From the NCBI GenBank assembly GCA_902779875.1, contig CACZCX010000007.1:1-50779 (forward strand): 50,779 bases of DNA, read 5' to 3'. The notes beneath the pieces were generated by a model. That model worked only from the letters and a program-made list of their open reading frames with translations. It was not told the origin of the DNA and ran no database searches. The number at the start of each line of letters is the position of its first letter. Positions within the stretch are counted from its first letter, which is position 1. A program made the position numbers and the translations under genes. The DNA comes from an uncultured Bacteroidales bacterium (lineage in GTDB: Bacteria; Bacteroidota; Bacteroidia; Bacteroidales; Bacteroidaceae). This document shows positions 1 through 50,779 of the stretch, one piece after another.

Positions 1-1584
1 CTTACCAGCCTCGTTGCCCTCATACTTCTTGAAGTTCTTGATGAAGCGGCCAGCCAGATCCTTAGCCTTCTCCTCCCACTCTGAAGCGTTAGCGTAAGTG
101 TCGCGAGGATCAAGGATTGCAGGATTTACGTTAGGCAGAGCTGTGGGAACCTCAAAGTCAAAGAAGGGGATCTTCTTGGTCTGAGCCTTCAGGATGCTGC
201 CATCCAGGATAGCGTCGATGATACCACGGGTATCAGGAATTGAGATACGCTTGCCTGTGCCGTTCCAACCGGTGTTAACTAGATAAGCCTTGGCACCGCT
301 CTTCTCCATCTTCTTAACCAGCTCCTCAGCATACTTGGTAGGATGCAGCTCAAGGAAAGCCTGGCCGAAGCAAGCTGAGAATGTAGGAGTGGGCTCGGTG
401 ATACCGCGCTCAGTACCAGCCAGCTTAGCTGTGAAACCTGACAGGAAGTAGTACTTGGTCTGCTCGGGAGTCAGGATTGATACGGGAGGCAGAACGCCGA
501 ATGCATCGGCTGACAGGAAGATTACGTTCTTAGCGTCAGGACCTGCACTCTTGCCGTTTACCTTCTGGGCAATCTTCTCGATGTGGTCGATAGGATATGA
601 TACGCGGGTGTTCTCGGTAACGGTCTTGTCAGCGAAGTCAATCTTACCGTTCTTGTCAACGGTTACGTTCTCCAGCAGAGCGTTACGCTTGATGGCACCG
701 TAGATGTCGGGCTCGTTCTCCTTGCTCAGGTTGATAACCTTAGCGTAGCAGCCGCCCTCGAGGTTGAATACGCCCTCATCGTCCCATCCGTGCTCGTCAT
801 CACCGATGAGCAGACGCTTAGGATCGGTTGAAAGGGTGGTCTTACCTGTACCGGACAGACCAAAGAATATAGCGGTGTTCTTACCCTCCATATCGGTGTT
901 GGCTGAGCAGTGCATTGAAGCGATGCCCTGCAGAGGCAGGTAGTAGTTCTGCATTGAGAACATACCCTTCTTCATCTCACCACCGTACCAGGTGTTGATG
1001 ATAACCTGCTCGCGGCTTGTGGTGTTGAAAGCAACGCAAGTCTCTGAGTTCAGACCCAGCTCCTTGAAGTTCTCAACCTTAGCCTTTGAAGCGTTATAGA
1101 TAACGAAGTTAGGCTCGAACTTAGCCAGCTCCTCAGCTGTGGGCTGGATGAACATGTTCTTAACGAAGTGAGCCTGCCATGCAACCTCAACAATGAAACG
1201 AACAGCAAGACGGGTAGCCTCGTTAGCACCGCAGAAAGCGTCAACTACATAGAGCTGCTTGTTTGAGAGCTCCTTGATAGCGATCTCCTTAACCTTGCTC
1301 CAAACCTCCTCTGACATGGGGTGGTTGTCGTTCTTGTACTCCTCGGTGGTCCACCATACCTTGTTCTCGCTCTGAGCATCCTTTACGATGTACTTGTCCT
1401 TAGGTGAACGGCCAGTGTAGATACCAGTCATTACGTTTACAGCGTTGAGCTCGGTGTTTACGCCCTTGTCGAAACCCTCGAGTCCAGCCTTTGTCTCCTC
1501 TTTGAAGAGCTCCTCATAAGAAGGATTGTGTGCGATCACGGTTGAACCGTTGATTCCGTACTTGCTTAAATCGATTGTTGCCAT
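1..1584 (-). CDS. pckA: Phosphoenolpyruvate carboxykinase (ATP), 3' end cut by window edge
   Basis: This cytosolic enzyme interconverts oxaloacetate plus ATP with PEP, CO2 and ADP; in fermentative Bacteroidales it is thought to work mainly in the CO2-fixing direction on the route to succinate. The 528 visible residues start at [10 protein letters not shown] and end in the window edge, probably only a few residues short of the usual 530-540. Visible hallmarks are the P-loop GLSGTGKT (residues 242-249), the following metal-site stretch GDDEHGWDD (261-269) and the substrate-side motif YTGRSPKDK (56-64). The ATG is at 1582-1584, behind an A/T-rich leader of roughly 80 bases and a TAnnTTTG box at 1670-1677, so the gene appears to be monocistronic at its 5' side. 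The identification is very secure. Confidence 0.97.
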
Positions 1585-1669
1585 TGTTTTTATAGTTTGA
1601 TTGTTATTAAACCTTCCGATTTGAGAGGGTTACATGTACCGTTTTGATAGTACCCTTGTAAACCGGCTA

Positions 1670-1677
1670 CAAAAGTA
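1670..1677 (-). promoter_or_regulatory. Bacteroidetes -7 box of pckA
   Basis: Read on the minus strand this is TACTTTTG, an exact match to the Bacteroidetes sigma-70 -7 consensus TAnnTTTG, about 85 bases upstream of the pckA ATG. No good TTTG -33 element is seen at the expected distance. Confidence 0.6.
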
Positions 1678-1773
1678 ATTCCTTTTTAAGGGAAAGAAAA
1701 ATCCGGAAAGCCTTTTTGCCTTGTGTGTCTTATTATTTAATATTTGATAACATAAGTGACTACTTGAGATTGC

Positions 1774-1816
1774 AAAAAAATACCGGTCATCCCTCAAAAA
1801 TGTGAAGGATGACCGG
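1774..1816 (-). terminator. Intrinsic terminator of the FAS1/LRR/BACON-like operon
   Basis: A 10-bp perfect stem (CCGGTCATCC at 1783-1792 pairing with GGATGACCGG at 1807-1816) is followed on the minus strand by a run of T (complement of 1774-1780). It lies just after the lipoprotein stop codon. The same stem sequence recurs in the terminators at 7767-7806 and 16840-16875. Confidence 0.8.
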
Positions 1817-1843
1817 ATTTAGGAGTAACCTGTGAGTAAGGTT

Positions 1844-2263
1844 TTACCTGGCAGGTGCCAGGACGGGACGGTCACTTACGACATCATGAATGTCATCAAC
1901 GCCGACCGCTATTTTCTGAGTCACATTCAGGTTCATGACATCGGTGTTCCTGCAGGTTATGGTCACCAGGGCAGAGCGTATCCCGGTCGTGGTGTTTCGG
2001 GTGCAGGATACCCTCAGTTTGAGGGAGTCCGATGAAGAATCGTATATCTCTGCCGTAAGCCAGTCCGACTGATTGTCGATCTTGTCTATGGCCGATATGA
2101 ATTCCTGGAATGAGAATACCGTATCAGTCTCATAGGCACTTAACTCAACCGTACGCTCATAAATCTGACCTTTGTGTTTATTATCGTCAATTTCATAACA
2201 GCTGACTGCTGAAACCGACAGTAGAGCCATGCAGGCGATTATATGTAAACAATTAGCTTTCAT
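1844..2263 (-). CDS. Small BACON-like lipoprotein
   Basis: A 139-residue predicted lipoprotein of unknown role. The N-terminus (MKANCLHIIACMALL...SAVSC) is a signal sequence with a plausible lipobox ending at Cys22. The rest resembles a single BACON-type Ig-like domain: a DWL motif near residue 68, a block around LKLRVSCTRNTTTGIRSA, then a beta-strand VTITCRN and a terminal strand ending in VTQK. BACON domains in Bacteroidetes are mostly found on secreted or surface carbohydrate- or mucin-related proteins. It is the last gene of a three-gene minus-strand operon, 42 bases after the large LRR protein and just before a terminator. The domain call is by pattern only and remains uncertain; the gene itself is well supported by its signal peptide and position. 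Confidence 0.7.
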   Translation of the reverse strand: MKANCLHIIACMALLSVSAVSCYEIDDNKHKGQIYERTVELSAYETDTVFSFQEFISAIDKIDNQSDWLTAEIYDSSSDSLKLRVSCTRNTTTGIRSALVTITCRNTDVMNLNVTQKIAVGVDDIHDVVSDRPVLAPAR

Positions 2264-2305
2264 TTTCTTTGTGTTGTAAATAGTTTATCGTTCAGTGTTG
2301 CCGAC

Positions 2306-5300
2306 TCACTTTGCCAGATATACCTTCTTTCCGTTTATGATAAGGATTTGGTTCTCAGAAGGATCAGACATGACACGTCCGTTGAGGTCATGGATAAGGA
2401 TTGACTCAATGTCCGGACTGAGGTCTGTCACCTGAGTGGGGTTTCCTTCCATGTTGAAAGCTCTTGTCTGGCTTGCAGCGCTCTTGGGTATGGCCAGCCA
2501 TGCCTTATGGGCGTCAATCATGAAAGATTCACCGTTGGCCGATGCCCAATACCAGCCGGGTACACTGTCCAGACCTGTATCGGAGGGACCGAGTGACAGC
2601 TTGTAGAAGTAGCAACTTCCGGGGCCGTATGTGGTAGTGGCGACATCGGTACCCATGAGCAGATTGTTATCGCGGTAAGTACTGTTACGGCTGGCTATCT
2701 CGAGCTTGAATACTCCGCCTCTGTTGTCATCGGTTGCAAGGACTACAGCTGTTCCTGCAGGTATTGTTCCGGAACCTCCCTGGACAATAGTGGTGTAGAC
2801 GAGTTTGCCGTCAGCAGCAATGTCGCTTACCACCATAGCCTTAAGTCCTGTAGGCAATACATAATCAGCATCGGAATAGTAGAATGTGGCGTATCCGGCA
2901 TCGGTTATGGTTACCTCAATCTCCTGGGCAGGATAAACCTTGGTGTCTTCCGGAATGTTCGTGAACAGTTTCCAGCCATCGGCATTACGGTATGCATCGA
3001 CAGTTCCCTGCGGCACATAGAGAGTGGCGTTGTTGAATACGTTTTCATCAAACGGACCGAATCCCTTTTCCGATACAGTCTGATCCAACGGTTCAAAGAA
3101 TACTCTGTCAAGCATGAACATTGCGGATTGTTCATCTTTATCTCTTGCTTCGTTTGCTATTACTACCTTGATCCTGTTTATACCCTCAGGAATTACCAAT
3201 GAGTTATTCAAAAGTATGGACTCGTACCTGTTGTTAAGAACTGAGTTCCTGTCATTCGTATAGAGCATGGATATCTTGAAAGGTGGCCTATTGAGTTCCT
3301 TCTCCGGGTCGAACAGGGTAACCTTTTGACCATCGTCCGTATATCCGTATATGGCGGGATGGAACTGGGTCTGTTTATTGTCTGGGGCCGGCAGTATGCC
3401 TATGCTGACCTTGTAGGTTCCGGAGGGAACCGGTCCGGCTTCAAATTCAAATGAATAATTCAAAGCACTGTATTTGTGTGAAACCAGAGAGACTTCTCTT
3501 CCTAATTCCTGGTTGAACTTAGGACTTACTATTATATTGTTGTCACCATGGATGCTTGAACTGTTTCCTGCCAGTATAGTCCGGGCGCTGTCCGGAATAA
3601 CCATGATTCCGGGTTCCGGGCTGATTACTGAGACACTGTTTATGTTATTACATCCCAGGAATGCGTATTCTCCGATTTCGGGAGTACCGTCAATGATTAC
3701 ATCCCTAAGAGACTTGCATCCTTCAAAAGCTCTTTCGGAAATCTGTCTGACGCTACCGGGGATAGTTATGCCTGTCAGGCCTTGTTTCAGTTTGAAGGCA
3801 TATTCCATAATGTTGACTGTTGAACCGGGAATCCGGTATTCGCCTTCACGGATGGTGGGGTATGCCACCAGCGTGCTTGCATCTTTGCTGAACAGGACAC
3901 CATCGATTGATTTATACTCCGTATTGGCTACATCAACAGTTATGGATTCTATACCGGATTCAATATGGAGGAATTCTAACTCTTCCATATATGCATCTTC
4001 CAATGAATCTATGTACGCTGAATATGCGGAATCACTGTATAATCTGTCGTAATCAATTGTCCTCCAGGGATCAGTGTTATATACGTAATGGGGTACATCC
4101 CTCATGAGCAACGGATCAAATGAGAATGCGTCAGGCTTTATCTCCTTTACATACTCGGATAATACCAGATTCCTGATGTATCTTGTCAGAACCTTTGAAA
4201 GATCGTTGATGGTGTCATCCAAAAGGGTAAGAGTGCTTACGGGGCTATTAACGTGGAGCCTATAATCAAGGGGTATCTCAGTTATCTGCTCCTGACCATC
4301 GGTAGTTTGTGATTTGATGGCCCATTTCGTATCCTTAAGAGAAACAGCGATGGAATTCAAACTTCTACAGTCATCAAAAATACCTATGGAACCGATAGCC
4401 TTGACGGTCTTGGGTATGTATACGGTCTGGAGTTTGGTTAACTTATCAAATGCGCGGGCGGGTATGGTATCCCAGTTGAACTCGTATCTGTAACCGCCTC
4501 CCTGAGGTCCGGCCGATGTAAGATTGTCACAACCTGAGAATACCTCAGTTCCAAAACCCTTAACTGTTGACGGAACTGACAGATATTCAAGTGAGCTGCA
4601 TCCGGAGAACGTTTTGTCCCGAATGGCGTCAACACCCTCAGGTATGATCAGGGATTTCAGCAAGGAACAGTTCATGAAAGCATAGGAACCTATGTTGTTC
4701 ACGGATGCCGGGATTAACAGGAATTCCAGCTGGGACTGATTTGCAAAAGCGTAATCGGCCAATCCTGTGGTACCTGACGGAATTACTGTGTTCCTGCATC
4801 CTAAGATCAGCATGCCTGTCGCTGTCTCAATTATGGCATTGCAGTTACCGTTGCTGTTATAGTACGGGTTTCGGGAATCAACAGATATTGAAGTGAGTTT
4901 GGGCAGGTCCGTATAGCCAGTCCCAATTTTCTGTACGTTCTCAGGAATTGTGAGTGAGGCCAGATCGGAGCAACCGTTAAGAGCGGACTCGCCTATTTCC
5001 CTCAGAGTTGAAGGGAGAACCAGGGTGCCCGGTCCGTAACACCAACTGAACAGATTGTCTTCAAGCCGTGTTATGCCCTCAGGGACGGTTGTAGTCTTGC
5101 AGCCAATAAGTAAAGTGTTTGTGGCTGTTACCACAATGCCGTTACAGTTCTCGCGGCTGTCAAATACGGTGTTACCCGGTTCTACAGTCAGTGACTGGAG
5201 GTTATGGAATCCTTTGAAGGACCCTGTGGCAATAGATGTGACATTAGGACCTATGGTAATGCCACGTACGTTATCGGCCGAGCCGGCAAACAACTCTGAA

Positions 5301-6127
5301 AGGTTAGCATTACCTGTGTAATCCCAATAGATGCTGTCAATAACATTACAACCCTCAAAAGCCTTACTGTCAATCGCAGTAACATCCGAGGATATGACAA
5401 CGGTTTTCAATGATGCCAATGCATACCTGGACACATAAGAGGGCGAAAACAGCTCCGTATTCCAGTCCAATGTCTCAATGTTGTTGCAACCCATAAAGGA
5501 ACCGATAGCAAGGTCGCCTAAGGTATTGGGGACTGACAATGTGAGCAGTCCTGTGCAGTCCAGGAAAGCCCAGTTCTTGATGCTGATTACATTTGAAGGT
5601 ATTGTCAGAGATGTTAAACCCTTGCAACCGGCAAATGCCATCATTCCTATGGTGTCGACCGATGAAGGGATAATTGAATTCTTGCAGCCTGCAATCAGTT
5701 TGTTGTCCATCTTGTCAATAACCGCATTGCAGTCCTCCCGGCTGTCATACACTGTGTTGGCCGGGTCAACGGTAATGGTTGAAAGGTTGTCACATCCGTA
5801 GAAAACTCCAGCAGGTATCTCCTTGACGCTAGCGGGTATGCTTACTGATGTTATGAGGTAACAGTTCTTGAAAGCCTGGTCGCCTATTACCTCAACACTA
5901 TACGGGGTGTCGTTGACAGTGACAGTAGGAGGAATCACGATATCTCCCTGATAATGCTCCAGGTCATTCATGGTCCATACGGCCGCAATCATCTTGCAGT
6001 CGTCTTGGGGACTAGTCATGATACGATAGTATATACCGTCAACATCATATATGGATTGAGCATTAATGCAGACTACTGACAGTAATGCTGCTATTGCTGA
6101 TATAATCTTTTTCATAATGGTGGTCAT
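2306..6127 (-). CDS. BspA-like leucine-rich-repeat surface protein (LRR_5 type)
   Basis: A 1273-residue secreted protein built from treponemal/BspA-type leucine-rich repeats, with the recurring pattern L..L.IP..V..I...AF..C. The N-terminus is a signal peptide (MKKIISAIAALLSVVCINAQ) preceded by four residues; Met5 at 6115 is an equally likely start. A larger unit of the type N(T/P).Y(D/N)S...NCN.I.....L..GC occurs three times (around residues 135, 330 and 450), with a diverged fourth near 735. A non-LRR beta-rich region follows from about residue 850. The C-terminus (HDLNGRVMSDPSENQ...NGKKVYLAK) looks like the type A sorting-tail family of Bacteroidetes secreted proteins. It lies 18 bases downstream of the FAS1 gene in the same operon. 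BspA family members bind host proteins or other bacteria, but the ligand here is unknown. Its codons are more AT-rich than those of the housekeeping neighbours. Confidence 0.88.
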   Translation of the reverse strand: MTTIMKKIISAIAALLSVVCINAQSIYDVDGIYYRIMTSPQDDCKMIAAVWTMNDLEHYQGDIVIPPTVTVNDTPYSVEVIGDQAFKNCYLITSVSIPASVKEIPAGVFYGCDNLSTITVDPANTVYDSREDCNAVIDKMDNKLIAGCKNSIIPSSVDTIGMMAFAGCKGLTSLTIPSNVISIKNWAFLDCTGLLTLSVPNTLGDLAIGSFMGCNNIETLDWNTELFSPSYVSRYALASLKTVVISSDVTAIDSKAFEGCNVIDSIYWDYTGNANLSELFAGSADNVRGITIGPNVTSIATGSFKGFHNLQSLTVEPGNTVFDSRENCNGIVVTATNTLLIGCKTTTVPEGITRLEDNLFSWCYGPGTLVLPSTLREIGESALNGCSDLASLTIPENVQKIGTGYTDLPKLTSISVDSRNPYYNSNGNCNAIIETATGMLILGCRNTVIPSGTTGLADYAFANQSQLEFLLIPASVNNIGSYAFMNCSLLKSLIIPEGVDAIRDKTFSGCSSLEYLSVPSTVKGFGTEVFSGCDNLTSAGPQGGGYRYEFNWDTIPARAFDKLTKLQTVYIPKTVKAIGSIGIFDDCRSLNSIAVSLKDTKWAIKSQTTDGQEQITEIPLDYRLHVNSPVSTLTLLDDTINDLSKVLTRYIRNLVLSEYVKEIKPDAFSFDPLLMRDVPHYVYNTDPWRTIDYDRLYSDSAYSAYIDSLEDAYMEELEFLHIESGIESITVDVANTEYKSIDGVLFSKDASTLVAYPTIREGEYRIPGSTVNIMEYAFKLKQGLTGITIPGSVRQISERAFEGCKSLRDVIIDGTPEIGEYAFLGCNNINSVSVISPEPGIMVIPDSARTILAGNSSSIHGDNNIIVSPKFNQELGREVSLVSHKYSALNYSFEFEAGPVPSGTYKVSIGILPAPDNKQTQFHPAIYGYTDDGQKVTLFDPEKELNRPPFKISMLYTNDRNSVLNNRYESILLNNSLVIPEGINRIKVVIANEARDKDEQSAMFMLDRVFFEPLDQTVSEKGFGPFDENVFNNATLYVPQGTVDAYRNADGWKLFTNIPEDTKVYPAQEIEVTITDAGYATFYYSDADYVLPTGLKAMVVSDIAADGKLVYTTIVQGGSGTIPAGTAVVLATDDNRGGVFKLEIASRNSTYRDNNLLMGTDVATTTYGPGSCYFYKLSLGPSDTGLDSVPGWYWASANGESFMIDAHKAWLAIPKSAASQTRAFNMEGNPTQVTDLSPDIESILIHDLNGRVMSDPSENQILIINGKKVYLAK

Positions 6128-6145
6128 TTGGAAAATGAGACTTGA

Positions 6146-7639
6146 TTAATGGCTGTCCTCCGGTCCGTTCTCTCCGGAATAGACTGAGAATGGAACAATC
6201 TCAATGTAATTGAGAGGGTAACTAATAAATGCATCTGCATCCATTTGTCTTATACGCAGATAGTGATCCTCATTGCAATCCATGTACTGTTCGTTGACAA
6301 TCATTCGGAAAAGACGATTATTCTGGACTACAGATTTAAAATAGCTGTCAGCCATTTTCATATAACCATTTTTACGTAATACCTGGTTGTCGTCAGAGAT
6401 ATCATTCACATTAACACCCAATTTGCGGGGGGAGCCGCAAGGGCTGAGCCTGTCCGGATCACTGCCGGTAAAGAACAATACATGGCCCTTTCCTTCATCT
6501 TCATAAGAATAATTTGTGAAATATCCATTGACTCTGACCTCATATAATCCGCTTTTGGGAACAGGAGGTAATTTAATGATTATGTCGTAGTTATTTTCGA
6601 GAAAAATCCGATCTCCATAGTATTCATTATAATAAGGATACTTGTAACCTATGAAAAACGAACTAGTGGGAGAAAGACCTGTCATATTACGAATATTCGT
6701 AGTGTACCCTGGCGCGAAATACAAAAGGAATGAACTGGTTTTTATAATAGATTGTGGGTCACAGTTTATGAAGTCGGGTGAGATGGTGCGTGCCATAACC
6801 CTCATTCTGACATCAAGGGCATTCCTGGTAGCTTCATTATAAACAAGAGGCTCGGAAATATAGTAATATGTTCCGTTGAGTGACGAGGGGTCGGATTCTG
6901 CCACTCTGTTTATCTGAGTTCCGGCAATGAGTGACTCTGGATTCTTTAATGTACCTTTACGGTTAATGAATATTCCGTATTTCTCCTGTTCTGTGATATC
7001 TTGTGCATTAGCGTATGAAGGCTGCTTGTATGGAGTGCTTATACGCATTATGGAGTGGGGCAGCAAGGTCTCGTAGAAGTCTTCAACATCAAGTTCGTCA
7101 AGATAGCTGCGGTTCTTTATATAATCCGGTGCAGATATGTTGAGTTGATCCCATTCGAGACCTACCGGTAAGATATGGTAGGAGAGGAACTGATTCAACG
7201 AACTCTCCCGGTCATTATCGGGGAGTGCAGCACCCTGGGGGTACTTGGATTGGGCATAAGCTTTGAGTTCGGCAAGTGAGTTTATGTTGTGGTCTGCCTT
7301 AAGGATTGAATCCGGAACCACAAACATAGTGAACTTGAAGACCCGCTTTTGAGGATAAACGCGTTGTTCCGATGAACTACTGGTGTACAATATTATCCTC
7401 CCCTTGTATGAAATATCATAGTCACCCGGATAAGTAGGATCCAGATATTTACTCAGTGTGTCCGCCAGTCCGGTAGACTCAAGCGCGGAATAGAAAATGG
7501 ATGTCTGTGGATTGTCCCGTAACAACTCGCTCAGAAGAGGCGGTTCGTTCTCTGTCTGATTAGCCGCGCTCTCTTGTGAATAAACAGATAACGGAGCAGC
7601 GGTCAGAAACGCAATCAAGGTTAAGGCTTTGATTCTCAT
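6146..7639 (-). CDS. Secreted fasciclin (FAS1)-domain protein
   Basis: A protein of about 497 residues starting at MRIKALTLIAFL, with a signal peptide ending near VYSQ. The only upstream in-frame start is a TTG four codons earlier, so the ATG at 7637-7639 is preferred. Residues of roughly 45-195 show fasciclin features: the opening SIFYSALESTGLADTL, a central FTMFVVPDSIL (the FAS1 H1-like motif with T.F.P.) and the SLNQFLSYHIL segment that usually closes H2. The remaining 300 residues are beta-rich and unassigned. Bacteroidetes FAS1 proteins are surface or periplasmic adhesion-type proteins. It is the first gene of a three-gene unit with the large LRR protein and the BACON-like lipoprotein, suggesting one cell-surface assembly. 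Confidence is good for the FAS1 domain and low for any specific role. Confidence 0.8.
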   Translation of the reverse strand: MRIKALTLIAFLTAAPLSVYSQESAANQTENEPPLLSELLRDNPQTSIFYSALESTGLADTLSKYLDPTYPGDYDISYKGRIILYTSSSSEQRVYPQKRVFKFTMFVVPDSILKADHNINSLAELKAYAQSKYPQGAALPDNDRESSLNQFLSYHILPVGLEWDQLNISAPDYIKNRSYLDELDVEDFYETLLPHSIMRISTPYKQPSYANAQDITEQEKYGIFINRKGTLKNPESLIAGTQINRVAESDPSSLNGTYYYISEPLVYNEATRNALDVRMRVMARTISPDFINCDPQSIIKTSSFLLYFAPGYTTNIRNMTGLSPTSSFFIGYKYPYYNEYYGDRIFLENNYDIIIKLPPVPKSGLYEVRVNGYFTNYSYEDEGKGHVLFFTGSDPDRLSPCGSPRKLGVNVNDISDDNQVLRKNGYMKMADSYFKSVVQNNRLFRMIVNEQYMDCNEDHYLRIRQMDADAFISYPLNYIEIVPFSVYSGENGPEDSH

Positions 7640-7726
7640 AACAGCTATCAATTAATTAAACACTTAAAGTCTATGTAAAAGCAAACAAAAGCAAGGTTAT
7701 ACATAAACTACATATATACTCTGCGG

Positions 7727-7734
7727 CAAACATA
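7727..7734 (-). promoter_or_regulatory. Promoter (-7 box) of the FAS1/LRR/BACON-like operon
   Basis: On the minus strand TATGTTTG matches TAnnTTTG. A TTG that could be the -33 element lies about 18 bases upstream, close to the consensus spacing. The predicted leader is about 80 bases. Confidence 0.6.
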
Positions 7735-7766
7735 ATGAATAATTTTTCATATCAATCGTAATAATG

Positions 7767-7806
7767 AAAAAAACCGGTCATCCTTCAACAAAATAAGGAT
7801 GACCGG
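7767..7806 (-). terminator. Intrinsic terminator of the second LRR gene
   Basis: A 12-bp perfect stem (CCGGTCATCCTT at 7774-7785 with AAGGATGACCGG at 7795-7806) is followed on the minus strand by seven T (complement of 7767-7773). The stem is nearly identical to the one at 1783-1816. Confidence 0.85.
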
Positions 7807-7829
7807 CTGTAAAATCCTGCGTGGAAGGC

Positions 7830-9560
7830 TTATCTTGCCATATAAACCTTCTTTCCGTTTATGATGGAGATGCCGTTGGGAACGGGCTCTGACAGTGTGC
7901 GGCCGAACAGGTCACGAATGACAGGTACCGTCTGGGGTGAATCGGTGATGATATCATAAACCTCGGTGACAGGCTCGCTTGTGATATTGCGGAACAGATT
8001 CCAACCTTGGGCCTCGGTATATGCATTCAGGGCACCGGCGGGAACATGGAGAGTAGCCCTGTTGAATACCCTTTCTACAAACGGTCCGGCATAAGACCGG
8101 GCAGGAGCATTGTTATCCTGGACAGGTTCAAAGAACATACGGTCAAAGATCAGTTCCGGTCTTTCATCATTGTCATAATAACCGGATTCCACAGATGGGT
8201 TAACACTCTTTATGCTGTCCGGAATTACCAGCTGCTCTACTATCATAACAGAATCATAGACATCTTTATTGCTTTCAAACTCCATTGAGGTATTGAAAGG
8301 AGGAATTTGTATTTTCTTAGAAAACAAAAAAACCTCCTGACCAGTCTCAGATGTGCCTTTTATCATGATTTTGAGCTTAGAGGTAAGACCTTGGGGGTTC
8401 GGTAATATGCCGACCTTGACTGTGTAGGTTCCGGAGGGTATATATGCGGAACGCATGAATAATTGTGAATCTTTATTCTTTACTACATATCTGTCTAAAT
8501 CCTGGTTGTAAACCAGTGATTGAAAATTATCGTCCTTAATGAGCCCCGGTGAAACTATGAATGCTTGCTGTCGGTTATTGAGAGCCAGCAATCCCGGCTC
8601 AGAACTGAGCATAGTTACGTTCTCGATATTGGAACAGCCCAGGAAAGCGTTATTATCAATATAGGGAGAACCCTGTATGGTAATATCTGTTAGTGCAGCA
8701 CAATTATCAAATGCTCTCTCACCAATTTTGTTTACATTGGAAGGGATAACGATTGAATATGCCGAGCTGTTTCTGAAAGCTTTTTCTGCTATTTCTGTGG
8801 TTTGGGATGGAATTACTGCCTCTCTCATACGGCCGACAGGATACGATAGCAGAACGGTTCCACTCTTGTCATAAAGAATACCTTCGACCGATGAATAATA
8901 CGGATTGTTGGCGTCGACAATAATGGAATCCAGGTTATTGCACCTTATAGGGTTATTTGAATAAGGCTCAAATGAGAAATTATCCAGGTTAATAGATTTG
9001 AGATTTTCCGTAAAATGAAGAACTTTTACATTTTGAGCCAAAATATTTGAAAGATCACCTATAGTGTCATCCAATATGGTAAGAGAAACATTTCCACCTA
9101 TGGAAAGGCCAGCGGTTCCTATAATAATTTGATCAAGGCCTAAAGATGAAACGTCCAGGTCATGAATAGTCCCGTCAACTTTATCAACATATTTTGTTTC
9201 TTTTATAGAGAAGACAATTTTTTCCAAATACCAACCTACCCAAGAATGACCATTATTGCCGAAAATATATTTTACGGTTTTAGGGATATAGATACTTGAT
9301 GGGCAAATATTTCCACGCCCGCAGTCAATGGATGTCACGGGGTATTCAGTTCCTTCTATGGTTACGGAGGAAGGGATAGTTATATCACCTCTATAAGTAA
9401 AAGTATACGGCTCGCTTTCATGTGGAACTACTATCTGAGCCACTGTGCCTTCTCCGTCAAAATCCGGAATAAGGTTATAGTAAAACCCATCTACAAGAGT
9501 TTGTGAATGCGCAGCGCCAAAAGAGAGTAAGGCGACAAACAAGAATGACAACTTTCTCAT
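7830..9560 (-). CDS. Second BspA-like leucine-rich-repeat surface protein
   Basis: A 576-residue secreted paralogue of the 1273-residue LRR protein. The signal peptide is MRKLSFLFVALLSFGAAHSQ. After an opening G.YYNLIPD...A block shared with the paralogue come few LRR_5 units (for example SSVEGILYDKSGTVLLSYP and the AF....I.IPS.V..IGERAF repeats around residues 230-320). Then follows the same beta-rich region (IPSGTYTVKVGILPNP) and the same ending, in which FNRATLHVPAGALNAY and NGKKVYMAR correspond to the paralogue's FNNATLYVPQGTVDAY and NGKKVYLAK. It therefore looks like a shorter version with most repeats lost. The gene has its own promoter with an unusual TA tract and its own terminator. 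It is AT-rich relative to metabolic neighbours. The function is probably adhesion; the ligand is unknown. Confidence 0.87.
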   Translation of the reverse strand: MRKLSFLFVALLSFGAAHSQTLVDGFYYNLIPDFDGEGTVAQIVVPHESEPYTFTYRGDITIPSSVTIEGTEYPVTSIDCGRGNICPSSIYIPKTVKYIFGNNGHSWVGWYLEKIVFSIKETKYVDKVDGTIHDLDVSSLGLDQIIIGTAGLSIGGNVSLTILDDTIGDLSNILAQNVKVLHFTENLKSINLDNFSFEPYSNNPIRCNNLDSIIVDANNPYYSSVEGILYDKSGTVLLSYPVGRMREAVIPSQTTEIAEKAFRNSSAYSIVIPSNVNKIGERAFDNCAALTDITIQGSPYIDNNAFLGCSNIENVTMLSSEPGLLALNNRQQAFIVSPGLIKDDNFQSLVYNQDLDRYVVKNKDSQLFMRSAYIPSGTYTVKVGILPNPQGLTSKLKIMIKGTSETGQEVFLFSKKIQIPPFNTSMEFESNKDVYDSVMIVEQLVIPDSIKSVNPSVESGYYDNDERPELIFDRMFFEPVQDNNAPARSYAGPFVERVFNRATLHVPAGALNAYTEAQGWNLFRNITSEPVTEVYDIITDSPQTVPVIRDLFGRTLSEPVPNGISIINGKKVYMAR

Positions 9561-9614
9561 AATTCAATTATTTATTTTGTTAGCTAAAAGGTCAAGTAGG
9601 ACTGCCTTAGACCG

Positions 9615-9622
9615 CAAATATA
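9615..9622 (-). promoter_or_regulatory. -7 box of the second LRR gene, fused to a TA repeat
   Basis: On the minus strand TATATTTG matches TAnnTTTG about 55 bases before the ATG. Its first five bases are the end of the alternating TA tract at 9618-9637, which therefore fills the promoter spacer. Confidence 0.6.
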
Positions 9623-9637
9623 TATATATATATATAT
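9618..9637. repeat. Perfect (AT)10 dinucleotide tract in a promoter spacer
   Basis: Twenty bases of uninterrupted AT alternation overlap the -7 box of the LRR gene at 7830-9560. The nearest TTTG upstream on the minus strand is separated from the -7 box by 30 bases, about five AT units more than the Bacteroidetes optimum. Confidence 0.9.
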
Positions 9638-9652
9638 CACTTTTCCTATAGC

Positions 9653-9699
9653 CAAAACAAAAAAAATGAGCCCCGAAAGTAAAAAATCTCATTCGGGGC
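9653..9699 (-). terminator. Intrinsic terminator of the GH3 gene
   Basis: An 8-bp stem (GCCCCGAA at 9670-9677 with TTCGGGGC at 9692-9699) is followed on the minus strand by a long T-rich run (complement of about 9653-9667). It lies 25 bases after the GH3 stop codon. Confidence 0.8.
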
Positions 9700-9723
9700 C
9701 CAAATAGGTATGTTGACTCTAAA

Positions 9724-12054
9724 TTATCGGATTGAGAGCTCGTTCAGGGGCTGGTCGGGAGCGAGCAGGTTCTCAACCTTCCACGCAGCCTTCTTGGCGC
9801 TGAATGTAGCGGTGGCACGTACATCGGTTGCACTGGCTGCGAACTTTACGGTGTACTTGCCGGCTGCGGTCTGCCACTCGGAGGCCTCTTCGTTGAATGA
9901 TGCCAGCGTGTATGCATCGGCGCTGAAGGTAAGAGTCTGGCTCTCGCCGGGCTGCAGCAGCTTGGTCTTGCCGAATGCCTTGAGTTCCTCACTGGGCTTG
10001 ACAAGTCCGCCGTCAGGAGCTGAGACGTATATCTGGACAATCTCCTTACCTGCTACCTTACCGGTGTTCTTGACAGTGATGGTTGCCTCAAAACCTCCGT
10101 TCTTGGCCTTTACGGTAGGCTTGCTGTAGCTGAATGTGGTGTAGCTCAGACCGTATCCGAAGGGGTACGAAACCTCAACGCCTGCGGTGTTGAAGTAGCG
10201 GTAACCAACCCAGATGCCCTCAGCATAGTTGGTATAGTCAATATCCTTGTTACCTATGTTGCGGCCGCCAAAGCCACGTCCCTGCTGTTGCTGTACCTGG
10301 CCGTTGTAGGGGAAGTTGGCCGATGAAGGTATGTCAAGATATGAGAGCGGGAATGTCATGGAGAGCTTACCCGAAGGATTTGACTTGCCTGTCAGCACAT
10401 CGGCAACAGAGTTACCAACCTCCTGTCCGGGTGTCCAAGCCAGAAGGATGGCATCGGGCTGTCCCTTCCATGAAGCGGTCTCGATAACACCACCGATATT
10501 CATTACTACTGTGACCTTCTTGCCAACCTTATGGAACTCGTTGCAGACATTGCGGATGAGTGTACGTTCTATGTCTGTAAGTTCAAAGTCATCGACCATG
10601 CGGCGGTCATCGCCCTCACCGGCATTACGGCCTATCACGATAACAGCTGCGTCATTGCGCTGTGCACAGGACTGTACGGCAGACTGGTTGATTGCAACCT
10701 CGGGCAGTACGGCCTCACCCAGCATGACGTTGCGGCCGCCGCCCATACCAAGGGCACTCTGGCTTGCCACATACTCGCGGTGCTTGGCATAGAAATCGGC
10801 CAGACGTGAGTCGAGAGTGAATCCTGCTGCCTCAAGTCCCTCGCTGATGTTGCGGATATAGGGCTTGTTCACATTACCTGAACCTGTTCCGCCGGCAATT
10901 GACTTGTATGCGCTGAGTCCAAAGAGGGCTATGTTACCCTTGGCCTCCATAGGCAGGTTGCCGTTGTTCTTGAGCAGAACCATACCCTCGGCAGCAGCCT
11001 CGCGAACCAGTTTGGCATGGCCTTCAAGGTCGGGTTTATTGGAGAACTGATAGTGCTTGAAATGGGGGGTCTTGACAATGTACTCGAGCAGACGCTTCAC
11101 GTTGCGGTCCAGATCGGCTATATCAAGGGTTCCGTTGTTGACAGCCTCGACAATACGCTGTGACTCTGAGTCGGCACCCGGCTCCATGAGGTCGTTACCG
11201 GCCTGTACGGCATTCACCGTGCCTGCCTTGTTTCCCCAGTCGGTCATTACAATACCGTCATAACCCCACTCGTCACGCAGGATTCCGGTGAGCAGGTCAT
11301 GGCTCTGCTGTGTATATGAGCCGTTCAGTTTGTTGTATGATGACATGACGGTCCAGGGCTTGGCCTCGCGGATGGCAATCTCAAAGTTCTTGAGATAGAG
11401 CTCACGCAGGGCGCGCTGGCTTATGCGGGCGTTGTTCTCGTTACGGTTGATCTCCTGGTTGTTGGCGGCGAAATGCTTGACCGATACACCCACGTCGTTC
11501 TTCTGTACACCCTTTACATAGGCGGCCGATATCTTACCGCTCAAGAGGGGATCCTCTGAGAAATACTCAAAGTTACGGCCGCACAGGGGGTTGCGGTGCA
11601 GGTTCATACCCGGAGCGAGCAATACGTCGACACCGTACTCATGAACCTCCTGGCCCATGGTGGTAAGGAGTTCCTCCACCAACTGGGTGTTCCAGGTGCA
11701 TGCCAGAACGGTACCTACGGGGTAACCGGTGCAGTAGTAGGTCTGGCTGTCTCCCTGACGGGTAGGGTTGATGCGAAGTCCGGCAGGACCGTCGGCCAAT
11801 ACTGTGAGGGGAATTCCCAGACGCGGTATTGCCTGTGTGGTTCCGGCAGCTCCGGGTACGGTCCGCTCATCGGATGCCGTCATGGATCCGGCTGCCATGC
11901 TGCCCCAGCCGCCACCAACTACAAGCTTGGCTTTCTCCTCCAGGGTCATGGCTTTGATTACCTCATCGATATTATTTTCACTGAGTTTAGGTTGTGCGCT
12001 TACCGCCAGAGTACCGGCTGCAAGGGCAAGAAACAAAAAGGATTTTTTAGTCAT
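9724..12054 (-). CDS. Secreted glycoside hydrolase family 3 (beta-glucosidase/beta-xylosidase type)
   Basis: A 776-residue enzyme that should release terminal beta-linked sugars (glucose or xylose) in the periplasm. A signal peptide ends near VSAQ. The order is the GH3 N-terminal barrel (about 25-320, with KHFAANNQE and the nucleophile Asp272 in GIVMTDWG), the C-terminal alpha/beta domain (about 350-600, with the likely acid/base Glu480 in RNAGEGDD) and a fibronectin-III-like domain (about 670-750). Near residue 610 is a short low-complexity insert (QQQQGRGFGGRN). It starts 43 bases after upp on the same strand, so some read-through is possible, but the functions are unrelated. Esterases for plant polysaccharide lie on the other side of upp, which suits hemicellulose or glucan breakdown. 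Sugar specificity cannot be read from sequence alone. Confidence 0.92.
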   Translation of the reverse strand: MTKKSFLFLALAAGTLAVSAQPKLSENNIDEVIKAMTLEEKAKLVVGGGWGSMAAGSMTASDERTVPGAAGTTQAIPRLGIPLTVLADGPAGLRINPTRQGDSQTYYCTGYPVGTVLACTWNTQLVEELLTTMGQEVHEYGVDVLLAPGMNLHRNPLCGRNFEYFSEDPLLSGKISAAYVKGVQKNDVGVSVKHFAANNQEINRNENNARISQRALRELYLKNFEIAIREAKPWTVMSSYNKLNGSYTQQSHDLLTGILRDEWGYDGIVMTDWGNKAGTVNAVQAGNDLMEPGADSESQRIVEAVNNGTLDIADLDRNVKRLLEYIVKTPHFKHYQFSNKPDLEGHAKLVREAAAEGMVLLKNNGNLPMEAKGNIALFGLSAYKSIAGGTGSGNVNKPYIRNISEGLEAAGFTLDSRLADFYAKHREYVASQSALGMGGGRNVMLGEAVLPEVAINQSAVQSCAQRNDAAVIVIGRNAGEGDDRRMVDDFELTDIERTLIRNVCNEFHKVGKKVTVVMNIGGVIETASWKGQPDAILLAWTPGQEVGNSVADVLTGKSNPSGKLSMTFPLSYLDIPSSANFPYNGQVQQQQGRGFGGRNIGNKDIDYTNYAEGIWVGYRYFNTAGVEVSYPFGYGLSYTTFSYSKPTVKAKNGGFEATITVKNTGKVAGKEIVQIYVSAPDGGLVKPSEELKAFGKTKLLQPGESQTLTFSADAYTLASFNEEASEWQTAAGKYTVKFAASATDVRATATFSAKKAAWKVENLLAPDQPLNELSIR

Positions 12055-12097
12055 AAGTGATATATGCTGGATTGGTTAGTTAATGTCTTCAGGTTGT

Positions 12098-12748
12098 TTA
12101 TTTCTCGCCAAAGCACAGGTCGCCGGCATCACCCAGACCGGGAATGATGTAGGCATGGCTGTTCAGCTCGGGATCGACTGCGGCGCACCAGAGGGTGGTG
12201 ATATCCTGCGGGAACATCTTGGTCACGTAATCCACACCTGCCTGTGCTGCAATGACTGAGCAGAGATGTATGCGGGCGGGAGTTCCCTTAAGAAGCAATG
12301 CGCGGTATGCCAGATACATACTGTTTCCTGTAGCCAGCATGGGATCAACCAGAATCAGAGTCTTTCCATCCAGGTTAGGTGAGGCCATGTACTCAATATG
12401 TACGTCAAAGTTCACCTCATCGAGATACTTGCGGTATGCCGATACGAATGCATTCTCGCAGTGATCAAAGTAGTTGTGAAAACCCTGATGCAGTGGAAGT
12501 CCTGCACGGAACACGGTTCCCAGAACGATATCCTCCTCCGGCACGTTTATGGTTGATACTCCCAGCGGGGTCTGTACATCCTTTGTAACATAGTTGAGTT
12601 TCTTGCTCACCTCCAGGGCCATGATCTCACCGATACGCTCCAGATTGCGGCGGAAACGGAGCTGGTCCTTCTGGATATTGACATCGCGGATCTCAGCGAT
12701 GAACTGGTTCAGAATACTGTTCTGTTTGTTGAAATCGATTACTTCCAT
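12098..12748 (-). CDS. upp: Uracil phosphoribosyltransferase
   Basis: A cytosolic pyrimidine-salvage enzyme making UMP from uracil and PRPP. Starting at MEVIDFNKQN it has 216 residues, the normal family size. Visible family features are VLGTVFRAGLPLHQG (uracil/PRPP region), the PRPP loop LILVDPMLATGNS and the C-terminal uracil-binding YIIPGLGDAGDLCFG. The frame is open further upstream to 12835, but a TAnnTTTG promoter box lies at 12823-12830, so the upstream extension would start inside the promoter. The ATG at 12746-12748 also matches the family N-terminus. The gene is divergent from the esterase operon. Confidence 0.95.
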   Translation of the reverse strand: MEVIDFNKQNSILNQFIAEIRDVNIQKDQLRFRRNLERIGEIMALEVSKKLNYVTKDVQTPLGVSTINVPEEDIVLGTVFRAGLPLHQGFHNYFDHCENAFVSAYRKYLDEVNFDVHIEYMASPNLDGKTLILVDPMLATGNSMYLAYRALLLKGTPARIHLCSVIAAQAGVDYVTKMFPQDITTLWCAAVDPELNSHAYIIPGLGDAGDLCFGEK

Positions 12749-12822
12749 ATGATTGTTTTTTATGTTTCCTGTTGTTCTGCCCGATGTGACTTGGGGGTCC
12801 TGTCGGGTGCGGCAAAACCAAG

Positions 12823-12830
12823 CAAAAATA
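12823..12830 (-). promoter_or_regulatory. -7 box of upp
   Basis: On the minus strand TATTTTTG matches TAnnTTTG, with a TTG about 18 bases upstream as a possible -33 element. The predicted leader is about 70 bases. Confidence 0.6.
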
Positions 12831-12873
12831 CACAATTTGCAATAAAAACAACCATTGTTATAATATTATTAGG

Positions 12874-12881
12874 TATCTTCA
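12874..12881 (+). promoter_or_regulatory. Possible -7 box of the esterase operon
   Basis: TATCTTCA differs from TAnnTTTG at two positions; it lies about 36 bases before the esterase ATG. It is the best candidate in the divergent upp/esterase gap, and only a weak one. Confidence 0.35.
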
Positions 12882-12916
12882 AGGCCCGAAAATTACTTTA
12901 ACACTATAAATCAATT

Positions 12917-15244
12917 ATGAGAATCATCAAGTATTTTACTCTCCTGCTCGCTATTGCCTTGACAGGAGCGGTACAGGCTCAGCCCGGAATGGGACAGCAG
13001 GTTCCGTCGACCGTAATCAATCCTGACGGAACAGTTACATTCAACTATTCAAACCGTAACGCCAAGAACGTGAAGGTATGGACACAGTTCAGCGAGAGCG
13101 TGGACATGACCAAGGGTGCCAACGGTGTGTGGACAGTAACCGTAGGTCCGGCCGAGCCCGATATCTACCCCTATCATTTTGAGGTTGACGGAATCAGCGT
13201 GATGGATCCCCAGTGCGCCGAGTGGTTCCCCAACGAGACATTCAAGAACAGCCTTCTCGATATGCGCGCCGACAAGCTGAGCGCACTCAAGGATGTTCCC
13301 CACGGAAGTGTAGATTACCTCAGCTACTGGTCACCCGGACTGGAGATGTTCATCCCTGTCATTGTCTATACTCCGCCTTTCTATGACGATCCCAAGAACA
13401 AGGACAAGAAATACCCCGTAATGTACCTTATAAGCGGTACGACCGATACCGAGGAGGTATATTTCAAGGTAGGTAAGATGAACCTCATCCTTGATAACCT
13501 CATTGCCGAGGGTAAGGCCAAGGAGATGATCCTGGTACTTCCTTACGGTAACGCCACACTGCTCAAGACCGAGCGTCAGCCCCAGCCGCAGGGCGGCCGC
13601 GGCGGATTCGGCGGTATGGGTGGTGGCTTCGGCATGGGCGGAGGCTACAACTTCAACGCCGATTTCACCGATGTCCTGATGCCTTTCGTAGAGAGCAACT
13701 ACCGCACCATCAACGATGCAGACCATCGCGGTATCGGCGGATTCTCACGTGGCGGCAACCAGGGTATGGCCATCGGACTTGCAAACCTTGACAAGTTCTC
13801 TTACCTGTGCTCTTACAGCTCATTCACTCAGGTACGCGACAGCCAGTTTGAGGATTCAGAGGCTTTCAACAGCAAGGTACATCTGTTCTGGCTGGGCATA
13901 GGCACCGATGATTTCCTGTACGGAAACTCCAAGGACCTGATGCAGATGCTTGACCGTCATAACATCAAGAACGTAAAGGTGTTCACACATGATAAGTACG
14001 GACACACCTGGATGAACGCCCGCTACTGGCTCGAGAAGTCATTCCCGCTCCTGTTCCAGGATCAGGCTGTCATTGACCAGGCCGTAGCCGAGAGCATGAG
14101 CCTTGAGGAGGCTGAGAAGGTTCGCCTTGACAAGCTGGGTGGCGCTGAGCCCTCACGTCTGACAGGCTCACTCATGTCAAGCCTCTTCCCCGCAGGTGTC
14201 AAGTCACCCGAGTACAATGCCGACGGTTCAGTGACATTCCGTTGCCAGGCCGCCGATGCCCAGAGAGTTGAGCTTGACTGCCAGATGCTGCCTCAGAGAA
14301 AGCTCATGGAGAAGGATGACCGTGGCGTATGGAGCATAACAGTAAAGCCCGATGCTCCCGACATCTATCCTTATGCATTCGTGATTGACGGTACCCAGGT
14401 GGCTGACCCCAACAACATGCATATGTTCCCCAACGAGAACTTCAAGTACAGCCTTGTTGATGTACGCGGTGAGGCTCCGTCGGTTCAGGACATCCAGGAT
14501 GTTCCCCACGGCAAGGTATCATACCGCTACTATTACTCAAAGGCCTGCGGCATTGAGCGTCCCGTATGCATATACACTCCTGCCGGTTATGACCCCAAGG
14601 GCAAGGAGAAACTCCCCGTGCTCTATCTTATCCACGGTATGACCGATACCTATGAGACATGGTTCAAGGTAGGCCAGATGAACAACATACTTGACAATAT
14701 GATTGCCAAGGGTGAGGCCAAGCGTATGATCGTGGTTATGCCTTACGCCAACCCCTATCCCGAGATGATAGCTCAGGGTAAGGCCGATGCATACGATGCC
14801 ATGGATGTCAAGCTCACCACCAAGGAGTTCACCGAGGAGGTAATCCCCTTCATCGAGAAGAACTACAATGTGATAAAGAATGCCGATAACCGCGCCATCG
14901 CCGGATTCTCACTGGGTGGCCGTCAGACACTGGCTGCCGGTCTTGGCAATCCCAAGCTGTTCCACTATGTTGCAGCTTACGCTCCCGCCATTTTCAGCGA
15001 GGATGAGTACAAGGGCAACTTCCAGGATGGCACATACGCTCCCATCAAGACTCTCAAGAAGAAACTCAAGTTCATGTTCCTGGGTACCGGTAAGACTGAC
15101 TTCCTGATCACCCAGTCACTTGGTCTTGACCAGTATCTGACAGAACAGGGTCTCAAGCACACCTTCTACAACCCCGAGGGTGGCCACACCTGGATGAACT
15201 GCCGTGACTATCTGGAACTGACCGTTAAAGAACTCTTCAAGTAA
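12917..15244 (+). CDS. Secreted two-module carbohydrate esterase (tandem CBM48-like + CE1/esterase-D)
   Basis: A 775-residue secreted protein (signal peptide ends near AVQAQ) made of two homologous halves. Each half has an N-terminal beta-sandwich like CBM48 (about 30-115 and 425-515; shared DIYPY.F..DG motif) followed by an esterase-D/feruloyl-esterase type alpha/beta hydrolase. Module 1 shows Ser277 in GGFSRGG, an Asp in GIGTDDF (331/332) and His363 in YGHTW. Module 2 shows Ser665 in AGFSLGG, Asp728 in GKTDF and His757 in GGHTW. Both triads therefore look intact. Module 1 carries a glycine-rich insert at about 226-245. Enzymes of this family remove feruloyl or acetyl groups from xylan, and tandem-esterase proteins are known from xylan-degrading Bacteroides. 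The stop overlaps the next start in TAATG, so the two esterases are probably translationally coupled. Confidence 0.85.
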   Translation: MRIIKYFTLLLAIALTGAVQAQPGMGQQVPSTVINPDGTVTFNYSNRNAKNVKVWTQFSESVDMTKGANGVWTVTVGPAEPDIYPYHFEVDGISVMDPQCAEWFPNETFKNSLLDMRADKLSALKDVPHGSVDYLSYWSPGLEMFIPVIVYTPPFYDDPKNKDKKYPVMYLISGTTDTEEVYFKVGKMNLILDNLIAEGKAKEMILVLPYGNATLLKTERQPQPQGGRGGFGGMGGGFGMGGGYNFNADFTDVLMPFVESNYRTINDADHRGIGGFSRGGNQGMAIGLANLDKFSYLCSYSSFTQVRDSQFEDSEAFNSKVHLFWLGIGTDDFLYGNSKDLMQMLDRHNIKNVKVFTHDKYGHTWMNARYWLEKSFPLLFQDQAVIDQAVAESMSLEEAEKVRLDKLGGAEPSRLTGSLMSSLFPAGVKSPEYNADGSVTFRCQAADAQRVELDCQMLPQRKLMEKDDRGVWSITVKPDAPDIYPYAFVIDGTQVADPNNMHMFPNENFKYSLVDVRGEAPSVQDIQDVPHGKVSYRYYYSKACGIERPVCIYTPAGYDPKGKEKLPVLYLIHGMTDTYETWFKVGQMNNILDNMIAKGEAKRMIVVMPYANPYPEMIAQGKADAYDAMDVKLTTKEFTEEVIPFIEKNYNVIKNADNRAIAGFSLGGRQTLAAGLGNPKLFHYVAAYAPAIFSEDEYKGNFQDGTYAPIKTLKKKLKFMFLGTGKTDFLITQSLGLDQYLTEQGLKHTFYNPEGGHTWMNCRDYLELTVKELFK

Positions 15245-16419
15245 TGAAACGCTCACTTTTTCTTTCAACATTGTTGCTGGCCGCTTTGCCCATCGTGGCA
15301 CAGCAGTCAAGAGTGAACATACAGTATGACCCTCAGCGCACCGAGCCTGAGGGCATACTTCCCTATAATGCACAGGTGCTCTCGCCTGAGGTTCATGACG
15401 ATCATACCGTCACATTCCGCGTCAAGGCTCCGAACGCCCAGACCGTGCAGTTGACAGGGTCTATGTTCGTAGGCAACAACCGCCAGCGCCCCAACTTTAC
15501 CAAGGGCGATAACGGTGTCTGGGAACTGACCATCGGCCCCCTGGCTCCTGAGATATATCTTTACTACATCATCATTGACGGAGTACAGAACATAGACGCC
15601 AACAACCAGTTTACCGGACATGCAGCCATGCCTTCATTCAGCATGCTGTTCGTTCATGGTGACGAGCCCGCATGGTATGATCCCAAACCCGATGTACCCC
15701 ACGGCTCATGGACAACCCACTATTACTACTCGAACGTGACCAACGGTCTGAGGGACCTGATCGTGTACACTCCTGCCAATTACAACCCCAAGAAGAAGTA
15801 CCCCGTACTCTATCTCATGGGTGGCTCCGGTGACCTGACCGAGACCTGGATCATGCATGGCCGCGCCAACTGGATTCTGGATAACGTGATAGCCGAGGGC
15901 AAGGCCAAGGAGATGATCGTGGTATTCCCCAATGACCAGATGGTAACACGCAGCCATCCGCAGCATACCGAGCTGGCATTCCCCATGATTGAGAGGGACC
16001 TGATTGACAACATCATCCCGTTTGTGGAGTCACACTACAGCTGCATCAAGGACAAGCACGCCCGCGCACTGAGCGGTCTCTCCATGGGTGGCCGTATGAC
16101 CCAGTATGTGGCACTGCGTAACCTTGACGTGTTCGGATCGGCCGGTATACTCAGTGCAGCCATTGAACTTACCGAGACTCCTGTAGTAAACGAGCCCGAT
16201 GTCAACAAGAAGATTGACTACCTCTTTGTCGGAGGCGGACAGTACGAGACCGGCTTCATGGGTCGTCACACTACTCTGCACAACCAGCTCACCGAGCTTG
16301 GCGTAAACCACGAGTACGATGATGACGCTCCCGGTGCCCATGACCTGGTAACCTGGCGTCATCTGCTCTACTACCACTTCCTTCCCGGACTGTGGCGCAA
16401 CAACTACAAGTGGAAGTAA
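15244..16419 (+). CDS. Secreted single-module esterase (CBM48-like + CE1/esterase-D)
   Basis: A 391-residue homologue of each half of the preceding protein. It has a signal peptide ending near PIVAQ, a CBM48-like sandwich (about 45-140; EIYLYYIIIDG) and an esterase-D domain (about 150-385). The nucleophile Ser280 sits in SGLSMGG and a catalytic-type His in GAHDLVTW. The position that is Asp in the neighbouring modules (GKTDF) reads GQYET here, so the acid may be Glu or lie elsewhere. The ATG overlaps the previous stop by one base. Likely substrates are acyl groups on plant polysaccharide; feruloyl versus acetyl specificity is unknown. Translation ends 4 bases before a long inverted repeat that contains the operon terminator. 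Confidence 0.83.
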   Translation: MKRSLFLSTLLLAALPIVAQQSRVNIQYDPQRTEPEGILPYNAQVLSPEVHDDHTVTFRVKAPNAQTVQLTGSMFVGNNRQRPNFTKGDNGVWELTIGPLAPEIYLYYIIIDGVQNIDANNQFTGHAAMPSFSMLFVHGDEPAWYDPKPDVPHGSWTTHYYYSNVTNGLRDLIVYTPANYNPKKKYPVLYLMGGSGDLTETWIMHGRANWILDNVIAEGKAKEMIVVFPNDQMVTRSHPQHTELAFPMIERDLIDNIIPFVESHYSCIKDKHARALSGLSMGGRMTQYVALRNLDVFGSAGILSAAIELTETPVVNEPDVNKKIDYLFVGGGQYETGFMGRHTTLHNQLTELGVNHEYDDDAPGAHDLVTWRHLLYYHFLPGLWRNNYKWK

Positions 16420-16423
16420 AAGG

Positions 16424-16550
16424 GAGCCAAAGGGGACGGTTCTGTTTGGCCCCTTTTTTACATACGCTCACTTAGGAACAAAAAGCGTCTGGATATTACT
16501 CCAGACGCTTTTTTTCAAAAGGGGCCAAACAGAACCGTCCCCTTTGGCTC
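16424..16550. repeat. GGGACGGTTCY inverted-repeat element A
   Basis: Perfect 34-base inverted repeat: left arm 16424-16457, right arm 16517-16550, with a 59-base spacer. The core GGGACGGTTCT is at 16433-16443 and its complement at 16531-16541. Each arm can also fold alone (GCCAAA at 16426-16431 with TTTGGC at 16445-16450), exposing the core in the loop. The spacer carries the terminator at 16480-16515. The element begins 4 bases after the esterase stop codon. Related elements are at 40970-41026 and 49173-49292. Confidence 0.9.
16480..16515 (+). terminator. Intrinsic terminator of the esterase operon, nested in element A
   Basis: A 14-bp perfect stem (16480-16493 with 16500-16513; core AGCGTCTGGA/TCCAGACGCT), a 6-base loop, and a run of T through 16515 on the + strand. 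A-rich flanks on the other side could also let it act on the minus strand. Confidence 0.85.
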
Positions 16551-16569
16551 TACTTAAGCAAAAAAGCAG

Positions 16570-16577
16570 TATCTTCG
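16570..16577 (+). promoter_or_regulatory. -7 box of tRNA-Arg
   Basis: TATCTTCG is one base from TAnnTTTG and lies 26 bases upstream of the tRNA 5' end. The same variant precedes the exporter gene at 37885. Confidence 0.5.
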
Positions 16578-16603
16578 CGGCCGGATAGGATTTATTCCTG
16601 TTT

Positions 16604-16675
16604 GCCTCTGTAGTTCAATGGATAGAACGGAAGTTTCCTAAACTTTAAATCCGAGTTCGATTCTCGGCGGGGGTA
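16604..16675 (+). tRNA. tRNA-Arg (anticodon CCU)
   Basis: A full cloverleaf can be drawn. The acceptor stem is 16604-16610 with 16668-16674, all paired but with three G-U pairs. The D-stem is GTTC/GAAC, the anticodon stem is 16630-16634 with 16642-16646, the loop is TTCCTAA with anticodon CCT at 16637-16639, and the T-arm is CCGAG-TTCGATT-CTCGG. The discriminator is A16675; the CCA end is not encoded. It reads AGG codons. A terminator follows at once. Confidence 0.92.
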
Positions 16676-16681
16676 CCTATT

Positions 16682-16712
16682 AGCAGTCATTCTCAAGATG
16701 GCTGCTTTTTTT
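16682..16712 (+). terminator. Intrinsic terminator of tRNA-Arg
   Basis: A 9-bp stem (AGCAGTCAT at 16682-16690 with ATGGCTGCT at 16698-16706, one G-U pair), a 7-base loop, and a run of T to 16712. Confidence 0.8.
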
Positions 16713-16722
16713 CTATATGAGG

Positions 16723-16745
16723 TCGGATTTAAAGTGTAGGAAACT
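16723..16745 (-). repeat. Inverted partial copy of tRNA-Arg (anticodon arm to T-stem)
   Basis: On the minus strand these 23 bases match tRNA positions 16632-16654 at 22 of 23 sites; the only difference is at 16736, in the copy of the anticodon loop. The rest of the tRNA is absent, so this is a fragment and not a second tRNA. It may be an attachment-site remnant. Confidence 0.75.
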
Positions 16746-16757
16746 AAACCTTTTTTT

Positions 16758-16792
16758 ATTTCGCTAACGCGAAAGGCGGCCTTCCAGGCCGC
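16758..16792. repeat. Two adjacent GC-rich palindromes
   Basis: TTTCGC-TAAC-GCGAAA (16759-16774) is followed directly by GCGGCCT-TCC-AGGCCGC (16776-16792). They lie in the gene-free stretch between the tRNA-Arg fragment and korB, followed by a low-complexity CTCGCT-rich segment. No open frame with coding character is seen. They could belong to a small repeat family or a structured RNA; nothing more can be said from this one copy. Confidence 0.5.
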
Positions 16793-16839
16793 TCTCGCTC
16801 GCATACTCGCTTCGCCCCAATACTTTAGTACGTGCGTAA

Positions 16840-16875
16840 TAAAAAAAGGATGACCATCGAGGTCATCCTTTTTTG
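16840..16875 (-). terminator. Intrinsic terminator of the korAB operon, possibly bidirectional
   Basis: The stem AAGGATGACC / GGTCATCCTT around the loop ATCGA is flanked by A on the left and T on the right, so it can end transcription on either strand. It follows the korB stop by about 20 bases. The stem shares GGATGACC with the two LRR-region terminators. Confidence 0.8.
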
Positions 16876-16893
16876 GTGGGGATTGCTTCGCAA

Positions 16894-17898
16894 TTATTTT
16901 ACTTCCCAGATGTCGTTGGTCTCAAGGAGCTCGGCAAAGTTGTGATACTTCTTGGCGGCCTTTACCTCCTCAATCTGAGCGGTTACTGCATCGTCATAGG
17001 TGGGAGCCTCAACGTCACGGATGACGCCGAGTGCAACGGGGAATCCGTCACCGTCACCCATCAGGGCGAGCTTGAGCTGCAGGGTGTTGTCCTGGCAGTG
17101 TGCATCGTGTACAAGGATATCCTTGAGGGTGATGCCGTTCTCGCCAATCTTTACGACCTTAAGACCGAATCCCTCCTGCATGATGCCGAACTCGTTGTTC
17201 TCGCCGAATACCAGGGGCTCGCCGTGCTTAACGTAGATGGCGTTCTTGGCGCGGCCCTCCTTGTTGTAAACTGCATCGTGAGTACCGTTGTTGAATATCA
17301 CGCAGTTCTGAAGGATCTCGCAGACCGATGCACCCTTGTGGTTGTAGGCGGCCTTGAGGATATCGACTGTACCGGGAGCATCGGTGGCGACGGCGCGGGC
17401 AAAGAAATGACCGCGTGCACCAAAGCAGAGCTCTGCGGGACGGAAAGGATCCTCAACAGTACCGTAAGGGCTTGACTTACTTACAAAGCCACGGGGTGAG
17501 GTAGGTGAGTACTGACCCTTGGTAAGACCGTAGATACGGTTGTTCAGCAGGATCATGTTCAGATTGATGTTACGGCGGTTGGCGTGGATGAAGTGGTTAC
17601 CACCGATAGCCAGACCGTCACCGTCACCTGAAATCTGCCATACGGTCAGGTCAGGGTTGGCAACCTTACAACCGGTAGCGATAGCAGCGGCACGACCGTG
17701 TATGGTGTTCATACCGTATGTAGCCATGTAGTGAGGCAGACGGCTTGAGCAACCGATACCTGAGATGACTGCGGTATTGTATGGAGCTACTCCGATTTCG
17801 GCCATAGCCTTGTGCAGTGAAGCCAGGAAGAAGTGGTCACCGCATCCGGGGCACCAACGAGGCTGTCCCTTCTTGAAATCTTGTGCTGTATATTCCAT
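16894..17898 (-). CDS. korB: 2-oxoglutarate:ferredoxin oxidoreductase, beta subunit
   Basis: The 334-residue TPP-binding subunit of a cytosolic 2-oxoacid:ferredoxin oxidoreductase. With KorA it interconverts 2-oxoglutarate plus CoA with succinyl-CoA, CO2 and reduced ferredoxin. Visible motifs are WCPGCGD at residues 16-22 and the TPP-binding stretch GDGDGLAIGG followed by NNRIYGLTKGQYSPTS, typical of this class. It lies 12 bases after korA on the same strand, and a terminator follows. The direction in vivo (oxidative, or reductive in a partial reductive TCA branch) is not shown by the sequence. No separate small ferredoxin subunit gene is adjacent. Confidence 0.93.
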   Translation of the reverse strand: MEYTAQDFKKGQPRWCPGCGDHFFLASLHKAMAEIGVAPYNTAVISGIGCSSRLPHYMATYGMNTIHGRAAAIATGCKVANPDLTVWQISGDGDGLAIGGNHFIHANRRNINLNMILLNNRIYGLTKGQYSPTSPRGFVSKSSPYGTVEDPFRPAELCFGARGHFFARAVATDAPGTVDILKAAYNHKGASVCEILQNCVIFNNGTHDAVYNKEGRAKNAIYVKHGEPLVFGENNEFGIMQEGFGLKVVKIGENGITLKDILVHDAHCQDNTLQLKLALMGDGDGFPVALGVIRDVEAPTYDDAVTAQIEEVKAAKKYHNFAELLETNDIWEVK

Positions 17899-17910
17899 AG
17901 TGCTGTGTTT

Positions 17911-19746
17911 TTACTTGTTAAGGATTTCGTTGAAAGCGTTGACTAACTCTTCAACCACAAACGGCTGACCCTTTACCTGGTTGAACTGGTAGGGAACCAG
18001 TCCGTCAACCTTCATACGCAGGAATGCGGCGAGCTGACCCATGTTCTGCTCGGCAACAACCACCTTCTTGTACTTTTTGAGTACCTGAGCGGCGTTCTTG
18101 GGCAGCGGGTTGATGAACTTGAAGTGTGCGTGAGCAACCTTCTTGCCCTGAGCGCGGAGCTCATCCATAGCGGCACGCAGGTGTCCGTAAGTACCACCGA
18201 ATCCTACGATCAGCAGGTCGGCATCATCGACATCACCGATTACCTCAAGGTCAGGAACCTGGATGTTGTCAATCTTCTGCTGACGCAGACGGGTCATCAG
18301 GTCGTGGTTCTCAGGATTGGTGCTGATAGCACCGGTCTTGCTGTCCTTCTCCAGACCACCAAGGATGTGGGTGAATCCCTCACGACCGGGAACAGCCCAG
18401 TAACGTGTACCGTTCTCGGCACGCATGTAAGGAGTCCAGGTTCCCTTGAGTTCCTCAGGAACATAGGGAGGATTGATGGCGGGATACTCGGCCAGGTTGG
18501 GGAGCTTGAATGCTGCAGAACCGTTGGCTACGAATGCATCGGTCAGAAGAACTACGGGAGTCATGTGCTCCAGAGCTATCTTACTTGCCTGGAAAGCTGC
18601 ATCAAAGCAGTCAACAGGTGATGTGGCAGCGATTACAGGCATGGGGCTCTCACCGTTACGGCCGAACAGTACCTGCAGAAGGTCTGTCTGCTCAGACTTG
18701 GTGGGAAGTCCGGTAGCGGGACCACCGCGCTGTACGTCGAGTACAACAAGAGGCAGCTCCATGATGACAGCCAGGTTCATGGCCTCTGACTTGAGGCAGA
18801 TACCGGGACCTGAGGTCGATGTCACGGCAAGAGCGCCGGCGAATGATGCACCTACGGCCGATGAGCAACCTGCGATCTCATCCTCGCACTGAACGGTGGT
18901 TACACCGAGTGACTTGTGCTTGGAGAGCTCGTGCAGTACATCGGTTGCAGGAGTGATAGGATATGATCCGAGATAGAGCTTGAGGCCTGCCTTCTCAGCA
19001 GCGGCGATGAAACCGTATGCTGTGGCCTTGTTACCGGTGATATCCATGTAACGGCCGGGCTCCTTGGTCTTGGACTCGATTCTGTATACGTTCATAGCAC
19101 TGCTGTGAGTGTTGTGACCGTAGTCATAACCGGCCTGGATAACCTTGATGTTGGCCTGGGCCAGCTCAGGTTTCTTGGCGAATTTCTCACGCAGATAGTT
19201 GAATGCTATCTCGAGGTCGCGGCTGAACAGCCAGCATACCAGACCCAGAGCGAACATGTTACGGCACTTGAGAACAGCCTTGGCTTCCATGCCGGTGTCT
19301 GCAAGAGCGTCCTTGACCATCTGGGTGAGAGGGCATGCGATTACGCGGTCCGGATCAACGCCCAGCTCTGCGAGCGGGTCCTCGGTCTGGAAAGCGGCCT
19401 TCTCGAGGTCTGACTTCTTGAATGCGTCAGTATCGATTATGATTGTGGCATCCGGTTTGGCATACTTGAGCTGAGTCTTGAGAGCTGCAGCATTCATTGC
19501 TACGAGCACGTCGCACTGATCACCAGGGGTATATACCTTACCTGCGCCAATGTGTACCTGGAAACCTGAAACACCGGTAAGAGAGCCTTGCGGGGCGCGG
19601 ATATCGGCCGGATAATCCGGAAATGTACTGATACTGTTGCCGACTGTAGCCGAAACAGTGGAGAAGATGTTGCCGGCCAGCTGCATTCCGTCGCCGGAGT
19701 CACCTGAGAAACGGACAACTACCTGATCCAATTCTTTAATTGTCAT
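17911..19746 (-). CDS. korA: 2-oxoglutarate:ferredoxin oxidoreductase, fused gamma-alpha subunit
   Basis: A 611-residue subunit combining the gamma domain (about residues 8-185, beginning VVVRFSGDSGDGMQLAGNI) with the alpha pyrimidine-binding domain (about 210-600; GSYPITPATDVLHELS and the QCEDEIAG motif). This fusion is standard in Bacteroidetes and in some archaea. It is transcribed with korB and shares one promoter at 19790-19797. The start at MTIKELDQ gives the family length. The identification of 2-oxoglutarate over other 2-oxoacids rests on overall resemblance to KorA and on the absence of the extra domains of pyruvate enzymes, so the substrate is slightly less certain than the class. 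Confidence 0.92.
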   Translation of the reverse strand: MTIKELDQVVVRFSGDSGDGMQLAGNIFSTVSATVGNSISTFPDYPADIRAPQGSLTGVSGFQVHIGAGKVYTPGDQCDVLVAMNAAALKTQLKYAKPDATIIIDTDAFKKSDLEKAAFQTEDPLAELGVDPDRVIACPLTQMVKDALADTGMEAKAVLKCRNMFALGLVCWLFSRDLEIAFNYLREKFAKKPELAQANIKVIQAGYDYGHNTHSSAMNVYRIESKTKEPGRYMDITGNKATAYGFIAAAEKAGLKLYLGSYPITPATDVLHELSKHKSLGVTTVQCEDEIAGCSSAVGASFAGALAVTSTSGPGICLKSEAMNLAVIMELPLVVLDVQRGGPATGLPTKSEQTDLLQVLFGRNGESPMPVIAATSPVDCFDAAFQASKIALEHMTPVVLLTDAFVANGSAAFKLPNLAEYPAINPPYVPEELKGTWTPYMRAENGTRYWAVPGREGFTHILGGLEKDSKTGAISTNPENHDLMTRLRQQKIDNIQVPDLEVIGDVDDADLLIVGFGGTYGHLRAAMDELRAQGKKVAHAHFKFINPLPKNAAQVLKKYKKVVVAEQNMGQLAAFLRMKVDGLVPYQFNQVKGQPFVVEELVNAFNEILNK

Positions 19747-19789
19747 AACTTCTGTATAGCTTTTGTTGATTCTGCATAGAAAAACGGTG

Positions 19790-19797
19790 CAAAATTA
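19790..19797 (-). promoter_or_regulatory. -7 box of korAB
   Basis: On the minus strand TAATTTTG matches TAnnTTTG, about 43 bases before the korA ATG; a TTG about 22 bases upstream may be the -33 element. Confidence 0.6.
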
Positions 19798-19928
19798 CAA
19801 GAATATTCCTTTCGATATTCAATTGTTATTCATGAATTAATTGATTTTAGCATATTATATAAGATATAAGGTGCATTTTGGAATGCATGCAGAATAATAT
19901 ACAAAAAATATGCAGGTATAAAAGAAAT

Positions 19929-19965
19929 AACGGAACCGGTTTTATACCGATTCCGCTGTTATATG
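19929..19965 (-). terminator. Probable terminator of the Sel1/TonB-C gene
   Basis: An imperfect inverted repeat (CGGAACCGGT / ACCGATTCCG with flanking AAC/GTT pairs) is followed on the minus strand by a T-rich stretch. It lies 30 bases after the stop codon. Confidence 0.55.
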
Positions 19966-19995
19966 CAAAATGTGTCTGTCTCTATGCAGATTCTC

Positions 19996-21192
19996 TCAGA
20001 ATCCGAATCCGCCTCCGAATCCGCCCATTCCGTTGCTTGAGCCAAAATTGACTGTTGCGGAGTGCTGGGCCTGGACTTCAACCCCGTTCTCCTGGGCCGG
20101 TATCCAGTCAGGCATGACCATGATGGTACGCAGAGCCTCCTTGTCCATGATGAATACATCGGAACCGGTAGTGACGGAGGGGTTGATTACAGCTCCGTCA
20201 GTATCGATGGTGAACGATACCGTAACGCGGCCGGTGACCTTCTGCTTCTGGAGGTTCTCAGGATAGTTGGTGTTGTTGTTTATGAATGACTGCATCTTCA
20301 TGGCTCCGCCGGGGAATATGGCCTGCGGGCGTGCGGGACCGGCTGGCTGTGCTCCACCCTGACGACCTCCGCCGGGGAATCCGCCACCGGGGAACCTGCC
20401 GCCTCCGAATCCGGCGGGAGCCTGCTTGGACTCCTCAATCTCCTGTTCGGTGGGCATGGGATCCAGTCTCATGGGCACACCCATGCTGAGTACTGCCTGA
20501 AGCGAGTCTATGTAATCGGTGAATGTGGGGAACTCGAGTTGTGACTTGAGCAGCGTGCGGTACCATTTCTTGGCCTCACGGAGTGATGTGGTATCGCTGT
20601 AAATACGCCACTTGCCCAGGTTCATGGTACCGATGAGAGCCTGTGCCTTGAGCACCTGCTCATCCTTGTTGTTTACATCGGCCACCTTGGGGTAGGTCTC
20701 AAGCAGCTTGATACCTGCATCGATATAGGTCTCCTGCTGCTTGTATCTTCCGTACTCGTAGGTGAAGCTGGCCAACGCAATGATTGATGCGTTGTCACCG
20801 TTCCTGATGGCTTTTTTGAACCATTTGGAGCCCGATGTAAAGAATGCGTCGGTGGTTGGTTTCTGAGCCCAGAAACGGAAGAAATAGGAACCCAGATTAA
20901 ATTGAGCGGGTACATATTCCTGCTTGGCTGCATTGTCCAGCAGATTCAGTCCCATCTCCATATCATACTTGACATTCTTGCCTGAGAGACACTCCATACC
21001 CAGAAGATGTATAGACTCGACATCGCCTTTTATGACACCCTTCTTGTATCGGTCTATCAACTGTTGCATTGCGGGGTTGGTGAGCTCTATCTTGTCCATC
21101 TCAGCCTTGATGGAATCTGTGTTTGCCTTTTGCGCAAACATCGGCATGAAACATAATGCCGATACGACTACTGAAATCAGTCTCTTTATCAT
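19996..21192 (-). CDS. Secreted Sel1-like repeat protein with C-terminal TonB domain
   Basis: A 398-residue protein with a cleavable-type signal peptide (ending MFA-Q), not the uncleaved membrane anchor of classical TonB. Residues of about 40-190 carry Sel1/TPR-like helical repeats (LGMECLSGKN.., NLGSYFFRFW, GSKWFKKAIRNGDNAS). A Gly/Pro/Gln-rich linker (about 260-295) follows. Residues of about 305-390 match a TonB C-terminal domain: NYPENLQKQKVTGRVTVSF, then GAVINPSVTTGSD and a closing strand. The last residues are again glycine-rich (GGFGGGFGF). Similar TonB-C domains in Bacteroidetes often end periplasmic proteins and need not energise transport. The exact job is unknown; partners could be Sel1- or envelope-signalling related. 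It appears monocistronic. Confidence 0.78.
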   Translation of the reverse strand: MIKRLISVVVSALCFMPMFAQKANTDSIKAEMDKIELTNPAMQQLIDRYKKGVIKGDVESIHLLGMECLSGKNVKYDMEMGLNLLDNAAKQEYVPAQFNLGSYFFRFWAQKPTTDAFFTSGSKWFKKAIRNGDNASIIALASFTYEYGRYKQQETYIDAGIKLLETYPKVADVNNKDEQVLKAQALIGTMNLGKWRIYSDTTSLREAKKWYRTLLKSQLEFPTFTDYIDSLQAVLSMGVPMRLDPMPTEQEIEESKQAPAGFGGGRFPGGGFPGGGRQGGAQPAGPARPQAIFPGGAMKMQSFINNNTNYPENLQKQKVTGRVTVSFTIDTDGAVINPSVTTGSDVFIMDKEALRTIMVMPDWIPAQENGVEVQAQHSATVNFGSSNGMGGFGGGFGF

Positions 21193-21257
21193 TTGACTAG
21201 TGATTAGGTTACCGCAAATATCGTGGTTTTTTACGGATATGTAAAAATATCTTTAAC

Positions 21258-21296
21258 CAAAAAAATAACCGGAGCCCTTTGCAGGACCCCGGTTAT
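21258..21296 (-). terminator. Intrinsic terminator of secDF
   Basis: An 8-bp stem (ATAACCGG at 21265-21272 with CCGGTTAT at 21289-21296) is followed on the minus strand by a T run (complement of 21258-21265), just after the secDF stop. Confidence 0.8.
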
Positions 21297-21314
21297 GGGA
21301 TTATCTACGATCTC

Positions 21315-24287
21315 TTATGCCTTCTCGGCTGCGATCTCCTCCTTCTCCTTCTTGGTCTTCTTCATAACCAGGTAGGCTGTAGGAGCAGCTACGAACAGTG
21401 ATGAGCATGTGCCGAATACAACACCCAGGATCATTGCGAATGCAAAGCTGCGGATGCTGTCACCACCCAGGAAGAAGATGGCCAGCAGCACGATCAGAGT
21501 ACTTACTGATGTGTTGATGGTACGGGCCAGTGTGGTGTTCAGGGCGTCATCGAACAGAGTCTTACGATTGCGCTTGGGATAGAGACCGGTGAACTCACGG
21601 ATACGGTCAAAAATAACCACCTTATCGTTGATTGAGTAACCGATAGCTGTCAGCACGGCACCGATGAATGTCTGGTCGATCTCAAGCGAGAACGGCATCC
21701 AGCCCCAGCACAGTGAATACATACCTATTATTATAAGTGTATCAAAGAACAGGGCGAATATGGCACCTACTGAGTATGCTACGTTGCGGAAACGGATCAG
21801 GATGTAGATGAAGATGGCCAGGAGAGCCAGGATCACAGAGATGATGGCACCGCGTGTGATATCCTCGGCGATTGAAGGACCAACCTTCTGTGAGCTGATG
21901 ATTGAGCCGCCGTCGCGGTTCTCACGATCGATGAATGTAGCAAGTGTCAGGTTAGAGCTGAGCTTGCCGGCGTTCTTGAGTGAGTTGTAGAGGAACTCCT
22001 CAATCTCGGTATCTACGGTCTCTGACTCCTCATCGATACGGTAGTTGGTAGAGATACGGATGGTCTTGTGATCGGTACCCAGGGCGATAGCCTGAACGTT
22101 ATCCTCAGTGATTACACCCTGAAGGATTTCACGAACCTCCTCAGGCTCAACAGCCTCCTCGAACTGAACCACAAAGTTACGGCCACCTGTAAAGTCGATA
22201 CTCTTGCTGAGTCCGCGGATGGCCAGAGAGGCGATGCAGATGACAGCGATGATACCGAATACAGAGAATGACTTCTTGGCGTTCTCCATGAACTTGAAGG
22301 CAGTGTTCTGCATCATGTTCTTTGAGAAACCGGTGCTGAATGTCAGATTCTGGAGCTTACCCTTACCGAGGAAGTGCTCGTAAACGATACGAGTCAGGAA
22401 CACGGCGGTAAAGAATGAGCAGATGATACCGATGATCAGTGTGGTAGCGAATCCGCGGATAGGACCTGTACCGAAGTTGAACAGGATGATACCGGTTATG
22501 ATTGATGTGAAGTTAGAGTCAAAGATAGCTGAGAAGGCGTTCTTGTAACCGTCTGTGAGAGCTGACTGAACGCTCTTGCCACCCTTGAGTTCCTCCTTGG
22601 TACGCTCGTAGATAAGCACGTTGGCATCGACCGCCATACCCAGGGTAAGTACGATACCTGCGATACCTGACATGGTCAGTGCAGCCTGGAATGAGGTGAG
22701 GATACCGAGAGTGAAGAAGAAGTTGAGCAGCAGGGCTCCGTTGGCCACCATACCCGGAACGAATCCGTAGATGACGCACATATAGATCATCAGGATGATG
22801 AATGCTATGATGAATGAAGTGAATCCCTTCTGGATTGACTCCTGACCGAGTGAAGGACCTACAATGTCCTCCTGTACGATCTTGGCGGGAGCGGGCATCT
22901 TACCTGACTTGAGCACGTTGGCAAGGTCCTGAGTATCCTCAACGGTAAAGTTACCTGATATCTCTGAACGTCCGCCTGTGATCTCGTCGTTCACGCGGGG
23001 AGCGCTGTATACATAACCGTCAAGTACGATGGCAACACCACGACCGATGTTCTGCTTGGTCAGGGTAGCCCAGCGGCGTGCACCCTCGGTGTTCATGGCC
23101 ATGCTTACTACAGGATTTCCATGCTGGTCAAAGTCAGCCTTGGAATCAACTACGACATCACCTGAAAGGTCAGCCTGACCGTTCTTGTTGTCGCTCTTGA
23201 TGCAGTAGAGCTCAAATATCTGCTCGGTGCCGTCCATAGGCTTTACACCCCACATGAACTTGAGGTCACGGGGAATGTACTGCTTGGCCTCGGGACTGGC
23301 GAGCATACGGTTGATCTCGGCGGTATCGGAATATACAGCGATACCAGCTACCCAGCTGTCAGCATAACCGTAGGGCTGGAGACGTGCCAGCAGAGGATTT
23401 CTCTTGCGGGCGGCCTCAATCTGAGCCTTGGTGCTCTGAGCAACCTCATCGTTGGTTGTCAGGTCAAGCTCATCGGACTGGGCTGAGGTCTCCTCAACTG
23501 CCTCCTGTGCGTCATCGGCGCTCTCATCGGCATAGTTAAGGGCCAGACGGCTGTCAATGCGGGTCAGGACATCCTGAATCTCTGAGTACTTGTAGGTCTC
23601 CCAGAACTCGAGGTTGGCTGAACCCTGGAGGAGCTTACGTACACGCTCAGGCTCCTTGATACCGGGGAGCTCGACCATGATACGGCCCTGCTTGCCGGCA
23701 AGTTCCTGGATGTTGGGCTGTGCTACGCCGAAACGGTCGATACGGGCACGGAGAACCAGGAATGAGTTGCTTACTGCGTTGTTAACCTCAGTCTTAAGAA
23801 CTGATATGCACTCCTCGTTAGAGGTCTGTGAGTTGATTTTCTCCTTAAGGTTTGATGTAGCGAAGAACTTGCTGAGCTTGGCATCGGCGCCTGCAATCCT
23901 TGCATACTCTCTTGCAAAGATGTCAACGAAGTTTTCCTGACTGCTTACTGAAACCTTCTTGGCTGCTGCCAGAGTCTCAACGAATTCAGGATCCTGGCTG
24001 TTGTTGGCCAGAGCCTTTACTACATCGGGTATTGATACCTCCAGGATGACGTTCATACCGCCCTTGAGGTCCAGACCGAGGCCGATCTGCATCTCACGGC
24101 ACTCTCTGTATGAATAAATACCCAGCCAGACCTTTTTGTTCATCACAGAGTCGAGATAGGCCTGCTCATCCTGGCTCTGGGCAGCATGTCTTTCAATGCT
24201 GCGGGTCTTGAATGTAAAGGAGAGATAGAACAGACAGATTACTGTCAGCGCTATCGCAAAAATCTTTACGAAACCTTTGTTCTGCAT
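21315..24287 (-). CDS. secDF: Fused protein-translocase subunit SecDF
   Basis: A 990-residue inner-membrane protein that uses the proton gradient to help the Sec channel pull proteins into the periplasm. The SecD half has the N-terminal membrane helix (about 8-26), a long periplasmic P1 region, and a membrane block with the conserved GMAVDANVLIYER. The SecF half begins near SIDFTGGRNFVVQF and contains GYSINDKVVIFDRIRE. Fusion into one chain is the norm in Bacteroidetes. A predicted acidic/Gln-rich insert lies around residues 255-285 in P1 (DESADDAQEAVEETSAQSDE). The promoter box is 71 bases upstream of the ATG and the terminator follows directly. Confidence 0.97.
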   Translation of the reverse strand: MQNKGFVKIFAIALTVICLFYLSFTFKTRSIERHAAQSQDEQAYLDSVMNKKVWLGIYSYRECREMQIGLGLDLKGGMNVILEVSIPDVVKALANNSQDPEFVETLAAAKKVSVSSQENFVDIFAREYARIAGADAKLSKFFATSNLKEKINSQTSNEECISVLKTEVNNAVSNSFLVLRARIDRFGVAQPNIQELAGKQGRIMVELPGIKEPERVRKLLQGSANLEFWETYKYSEIQDVLTRIDSRLALNYADESADDAQEAVEETSAQSDELDLTTNDEVAQSTKAQIEAARKRNPLLARLQPYGYADSWVAGIAVYSDTAEINRMLASPEAKQYIPRDLKFMWGVKPMDGTEQIFELYCIKSDNKNGQADLSGDVVVDSKADFDQHGNPVVSMAMNTEGARRWATLTKQNIGRGVAIVLDGYVYSAPRVNDEITGGRSEISGNFTVEDTQDLANVLKSGKMPAPAKIVQEDIVGPSLGQESIQKGFTSFIIAFIILMIYMCVIYGFVPGMVANGALLLNFFFTLGILTSFQAALTMSGIAGIVLTLGMAVDANVLIYERTKEELKGGKSVQSALTDGYKNAFSAIFDSNFTSIITGIILFNFGTGPIRGFATTLIIGIICSFFTAVFLTRIVYEHFLGKGKLQNLTFSTGFSKNMMQNTAFKFMENAKKSFSVFGIIAVICIASLAIRGLSKSIDFTGGRNFVVQFEEAVEPEEVREILQGVITEDNVQAIALGTDHKTIRISTNYRIDEESETVDTEIEEFLYNSLKNAGKLSSNLTLATFIDRENRDGGSIISSQKVGPSIAEDITRGAIISVILALLAIFIYILIRFRNVAYSVGAIFALFFDTLIIIGMYSLCWGWMPFSLEIDQTFIGAVLTAIGYSINDKVVIFDRIREFTGLYPKRNRKTLFDDALNTTLARTINTSVSTLIVLLAIFFLGGDSIRSFAFAMILGVVFGTCSSLFVAAPTAYLVMKKTKKEKEEIAAEKA

Positions 24288-24357
24288 AATTTTATTTAGT
24301 TATTAATATTTTGTGCGCGCGGCGTGTTAAAAACGTGTACGTAAAATTTCAAAGGTG

Positions 24358-24365
24358 CAAATATA
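24358..24365 (-). promoter_or_regulatory. -7 box of secDF
   Basis: On the minus strand TATATTTG matches TAnnTTTG, in the gap shared with the divergent GH2 gene. No clear -33 element. Confidence 0.55.
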
Positions 24366-24396
24366 GGTAAATTTTTGGTCTGCCCTACTGTCCTAA

Positions 24397-24404
24397 TATC
24401 TTTT
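24397..24404 (+). promoter_or_regulatory. Possible -7 box of the GH2 gene
   Basis: TATCTTTT lies 19 bases after a TTTTTG (24372-24377), giving near-consensus spacing although the last base is not G. An alternative is TATTTTCG at 24409-24416, without a -33 partner. Confidence 0.35.
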
Positions 24405-24436
24405 CTTGTATTTTCGCGCAATAACCATTGGCTTAG

Positions 24437-27664
<3,228 letters not shown>

Positions 27665-27668
27665 GCAG

Positions 27669-28748
27669 TCATTCCAGTCTCAGTCTGCTTATCACAGGAT
27701 AGTGGTCACTGTCCTTCTGTGAGCGGTCCACCCATGTGTGGAGCGGTGTGATGTTCCTGCTGCAGAATATGTGGTCAATCCTGTAGTAGAGTCTGTGTTC
27801 ATGGTATGTGTGGCCGGCACCGTTGCCCGAGACGGCGTATGCATCGGTCATAAAGAGATTGAACTGGTGGTGCGAGTAGGAGAGCGGGGTGTCGTTAAAG
27901 TCACCGCACACAATCAAGTAACGCGACTTGTCGGCTTTGGCTCTCTCCGCAATCATGGATGCCTGTCCGGCACGCAGCGAGGTTGACTGCAGCAGTTTCT
28001 TGAGCAGTTTCTTGGAGCCTTCATAATGGCTGTTGTCCGTGGGGTGCTCAATGAATCTGTAGTATTCCGATATCTCCTTCTCCTGCAGTCTATTCGATTC
28101 CAGGTGGCAGTTATAGACGGCTATGGTGTCCTTGCCTGCAAGCACCCTCAGATAGAGACAGCTGTTCGATGAGTTCTCGAACTTTATGACCTCCTTGCTC
28201 AGGATCTTGTACTTGGAGAGACAGCACCCTGAAGTTATTTCGTCCGGAATGGTTATGTATGGGTATTTTTTCCTGATTTCAGCATCTTTTGACGCCTTGG
28301 TCATCACATCCTTGGGTGCCTCCTGGAGCAGTACTATATCGGCCTCCTGCTGCAGTATGAACCGGAGTACCGGGTTGCCTGGTGTACGGTCCGAATTGTC
28401 ATCTATGCCCAAGCCTTCAGTGTTGTAGGTCATGACCGTGATGTACGGCTGCTGAACCTTCCCGGCCTTGAAGGGGTGGATAGGGAAATACCTGAATATG
28501 GGCGACAGGCAGATGAGCAGGGTTATGACCGATACAATCGCACCTTTCTTCCACGTGAACAGCCACATAAAGAGGAACAGGATGTCAAGCCCGAACAGCA
28601 TGGGGAACGCCAGACCTGAGAGTGAGGCGAAAGGAAGTCGGCCGATGGGAGCCGGCAGCGAGCCGTAGCAGCTGAATATGAGCAGTGCCGAGACCAGTAT
28701 ATTGACTGCCAACACCGGGTATGCTATCAGTTTCCCTAAGAGTTTCAT
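27669..28748 (-). CDS. Membrane-anchored endonuclease/exonuclease/phosphatase (EEP) family protein
   Basis: A 359-residue protein with three N-terminal membrane segments (about 8-32, 44-62, 68-86) and a C-terminal EEP domain facing the periplasm. Family motifs in order are TYNTEGLG, LLQEAP (metal-binding Glu), YNCHLESN, CGDFNDTP and the terminal SDHYPVISR with catalytic His. EEP enzymes cut phosphodiester bonds in nucleic acids, lipids or nucleotides. This membrane-tethered form is common in Bacteroidetes and its substrate is unknown. The start overlaps the preceding rhomboid stop in ATGA, so it is the last gene of a three-gene coupled operon. Confidence 0.85.
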   Translation of the reverse strand: MKLLGKLIAYPVLAVNILVSALLIFSCYGSLPAPIGRLPFASLSGLAFPMLFGLDILFLFMWLFTWKKGAIVSVITLLICLSPIFRYFPIHPFKAGKVQQPYITVMTYNTEGLGIDDNSDRTPGNPVLRFILQQEADIVLLQEAPKDVMTKASKDAEIRKKYPYITIPDEITSGCCLSKYKILSKEVIKFENSSNSCLYLRVLAGKDTIAVYNCHLESNRLQEKEISEYYRFIEHPTDNSHYEGSKKLLKKLLQSTSLRAGQASMIAERAKADKSRYLIVCGDFNDTPLSYSHHQFNLFMTDAYAVSGNGAGHTYHEHRLYYRIDHIFCSRNITPLHTWVDRSQKDSDHYPVISRLRLE

Positions 28749-29464
28749 GAACGCCTGTTCCTGGTTGCGATCTTATCCAGCCATACGGCGATGGCTGTGA
28801 CGGGGGCTGTGATATCCTTGCCTTTGCGGAGCATGGAATTGAAAGCCCATCCGGTGAAAGCGGCGCCCAGATGTGCGGCATCCGATGCGGGGCTGGTGTG
28901 AGGGAGCATGGCGGCATCAATGATGGCCAATGCTATTACGATGTACTTGAGCTTGACAGGTCCGATAAGGGGAATCGGCTCGGTGTAGTCAGGAGCACGG
29001 AAAGCCATGGCCGTGCTGAAAGCCAGTATACATACGGAACATAACGGCATGTTGCCGGTCCATTCCTTGGTATCGACCGATGGGAACAGCAGGAAAATAC
29101 CGATGAAAACGAGCATTCCTGATACTCCGCCCATGATGTAGAGGCCTCTCATGTTGCTTGAGGTGAAGAACCTCAGGAATATGCCTCCAAGCCAGTAGAG
29201 TACCATCATGTTGAACAGCAAGTGCCACAGTCCCCAGCTGGTGAACAGTGATGTGACGACTGCCCACGGCTTATGCATGAGCACCACCGGATCCCAGGGG
29301 AAGTTGAGCATGGTATAGGCCAGTTTGTCCTCTCCGTATGAGAATAGCGTGAATATGATATCGAGCAGCAGGGATACTACAAACACCCCGCAGTTAATCA
29401 GCACCAGGCGGGTTACGATATCGCCCGTGCGGAATTTCAACTTGAGCTCGTCAAATAGGTTCAT
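28745..29464 (-). CDS. Rhomboid-family membrane protein with altered serine motif
   Basis: A 239-residue polytopic protein of the rhomboid fold. It has an N-terminal amphipathic stretch and then about six membrane helices, with the helix-2 HN-type motif GLWHLLFNM. The usual GxSG loop reads PLCSVCIL, so a Ser remains but both glycines are gone. The helix-6 His is present (ASDAAHLGAAFTGW). Activity is therefore doubtful; it could be an inactive partner of the upstream rhomboid. The reading frame extends far upstream, but the ATG at 29462-29464 overlaps the stop of the upstream rhomboid by one base and begins where the homology begins. Its last four bases overlap the EEP start. Confidence 0.82.
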   Translation of the reverse strand: MNLFDELKLKFRTGDIVTRLVLINCGVFVVSLLLDIIFTLFSYGEDKLAYTMLNFPWDPVVLMHKPWAVVTSLFTSWGLWHLLFNMMVLYWLGGIFLRFFTSSNMRGLYIMGGVSGMLVFIGIFLLFPSVDTKEWTGNMPLCSVCILAFSTAMAFRAPDYTEPIPLIGPVKLKYIVIALAIIDAAMLPHTSPASDAAHLGAAFTGWAFNSMLRKGKDITAPVTAIAVWLDKIATRNRRS

Positions 29465-30156
29465 TACCAGGTGAATTTGATATGATTGTCCTTTCGCTCC
29501 TTGTGTTTCCAGTAGAGCATGACCAGGAATCCGGCCAGCATACCGCCCAGATGGGCAAAGTGGGCCACGTTGTCGGCTACGCTGTTTCTCAGTCCGAGCG
29601 CAAGCTCCAGTACCACATATCCTACTACCAGCCACTTGGCCTTGATGGGGAACGGGAAGGGTATGATAAAGAGCTGGTTGTCAGGGAACGTCATTCCGTA
29701 ACCGAGCAGTATTCCGTATACGGCACCCGATGCACCCACGGTAAGTATCTGGTCAAGGAACTGTGCCATGGGGATTGTAAGACCGTTTCCTATCGCCACA
29801 ACCTCATAATGCGAGTAAACGAGGGCCCAGTGTACGAACTGGCAGAGTTCCTGTGTGAGGCCTGCGCCAATTCCGCAGATGAGATAGAATATGAGGAACT
29901 TTTTTGAACCCCATTGGAATTCCATGATACGGCCGAACATCCATACGGCGAACATGTTGAAGAATATATGCTGGAACCCCTCGTGGAGGAACAGGTAAGT
30001 GACAAGTTGCCAAATCCTGAATCCCGGTGCAAGCACAAAATGCAGGCCCAGAAGCTTATGCAGGTCTATGCCGTATTTGGTAAGCGCCATGGTCGCCATC
30101 CAACAGAGGACGTTGATGATGAGCAGGTTCTTTGTAACCGGTGGGAGTTTATTCAT
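29464..30156 (-). CDS. Rhomboid family intramembrane serine protease
   Basis: A 230-residue six-helix protease of the inner membrane. It has the expected signatures: helix-2 FLHEGFQHIFFNMF, catalytic Ser in VGASGAVYGIL, and catalytic His in VAHFAHLGGMLAGF. Rhomboids cleave single-pass membrane proteins inside the bilayer; substrates cannot be predicted. It heads a coupled operon with a second, degenerate rhomboid and an EEP-family hydrolase. Its promoter at 30189-30196 overlaps closely with that of divergent argS. Confidence 0.93.
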   Translation of the reverse strand: MNKLPPVTKNLLIINVLCWMATMALTKYGIDLHKLLGLHFVLAPGFRIWQLVTYLFLHEGFQHIFFNMFAVWMFGRIMEFQWGSKKFLIFYLICGIGAGLTQELCQFVHWALVYSHYEVVAIGNGLTIPMAQFLDQILTVGASGAVYGILLGYGMTFPDNQLFIIPFPFPIKAKWLVVGYVVLELALGLRNSVADNVAHFAHLGGMLAGFLVMLYWKHKERKDNHIKFTW

Positions 30157-30188
30157 AATCTAAATATAAACTAATGAGTAGTGAGCCG

Positions 30189-30196
30189 CAAAAGTA
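30189..30196 (-). promoter_or_regulatory. -7 box of the rhomboid operon
   Basis: On the minus strand TACTTTTG matches TAnnTTTG. It lies 13 bases from the argS -7 box on the other strand, so the two promoters must compete for the same DNA. Confidence 0.55.
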
Positions 30197-30209
30197 GCCA
30201 TTTTTTCAG

Positions 30210-30217
30210 TAACTTTG
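30210..30217 (+). promoter_or_regulatory. -7 box of argS
   Basis: TAACTTTG matches TAnnTTTG, 19 bases before the argS ATG, giving a very short leader. Confidence 0.6.
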
Positions 30218-30236
30218 CGGTCCATAAAGCAATTAT

Positions 30237-32066
30237 ATGAAAATAGAGACTTTGGTAGCAGAGAAGACCGTTCTGGCCATAAAGGCACTTTACGGTCAGG
30301 AGATAGAGGCCTCATCGGTCCAGGTGCAGAAGACTAAGCGTGAATTCGAGGGTCATCTCACTATTGTGGTGTTCCCTTACCTCAAGATGTCCCGCAAGGG
30401 TCCCGAGCAGACGGCCGGCGAGATAGGAACATGGCTTAGGGACAAAGTTGACGAGATAAGTTCATACAATGTCATCAAGGGTTTCCTGAACCTGACCATC
30501 TCAACGACAGCATGGGTCGATATGCTCAACGGTATAAACAATGATCCTGAGTTCGGCTTCCGCAAGGCTGCCGCTGACTCCCCGCTGGTCATGATTGAGT
30601 ATTCCAGCCCCAACACCAACAAGCCCCTCCATCTTGGACATGTGCGTAACAACCTGCTTGGCGGCGCACTCTCCAATATCATGGCTGCCAACGGCTACAA
30701 GGTGGTCAAGACCAATATAGTCAACGACCGCGGCATACATATATGCAAGTCCATGCTGGCATGGCTCAAGTGGGGTAACGGCGCAACACCCGAATCCACC
30801 GGTAAAAAGGGCGATCACCTTATCGGTGACTACTATGTTGAGTTCGATAAGCACTTCCGCGCCGAGGTCAAGAGCCTGCTTCCGGCCAATTATGCGGAGC
30901 TTGACGAGAAGGCTCAGGAGGAGGCCAAGGCCAAGGCTGAGAAGGAGTCACCTCTCATGCAGGAGGCTCACGCCATGCTGGTCAAGTGGGAGGCCGGTGA
31001 CCCCGAGGTACGTGCCCTTTGGGAGCGTATGAACAACTGGGTATATGCCGGTTTTGACGAGACATACCGTCGTCTGGGCGTAAGCTTTGACAAGATATAC
31101 TATGAGTCACAGACCTATCTTGAGGGTAAGAAAACCGTGATGGAGGGTCTTGAGAAAGGCCTGTTCTTCCGTAAGGAGGACGGCTCCGTATGGGCTGACC
31201 TGACCGAGAACGGACTGGACCAGAAACTGCTTCTGCGCAGTGACGGTACATCGGTCTATATGACTCAGGATATAGGTACCGCTCAGCTCCGTTTCCGTGA
31301 TTTCCCTATTGACCGTATGATTTACGTGGTCGGAAACGAGCAGAACTACCACTTCCAAGTTCTCTCCATACTGCTTGACCGTCTCGGTTTCAAGTGGGGC
31401 AAGGATCTGGTACACTTCTCTTACGGAATGGTGGAGCTCCCCGAGGGCAAGATGAAGAGCCGCGAGGGTACCGTTGTCGATGCCGACGACCTTATGGACG
31501 AGATGATCGATACCGCTCGCGCCACATCGGCCGAGCTGGGCAAGCTTGACGGCCTGAGCAAGGAGGAGACCGATGAGATCATGCGCGTAGTAGGTCTGGG
31601 CGCCCTCAAGTATTTTATCCTTAAGGTCGATGCCCGCAAGAACATGACATTCAATCCTAAGGAATCAATCGATTTCAACGGCAATACAGGTCCTTTCATC
31701 CAGTACACCTACGCACGTATCCGCTCGATCATGCGTAAGGCTGCCGATGAGGGAATCAAGCTCGATACACGTCTCTACTCTGATGACAACTCTCAGATAT
31801 CGGAGAAAGAGATAGGACTCATCCAGATGCTCAACGGTTTCCAGGATGTGGTACGTCAGGCAGCCGATGACTACAACCCGTCAGTCATTGCAAACTACTG
31901 CTACGACCTGGCCAAGGAGTTCAACCAGTTCTACCATGATTTCAGCATCATGCACGAACCTAGCCGCGTTCTAAAGATGTTCCGTCTGGTTCTGGCCCAG
32001 AACGTCGGAAAGATCCTCAAACTCGGCACCGGCCTGTTGGGCATCGAACTCCCGGAGAGGATGTAA
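30237..32066 (+). CDS. argS: Arginyl-tRNA synthetase
   Basis: A 609-residue class I aminoacyl-tRNA synthetase that charges tRNA-Arg. The N-terminal tRNA-recognition domain (about 1-110) is followed by the catalytic fold with the HIGH-type HLGHVRNN at 132-139 and the second signature KMKSREG at 405-411, then the helical anticodon-binding domain ending ELPERM. An insertion rich in Lys/Glu/Ala lies at about 220-245. The gene is 1 base from the RNase H gene and heads a three-gene + strand unit. Its cognate tRNA-Arg(CCU) is about 13.5 kb away with no linkage implied. Confidence 0.97.
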   Translation: MKIETLVAEKTVLAIKALYGQEIEASSVQVQKTKREFEGHLTIVVFPYLKMSRKGPEQTAGEIGTWLRDKVDEISSYNVIKGFLNLTISTTAWVDMLNGINNDPEFGFRKAAADSPLVMIEYSSPNTNKPLHLGHVRNNLLGGALSNIMAANGYKVVKTNIVNDRGIHICKSMLAWLKWGNGATPESTGKKGDHLIGDYYVEFDKHFRAEVKSLLPANYAELDEKAQEEAKAKAEKESPLMQEAHAMLVKWEAGDPEVRALWERMNNWVYAGFDETYRRLGVSFDKIYYESQTYLEGKKTVMEGLEKGLFFRKEDGSVWADLTENGLDQKLLLRSDGTSVYMTQDIGTAQLRFRDFPIDRMIYVVGNEQNYHFQVLSILLDRLGFKWGKDLVHFSYGMVELPEGKMKSREGTVVDADDLMDEMIDTARATSAELGKLDGLSKEETDEIMRVVGLGALKYFILKVDARKNMTFNPKESIDFNGNTGPFIQYTYARIRSIMRKAADEGIKLDTRLYSDDNSQISEKEIGLIQMLNGFQDVVRQAADDYNPSVIANYCYDLAKEFNQFYHDFSIMHEPSRVLKMFRLVLAQNVGKILKLGTGLLGIELPERM

Positions 32067-32067
32067 A

Positions 32068-32700
32068 ATGGCACAAAAGTATTACGTAGTCTGGATAGGT
32101 CTGAATCCCGGAGTTTATGACTCCTGGGAGGCCTGCAAACAGCAGGTGGAAGGCTGGAAAGGCGCCGTGTACAAAGCTTTCGATACCAGAGAGGAGGCTG
32201 AGAATGCCATAAACATGCCTCCCGAGAACTTTATTGAGAAGAAGGCTCCGGCAGCCACCGGCGGACGTAAGAAACAACCTAAACCCCTGCCGCCTGAGGT
32301 ATGCCTCCAGGCTCTGGCGGTCGATGCCGCCTGCAGCGGAAACCCCGGCCCCATGGAATACCGTGCGGTCTATCTGGGTGACATGGAGGAGAAATTCCAT
32401 TTCGGTCCCATAACCGGAACCAACAACATAGGCGAGTTCCTTGCCATTGTCCATGCACTGGCACTCTATAAGAGCCGCGGGCTGGACTGGCCTCTCTACA
32501 GCGACAGCCGGAACGCCATAGACTGGGTACGCCTTAAGAAGTGCCGTACCAAGCTGGAGCGTACCCCTGAGACCGAAGCTGTGTTCCAGAGGATAGAGAG
32601 CGCCGAGCGATGGCTCAGGGAGAACACCTACAGGAACGTGATCATCAAATGGGATACAAAGAAGTGGGGCGAGATTCCCGCTGACTTCGGCCGAAAATAA
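32068..32700 (+). CDS. Ribonuclease H with N-terminal viroplasmin domain
   Basis: A 210-residue protein that should remove RNA from RNA-DNA hybrids. The first about 48 residues are a viroplasmin/caulimovirus-type nucleic-acid-binding module (YYVVWIGLNPGVYDSWEAC...F.T.EEAENAI), which many RNases HI use to bind duplexes. After a basic linker comes the RNase H fold with acidic residues in AVDAACSGNPG, NNIGEFLAI, LYSDSRNAI and the terminal IKWDTKKWGEIPADFGR. The viroplasmin form is usual in Bacteroidetes. It is co-transcribed with argS (1-base gap) and the following sulfatase-type gene (15-base gap). Confidence 0.9.
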   Translation: MAQKYYVVWIGLNPGVYDSWEACKQQVEGWKGAVYKAFDTREEAENAINMPPENFIEKKAPAATGGRKKQPKPLPPEVCLQALAVDAACSGNPGPMEYRAVYLGDMEEKFHFGPITGTNNIGEFLAIVHALALYKSRGLDWPLYSDSRNAIDWVRLKKCRTKLERTPETEAVFQRIESAERWLRENTYRNVIIKWDTKKWGEIPADFGRK

Positions 32701-32715
32701 CAAGACGACGCGACG

Positions 32716-34563
32716 ATGGAGAGCAACATAAGCAACAAAGGCAGACTGACCACACTGTTCATGCACTATTTCGGTGCGGTCCTGCTGTTCATGCTTGAGA
32801 AACCGCTCTTCATGGTTTTTGCCGGCGGCCTCAGACATCACTACAGCATAAAGGAGTGGATCCTGGTCATTTGGCACGGTATCCCCATAGACCTCTCCGT
32901 GGCAGGTTACATTACACTCTTTCCGCTGCTGGTCATACTGACCGGTATCTGGATACAGTCTCTCCCCGTAAAACGTGTCATTCAGGTATATGACGGCTTG
33001 ATGGCGCTCCTGCTCTCATCCATATTCGTGGGTGACGCCGCCCTCTATCCCTTCTGGGGTTTCAAACTCGATGCATCCGTGCTGTTCTACCTCAAGACCC
33101 CAAAGGAGGCGGTTGCCAGTGTATCACCCTGGATGGTGGTGATAGGTATTGCGGCCATCCTGCTCGTGACATGGATAATCTACAAGGTGCTCTCGAGCGC
33201 CGTCCGTCCGGCCGGTATTCCCTATAACAAGGTCCTGATGCGTGTGCCTGTCACACTCATGCACATAGCTCTCTTTGCACCTCTGCTGCTGGCTATCCGC
33301 GGTGGCGTGAGCGAATCGACCATGAACGTGGGTCATGCCTATTTTACATCTGACCAGTTCCTGAACCACTCGGCCGTGAATCCGGGATTCAGCCTCCTGA
33401 GTTCCATAAGCAAGACTTCCGATTACTCCGAGTGGTACGATTATCTTGATGAGGAGAGGCGCAGCGAGGTGTTCCAGGGCCTTTATGACACATCGGAATC
33501 GATTAACGATACGCTGCTCAACACCACACGTCCCAATGTGATGATACTGGTCATGGAGGGCATGGGCGGTGATTTTGTCAATGCCATAAGCGGCATGAAG
33601 GATGTGACACCCAATCTGGACAGCCTTATAAAGGAGAGCGTGTTCTTCAGTAACTGCTATGCAGGCAGTTTCCGTACCGACCGCGGCCTGGTATGTGTCA
33701 TGAACGGCCATCCCGGACTCCCCAAGACCTCCATCATGAAACTGCCCGTCAAGAGTGCCGCCCTGCCGTCGATACCCGGTAAACTGGTGGAGCAGGGGTA
33801 CACCACATACTTTACCTATGGAGGTGACATAAACTTCACGAACATGAACAGCTGGCTCTATCAGGCCGGATTCAGGAACGTGACATCGGGCGCGGATTTC
33901 ACCGCATCGGAACGTCACACCAATGCCTGGGGCGTGAATGACGACATTACATTCAGCCATCTGCTTGAGGAGGTCAGGGAGTGCAGCGACTCGCTTTGGT
34001 TCAAGGCATTCCTGAGCCTGAGCAGCCATGAGCCCTTTGAGGTTCCATACCATAGGTTTGATGACAAGATAACCAATTCGTTTGCCTATACCGACAGCTG
34101 TCTGGGTGCTTTCGTGGACAGCCTGCGTTGCCTGCCCGTATGGGATAACCTGCTGCTTGTCATAACACCCGACCATGGATTCCGATATCCTCAGCAGGGA
34201 CTCTCCTTTGATCCGCACGTTCATCACATACCCGTCCTATGGCTGGGCGGAGCGGTTCGTGAACCACGCGTAATTGACCGTTTCACCGCACAATCCGATA
34301 TGGCTGCCACTATCCTGGCGCAGATGGGTATCAGCACATCCGAGTTCAGGTTCAGCCGTAACGTGTTCTCGGATTCCTACCGTTATCCGTTCTCCTTCTA
34401 TACCTTCTCCAACGGATTCTGTTTCATGGACAGCACAGGTGTGACGCTGTACGACCATGACGCGTCGTCCTGTCTTATCAATGATTCATACGGATCACAG
34501 GAACGTCTGGACCGTGGAAAGGCTATCGTCCAGACTCTGTATGATGATTTGGAGGAGCGCTAG
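32716..34563 (+). CDS. LtaS-like sulfatase/phosphotransferase-superfamily membrane protein
   Basis: A 615-residue inner-membrane enzyme with about five N-terminal membrane segments (to about residue 195) and a periplasmic alkaline-phosphatase-superfamily domain. The likely metal ligand is Glu281 in LVMEGMGG, the nucleophile is Thr321 in SFRTDRG and the C-terminal metal site is TPDHGFRYP. LtaS-type enzymes move phosphoglycerol or phosphoethanolamine groups onto lipids or glycans. In a Gram-negative bacterium the natural guess is decoration of lipid A, LPS or a periplasmic glycan, but the substrate is unknown. It faces the acyltransferase gene tail to tail with 2 bases between. A paralogue with Ser as nucleophile is at 41040-42983. 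Confidence 0.85.
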   Translation: MESNISNKGRLTTLFMHYFGAVLLFMLEKPLFMVFAGGLRHHYSIKEWILVIWHGIPIDLSVAGYITLFPLLVILTGIWIQSLPVKRVIQVYDGLMALLLSSIFVGDAALYPFWGFKLDASVLFYLKTPKEAVASVSPWMVVIGIAAILLVTWIIYKVLSSAVRPAGIPYNKVLMRVPVTLMHIALFAPLLLAIRGGVSESTMNVGHAYFTSDQFLNHSAVNPGFSLLSSISKTSDYSEWYDYLDEERRSEVFQGLYDTSESINDTLLNTTRPNVMILVMEGMGGDFVNAISGMKDVTPNLDSLIKESVFFSNCYAGSFRTDRGLVCVMNGHPGLPKTSIMKLPVKSAALPSIPGKLVEQGYTTYFTYGGDINFTNMNSWLYQAGFRNVTSGADFTASERHTNAWGVNDDITFSHLLEEVRECSDSLWFKAFLSLSSHEPFEVPYHRFDDKITNSFAYTDSCLGAFVDSLRCLPVWDNLLLVITPDHGFRYPQQGLSFDPHVHHIPVLWLGGAVREPRVIDRFTAQSDMAATILAQMGISTSEFRFSRNVFSDSYRYPFSFYTFSNGFCFMDSTGVTLYDHDASSCLINDSYGSQERLDRGKAIVQTLYDDLEER

Positions 34564-34565
34564 GG

Positions 34566-35519
34566 TCAGTTCTCCTCAAGAAGATGTTTGCGGTCGGCTG
34601 TAGGGTGCTTGGCCAGCCATCTCTGATATCCCTCCCAGGTACGTTTCCAACGGTTGTGGGTCCACAGCCAGAGATAAGGACACTCACGTATGTTCTCTTC
34701 GAGCATACGCATGTATTTCTCCGTCACCGCGAACTCGGGGAGGTCAGCCGTATGATTGTACATGAGCTGCATGTCGCAACGGTAATAACCGCGGCGCTTG
34801 CGGGTCACATGAAGGTACCATACGCCGGTATCCATCTTGCGTGATATACGTTCTGAACCGGTAAATACGGGTGTTTTGCGGTTCATGAACTCAGTCCAGT
34901 AGTGTATGTTCCACCACATGGGTACCTGGTCAGCTATCATACCTACAAGGAAAACCTTGCCGTCTCTACGGAATTCCACCAGACGACGCATTACATGCTC
35001 CATTGGTATGCTCTGTGTGCCGAACCTGCTGCGCAGCTTGAGCATGAGCAGGTCCATGGTCTCGTTCTCGAGTTTGTGGTATACCTGGCATCCGGCGGCT
35101 TTCTCCATGTCGTTGAAGTAGAGGTTGAGTGATGATATCCACTCCCAGTTGCCGGTATGTCCCAGGTAGAATATCTGCGACTGGCCTTTGGCGGCTTCCT
35201 CCCTCACCTTCTCGTAACCCGTTATCTCCATGTGACGCATGATCCAGCGGGGACTGGCCGACGCATTCTTGAGCCCCTCCATGACCTGGCATGCGAACTG
35301 GTAGTAGAATTGGCGTTCGGTACGTCTGAGCCACCTCTTGTCCTTATCGGGGAACGAGAGTTCCAGGTTCTTCCGTACTATCTTGTGCCTGTACCTGAGC
35401 GGTGGGCATATGAACATTATGAGCCATACTATGTCCGAGAAGAGATACAGTACGGGCAGCGGGAGCAGTGATATGACCCAGATAAGCGCGTACAGGATGT
35501 TTGCCAGGATCTTACTCAT
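34566..35519 (-). CDS. LpxL/HtrB-like lipid acyltransferase
   Basis: A 317-residue inner-membrane acyltransferase of the lysophospholipid/lauroyl acyltransferase family, probably adding the late acyl chain(s) of lipid A. An N-terminal membrane segment (about 5-35) is followed by the catalytic HX4E motif GHTGNWEW and the downstream MIADQVP and PVFTGSERIS blocks. The frame is open 16 codons further upstream, but this would overlap the PAP2 gene; the ATG at 35517-35519 lies 2 bases after that stop. It is the third gene of an operon with a PAP2 phosphatase and a barrel-like protein, consistent with a lipid A or outer-membrane lipid role. Confidence 0.87.
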   Translation of the reverse strand: MSKILANILYALIWVISLLPLPVLYLFSDIVWLIMFICPPLRYRHKIVRKNLELSFPDKDKRWLRRTERQFYYQFACQVMEGLKNASASPRWIMRHMEITGYEKVREEAAKGQSQIFYLGHTGNWEWISSLNLYFNDMEKAAGCQVYHKLENETMDLLMLKLRSRFGTQSIPMEHVMRRLVEFRRDGKVFLVGMIADQVPMWWNIHYWTEFMNRKTPVFTGSERISRKMDTGVWYLHVTRKRRGYYRCDMQLMYNHTADLPEFAVTEKYMRMLEENIRECPYLWLWTHNRWKRTWEGYQRWLAKHPTADRKHLLEEN

Positions 35520-35521
35520 AT

Positions 35522-36793
35522 CTAGAACGTATAGTTGAAACAGGCTCCCAGCACGAGGGAGCGCCAAACCTTGTCGTAATAATCAAGACCGCAGTGGGCC
35601 GATACGCTCGAGAACTGTGACGTCCTGACTGTCATGCCCAGGTTTCCGTAGCAGTGCTGTCCGTCGGGAATTTTCCATTCCACCGGCTGATTCTGCGCGT
35701 CAAGGAAACTGTAACTGTTGGTTGTGGGCGAATAACCGGCTATGAACTGGCCGTTGAACGTAACCCTGTTCACTACGGGGATATCGAACCCGAAACCTGC
35801 TCCTACGGTATATACATCGGCCACGCTGCCTGCGGGCGGGAGGAATATGTCCTGTTCACCGGTCCATTTCATCTGGGTGAGCCCCACGCGTATGACTGCA
35901 CCTATGTACCAGGGCATGTAGGAGGCATCGAAACCTATCGATGTGGCTGGGCGTGCGTTGGGATTGCCGTATCCGCCGGAACAGAATACGTCCGAGCCCA
36001 GGCTGTAGTCTGAATAGAGTCCGAATCTCCAGGTGGGCATGTCATTTATGTCATTCACCACTATGGGCTTTCTCAGACGGTTGTCTCCGAACAGTATGTC
36101 GGTGAGTTCATAAGCAAGTTCTGTCGATACTATACCGATGGCAGCTCCACCCAGTACATCGGAACACCAGTGGCGGTTGGCTATGACGCGGAACAGCGCT
36201 GTGGTGCCGGCCAGACCGTAACCGGCCAGTCCGATCCATTCATGACCTGTCTGTCCGTACTCCTTGTAGAGCATATGGGCGCACATGAATGACGTGGCGG
36301 TATGACCTGAGGGGTAGGAGTTATGGGCTCTTCCGTCGGGGCGTTCCCTCTTGATGGTAGTCTTTATGATATGCGTGAAAGCGGTCTGCAAGACTACGGC
36401 GGTTCCATCGGCCGTCAGCATGCGGGGCCAGTCGCTGCGTCCCTCCATTCCGCCAGCCTTCAGGGCGAGCATGATCACTGCAGGTGAGTACTGCATGTAA
36501 TCGGCGGCGTTGTACATGGTGGGTGAGGTGATGCTCCCCTGTTTGACTATACGCTTGTCCAGGTAGTTGTCATTGATGAGAAAACTGGTGGCGAGCATAC
36601 CCATGGGCATGAGCGTGCGGCTGGTGAACGTGTTCGGCTTGTAGGCTATACTGCCGGAATCCCTGCCGATTGATATGTTTTGGGCGTAGTCAATCTCACG
36701 CAACGGCTTATAGGGCTTGAAAGGATTTGTTCCCCATATGGATCCCGATGACGGAATCAGAGTGGCCAACAGTATGTAGATGACTTTCTTCAT
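35522..36793 (-). CDS. PAP2-family phosphatase with C-terminal barrel-like region
   Basis: A 423-residue protein with a signal-like N-terminus (MKKVIYILLATLIPSSGS). Residues of about 50-235 contain the three PAP2 motifs: KTTIKRERPDG (KX6RP), YPSGHTA and RVIANRHWCSDVLGG. This class dephosphorylates undecaprenyl-PP, phosphatidic acid or lipid A. Residues of about 250-423 are alternating beta strands ending in an aromatic residue (FNYTF), as in outer-membrane barrels, so the protein may be anchored in the outer membrane or the barrel may be periplasmic. Start and stop overlap or adjoin neighbours (4-base ATGA overlap upstream, 2-base gap downstream). A lipid A phosphatase of the LpxE/LpxF kind is one possibility. 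Confidence 0.83.
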   Translation of the reverse strand: MKKVIYILLATLIPSSGSIWGTNPFKPYKPLREIDYAQNISIGRDSGSIAYKPNTFTSRTLMPMGMLATSFLINDNYLDKRIVKQGSITSPTMYNAADYMQYSPAVIMLALKAGGMEGRSDWPRMLTADGTAVVLQTAFTHIIKTTIKRERPDGRAHNSYPSGHTATSFMCAHMLYKEYGQTGHEWIGLAGYGLAGTTALFRVIANRHWCSDVLGGAAIGIVSTELAYELTDILFGDNRLRKPIVVNDINDMPTWRFGLYSDYSLGSDVFCSGGYGNPNARPATSIGFDASYMPWYIGAVIRVGLTQMKWTGEQDIFLPPAGSVADVYTVGAGFGFDIPVVNRVTFNGQFIAGYSPTTNSYSFLDAQNQPVEWKIPDGQHCYGNLGMTVRTSQFSSVSAHCGLDYYDKVWRSLVLGACFNYTF

Positions 36794-37836
36794 TGGGGCT
36801 CGGATTGGGCTTGCTTGTAATATCCTATTCTGTACCTCACGGTTATGAGCTGCTGGTTATGTATGGGAGCGGATGGAGTGTGGTGTATGTTCCAGCGGAA
36901 CCCTATCTCCACATTCCGGTCTGCGACGAACGTTAATCCCAGCTCTGTACGGTTGTATGACGAGTGCTTGTAGAACGGGTCGCTGCGGTGCAGTGCCAAA
37001 CCGGCTTCGGGGTCGTTCCAGAAAGCCTGCTCCGAATTTGCGGCATAGACGGTATGCTTTACGTCCAGGAATCTCCATCTTAACTGAACATCGCCCAGAA
37101 ATCCGGACGTATTGTACCACTTGCTTTCATTCTGGCGGCAGCGTGTATGGTCAAGCAGCAGGCCTGCATGGGCTTTAATGCAGAGGTCTTTCATGATGAG
37201 CCCCGACAGGTCTACCGATAGGTAGGGGTTAAGCTGCATCTTGTCATAGATATAATGACCGGGCTGTTTGGGCTTGGCAAAATGGGTCATGGATGCAAAC
37301 CATCCGGCGCCCACGCGGCCTACTCCGATGTAACCGTCCCATATTATGCGGAATGCCTCACGCCTGGTGTCGGACTGACGGCTGAACCAGTTGCAGTAGA
37401 GTTCGCTCTGTATCCACTTGCCGTTGTACTGTATGAGGGTCCCGCCTATGACCGGCTCAAAAAACGCGATGGAATCGTAAAGAAATGCATCAGGGAGCTG
37501 ACGCTGCAGGTTGCCGCGGGGTATGAATCCGAATGACGTGGACCATTTGTCACCCATATAGCTGTAATAACAGATCACGTCGGGCTTGATTATGCTGTCA
37601 CTGCCAAATTCCCATATTTTGGACAGTCCACCCATAATCCGGTGCTTCCCGTAGTCAAAGCCCACCTCAGGCATAATGCGTATGCCGTATATGGTCTGCG
37701 GAGTCATATCGGCTTTGTACTCCCTGTTGTCAAACAGACCGTCAACTGCGACCGATGCGCTGAAAGCCTGGCTGTAACTCTCCTGGCACAGGATTGTAAA
37801 CAACAGAGTTATAAAGATTTTTGAGCGGGCTGCCAT
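36790..37836 (-). CDS. Predicted outer-membrane beta-barrel protein of unknown function
   Basis: A 348-residue secreted protein with a signal peptide (MAARSKIFITLLFTILCQESYSQ) and a body of alternating hydrophobic/aromatic beta strands (for example VDGLFDNREYKAD, YGIRIMPEVGFDYGKHRIMGG, RNVEIGFRWNIHHTP). This suggests an outer-membrane barrel or porin-like protein. No family is recognised. The frame is open to 37863, but the promoter box at 37863-37870 rules out a start there, so the ATG at 37834-37836 is used. It heads the operon with PAP2 and the acyltransferase (4-base overlap), so a role with outer-membrane lipids is inferred from context only. Confidence 0.75.
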   Translation of the reverse strand: MAARSKIFITLLFTILCQESYSQAFSASVAVDGLFDNREYKADMTPQTIYGIRIMPEVGFDYGKHRIMGGLSKIWEFGSDSIIKPDVICYYSYMGDKWSTSFGFIPRGNLQRQLPDAFLYDSIAFFEPVIGGTLIQYNGKWIQSELYCNWFSRQSDTRREAFRIIWDGYIGVGRVGAGWFASMTHFAKPKQPGHYIYDKMQLNPYLSVDLSGLIMKDLCIKAHAGLLLDHTRCRQNESKWYNTSGFLGDVQLRWRFLDVKHTVYAANSEQAFWNDPEAGLALHRSDPFYKHSSYNRTELGLTFVADRNVEIGFRWNIHHTPSAPIHNQQLITVRYRIGYYKQAQSEPQ

Positions 37837-37862
37837 GTGCTGAAAACTTGTTAACAGGTGCA

Positions 37863-37870
37863 CAAAGATA
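37863..37870 (-). promoter_or_regulatory. -7 box of the barrel/PAP2/acyltransferase operon
   Basis: On the minus strand TATCTTTG matches TAnnTTTG, 26 bases before the chosen ATG. It faces the exporter promoter 15 bases away. Confidence 0.65.
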
Positions 37871-37884
37871 CCTAATAAAATTCG

Positions 37885-37892
37885 TATCTTCG
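37885..37892 (+). promoter_or_regulatory. -7 box of the MsbA-like exporter gene
   Basis: TATCTTCG, one base from TAnnTTTG, lies 25 bases before the ATG. The same variant is used at the tRNA-Arg gene. Confidence 0.5.
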
Positions 37893-37917
37893 CGAATCAA
37901 ATCAATGCATTCGCTTC

Positions 37918-39759
37918 ATGAAGGAACTTTTTGCATTTCTACGACGCTTTATCAAGCCATATAGACGCAATCTGATAGGCAGCGTGGCATTCAATCTGTT
38001 GTCGGCATTTCTCAATGTCTTCTCGTTTGCCCTGTTGGTGCCTATTCTGCGCATTCTCTTCAAGATCAGTTCTGAACAGTACACATATACCGACCTCTCA
38101 CAGGTGGAGGGCTTAAAGGAGTATGTGGAGGCCCTTAAGGATAACTTTTTCTACTGGGTGACCACCTTCATCGACAAGTACTCGGAGTCAACCACGCTCC
38201 TTATTCTCGGTCTGGTTCTCATAGTGCTGACCCTGTTCAAGACAGCCTGCTATTTCGGTTCATCGGCCGTGATGGTACCTCTGCGTAACGGCGTGGTACG
38301 TGACATAAGGATCCAGATTTATGACAAGATACTGAGCCTGCCCATGGGATTTTTCTCAAAGGAGCGTAAGGGCGATATCATAACCCGTATGAGCGGTGAC
38401 GTATCGGAGGTGGAGAACTCCATAACCCAGTCTCTTGACATGCTCATCAAGAATCCTATCCTGATTGTGGTTTATGTGGGTACACTTATAGCCATCAGCT
38501 GGCAAATGACCATATTCACCATTGTGGTGGGTCCGGTTATCATCTGGATCATAGGCGTGATAGGACGTAAACTCAAGGCCCGCTCACTGGTGGCTCAGTC
38601 TTTCTGGAGTGAGACCATGTCGGAACTGGAGGAGACGCTTGGAGGATTGCGTGTGATCAAGGCTTTCCTGGCCGAGGGCAAGATGTCAAACAGGTTCGGC
38701 CGCAGCAGTGAGCAGCTCCGCAAGGCGTCAAACCGCGTGCATCTGCGTCAGGCTCTGGCTCATCCTGTCAGTGAGTTTCTGGGAACGGGACTGATCGTGC
38801 TGGTGCTCTGGTACGGCGGCCGTCTGATCCTGAACAACGACTCCACGATTGATGCATCGGCCTTTATCTACTATCTGACCATACTGTACAGCGTAATCAA
38901 TCCTATCAAGGACCTCTCAAAGGCCAGTTACGCCATTCCCAAGGGTATGGCATCGGTCGAGCGTATAGACAAGATACTTTTGGCCGAGAACAACATAACC
39001 GATGCCCGGAACCCCGTTGAAATCAGCGAACTCAAGAATGAGATCAGATACAACGGCGTGTCGTTCTCATATGAGGACGGACATGAGGTGCTTCATGACA
39101 TAGAGCTGACCATACCGCGTGGCAAGACCATAGCCTTGGTAGGCCAGTCGGGTTCCGGCAAGTCCACCATGGTTGACCTTCTGCCCCGTTTCTATGACGT
39201 GACAAAAGGCTCCATATCAATTGATGGAACCGATATCCGCGATATCTCGCTCAGGTCGCTGCGCAGCATAATGGGTAACGTGAACCAGGAGGCCATCCTG
39301 TTCAATGACACCTTCTACAACAACATCACATTCGGTGTAAAGGATGCCACCCGCGAGCAGGTAATAGCGGCAGCCAAGATTGCCAATGCGCACGATTTCA
39401 TCATGGAATCGGAGAACGGATACGAGACCAACATAGGTGATCGCGGATGTCTGCTTTCCGGCGGACAGCGCCAGCGCATAAGCATTGCCCGCGCCATACT
39501 CAAGAACCCGCCTATCCTTATCCTTGATGAGGCTACAAGCGCCCTTGACACCGAATCGGAGCGTCTTGTCCAGGAGGCTCTGGAACGTCTCATGAAAGAC
39601 CGTACCACCATAGCCATAGCACACCGTCTGTCAACCATCAAGAATGCCGATGAGATATGCGTACTGCATGAGGGTAGGATTGTGGAGCGCGGTACTCATG
39701 AGGAGCTTATAGCTCTTGACGGATATTACAAGCGTCTTAACGATATGCAGCAACTCTAA
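37918..39759 (+). CDS. MsbA-like ABC exporter (probable lipid A flippase)
   Basis: A 613-residue half-transporter with six membrane helices (about 15-330) fused to an ATPase domain. It has Walker A GQSGSGKST, signature LSGGQRQRIS, Walker B ILILDEATSALD and the H-loop IAIAHRLST. Two such chains form an exporter. The layout and length fit MsbA, which flips lipid A-core across the inner membrane. The divergent acyltransferase/PAP2 genes and the nearby kdsD support a lipid A role, but related multidrug exporters cannot be excluded. purT follows after 15 bases, presumably in the same transcript. Confidence 0.85.
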   Translation: MKELFAFLRRFIKPYRRNLIGSVAFNLLSAFLNVFSFALLVPILRILFKISSEQYTYTDLSQVEGLKEYVEALKDNFFYWVTTFIDKYSESTTLLILGLVLIVLTLFKTACYFGSSAVMVPLRNGVVRDIRIQIYDKILSLPMGFFSKERKGDIITRMSGDVSEVENSITQSLDMLIKNPILIVVYVGTLIAISWQMTIFTIVVGPVIIWIIGVIGRKLKARSLVAQSFWSETMSELEETLGGLRVIKAFLAEGKMSNRFGRSSEQLRKASNRVHLRQALAHPVSEFLGTGLIVLVLWYGGRLILNNDSTIDASAFIYYLTILYSVINPIKDLSKASYAIPKGMASVERIDKILLAENNITDARNPVEISELKNEIRYNGVSFSYEDGHEVLHDIELTIPRGKTIALVGQSGSGKSTMVDLLPRFYDVTKGSISIDGTDIRDISLRSLRSIMGNVNQEAILFNDTFYNNITFGVKDATREQVIAAAKIANAHDFIMESENGYETNIGDRGCLLSGGQRQRISIARAILKNPPILILDEATSALDTESERLVQEALERLMKDRTTIAIAHRLSTIKNADEICVLHEGRIVERGTHEELIALDGYYKRLNDMQQL

Positions 39760-39774
39760 CACACAATACAACAC

Positions 39775-40959
39775 ATGGTTAAAATCGGAACACCCCTTAC
39801 CAAAGTTGCCAAGAAGGCATTGCTTTGCGGTTCTGGCGAACTTGGTAAAGAAGTTGCAATCGAATTGCAGCGCTTTGGAGTCGAGGTTGTAGCTCTCGAC
39901 AGGTATGAGAACGCTCCTGCTATGCAGGTCGCTCACCGTAGTTATGTACTCTCCATGCTTGACGGCGCACGTCTGCGTGAGATTATTGAGAAGGAAAAAC
40001 CGGATATGATCATTCCGGAGGTTGAAGCTATCGCTACTCCCGAGCTGATCAAGCTCGAGAAGGAGGGTTATAACGTCATCCCCACAGCTAACGCCACATT
40101 CCTTACTATGAACAGAAAGGGTATACGCCAGCTCGCTCATGAGAAACTCGGCCTGCCCACTTCAAACTACCGTTTCGCTGCAACCCGTGAGGAGTTCGAC
40201 GCCGCCATCAAGGAGATTGGCACTCCCTGCGTTGTAAAGCCTATCATGAGTTCGTCAGGTCACGGTCAGAGTGTATGCAAGACTCCTGCCGATGCCGATA
40301 ACTCATGGAAGATTGCCCAGGAGGGCGGTCGTGCCGGAGGCGGTGAGGTGATAGTAGAGGGCTTTGTCAAGTTCGACTATGAGATTACGCTTCTTACCGT
40401 ACGTCACTCAGGCGGAACCACATTCCTCAACCCCATCGGCCATCATCAGGTTGACGGTGACTACCGTGAGTCATGGCAGGCCCAGCCCATGAGCGACAAG
40501 GCTCTTGCTCAGGCTCAGGATATAGCCAAGAAGATTACCGATGCCCTGGGCGGTTACGGAATATTCGGTGTGGAGATGTTCATATGCGGTGACAACGTGC
40601 TGTTTAGCGAGGTTTCACCCCGTCCGCATGACACCGGTATGGTTACTATGATTTCACAGGACCTCTCAGAGTTCGCTCTGCACGCACGTGCCGTACTCGG
40701 CCTGCCTATACCCAAGATCAATTTCTTTGGTCCGAGCGCATCAAAAGCCATCGTCGTTGAGGGTGACACCGAGATGATAGAGTTTGAGAATGTTGACGAG
40801 ATTCTCTCCGAGCCCGATGTTCAGGTACGTTTCTTTGGTAAGCCCTGGATCAAGGGACACCGCAGAATGGGCGTTATCCTGGCTCGCGCCGAGAGCGTTG
40901 AGAAGGCTCTTGAGAAAGTAGAGCGCGCCTACTCCAAACTCAAGGTAAAAGTATATTGA
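39775..40959 (+). CDS. purT: Formate-dependent phosphoribosylglycinamide formyltransferase
   Basis: A 394-residue cytosolic ATP-grasp enzyme of purine synthesis that formylates GAR using formate and ATP in place of formyl-tetrahydrofolate. Visible are the N-terminal dinucleotide-like [18 protein letters not shown], the [10 protein letters not shown] motif, the ATP-grasp loop [12 protein letters not shown] and the metal-binding region FGVEMF...[15 protein letters not shown]. Length and start match the family. It lies 15 bases downstream of the ABC exporter and 10 bases before an inverted repeat. Confidence 0.96.
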
Positions 40960-40969
40960 TTTAACATCT

Positions 40970-41026
40970 GGGACGGTTCCTAATGTGTTAGTTTTGCGGC
41001 AAAACTAACACATTAGGAACCGTCCC
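40970..41026. repeat. GGGACGGTTCY inverted-repeat element B
   Basis: A perfect palindrome of two 28-base arms around a single G (40998). The core GGGACGGTTCC is at 40970-40980 and its complement at 41016-41026. It fills the 80-base gap between convergent purT and the LtaS-like gene. The rest of the arms (TAATGTGTTAG...) is unrelated to elements A and C. Confidence 0.9.
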
Positions 41027-41039
41027 CATTGTTGCAGTT

Positions 41040-42983
41040 TTACTTTGAAGTCATGAATATGAGGTACTGCTGGATGAGAGCTTTCAGGTGCCGGAGCATC
41101 TCTTGCTCTATCTGAGGCTGCGTACCTTTGAGATTCTGTTTCAGGGTTGGGTCGTCACGGTAGGCGAACAACCCTGTTTCGTTTTCACCGTCAAACTGGA
41201 TTACCAGGTCACCTTTATAGTAGGAGTAGAGTCCGTTCTGCAGGTTGGCGGCCCAGGTCTCTCCGTCAGTGACGTGGAACAGGTCCTGGCCAAACCCGTA
41301 GTAAGGCTTGTCATAACCCAGATATCCGAGTATGGAGGGCGTAATATCAGACTGCTGTGCTATGCAGGGACGGCGGCCTGAAAGACTGTCCTGCGGGCAG
41401 TAGAAAATGATAGGCACGCGGAACTTTCCGTAGTCCGACTGATACTGCGGGTGCTCCGAGAGGTTGGTGTGGTCGGCCGTCAGCACAAAGAGCGTTTTGT
41501 CAAACCACGGCTGTTGGGATGCCTTGTCAAAGAACAGCTTAAGCGCATGGTCCGAGTAGCGGATTCCGCGATAGATCGGCAGATTTCCCTCCTGCGGATA
41601 GATATCCTGATAACGTTCCGGTACATTATACGGATGGTGTGATGAGGCGGTAAAGGCCGATACCACGAACGGCTCCCTGAATGTGCTCATCTCGTCACAC
41701 ATGTACTGCAGGAACTCCTCATCCCAGATGGCCCAGAAACCGTCAAACATATCGCTACCGCCGTACTCGGGCTTCTTTACGAAATCCTCAAGAGCGTAGT
41801 AATCATTATAACCGATGACTTTGGAGAACGACTCGAATCCCATGGAGCCGTGGTCGGCGCCGTGGAAGAAAGCCGAGTAATAGCCCTTGGTGACCAGTTC
41901 CTTGGCCAGGCCCGATATCTCCTTTGACATGATGGTGGGAGTGAGGAACAGATGATCCTTGAGCATGGGTATGCCTGAAAGGACCGATGGCATGGCGTCA
42001 ATGCTCTTGCGTCCGTTGGCCAGCGATGTCTCAAAGGTGAGCGCGTTGTTTATGAGAGAGTCCATGAACGGAGCGCAGTCATGTATGTCATCCACCTCCG
42101 GATTCATGGCTCCGATATACTCCGATCCAAAGCTCTCAAGAATGAGAACCACCACGTTCATAGGGCGGAAAACGGCGGTGGAATCGGGATTTATTACAGG
42201 AGAGTATACAGACTCGAGCTCATCATTGTCAAAGTATGAAGGGACCTTCATGTCCTCATTGCCCATGGTACGTATCACACAGAACGGAGTGTTCAGTATG
42301 GCGGCCGCCTGAGCCGGAGTGTTCACGTAACGGTAGGCGTTGCTCATGGTGATGGGCCTTATGTTATGGCTCAATCCACCGCGTATTCCGGCTACTATGC
42401 CCACGCCTGTAAAGGCAATCAGGATGAGGCGGACTATGTAATAGATGTAAGTCTTACAGTACTTGAGAGCATCGGGCTTACCTATGCATATGCACAGCAA
42501 CCACACCATCAGGATGTAGATGAGCACCAGATACCAGTTGTCCAGGAGAGCCTTGAATATGATTCCGGTTATCTGTCCGCCGCCCTCATTGCTGAATTCA
42601 GACAGCACCTGGAGCGTGCTGCGGCATCCGGTATAAGGGAAATAGACCGTGTCGACCAGGTTGGCCATGATACCGGCCGATGTCACCACCACCAGCAGGA
42701 CCTTGGTCAGGGTGTAATACCACTCTTTCTCCTTGAAATGGAACGGGAACATCATGAGCACCATGTAGAGTGCACACAGATACATGATGCCGGCGGTATC
42801 GAACACCAGAGCTCCCTTGGTCATGGGCCAGATCATGCCGCCCATATCGGCCATAAGTGAGTCCCTGTTGTATGCTATGAATATGAGATGACAGATGAAA
42901 AAGGCCACATAGACCACAGCCAGATTCCTCACCATCACTATGAAAGGAGTTTTCAGAATCGGGCTTTTGGTTCTCTCGGACAT
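41040..42983 (-). CDS. Second LtaS-like sulfatase-superfamily membrane protein
   Basis: A 647-residue inner-membrane protein with about five membrane segments (to about residue 205) and a periplasmic alkaline-phosphatase-superfamily domain. It has Glu283 in VVLILESFGSE, the nucleophile position Ser327 in NGRKSIDAMPS, and metal-site residues in LTADHTNLSEHP. It is a distant paralogue of the 32716-34563 protein. Substrate is unknown; phosphoglycerol or phosphoethanolamine transfer to an envelope glycan or lipid is the family expectation. It is the last gene of the kdsD-pfkB unit (2-base gap), which suggests a link with Kdo or LPS decoration. Confidence 0.85.
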   Translation of the reverse strand: MSERTKSPILKTPFIVMVRNLAVVYVAFFICHLIFIAYNRDSLMADMGGMIWPMTKGALVFDTAGIMYLCALYMVLMMFPFHFKEKEWYYTLTKVLLVVVTSAGIMANLVDTVYFPYTGCRSTLQVLSEFSNEGGGQITGIIFKALLDNWYLVLIYILMVWLLCICIGKPDALKYCKTYIYYIVRLILIAFTGVGIVAGIRGGLSHNIRPITMSNAYRYVNTPAQAAAILNTPFCVIRTMGNEDMKVPSYFDNDELESVYSPVINPDSTAVFRPMNVVVLILESFGSEYIGAMNPEVDDIHDCAPFMDSLINNALTFETSLANGRKSIDAMPSVLSGIPMLKDHLFLTPTIMSKEISGLAKELVTKGYYSAFFHGADHGSMGFESFSKVIGYNDYYALEDFVKKPEYGGSDMFDGFWAIWDEEFLQYMCDEMSTFREPFVVSAFTASSHHPYNVPERYQDIYPQEGNLPIYRGIRYSDHALKLFFDKASQQPWFDKTLFVLTADHTNLSEHPQYQSDYGKFRVPIIFYCPQDSLSGRRPCIAQQSDITPSILGYLGYDKPYYGFGQDLFHVTDGETWAANLQNGLYSYYKGDLVIQFDGENETGLFAYRDDPTLKQNLKGTQPQIEQEMLRHLKALIQQYLIFMTSK

Positions 42984-42985
42984 TG

Positions 42986-43915
42986 TCAGATGTTCAGTTT
43001 GTGTCTGTTTGCGAATTCCGGACTCACGTAGTTCGATGTACTCATGCAGGCTTCTGTGCCGTACTCGATTCCGAACTCAATGAGCCTGCTCCATTGCTCC
43101 TCACTCAGACCGTTCAGGTTCTCCCTGAGTATGTTCTCGCGGATCAGTCCGTATATGATGCCGGCGTTGAAGTTGTCACCTGCGCCGATGGTGCTGACGG
43201 GAACTATGGTGCGTGACTTGAAGTTGTGTTTCTTGCCGTGGTCGATGACCAGTACGCCGTCCTTTCCGCGGGTGCAGATGAGTCTGGGGCAGTACTTTGA
43301 GGTCTCCTCATAGATCCTGTCGCAGTCATCGTGACCGAACAGGTTTATGAAATCCTCGTGGCTGCCGCGAATTATATCGGCCAGGGCAAAATTCTCCCTG
43401 AATGTCTCTTTGAGGGCGTTGACCTCATGGGCGTGGTTGTCACGGAAGTTGAGGTCGTAGTACAGGATGGCTCCCTGGTCCTTGGCATACTGAAGGAAAG
43501 GCTTGACCTTGTCCCTGAGTACGGTATTGAGAGCAAAATAGGCGCCAAAGGCCATGATGTCATTCTCCTTTATGAGAGGCATCTCGTGAAAGTCCAGCCT
43601 GTTGTTGGGATAGTCTTTGTAGAAACTGTATTTGGCGTCGTTGTTCTTGTCCAGATATGCCAGTGAAATGGCGGTTTTCTTGCCTTCGTAGCATGACACG
43701 TAATCGGTGTTGATGCCGTTTTCCTGCATGAACCCGAGTATGTTCTGACCCACCAGGTCGGAGCCTATCTCAGTCACGAAAGTGCACTGAAGGCCGGTCC
43801 TTCCGAGTGATATCAGTCCGTTGAATACGGAGCCGCCGGGCACACCTGCCACAGGCTGACCGTCGCGGAACAAGATGTCGTATATGGTCTCGCCAATACC
43901 GAAAATCTTTCTCAT
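42986..43915 (-). CDS. PfkB-family carbohydrate kinase (fructokinase-like)
   Basis: A 309-residue ribokinase-fold sugar kinase. The N-terminal GGSVFNGLISLGRTG is the first PfkB signature, and the C-terminal STIGAGDNFNAGIIYG has the catalytic Asp and anion hole. It resembles fructokinases, but sugar specificity is not secure. It overlaps kdsD by 4 bases (ATGA) and precedes an LtaS-like gene by 2 bases, so the three proteins are made together; a kinase acting on a sugar linked to the pentose-phosphate/Kdo branch would fit. Confidence 0.88.
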   Translation of the reverse strand: MRKIFGIGETIYDILFRDGQPVAGVPGGSVFNGLISLGRTGLQCTFVTEIGSDLVGQNILGFMQENGINTDYVSCYEGKKTAISLAYLDKNNDAKYSFYKDYPNNRLDFHEMPLIKENDIMAFGAYFALNTVLRDKVKPFLQYAKDQGAILYYDLNFRDNHAHEVNALKETFRENFALADIIRGSHEDFINLFGHDDCDRIYEETSKYCPRLICTRGKDGVLVIDHGKKHNFKSRTIVPVSTIGAGDNFNAGIIYGLIRENILRENLNGLSEEQWSRLIEFGIEYGTEACMSTSNYVSPEFANRHKLNI

Positions 43916-44511
43916 AACAGCTTTTTGGAACGCATTCCAAGATATCCACCGTGATGGCGCTTGTTATACTCCTCGACGGTGAACCCGATCTTCTTCATCG
44001 TCTCAACCACCAGGGCATCGCCGATCACGTTCATGACCGTGGTGCTGGTTGTGGGCGCCAATCCCAGCGCGCACACCTCATCGGGCTTGCCGGTGCTCAG
44101 TACCACATCGGCCTGACGGGCCAGAGGGCTCTGCGTGTTGCCGGTAAGGACAATGAATTTGAGAGTGGGATCGAGTGTCAGGCTGAGCTCCATGAGTTCC
44201 AGGACCTCTCTTGTCTTGCCTGAATTTGATACTAGCAGGAACAGGTCGTTTTTCTGTAATACTCCCAAGTCACCATGCTGAGCTTCACTGGGGTGAAGGA
44301 ATATGGAGGGAGTACCTGTGGAACTGAAGGTCGTGGCCATGTTCATGGCAATCTGTCCTGCCTTGCCCATGCCGCTGGTTATAAGCTTTCCTTTCAGTTC
44401 ATGCACGTGCCGTACTATCAGGTTTACGGCTTTTTCATATTCATCGCCTATGGGGATGTTCAGTATGGCCTGAGCCTCCCGGCTGACGATGTCTTTAATT
44501 GATTCAATCAT
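43912..44511 (-). CDS. kdsD: SIS-domain arabinose-5-phosphate isomerase without CBS domains
   Basis: A 199-residue sugar isomerase, predicted to convert ribulose-5-P to arabinose-5-P, the first step to Kdo for LPS. Features of the KdsD/KpsF/GutQ family are TSGMGKAGQIAMNMATTFSS, FLHPSEAQHGDLGVL, the SNSGKTREVLEL block and the LAPTTSTTVMNVIGDAL segment. The two C-terminal CBS domains of the E. coli enzyme (328 residues) are missing; CBS-less versions are known from Bacteroides. It heads the operon with a PfkB kinase and an LtaS-like enzyme, with its own promoter at 44549-44556. Confidence 0.83.
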   Translation of the reverse strand: MIESIKDIVSREAQAILNIPIGDEYEKAVNLIVRHVHELKGKLITSGMGKAGQIAMNMATTFSSTGTPSIFLHPSEAQHGDLGVLQKNDLFLLVSNSGKTREVLELMELSLTLDPTLKFIVLTGNTQSPLARQADVVLSTGKPDEVCALGLAPTTSTTVMNVIGDALVVETMKKIGFTVEEYNKRHHGGYLGMRSKKLL

Positions 44512-44548
44512 TGCGCTAATTCAATGAAGATTCCTTTTATTCGACCGG

Positions 44549-44556
44549 CAAATATA
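44549..44556 (-). promoter_or_regulatory. Promoter (-7 box) of the kdsD operon
   Basis: On the minus strand TATATTTG matches TAnnTTTG and a TTTG -33 element sits about 20 bases upstream: the best complete Bacteroidetes promoter in the window. Confidence 0.7.
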
Positions 44557-44609
44557 TGCATTATTGATGAACGACCCAAATTTAGGGGGTGTAGTTGCCC
44601 CTGGGATGT

Positions 44610-44648
44610 AAAAAATATGGAACGCGCACGACGTGTACCATATTTTTT
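44610..44648. promoter_or_regulatory. Inverted repeat just upstream of the pnp -7 box
   Basis: Perfect 11-base arms (AAAAAATATGG at 44610-44620, CCATATTTTTT at 44638-44648) flank 17 bases that include CACGACGTG. It covers the place where a -33 element is expected and ends 2 bases before the -7 box, so it could be an operator. A cruciform or weak terminator for incoming transcripts is an alternative. Confidence 0.4.
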
Positions 44649-44650
44649 GT

Positions 44651-44658
44651 TACCTTTG
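44651..44658 (+). promoter_or_regulatory. -7 box of pnp
   Basis: TACCTTTG matches TAnnTTTG, 55 bases before the ATG. No -33 match; the region is occupied by an inverted repeat. Confidence 0.6.
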
Positions 44659-44713
44659 CCGCAATTTACTCTATAAGAGGAATTTTTTATAAGATGTTTT
44701 TAATATTTAGAAG

Positions 44714-46990
44714 ATGAAAATTGTAACAAAAGAGATCCAGCTTCCTGATGGAAGAACCATCAAACTGGAGACCGGGAAACTGGCCAAGCAAGCCGATGGA
44801 GCCGTGATGCTGACATGTGGCAAAACTATGCTCCTGGCCACTGTATGTGCCGCTAAAGATGCAGTTCCCGGTACTGATTTCATGCCGCTGCAGGTTGAGT
44901 ACAGAGAAAAGTATGCGTCAATAGGACGCTATCCCGGCGGTTTTACCAAGCGTGAGGGTCGTCCCTCTGATTATGAGATTCTTACATGCCGTCTGGTCGA
45001 CCGTGCACTGCGTCCTTTGTTTCCGGACAATTACCATGCTGAAGTTTATGTAAACATCATACTGTTCTCCGCTGACGGCGAGCAGATGCCTGATGCTCTT
45101 GCCGGTCTTGCAGCATCAGCAGCCCTGGCAGTATCGGACATACCTTTCCAGGGTCCGATATCCGAGGTCCGCGTAGCCCGCATAAACGGCGAGTATGTGA
45201 TCAATCCTACATTCAAGCAGCTTGAGCAGGCTGATATGGACGTGATGGTAGCCGCAACTTATGACAACATCATGATGGTTGAGGGTGAGATGAAGGAGGT
45301 TAGCGAGGCTGACCTGCTCGGTGCCATGAAGGCTGCTCACGACGAGATCAAGAAGCACTGCAAGGCTCAGATGGAGCTGACCGAGGAGGTTGGTAAGACC
45401 GTTAAGCGCGAGTACTGCCACGAGGTCAACGACGAGGAGCTGCGTCAGGCTGTCAAGGATGCCTGCTACCAGAAGTCATATGACCTGGCTGCACAGGGTA
45501 ACACCGACAAGCATTCACGTGAGGCCAACTTTGAGGCTGTACGTGACGAGTTCAAGGAGGCTTATCATGCAGCACACGCTGATATGACAGCCGATGAGCT
45601 TGCTGAGAAGGATGCACTGATTGACCGTTACTACCATGACGTAGAGCGTGACGCAATGCGTCGCTGCGTGCTCGATGAGGGCAAGCGTCTGGACGGTCGT
45701 AAGACTACCGATATACGTCCCATCTGGTGCGAGGTAGGTTACCTGCCCGGACCTCACGGATCATCAATATTCACCCGTGGTGAGACACAGGCTCTCTGCT
45801 CTGTAACACTGGGTACCAAGGATGACGAGAAGATGGTTGACGATGTGCTGGATCAGCACGACGAGCGTTTCCTGCTCCACTACAACTTCCCCCCGTTCTG
45901 CACAGGTGAGGCCAAGGCTCAGCGTAGCACCGGCCGTCGTGAGATTGGTCACGGACATCTGGCATGGCGTGCCCTGAAGGGTCAGATTCCTGAGGATTAT
46001 CCCTACTGCGTTCGCGTAGTATCAGATATCCTGGAGTCTAACGGTTCATCTTCAATGGCTACCGTCTGCGCAGGTACACTTGCTCTGATGGATGCCGGCG
46101 TCAAGATCAAGAACCCCGTATCAGGTATCGCAATGGGTCTTATCAAGAACCCGGGTGAGGACAAGTACGCTGTTCTTTCCGATATCCTTGGCGATGAGGA
46201 CCACTTGGGTGATATGGACTTCAAGACCACCGGTACAGTAAAGGGTCTGACCGCAACACAGATGGATATCAAGTGCGACGGTCTGTCATATGAGATTCTT
46301 GAGAAGGCTCTGGCTCAGGCCAAGGCCGGACGTGAGTATATTCTTGGTAAGATCACCGAGACCATCGCTGAGCCTCGTGCTGACCTCAAGCCTCATGCAC
46401 CCCGCATTGAGACCCTGACTATACCTAAGGAGTTCATCGGCGCCGTAATTGGCCCGGGCGGAAAGATCATCCAGGGTATGCAGGAGGAGACCGGCGCAAG
46501 CATCAGCATCGATGAGGTTGACGGTGTAGGCAAGATTGAGGTTGCCGCCTCTAACCGCGACAGCATCGAGGCAGCTCTGGCCAAGATCCGTGCTATCGTA
46601 GCCATTCCTGAGGTAGGTGAGGTTTACGAGGGTAAGGTTCGCTCAGTAATGCCTTACGGTCTGTTCGTAGAGTTCCTGCCCGGTAAGGACGGTCTGCTCC
46701 ACATCTCAGAGATTGACTGGAAGCGTTACGAGACCATTGAGGAGACCGGCATCAAGGAGGGTGACAAGATTCAGGTCAAGCTGATTGACATCGATCCCAA
46801 GACCGGTAAGTTCAAGCTGTCACGCAGAGCTCTCACTCCCAAACCCGAGGGTTATGAGGAGCGTCCCGCCCGTGCACCCCGTCAGGACCGTGGCGAGCGT
46901 CAGGACAGAGGTCCCCGTCAGGACCGCGGTCCCCGTCAGCATCGTGACAACAACGAAAACAATGTAGAAAACAACAATGAAGAGAAGTAA
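44714..46990 (+). CDS. pnp: Polyribonucleotide nucleotidyltransferase (PNPase)
   Basis: A 758-residue 3'-5' phosphorolytic exoribonuclease of mRNA decay. Two RNase PH domains (about 5-230 and 315-545; [23 protein letters not shown] is split here as [12 protein letters not shown] and DYEILTCR, and the second core has [11 protein letters not shown]) flank a helical linker. A KH domain (about 570-635; [17 protein letters not shown]) and an S1 domain (about 640-710; [16 protein letters not shown]) follow. The C-terminal tail of about 45 residues has three RQDRG-type repeats and then an Asn/Glu-rich end, longer than in E. coli (711 residues). The lipoprotein gene starts within the last 14 bases. 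Confidence 0.97.
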
Positions 46991-48146
46991 TTTAGCATTA
47001 CTCCTTCTGACCGCATTAACAGTAGCCTGTCAACCCAAAGTTGACAGGTTTACTTTAAATGGCCAGATAGTGGAGGCTGACGGCAAGACACTCTATCTTG
47101 ACCGCCTGTCATTGGACAAAGTAGAGGTAATAGACTCTGTAACTCTGAATGCTGAAGGTAAGTTCAGTTTTACCCCTGCAGCTCCCGAGGACTGTTTTGA
47201 ATTCTATCGCCTGCGTATAGACAACAAGGTGGTGAACCTGTCTATTGACTCTACCGAGACAGTGACTGTGACAGCCAGCCTTCCTGTAATGCAGATTGCT
47301 TATCTCGTTGAGGGTTCCGATAACTCCAGCAAGCTCAAGGAGCTGGTCATGCGCCAGATGGGGCTGCTTCAGGACCTGCGCCGTGTAAGTTCAAACTACC
47401 GCAGTCCTGATCCCACCATGCTCCAGCAGCAGGTTCAGGAACTGATTGATGTATTCAAGTCCGATGTGACCAATGAGTTCATCTTTCCCGATCCCTCATC
47501 ACCTTGTGCATACTACTCCCTGTTCCTGAGCATCAACGGCCAGATGCTGTTCAATCCTCAGGCAGACCGTCAGGATGCCAAGTGTTTTGCCGCTGTAGCC
47601 ACACAGCTCGATATGCTTTATCCCGATGCCGTCCGCACCGCTCACCTGCACAACTTAGCTCTCAAGGGTATGGTCAAGACATCACCTTCCAAGAACAATG
47701 TCACCACCCAGGAGATACAGCAGTTTGAAAGCCTGATTGAGGAGGCCGGACTCATAGAGATAGAGCTGCCTGACTACAAGGGCCAGATGCGCAAGCTCTC
47801 TGACCTCAAGGGCCAGGTGGTGCTGCTTGACTTCACCGCATTCAAGACTGACTATTCAGCCAACTACAACCTGTTCCTGAGAACACTTTACAACAAGTAT
47901 GCAGAGCAGGGATTCACGATCTATCAGGTATCGGTCGATGCCGATGAGAGTCTGTGGATGAATACCGCAGTCAACCTGCCTTGGGTATGCGTGCATGACG
48001 AGGAGAGTCTCAACTCCATGTACCTCAAGAGTTATAACGTAGCCACACTTCCTACCGTATTCCTCATAGACCGTGACGGCAATATCACGAACCGTCCGGA
48101 CAAGACCGAGGAACTTGACGGTATGATTGCCAAGCTACTGGAGTAA
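46977..48146 (+). CDS. Thioredoxin-fold lipoprotein lacking the CXXC motif
   Basis: A 389-residue predicted lipoprotein (lipobox LTVAC, Cys18). Residues of about 25-110 resemble the DUF4369 beta-domain found before thioredoxin domains in Bacteroidetes; about 125-250 is helical. Residues of about 255-389 have the TlpA/AhpC-like fold: [32 protein letters not shown], and the cis-Pro region [14 protein letters not shown]. At the place of the usual WCXXC the sequence reads FKTDYSANY with no cysteine, so it cannot be a standard disulfide enzyme and may act as a chaperone or binding protein. The ATG lies inside the end of pnp (14-base overlap, different frame), so translation may be coupled. Confidence 0.83.
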
Positions 48147-48191
48147 AAATTGATTTTTCGGCTTTTTGTTGGGATAGTCTGAAATAAAAAC

Positions 48192-48199
48192 TATCTTTG
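48192..48199 (+). promoter_or_regulatory. Promoter (-7 box) of greA
   Basis: TATCTTTG matches TAnnTTTG, and TTGTTG about 20 bases upstream (48166-48171) can serve as -33. Predicted start of transcription is near 48206, about 100 bases before the greA ATG. Confidence 0.65.
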
Positions 48200-48222
48200 C
48201 CAAAAGCGTGAAACATAAAAAT

Positions 48223-48262
48223 GGGTTCCAACAACTGAACTGGATTGTTGGAATTCTTTTTT
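48223..48262 (+). terminator. Terminator-like hairpin in the greA leader
   Basis: A 9-bp perfect stem (TTCCAACAA at 48226-48234, TTGTTGGAA at 48245-48253), extended by G-U/G-C pairs, with a 10-base loop and a T run at 48257-48262. It lies between the greA promoter and ORF, so it could act as an attenuator or produce a small leader RNA; ending read-through from the upstream lipoprotein gene is also possible. Confidence 0.65.
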
Positions 48263-48307
48263 ACTCATGTCAAAACCTAATTGTGTAACTGATAAAACAT
48301 TGATATT

Positions 48308-48772
48308 ATGGCATATATGTCAGAAGAGGGCTACAAGAAACTGGTAGCCGAACTACAGTATCTGGAGGGTGTACGCCGTCCGGAAATTATTCAACAGATT
48401 GCTGAGGCCCGTGATAAGGGTGACCTCTCCGAGAATGCAGAGTATGATGCAGCCAAGGAGGCTCAGGGTATGCTTGAAGCTAAGATCGCTACCCTCAAGT
48501 CACAGATTGCCGATGCCAAGATCATTGATGAGAAAAAGATCGATACCTCAACCGTCCAGATTCTCACCAAGGTTAAGCTGCGCAATACCAAGAATAACGC
48601 CACAATGGTTTATTCCATCGTTCCTGAGAGCGAGGCTGACCTCAAGTCAGGTAAGATATCAAGCAGCACACCTATCGCCAAGGGACTGCTTGGCCACAAG
48701 GTAGGTGAGACCGTTGAGATTACCATCCCCAGCGGCAAGATAGGTTTTGAGATCCTTGAGATATCTCTCTAA
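48308..48772 (+). CDS. greA: Transcription elongation factor GreA
   Basis: A 154-residue protein that enters the secondary channel of RNA polymerase and triggers cleavage of backtracked RNA. The N-terminal coiled coil carries the tip acidic motif in ARDKGDLSENAEYDAAKE (Asp/Glu of DLSENAEYDAA), followed by the C-terminal FKBP-like domain with SSSTPIAKGLLGHKVGE. Length is standard (E. coli 158). It has its own promoter and a long leader with a terminator-like hairpin. The HIT gene follows after 11 bases. Confidence 0.96.
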   Translation: MAYMSEEGYKKLVAELQYLEGVRRPEIIQQIAEARDKGDLSENAEYDAAKEAQGMLEAKIATLKSQIADAKIIDEKKIDTSTVQILTKVKLRNTKNNATMVYSIVPESEADLKSGKISSSTPIAKGLLGHKVGETVEITIPSGKIGFEILEISL

Positions 48773-48783
48773 TTCATACGGCA

Positions 48784-49173
48784 ATGACCATTTTCAGCAG
48801 AATCATAGCAGGTGAGATTCCTTGCTATAAGATAGCGGAGACAGAGAACTGCTTTGCTTTCCTGGATATCAATCCTCTGGTAAAGGGTCACGTGCTGTGC
48901 ATTCCCAAGCGTGAGGTTGACTATCTGTTTGACCTGACTGACCAGGAGCTTTGTGACCTGCAGCTCTTTGCCAAGAAGATTGCCACAGCTCAAAAGAAGG
49001 TATTCAACTGCATCAAGGTAGGTGAGGCTGTCCTGGGTCTGGAAGTTCCGCATGCTCACATTCACCTCATTCCCATGCAGAGTGAGAAAGACATGCTGTT
49101 CAGCAATCCCAAACTCAAACTCACTCCCGCTGAATTCGAGGAGATTGCGGCCTCCATCCGAGCCGCGCTGTAA
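48784..49173 (+). CDS. HIT-family nucleotide-binding protein
   Basis: A 129-residue cytosolic protein of the histidine-triad superfamily, Hint branch. It begins IFSRIIAGEIPCYKI and has the triad in PHAHIHLIP near residue 90. Family members hydrolyse nucleoside phosphoramidates or aminoacyl-adenylates; the physiological substrate is unclear. It is likely co-transcribed with greA. Its stop codon shares its last base with the start of repeat element C. Confidence 0.93.
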   Translation: MTIFSRIIAGEIPCYKIAETENCFAFLDINPLVKGHVLCIPKREVDYLFDLTDQELCDLQLFAKKIATAQKKVFNCIKVGEAVLGLEVPHAHIHLIPMQSEKDMLFSNPKLKLTPAEFEEIAASIRAAL

Positions 49174-49292
49174 GGGCGCAAAAGGGACGGTTCTATCTGT
49201 GCCCTTTTGAGTCAAACTGCTATTAGCATATAATTAGGGACGGTTCTAAAAGTGTCATAAGGGCACAGATAGAACCGTCCCTTTTGTGCCCT
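49173..49292. repeat. GGGACGGTTCY inverted-repeat element C, with an internal third core
   Basis: 34-base arms (49173-49206 and 49259-49292) match at 33 positions; the one difference (49178) still allows a G-U pair. Cores are at 49184-49194 and, inverted, at 49271-49281. A further direct core GGGACGGTTCT sits unpaired in the spacer at 49237-49247. Each arm also folds alone (GGGCGC/GTGCCC and GGGCAC/GTGCCC) with the core in the loop. It occupies the whole gap between the convergent HIT and beta-propeller genes. Confidence 0.9.
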
Positions 49293-49295
49293 CCC

Positions 49296-50420
49296 TTATT
49301 GGAAGATCAGGAGTACGGGATTTGATTCAGCCGTTATGTCCGGAAAAGCCTGATTGAGTTCCGGGACATAGTGGATATTAAAAACATCAAGAACACGTAT
49401 CCACCGTCCTCTGAATGATGAAGTGAAAGGTAGAAACTGTTCATCGACGGGAATATCAACACCTGAGAAATCAATCGACCTGTAAGTGGAGTGATTGATC
49501 TTATCGTAATAAATCCTGACAATGTTTTCAACGCCGAGAATTGAAACGGTGAGATTGTTTTCTGATTCGCGGTAAAGACCTTTATAATATGTATTATCGG
49601 ATGGGTACCTCTGTCGCTCTCTTAAGACTTTCTCATCCATCTTGATATCAGTCTTAATCCTATAGGGCTTATAGACAGAGTCTCCTTTGATGTGATAGAT
49701 GTAATCTTCATCTTCAAATCCCATACAGCCTATCTCATCGGCCGATATATGTGTAAACACCTCGTAATTCCGGTAATAATTGTAATCATCGGGAAGAGCG
49801 TAAATCATTTTCAGGAAATTTCCGTCGGCATCAGTTTCAAACACACCTCTCTGATAATTGGTCTTGGCACCGCCATATTCTGTAAAGAACAACATGTGTC
49901 CGTCACTCTTGACCGCAAAATCAAGAGCCATGCATTGAGGTGAGATTTTCCTCTTGAATTCTCCTGAAAACGAGTAGACAGTGACTTCATCTGCATACTG
50001 GCCGCAAAGATATATCTCCTCTTTCTCGGGCAGGATATCAAAGAATCGGGCACTGATGTACTCTCCGTGCCCACGTCCCCTTCGACCTATCTGCCTTATA
50101 AACCAACCGTCCTTGTCATATACCAGCATCCTTTCGTCATCCTGTGTAAGGACAAATATGTAGTCATCGGTCGCTTTTACGTCATTGATCGTGTTCATAC
50201 AGCCTTCAACCACATCTGATTGCAACAATATTGTGTCAACCCTGTGGAAGAGTCTTGATCTGAGCGGAAGGCTGTCGGGGTTTTCTTTTTCCTTGATAGG
50301 AGCATTGATAATTATCGTTCCGGGCTCGGTTATTATAGTCTCGTTCTTGCACCCTGCAAACAAAGCGCATGCAACAGTCGTTATGACCGATAATCTGAAA
50401 AGGGCAATTGAAAATCTCAT
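49296..50420 (-). CDS. Six-bladed beta-propeller lipoprotein
   Basis: A 374-residue predicted lipoprotein (lipobox LFAGC, Cys24) of the 6-bladed beta-propeller group common in Bacteroidetes. From about residue 60 the strands repeat a pattern such as DDYIFVLTQDDERMLVYDKDG, EEIYLCGQYADEVTVYSFSG and ADEIGCMGFEDEDYIYHI, typical of NHL-like blades; an RGRGHGEY motif follows the first blade. Function is unknown; many such proteins are encoded near polysaccharide loci. Its codon choice is more AT-rich than the GC-rich genes to its left. It is convergent with the HIT gene across repeat element C. Confidence 0.8.
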   Translation of the reverse strand: MRFSIALFRLSVITTVACALFAGCKNETIITEPGTIIINAPIKEKENPDSLPLRSRLFHRVDTILLQSDVVEGCMNTINDVKATDDYIFVLTQDDERMLVYDKDGWFIRQIGRRGRGHGEYISARFFDILPEKEEIYLCGQYADEVTVYSFSGEFKRKISPQCMALDFAVKSDGHMLFFTEYGGAKTNYQRGVFETDADGNFLKMIYALPDDYNYYRNYEVFTHISADEIGCMGFEDEDYIYHIKGDSVYKPYRIKTDIKMDEKVLRERQRYPSDNTYYKGLYRESENNLTVSILGVENIVRIYYDKINHSTYRSIDFSGVDIPVDEQFLPFTSSFRGRWIRVLDVFNIHYVPELNQAFPDITAESNPVLLIFQ

Positions 50421-50445
50421 AAGTCTGTATGTGTCAGTGTTTGAG

Positions 50446-50779
50446 TCATTTAAAGTATTTGCCTATCACGGGCAGGGACTTGAGCGGCAGGTCTTTCTTG
50501 AAAAGGTAAGCCATATAGGTGCATATCAAAGCCGTGTTGATTATCAGCGATAACCAGACAGGAAGCGGCTTTGCCCCCAGATAGACTACATACAACCCGG
50601 CTGCCAGCAGGACATATTTGAAAATATCCATGAGCGGATAGTTTATGGGGCTTTTCTTCTGGCCGATGAAATAGGACAGGAGCATGCAGGTTCCGTAGCC
50701 TGCGAATCCGCCCCAGGCGCATGCCATATAACCGTACTTGGGAACAAATATCCAGTTGATGCAGATCATTACCGATGCT
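50446..50779 (-). CDS. Polysaccharide flippase (Wzx/MATE-like), C-terminal part; 5' end beyond window
   Basis: The last 110 or so residues of a membrane protein whose frame stays open to the window edge. The segment NWIFVPKYGYMACAWGGFAGYG is split here as NWIFVPKYGY and CAWGGFAGYG; it is the pattern that ends the tenth-helix region of oligosaccharide flippases (in other members IPKYG..GAA..). Two or three more hydrophobic helices and a basic tail (FKKDLPLKSLPVIGKYFK) follow. It should carry lipid-linked sugar units over the inner membrane, and suggests that a surface-polysaccharide locus continues to the right. Confidence 0.78.
   Translation of the reverse strand, partial: ASVMICINWIFVPKYGYMACAWGGFAGYGTCMLLSYFIGQKKSPINYPLMDIFKYVLLAAGLYVVYLGAKPLPVWLSLIINTALICTYMAYLFKKDLPLKSLPVIGKYFK

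Follow-up and report, generated by a model that had tools for sequence, protein, structure and literature searches.

The core GGGACGGTTCY, found in three elements of the window (the whole stretch of DNA analysed, 50,779 nt from an uncultured Bacteroidales bacterium), most probably marks mobile repeats of the TIRYT/RAYT kind that are not autonomous, end in hairpins, are spread in trans by a HuH transposase encoded on another contig (C19) of the genome, and persist after stop codons; we put the probability of this reading at roughly 0.8. The single-tyrosine enzyme would recognise the invariant core (GGGACGG-TTCY) at the apex of folded single-stranded hairpins, and the units that it spreads would be single, paired in inverted orientation or joined in longer composites. 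Copies would survive almost only directly after stop codons, at the ends of transcription units, with selection removing insertions elsewhere or with exposed single strands at these ends being favoured. Copies may be tolerated at gene ends because the units bring a stem flanked by an A-run and a T-run, and sometimes a stop codon, and because composites add a separate bidirectional terminator-like hairpin. Catalysis, a single-strand intermediate and termination activity are steps that we infer from the sequences.

An exact search returned all seven cores where the sequence-only reading had placed them, at 16433+, 16531-, 40970+, 41016-, 49184+, 49237+ and 49271-. Allowing one mismatch gave nine matches in the window, against a shuffle mean of 1.53 (nine or more in 0 of 100 shuffles); with the genome-wide reversed-pattern control given below, these shuffles rule out a chance origin. 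In element 1, the arms (16424-16457 and 16517-16550) are 100% complementary. They form a left hairpin unit with a B-type stem (16424..16457, +, core 16433-16443) and a right unit (16517..16550, -, core 16531-16541), between which lies a terminator-like hairpin (16480..16515, no strand assigned) made up of an A-run, AGCGTCTGGA...TCCAGACGCT and a T-run; this hairpin is conserved in eight composite copies. The left unit folds as a hairpin with a CGG apex (-18.1 kcal/mol, z -2.28), and the fold of 16472-16520, taken for the terminator-like hairpin, is -22.7 kcal/mol (z -7.7). Element 2 joins a left unit with an A-type stem (40963..40997, +, core 40970-40980) to a right unit (40999..41033, -, core 41016-41026); its arms are 91% complementary, and the stretch 40960-41036 has a folding energy of -49.9 kcal/mol (z -11.1). 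Element 3 has a left unit with a C-type stem (49173..49210, +, core 49184-49194), a middle core with a reduced stem (49237..49247, +) and a right unit (49255..49292, -, core 49271-49281), the outer arms being 95% complementary. The preceding stop codons end at 16419, 40959 and 49173, and the arms start 4, 3 and 0 nt after them, within the 0-10 bases claimed earlier. Elements 2 and 3 do lie between convergent genes, as had been proposed; element 1 is also in a convergent gap, where a tRNA-Arg(CCT) gene (16604-16677, +), the sole Rfam match in the window, separates it from the convergent gene.

The cores form a genome-wide family with a bias to gene 3' ends. The 2.1-Mb genome holds 226 exact copies (115 + 111), compared with 2 (0 + 2) for the reversed control pattern. 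Elements are intergenic in 54 of 61 cases, with 4 intragenic and 3 at stretch edges, and for the 54 intergenic elements a core lies within 30 nt of 56 of the 67 facing gene 3' ends but only 6 of the 41 facing 5' ends. In 29 tandem gaps the stop codon is closer than the next start for every element (29/29), and 25 elements fall within 30 nt of the stop, where even placement in the same gaps predicts 9.2 (0 of 20000 simulations reached the observed count). The two outcomes that the sequence-only reading had named as refuting it, a lack of core enrichment and a lack of stop-codon bias, were looked for genome-wide and neither was seen.

What is conserved in these repeats is the apex. Stem pairing was 0.81 in register, 0.34-0.53 when slid and 0.599 when the arms were re-dealt (maximum 0.659 of 500). 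Since each family keeps its core unchanged while changes in the stem are compensated, the enzyme would probably recognise the apical core together with a stem whose sequence is free; such a fixed core at the apex of stems that vary in a compensatory way looks to be a new feature. A T-run of at least four stands at the stem foot in 66 of 108 cores; among control windows the figure is 72 of 985. Across 106 distinct 43-mers, the 16 nt flanking the core on each side show no GTAG-like conserved column, which bears out the earlier remark that the GTAG-plus-hairpin signature is not evident. Arm matching in element pairs was 0.849 within and 0.740 between pairs (0/5000 permutations); as evidence for arm homogenisation this is weak, because the 17 B-type pairs alone show merely 0.868 within and 0.825 between.

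The proposal that a RAYT-type gene lying outside the window mobilises REP/BIME-like units in trans gains support from the C19 gene, a Y1/HuH gene bordered on both sides by the GGGACGGTTCY core. It is one of two full-length RAYT-like Y1_Tnp genes in the genome. The other, on contig C11, is flanked by a different core, GGGGTCGTTT, and a contig-edge fragment on C41 carries GGGACGGTTCY on its readable side. The C19 protein has 286 aa, a Y1_Tnp domain above the cut-off (42.6 bits, 41.6 in a second search) and a HuH-Y spacing of 59; N-H-x-H and Y-x-x-x-N-P columns and an FQ motif are present in 16 of 16 aligned proteins. An IS200/IS605 insertion sequence was rejected, the class 1 Y---Q motif being absent and Y...NP present in all 16. 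The NCBIfam model NF047646, whose cut-off is 80 bits, scored 53. A domain search of the C19 protein for a C-terminal HTH (Bac_DnaA_C, HTH_23 or HTH_28) gave no match, and HTH_23 reached 22.9 bits in the C11 protein, below the 24.6 cut-off.

Cores and genes are paired across the genus. Core-bearing palindromes flank 23 of the 25 RAYT loci read on both sides and the other 2 on one side, and at least six core types are present. On the tree of these 25 loci the core label changes 8 times, against a possible minimum of 6 and a mean of 15.6 after shuffling of labels (as low as 8 in 0 of 200). Core copies per genome range from 0 to 228, and in 37 genomes the median counts with and without the cognate gene were 125.5 and 7, 94 and 6, 54 and 0, and 15.5 and 1 (p 8.7e-5 to 0.0039; when labels were shuffled within genomes, 0 of 20000 runs came out as high). 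Four core-rich genomes, G007 (97 cores), G019 (62), G009 (57) and G051 (33), lack a strong RAYT match, G007 being an exception to the tracking of copy number with the cognate gene in a genome 97% complete. G049 has 122 cores, yet its gene is bordered by another core, and none of six core patterns sought was found near one gene of G014 (L203, 253-1056). The core-rich genomes without a gene may be explained by gene loss or assembly gaps. They could also be taken to mean that another enzyme moves the repeats and that the RAYT genes are mere passengers among them, but each gene type is flanked on both sides by its own core and core number tracks gene type within genomes, and we regard the passenger reading as highly improbable. 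Within one genus, HuH transposases and their hairpin signals have diverged jointly in six or more combinations, which makes the rule of apex reading directly testable.

Orthologous sites in relatives were occupied by some and empty in others. Among 24 relatives with both flanks of the element 2 site, 5 have an element, 1 has another insert and 18 are empty; the occupants carry three different cores, GGGACGGTTC, GGGACAGTCCC and GGGTCAGACCC. Element 3 is present at its site in 7 of 29 relatives, as read from the sequence by eye, and at the element 1 site synteny is broken. Empty sites and sites with different cores amount to a natural record of where repeats have landed. A selected, vertically inherited and non-mobile 3'-UTR or terminator motif of the host would also account for the strong 3'-end bias and stable stems, and for the presence of element 3 in relative G005 (L153) in the identical three-core layout. 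However, the range of copy number in a single genus and the cores flanking transposase genes tell against such a motif, and the empty orthologous sites and the different cores at one site largely refute it; we consider it barely credible. Closer to an even chance, if slightly under it, is that the same mobile family is a pure parasite, its gene-end placement being what remains after harmful insertions were purged and its hairpins useless to transcription. This fits the variation of sites between species, with most relatives lacking elements 2 and 3, and the gene ends inside operons of the 33-kb block, where a comparison of six relatives showed no element except at site 32066. It also fits the account in PMC3733652 that numerous genomes have REPs close to 3' ends and that their function is not agreed.

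Against pure parasitism stand the T-runs at stem feet and the composites. The interior of the T1 composite (hairpin plus flanking arm) can be aligned in 8 homologous copies from 5 genomes; this genome holds two of the copies, in separate locations (93% across the unit). The T1 hairpin has paired changes at outer positions in L211 and L212; T2 composites have 7 copies in 3 genomes. Of the genome's own composites, 7 of 8 lie in convergent gaps; for its other elements the count is 12 of 46 (post hoc Fisher test, p 0.0018). These composites could be native host terminators trapped between two insertions, one per convergent stop codon. Units do sit directly after stops on both sides of convergent gaps, and the hairpins of L042, L049 and L055 (3 of the 8) match neither the T1 nor the T2 set by eye; but the alignment of T1 between genomes and at two separate places here makes trapping unlikely for that set, T2 recurs as well, and we hold the trapping reading to be improbable overall. 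Composites with a conserved, putative bidirectional terminator between two cores look to be a new feature. A literature search, mostly of papers free of subscription, found no work on terminator-carrying REP or TIR units, and papers containing the core string or GGGTCAGACCC were unrelated, judged by titles and abstract starts. A simple terminator scan of 40500-50779 listed 11 sites (7.3 expected), none of them at element 2 or element 3.

The earlier suggestions of parasites that tolerate only gene ends and of terminators both fit and are not mutually exclusive. We tentatively consider a further possibility, which we hold at somewhat less than even odds: an apex-only transposase family might spread replacement 3' ends, with the bidirectional terminator as conserved cargo. 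Units and composites would supply the terminator, at times with a stop codon and C-terminal tail; the terminator would travel between species-specific units, and the recognition core would be exchanged as transposase lineages diverge. If composites terminate transcription, new terminators and gene ends arise from mobile DNA, which would bear on the evolution of bacterial 3' ends.

The nearest known kind is TIRYT/TIRtron (Di Nocera 2013, PMC3733652) rather than the GTAG REP of E. coli and Pseudomonas, since GTAG is absent. As described in that source, TIRYTs are likewise RAYT-like HuH genes bordered by inverted repeats, with dispersed repeat families that are often dimers. Many of the repeats carry GGGGWSAS, which fits the congener cores GGGGACAG and GGGGTCAG and is one base off the window core GGGGACGG. 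Abundance is described there as moderate, compared with the 226 cores here, and an apical core with interchangeable stems, terminator composites and within-genus core turnover lie outside that description as far as available. The CGTC class of the same source was not adopted, the CGTC of the reverse core being apical rather than at an unpaired end and the class having no bordering transposase in that text. GTAG REP/BIME/REPIN systems, as described in PMC8266576 and PMC6006769, share short high-copy palindromes, head-to-head pairs, positions near gene 3' ends, a repeat bordering its cognate HuH gene, and joint change of repeat and enzyme. Here, however, the apex and not the foot is conserved and stem sequence is free; a canonical GTAG REP was rejected despite high copy number and a cognate gene, GTAG/GTGG being absent at the hairpin foot. 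Within the classification of PMC6006769, TnpA_REP subclass 2.6 (Bertels group 5) shares Bacteroidetes hosts, the Y motif YIH[QN]NP, and atypical structures that flank the gene and recur elsewhere in the genome. It was dropped as the likely assignment because the FQ motif, spacing of 59 and 263-286 aa found here are 2.1-like, against WQ, a median spacing of 82 and 179 aa in 2.6, although the Y motif still fits 2.6. TnpA_Y1 subclass 2.1 (Bertels group 1), which is likely the TIRYT set, has FQ, ~240-280 aa and a C-terminal HTH_23-like end; its Y motif is Y[IV]HLNP against YIHQNP here, so that the motif evidence for 2.1 is mixed. Automatic and manual searches reported in PMC6006769 found no REP-like sequences adjoining subclass 2.1 genes, whereas here they are plainly present. 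A RAYT query of wider genome contigs returned four loci, all outside this genus; by reading, L182 and L183 (titled Bacillota/Negativicutes MAGs) are bordered by GGGACGTTCC.

The sequence-only reading had placed seven GGGACGGTTCY cores in three elements of the window (16424–16550, 40963–41033 and 49173–49292), and all were found there. The genome-wide search it called for also showed enrichment: the source genome (2,136,222 bases in 74 contigs, 86.5% complete) holds 115 + 111 copies, against 0 + 2 for the pattern read backwards. The core was as rare as its control, at 0–5 copies, in 16 genomes belonging to other families of the same order. Elements were sampled from 29 stretches, taken around the first 100 core places listed and around one transposase gene; together with the window these gave 60 clusters with 107 exact cores. 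Cluster layouts were 32 '+-', 11 '-', 5 '+', 4 '++', 4 '--', 2 '++-', 1 '-+' and 1 '+--'; thus, head-to-head pairs are the most frequent form, alongside others. Cores usually lie 43–46 nt apart, with spacings of only 20–21 nt in very compact pairs (G041, G022:C79 and C89). A further dispersed repeat, approximately CAGGAGAACTTTT(T)GGGGTATC...GATACC(C)AAAAGTTCT, adjoins some cores of the source genome (L033, L039, L048) and also occupies the element-2 site in the relative G005 (L133).

The one core is combined with three stem types, read by eye in sampled clusters: AAAACTGCAACATTA-core-TAATGTTGCAGTTTT (A), GGAGCCAAAG-core-NTTTGGCTCCTTTTT (B) and GGGCACAAAA-core-ATCTGTGCCCTTTT (C). A single unit folds with a CGG apex within GGGA/TTCY; element 1 gave −18.1 kcal/mol (z = −2.28), and an A-type unit next to a transposase gene gave −24.3 kcal/mol (z = −7.09). 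Across 106 distinct 43-mers, whose core is constant because they were selected with that pattern, 81% of cells at twelve stem positions were paired in register. Sliding the arms lowered this to 34–53%, and re-dealing the right arms to 60% (maximum of 500, 66%); the stem variation is therefore compensatory. For 66 of 108 cores the best stem has a run of at least four T at its 3′ foot, versus 72 of 985 intergenic windows lacking a core. Intrinsic termination by plain units remains putative, since neither element 2 nor element 3 was picked up by a simple terminator scan of 40500–50779.

The reading had suggested looking outside the window for a RAYT gene flanked by the same core. PF01797 matched two genes in the source genome, and one of these (contig C19, 286 aa) is bordered by the core at either end. 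The other, on C11, is bordered by TGACGCAAAGGGGTCGTTT palindromes in place of that core; GGGGTCGTTTNG has only 3 copies in the source genome, compared with 31 in G002, 19 in G012 and 12 in G017, all of which encode the same gene type. A third, partial RAYT-like gene lies at a contig end, and a weaker match on C27 is a more distant relative. Flanks were read for 25 of 30 congeneric loci fetched, five weak, partial matches being left out. Core-bearing palindromes lie on both sides in 23 of the 25 and on one side in L085 and L091; two core variants occur together at L063, L086, L072, L087 and L076. Near an additional G014 gene (L203), none of six core patterns sought was found. When core labels are mapped on a tree built from these 25 proteins, 8 changes are required (minimum 6; shuffled mean 15.6, as low in 0 of 200); GTCGTTT genes form a single clade (support 100/100) and GACGGTT needs 4 changes. 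RAYT-like genes of 36–37% identity in MAGs titled Bacillota/Negativicutes (L182, L183) are bordered by a related core, GGGACGTTCC.

Copies of four cores were counted in 37 congeneric genomes, GACAGAC and GACAGGT genes being set aside. Genomes with a gene bordered by a given core, as labelled by eye from flanking sequence, hold more copies of that core. Medians with and without the cognate gene were 125.5 (n = 10) and 7 (n = 27) for GACGGTT (p = 8.7 × 10−5), 94 (n = 4) and 6 (n = 33) for GACAGTC (p = 0.0023), 54 (n = 8) and 0 (n = 29) for GTCAGRC (p = 1.3 × 10−5), and 15.5 (n = 4) and 1 (n = 33) for GTCGTTT (p = 0.0039); the genomes share kinship, so these are not independent-sample values. When the core assignment of each genome's genes was shuffled, none of 20 000 trials produced so strong a match. 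A RAYT profile matched strongly in 22 genomes, only weakly in 4 and not at all in 11. Counter to the pattern, however, G007 (97 cores), G019 (62), G009 (57) and G051 (33) lack a strong match, and the sole gene of G049 (122 cores) carries another core.

Genes were called with a simple purpose-made caller, and 61 elements (the 60 clusters and a C20 copy of element 1) were placed. Three at stretch edges were left out of the counts and four were called intragenic, two of which (L041, L049) look like chance core matches inside coding sequence. The other 54 are intergenic, of which 29 lie in tandem gaps, 19 in convergent and 6 in divergent ones, with a core ≤30 nt from the facing gene 3′ end in 56 of 67 cases and from the facing 5′ end in 6 of 41. 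The suggested bias for the first bases past stop codons held in tandem gaps, where 25 of 29 elements lie ≤30 nt from the stop (9.2 expected; as many in 0 of 20 000 simulations) and the stop is closer than the next start for all 29. Convergent gaps are over-used (19/54 elements versus 33/198 gaps, p = 6 × 10−5), a denominator biased by picking stretches around elements. At 8 of 67 gene ends the stop codon lies at or past the core edge, so that the element provides it; the tails of the C19 transposase and a G008 transposase (L073) are translated from such a unit.

Occupation of the same gene ends recurs among relatives. Of 27 compared at the element-2 site, 3 lacked one flank; by eye, the 24 usable comprise 5 with an element, G005 with its different insert, and 18 with none, their convergent stops being near each other or overlapping. 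The cores are GGGACAGTCCC in G021, GGGTCAGACCC in G012, where the element contributes the TAG stop of a convergent gene, and GGGACGGTTC with other stems in G013, G007 and G011. The element-3 site is occupied in 7 of 29 relatives, by GGGACGGTTC (G005, G021), GGGACAGTCCC (G049, G008) or a one-base variant of it (G020), GGGGACAGACC (G009) and GGGGACAGGCCCC (G015, at a contig end). Three relatives (L157, L165, L181) have a common different insert there, with a GGCGTTCGAAA...TTTCGAACGCC hairpin. Across the 33-kb block in six relatives, a few gene ends had recurring elements: 40959 and 49173 (the element-2 and element-3 sites), 16894(−) (G008, G021, G020 and G011, with three cores), 32066 (G008, G005, G021) and 19996(−) (G011). 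None was seen at the remaining gene ends compared, some of which had no match in some relatives.

Eight source-genome elements with 95–112 nt spacing are composites, carrying a hairpin with an A-run and a T-run between units. Element 1 and C20:24407–24539 are 93% identical over the entire unit. In their set, T1, the interior AACAAAAAGCGTCTGGA...TCCAGACGCTTTTT is accompanied by a conserved side arm and can be aligned in 8 copies, of which G009 and G049 have one apiece and the source genome, G017 and G008 have two; an outer stem pair is A-T in L211 and L212 and G-C in the others. A second set, T2, has 7 aligned copies from the source genome, G008 and G011, a row without the hairpin (L090_1399) not being counted, and the composites L042, L049 and L055 have other hairpins. 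T1 lay solely within core pairs in 7 of 7 fetched loci, which were chosen for likeness to element 1. Convergent gaps hold 7 of the 8 composites; for the remaining 46 elements the figure is 12 (p = 0.0018, post hoc).

The family is best placed among TIRYT-type hairpin repeats, here at high copy. In the relevant passages of Di Nocera 2013 (PMC3733652), TIRYT genes have inverted repeats with a common GGGGWSAS, their repeat families are moderately abundant, and REPs lie near 3′ ends. Quentin 2018 (PMC6006769), in its subclass descriptions, assigns most TIRYT to subclass 2.1, where no REP-like sequences were found, and describes subclass 2.6 as Bacteroidetes with atypical structures. Against those descriptions, the proteins here resemble 2.1 in FQ, a spacing of 59, length and a weak HTH_23, and 2.6 in the Y motif. 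This family is marked by an apical core, free stems, repeated gene-end occupation and composites carrying a putative terminator. Comparison suggests that the repeats are mobile, and the in vitro evidence in sections of Corneloup 2021 (PMC8266576) that TnpA_REP enzymes and their REPs changed together would, by analogy, support such a mechanism here.

Elsewhere in the window, 23 nt of the anticodon arm (16632–16654) of a tRNA-Arg(CCT) at 16604–16677 is repeated inverted at 16723–16745, 68 nt downstream and 96% complementary. Repeats spaced 1.2 kb at 12917–16419 suggest three tandem esterase modules, the last matching Pfam Esterase.
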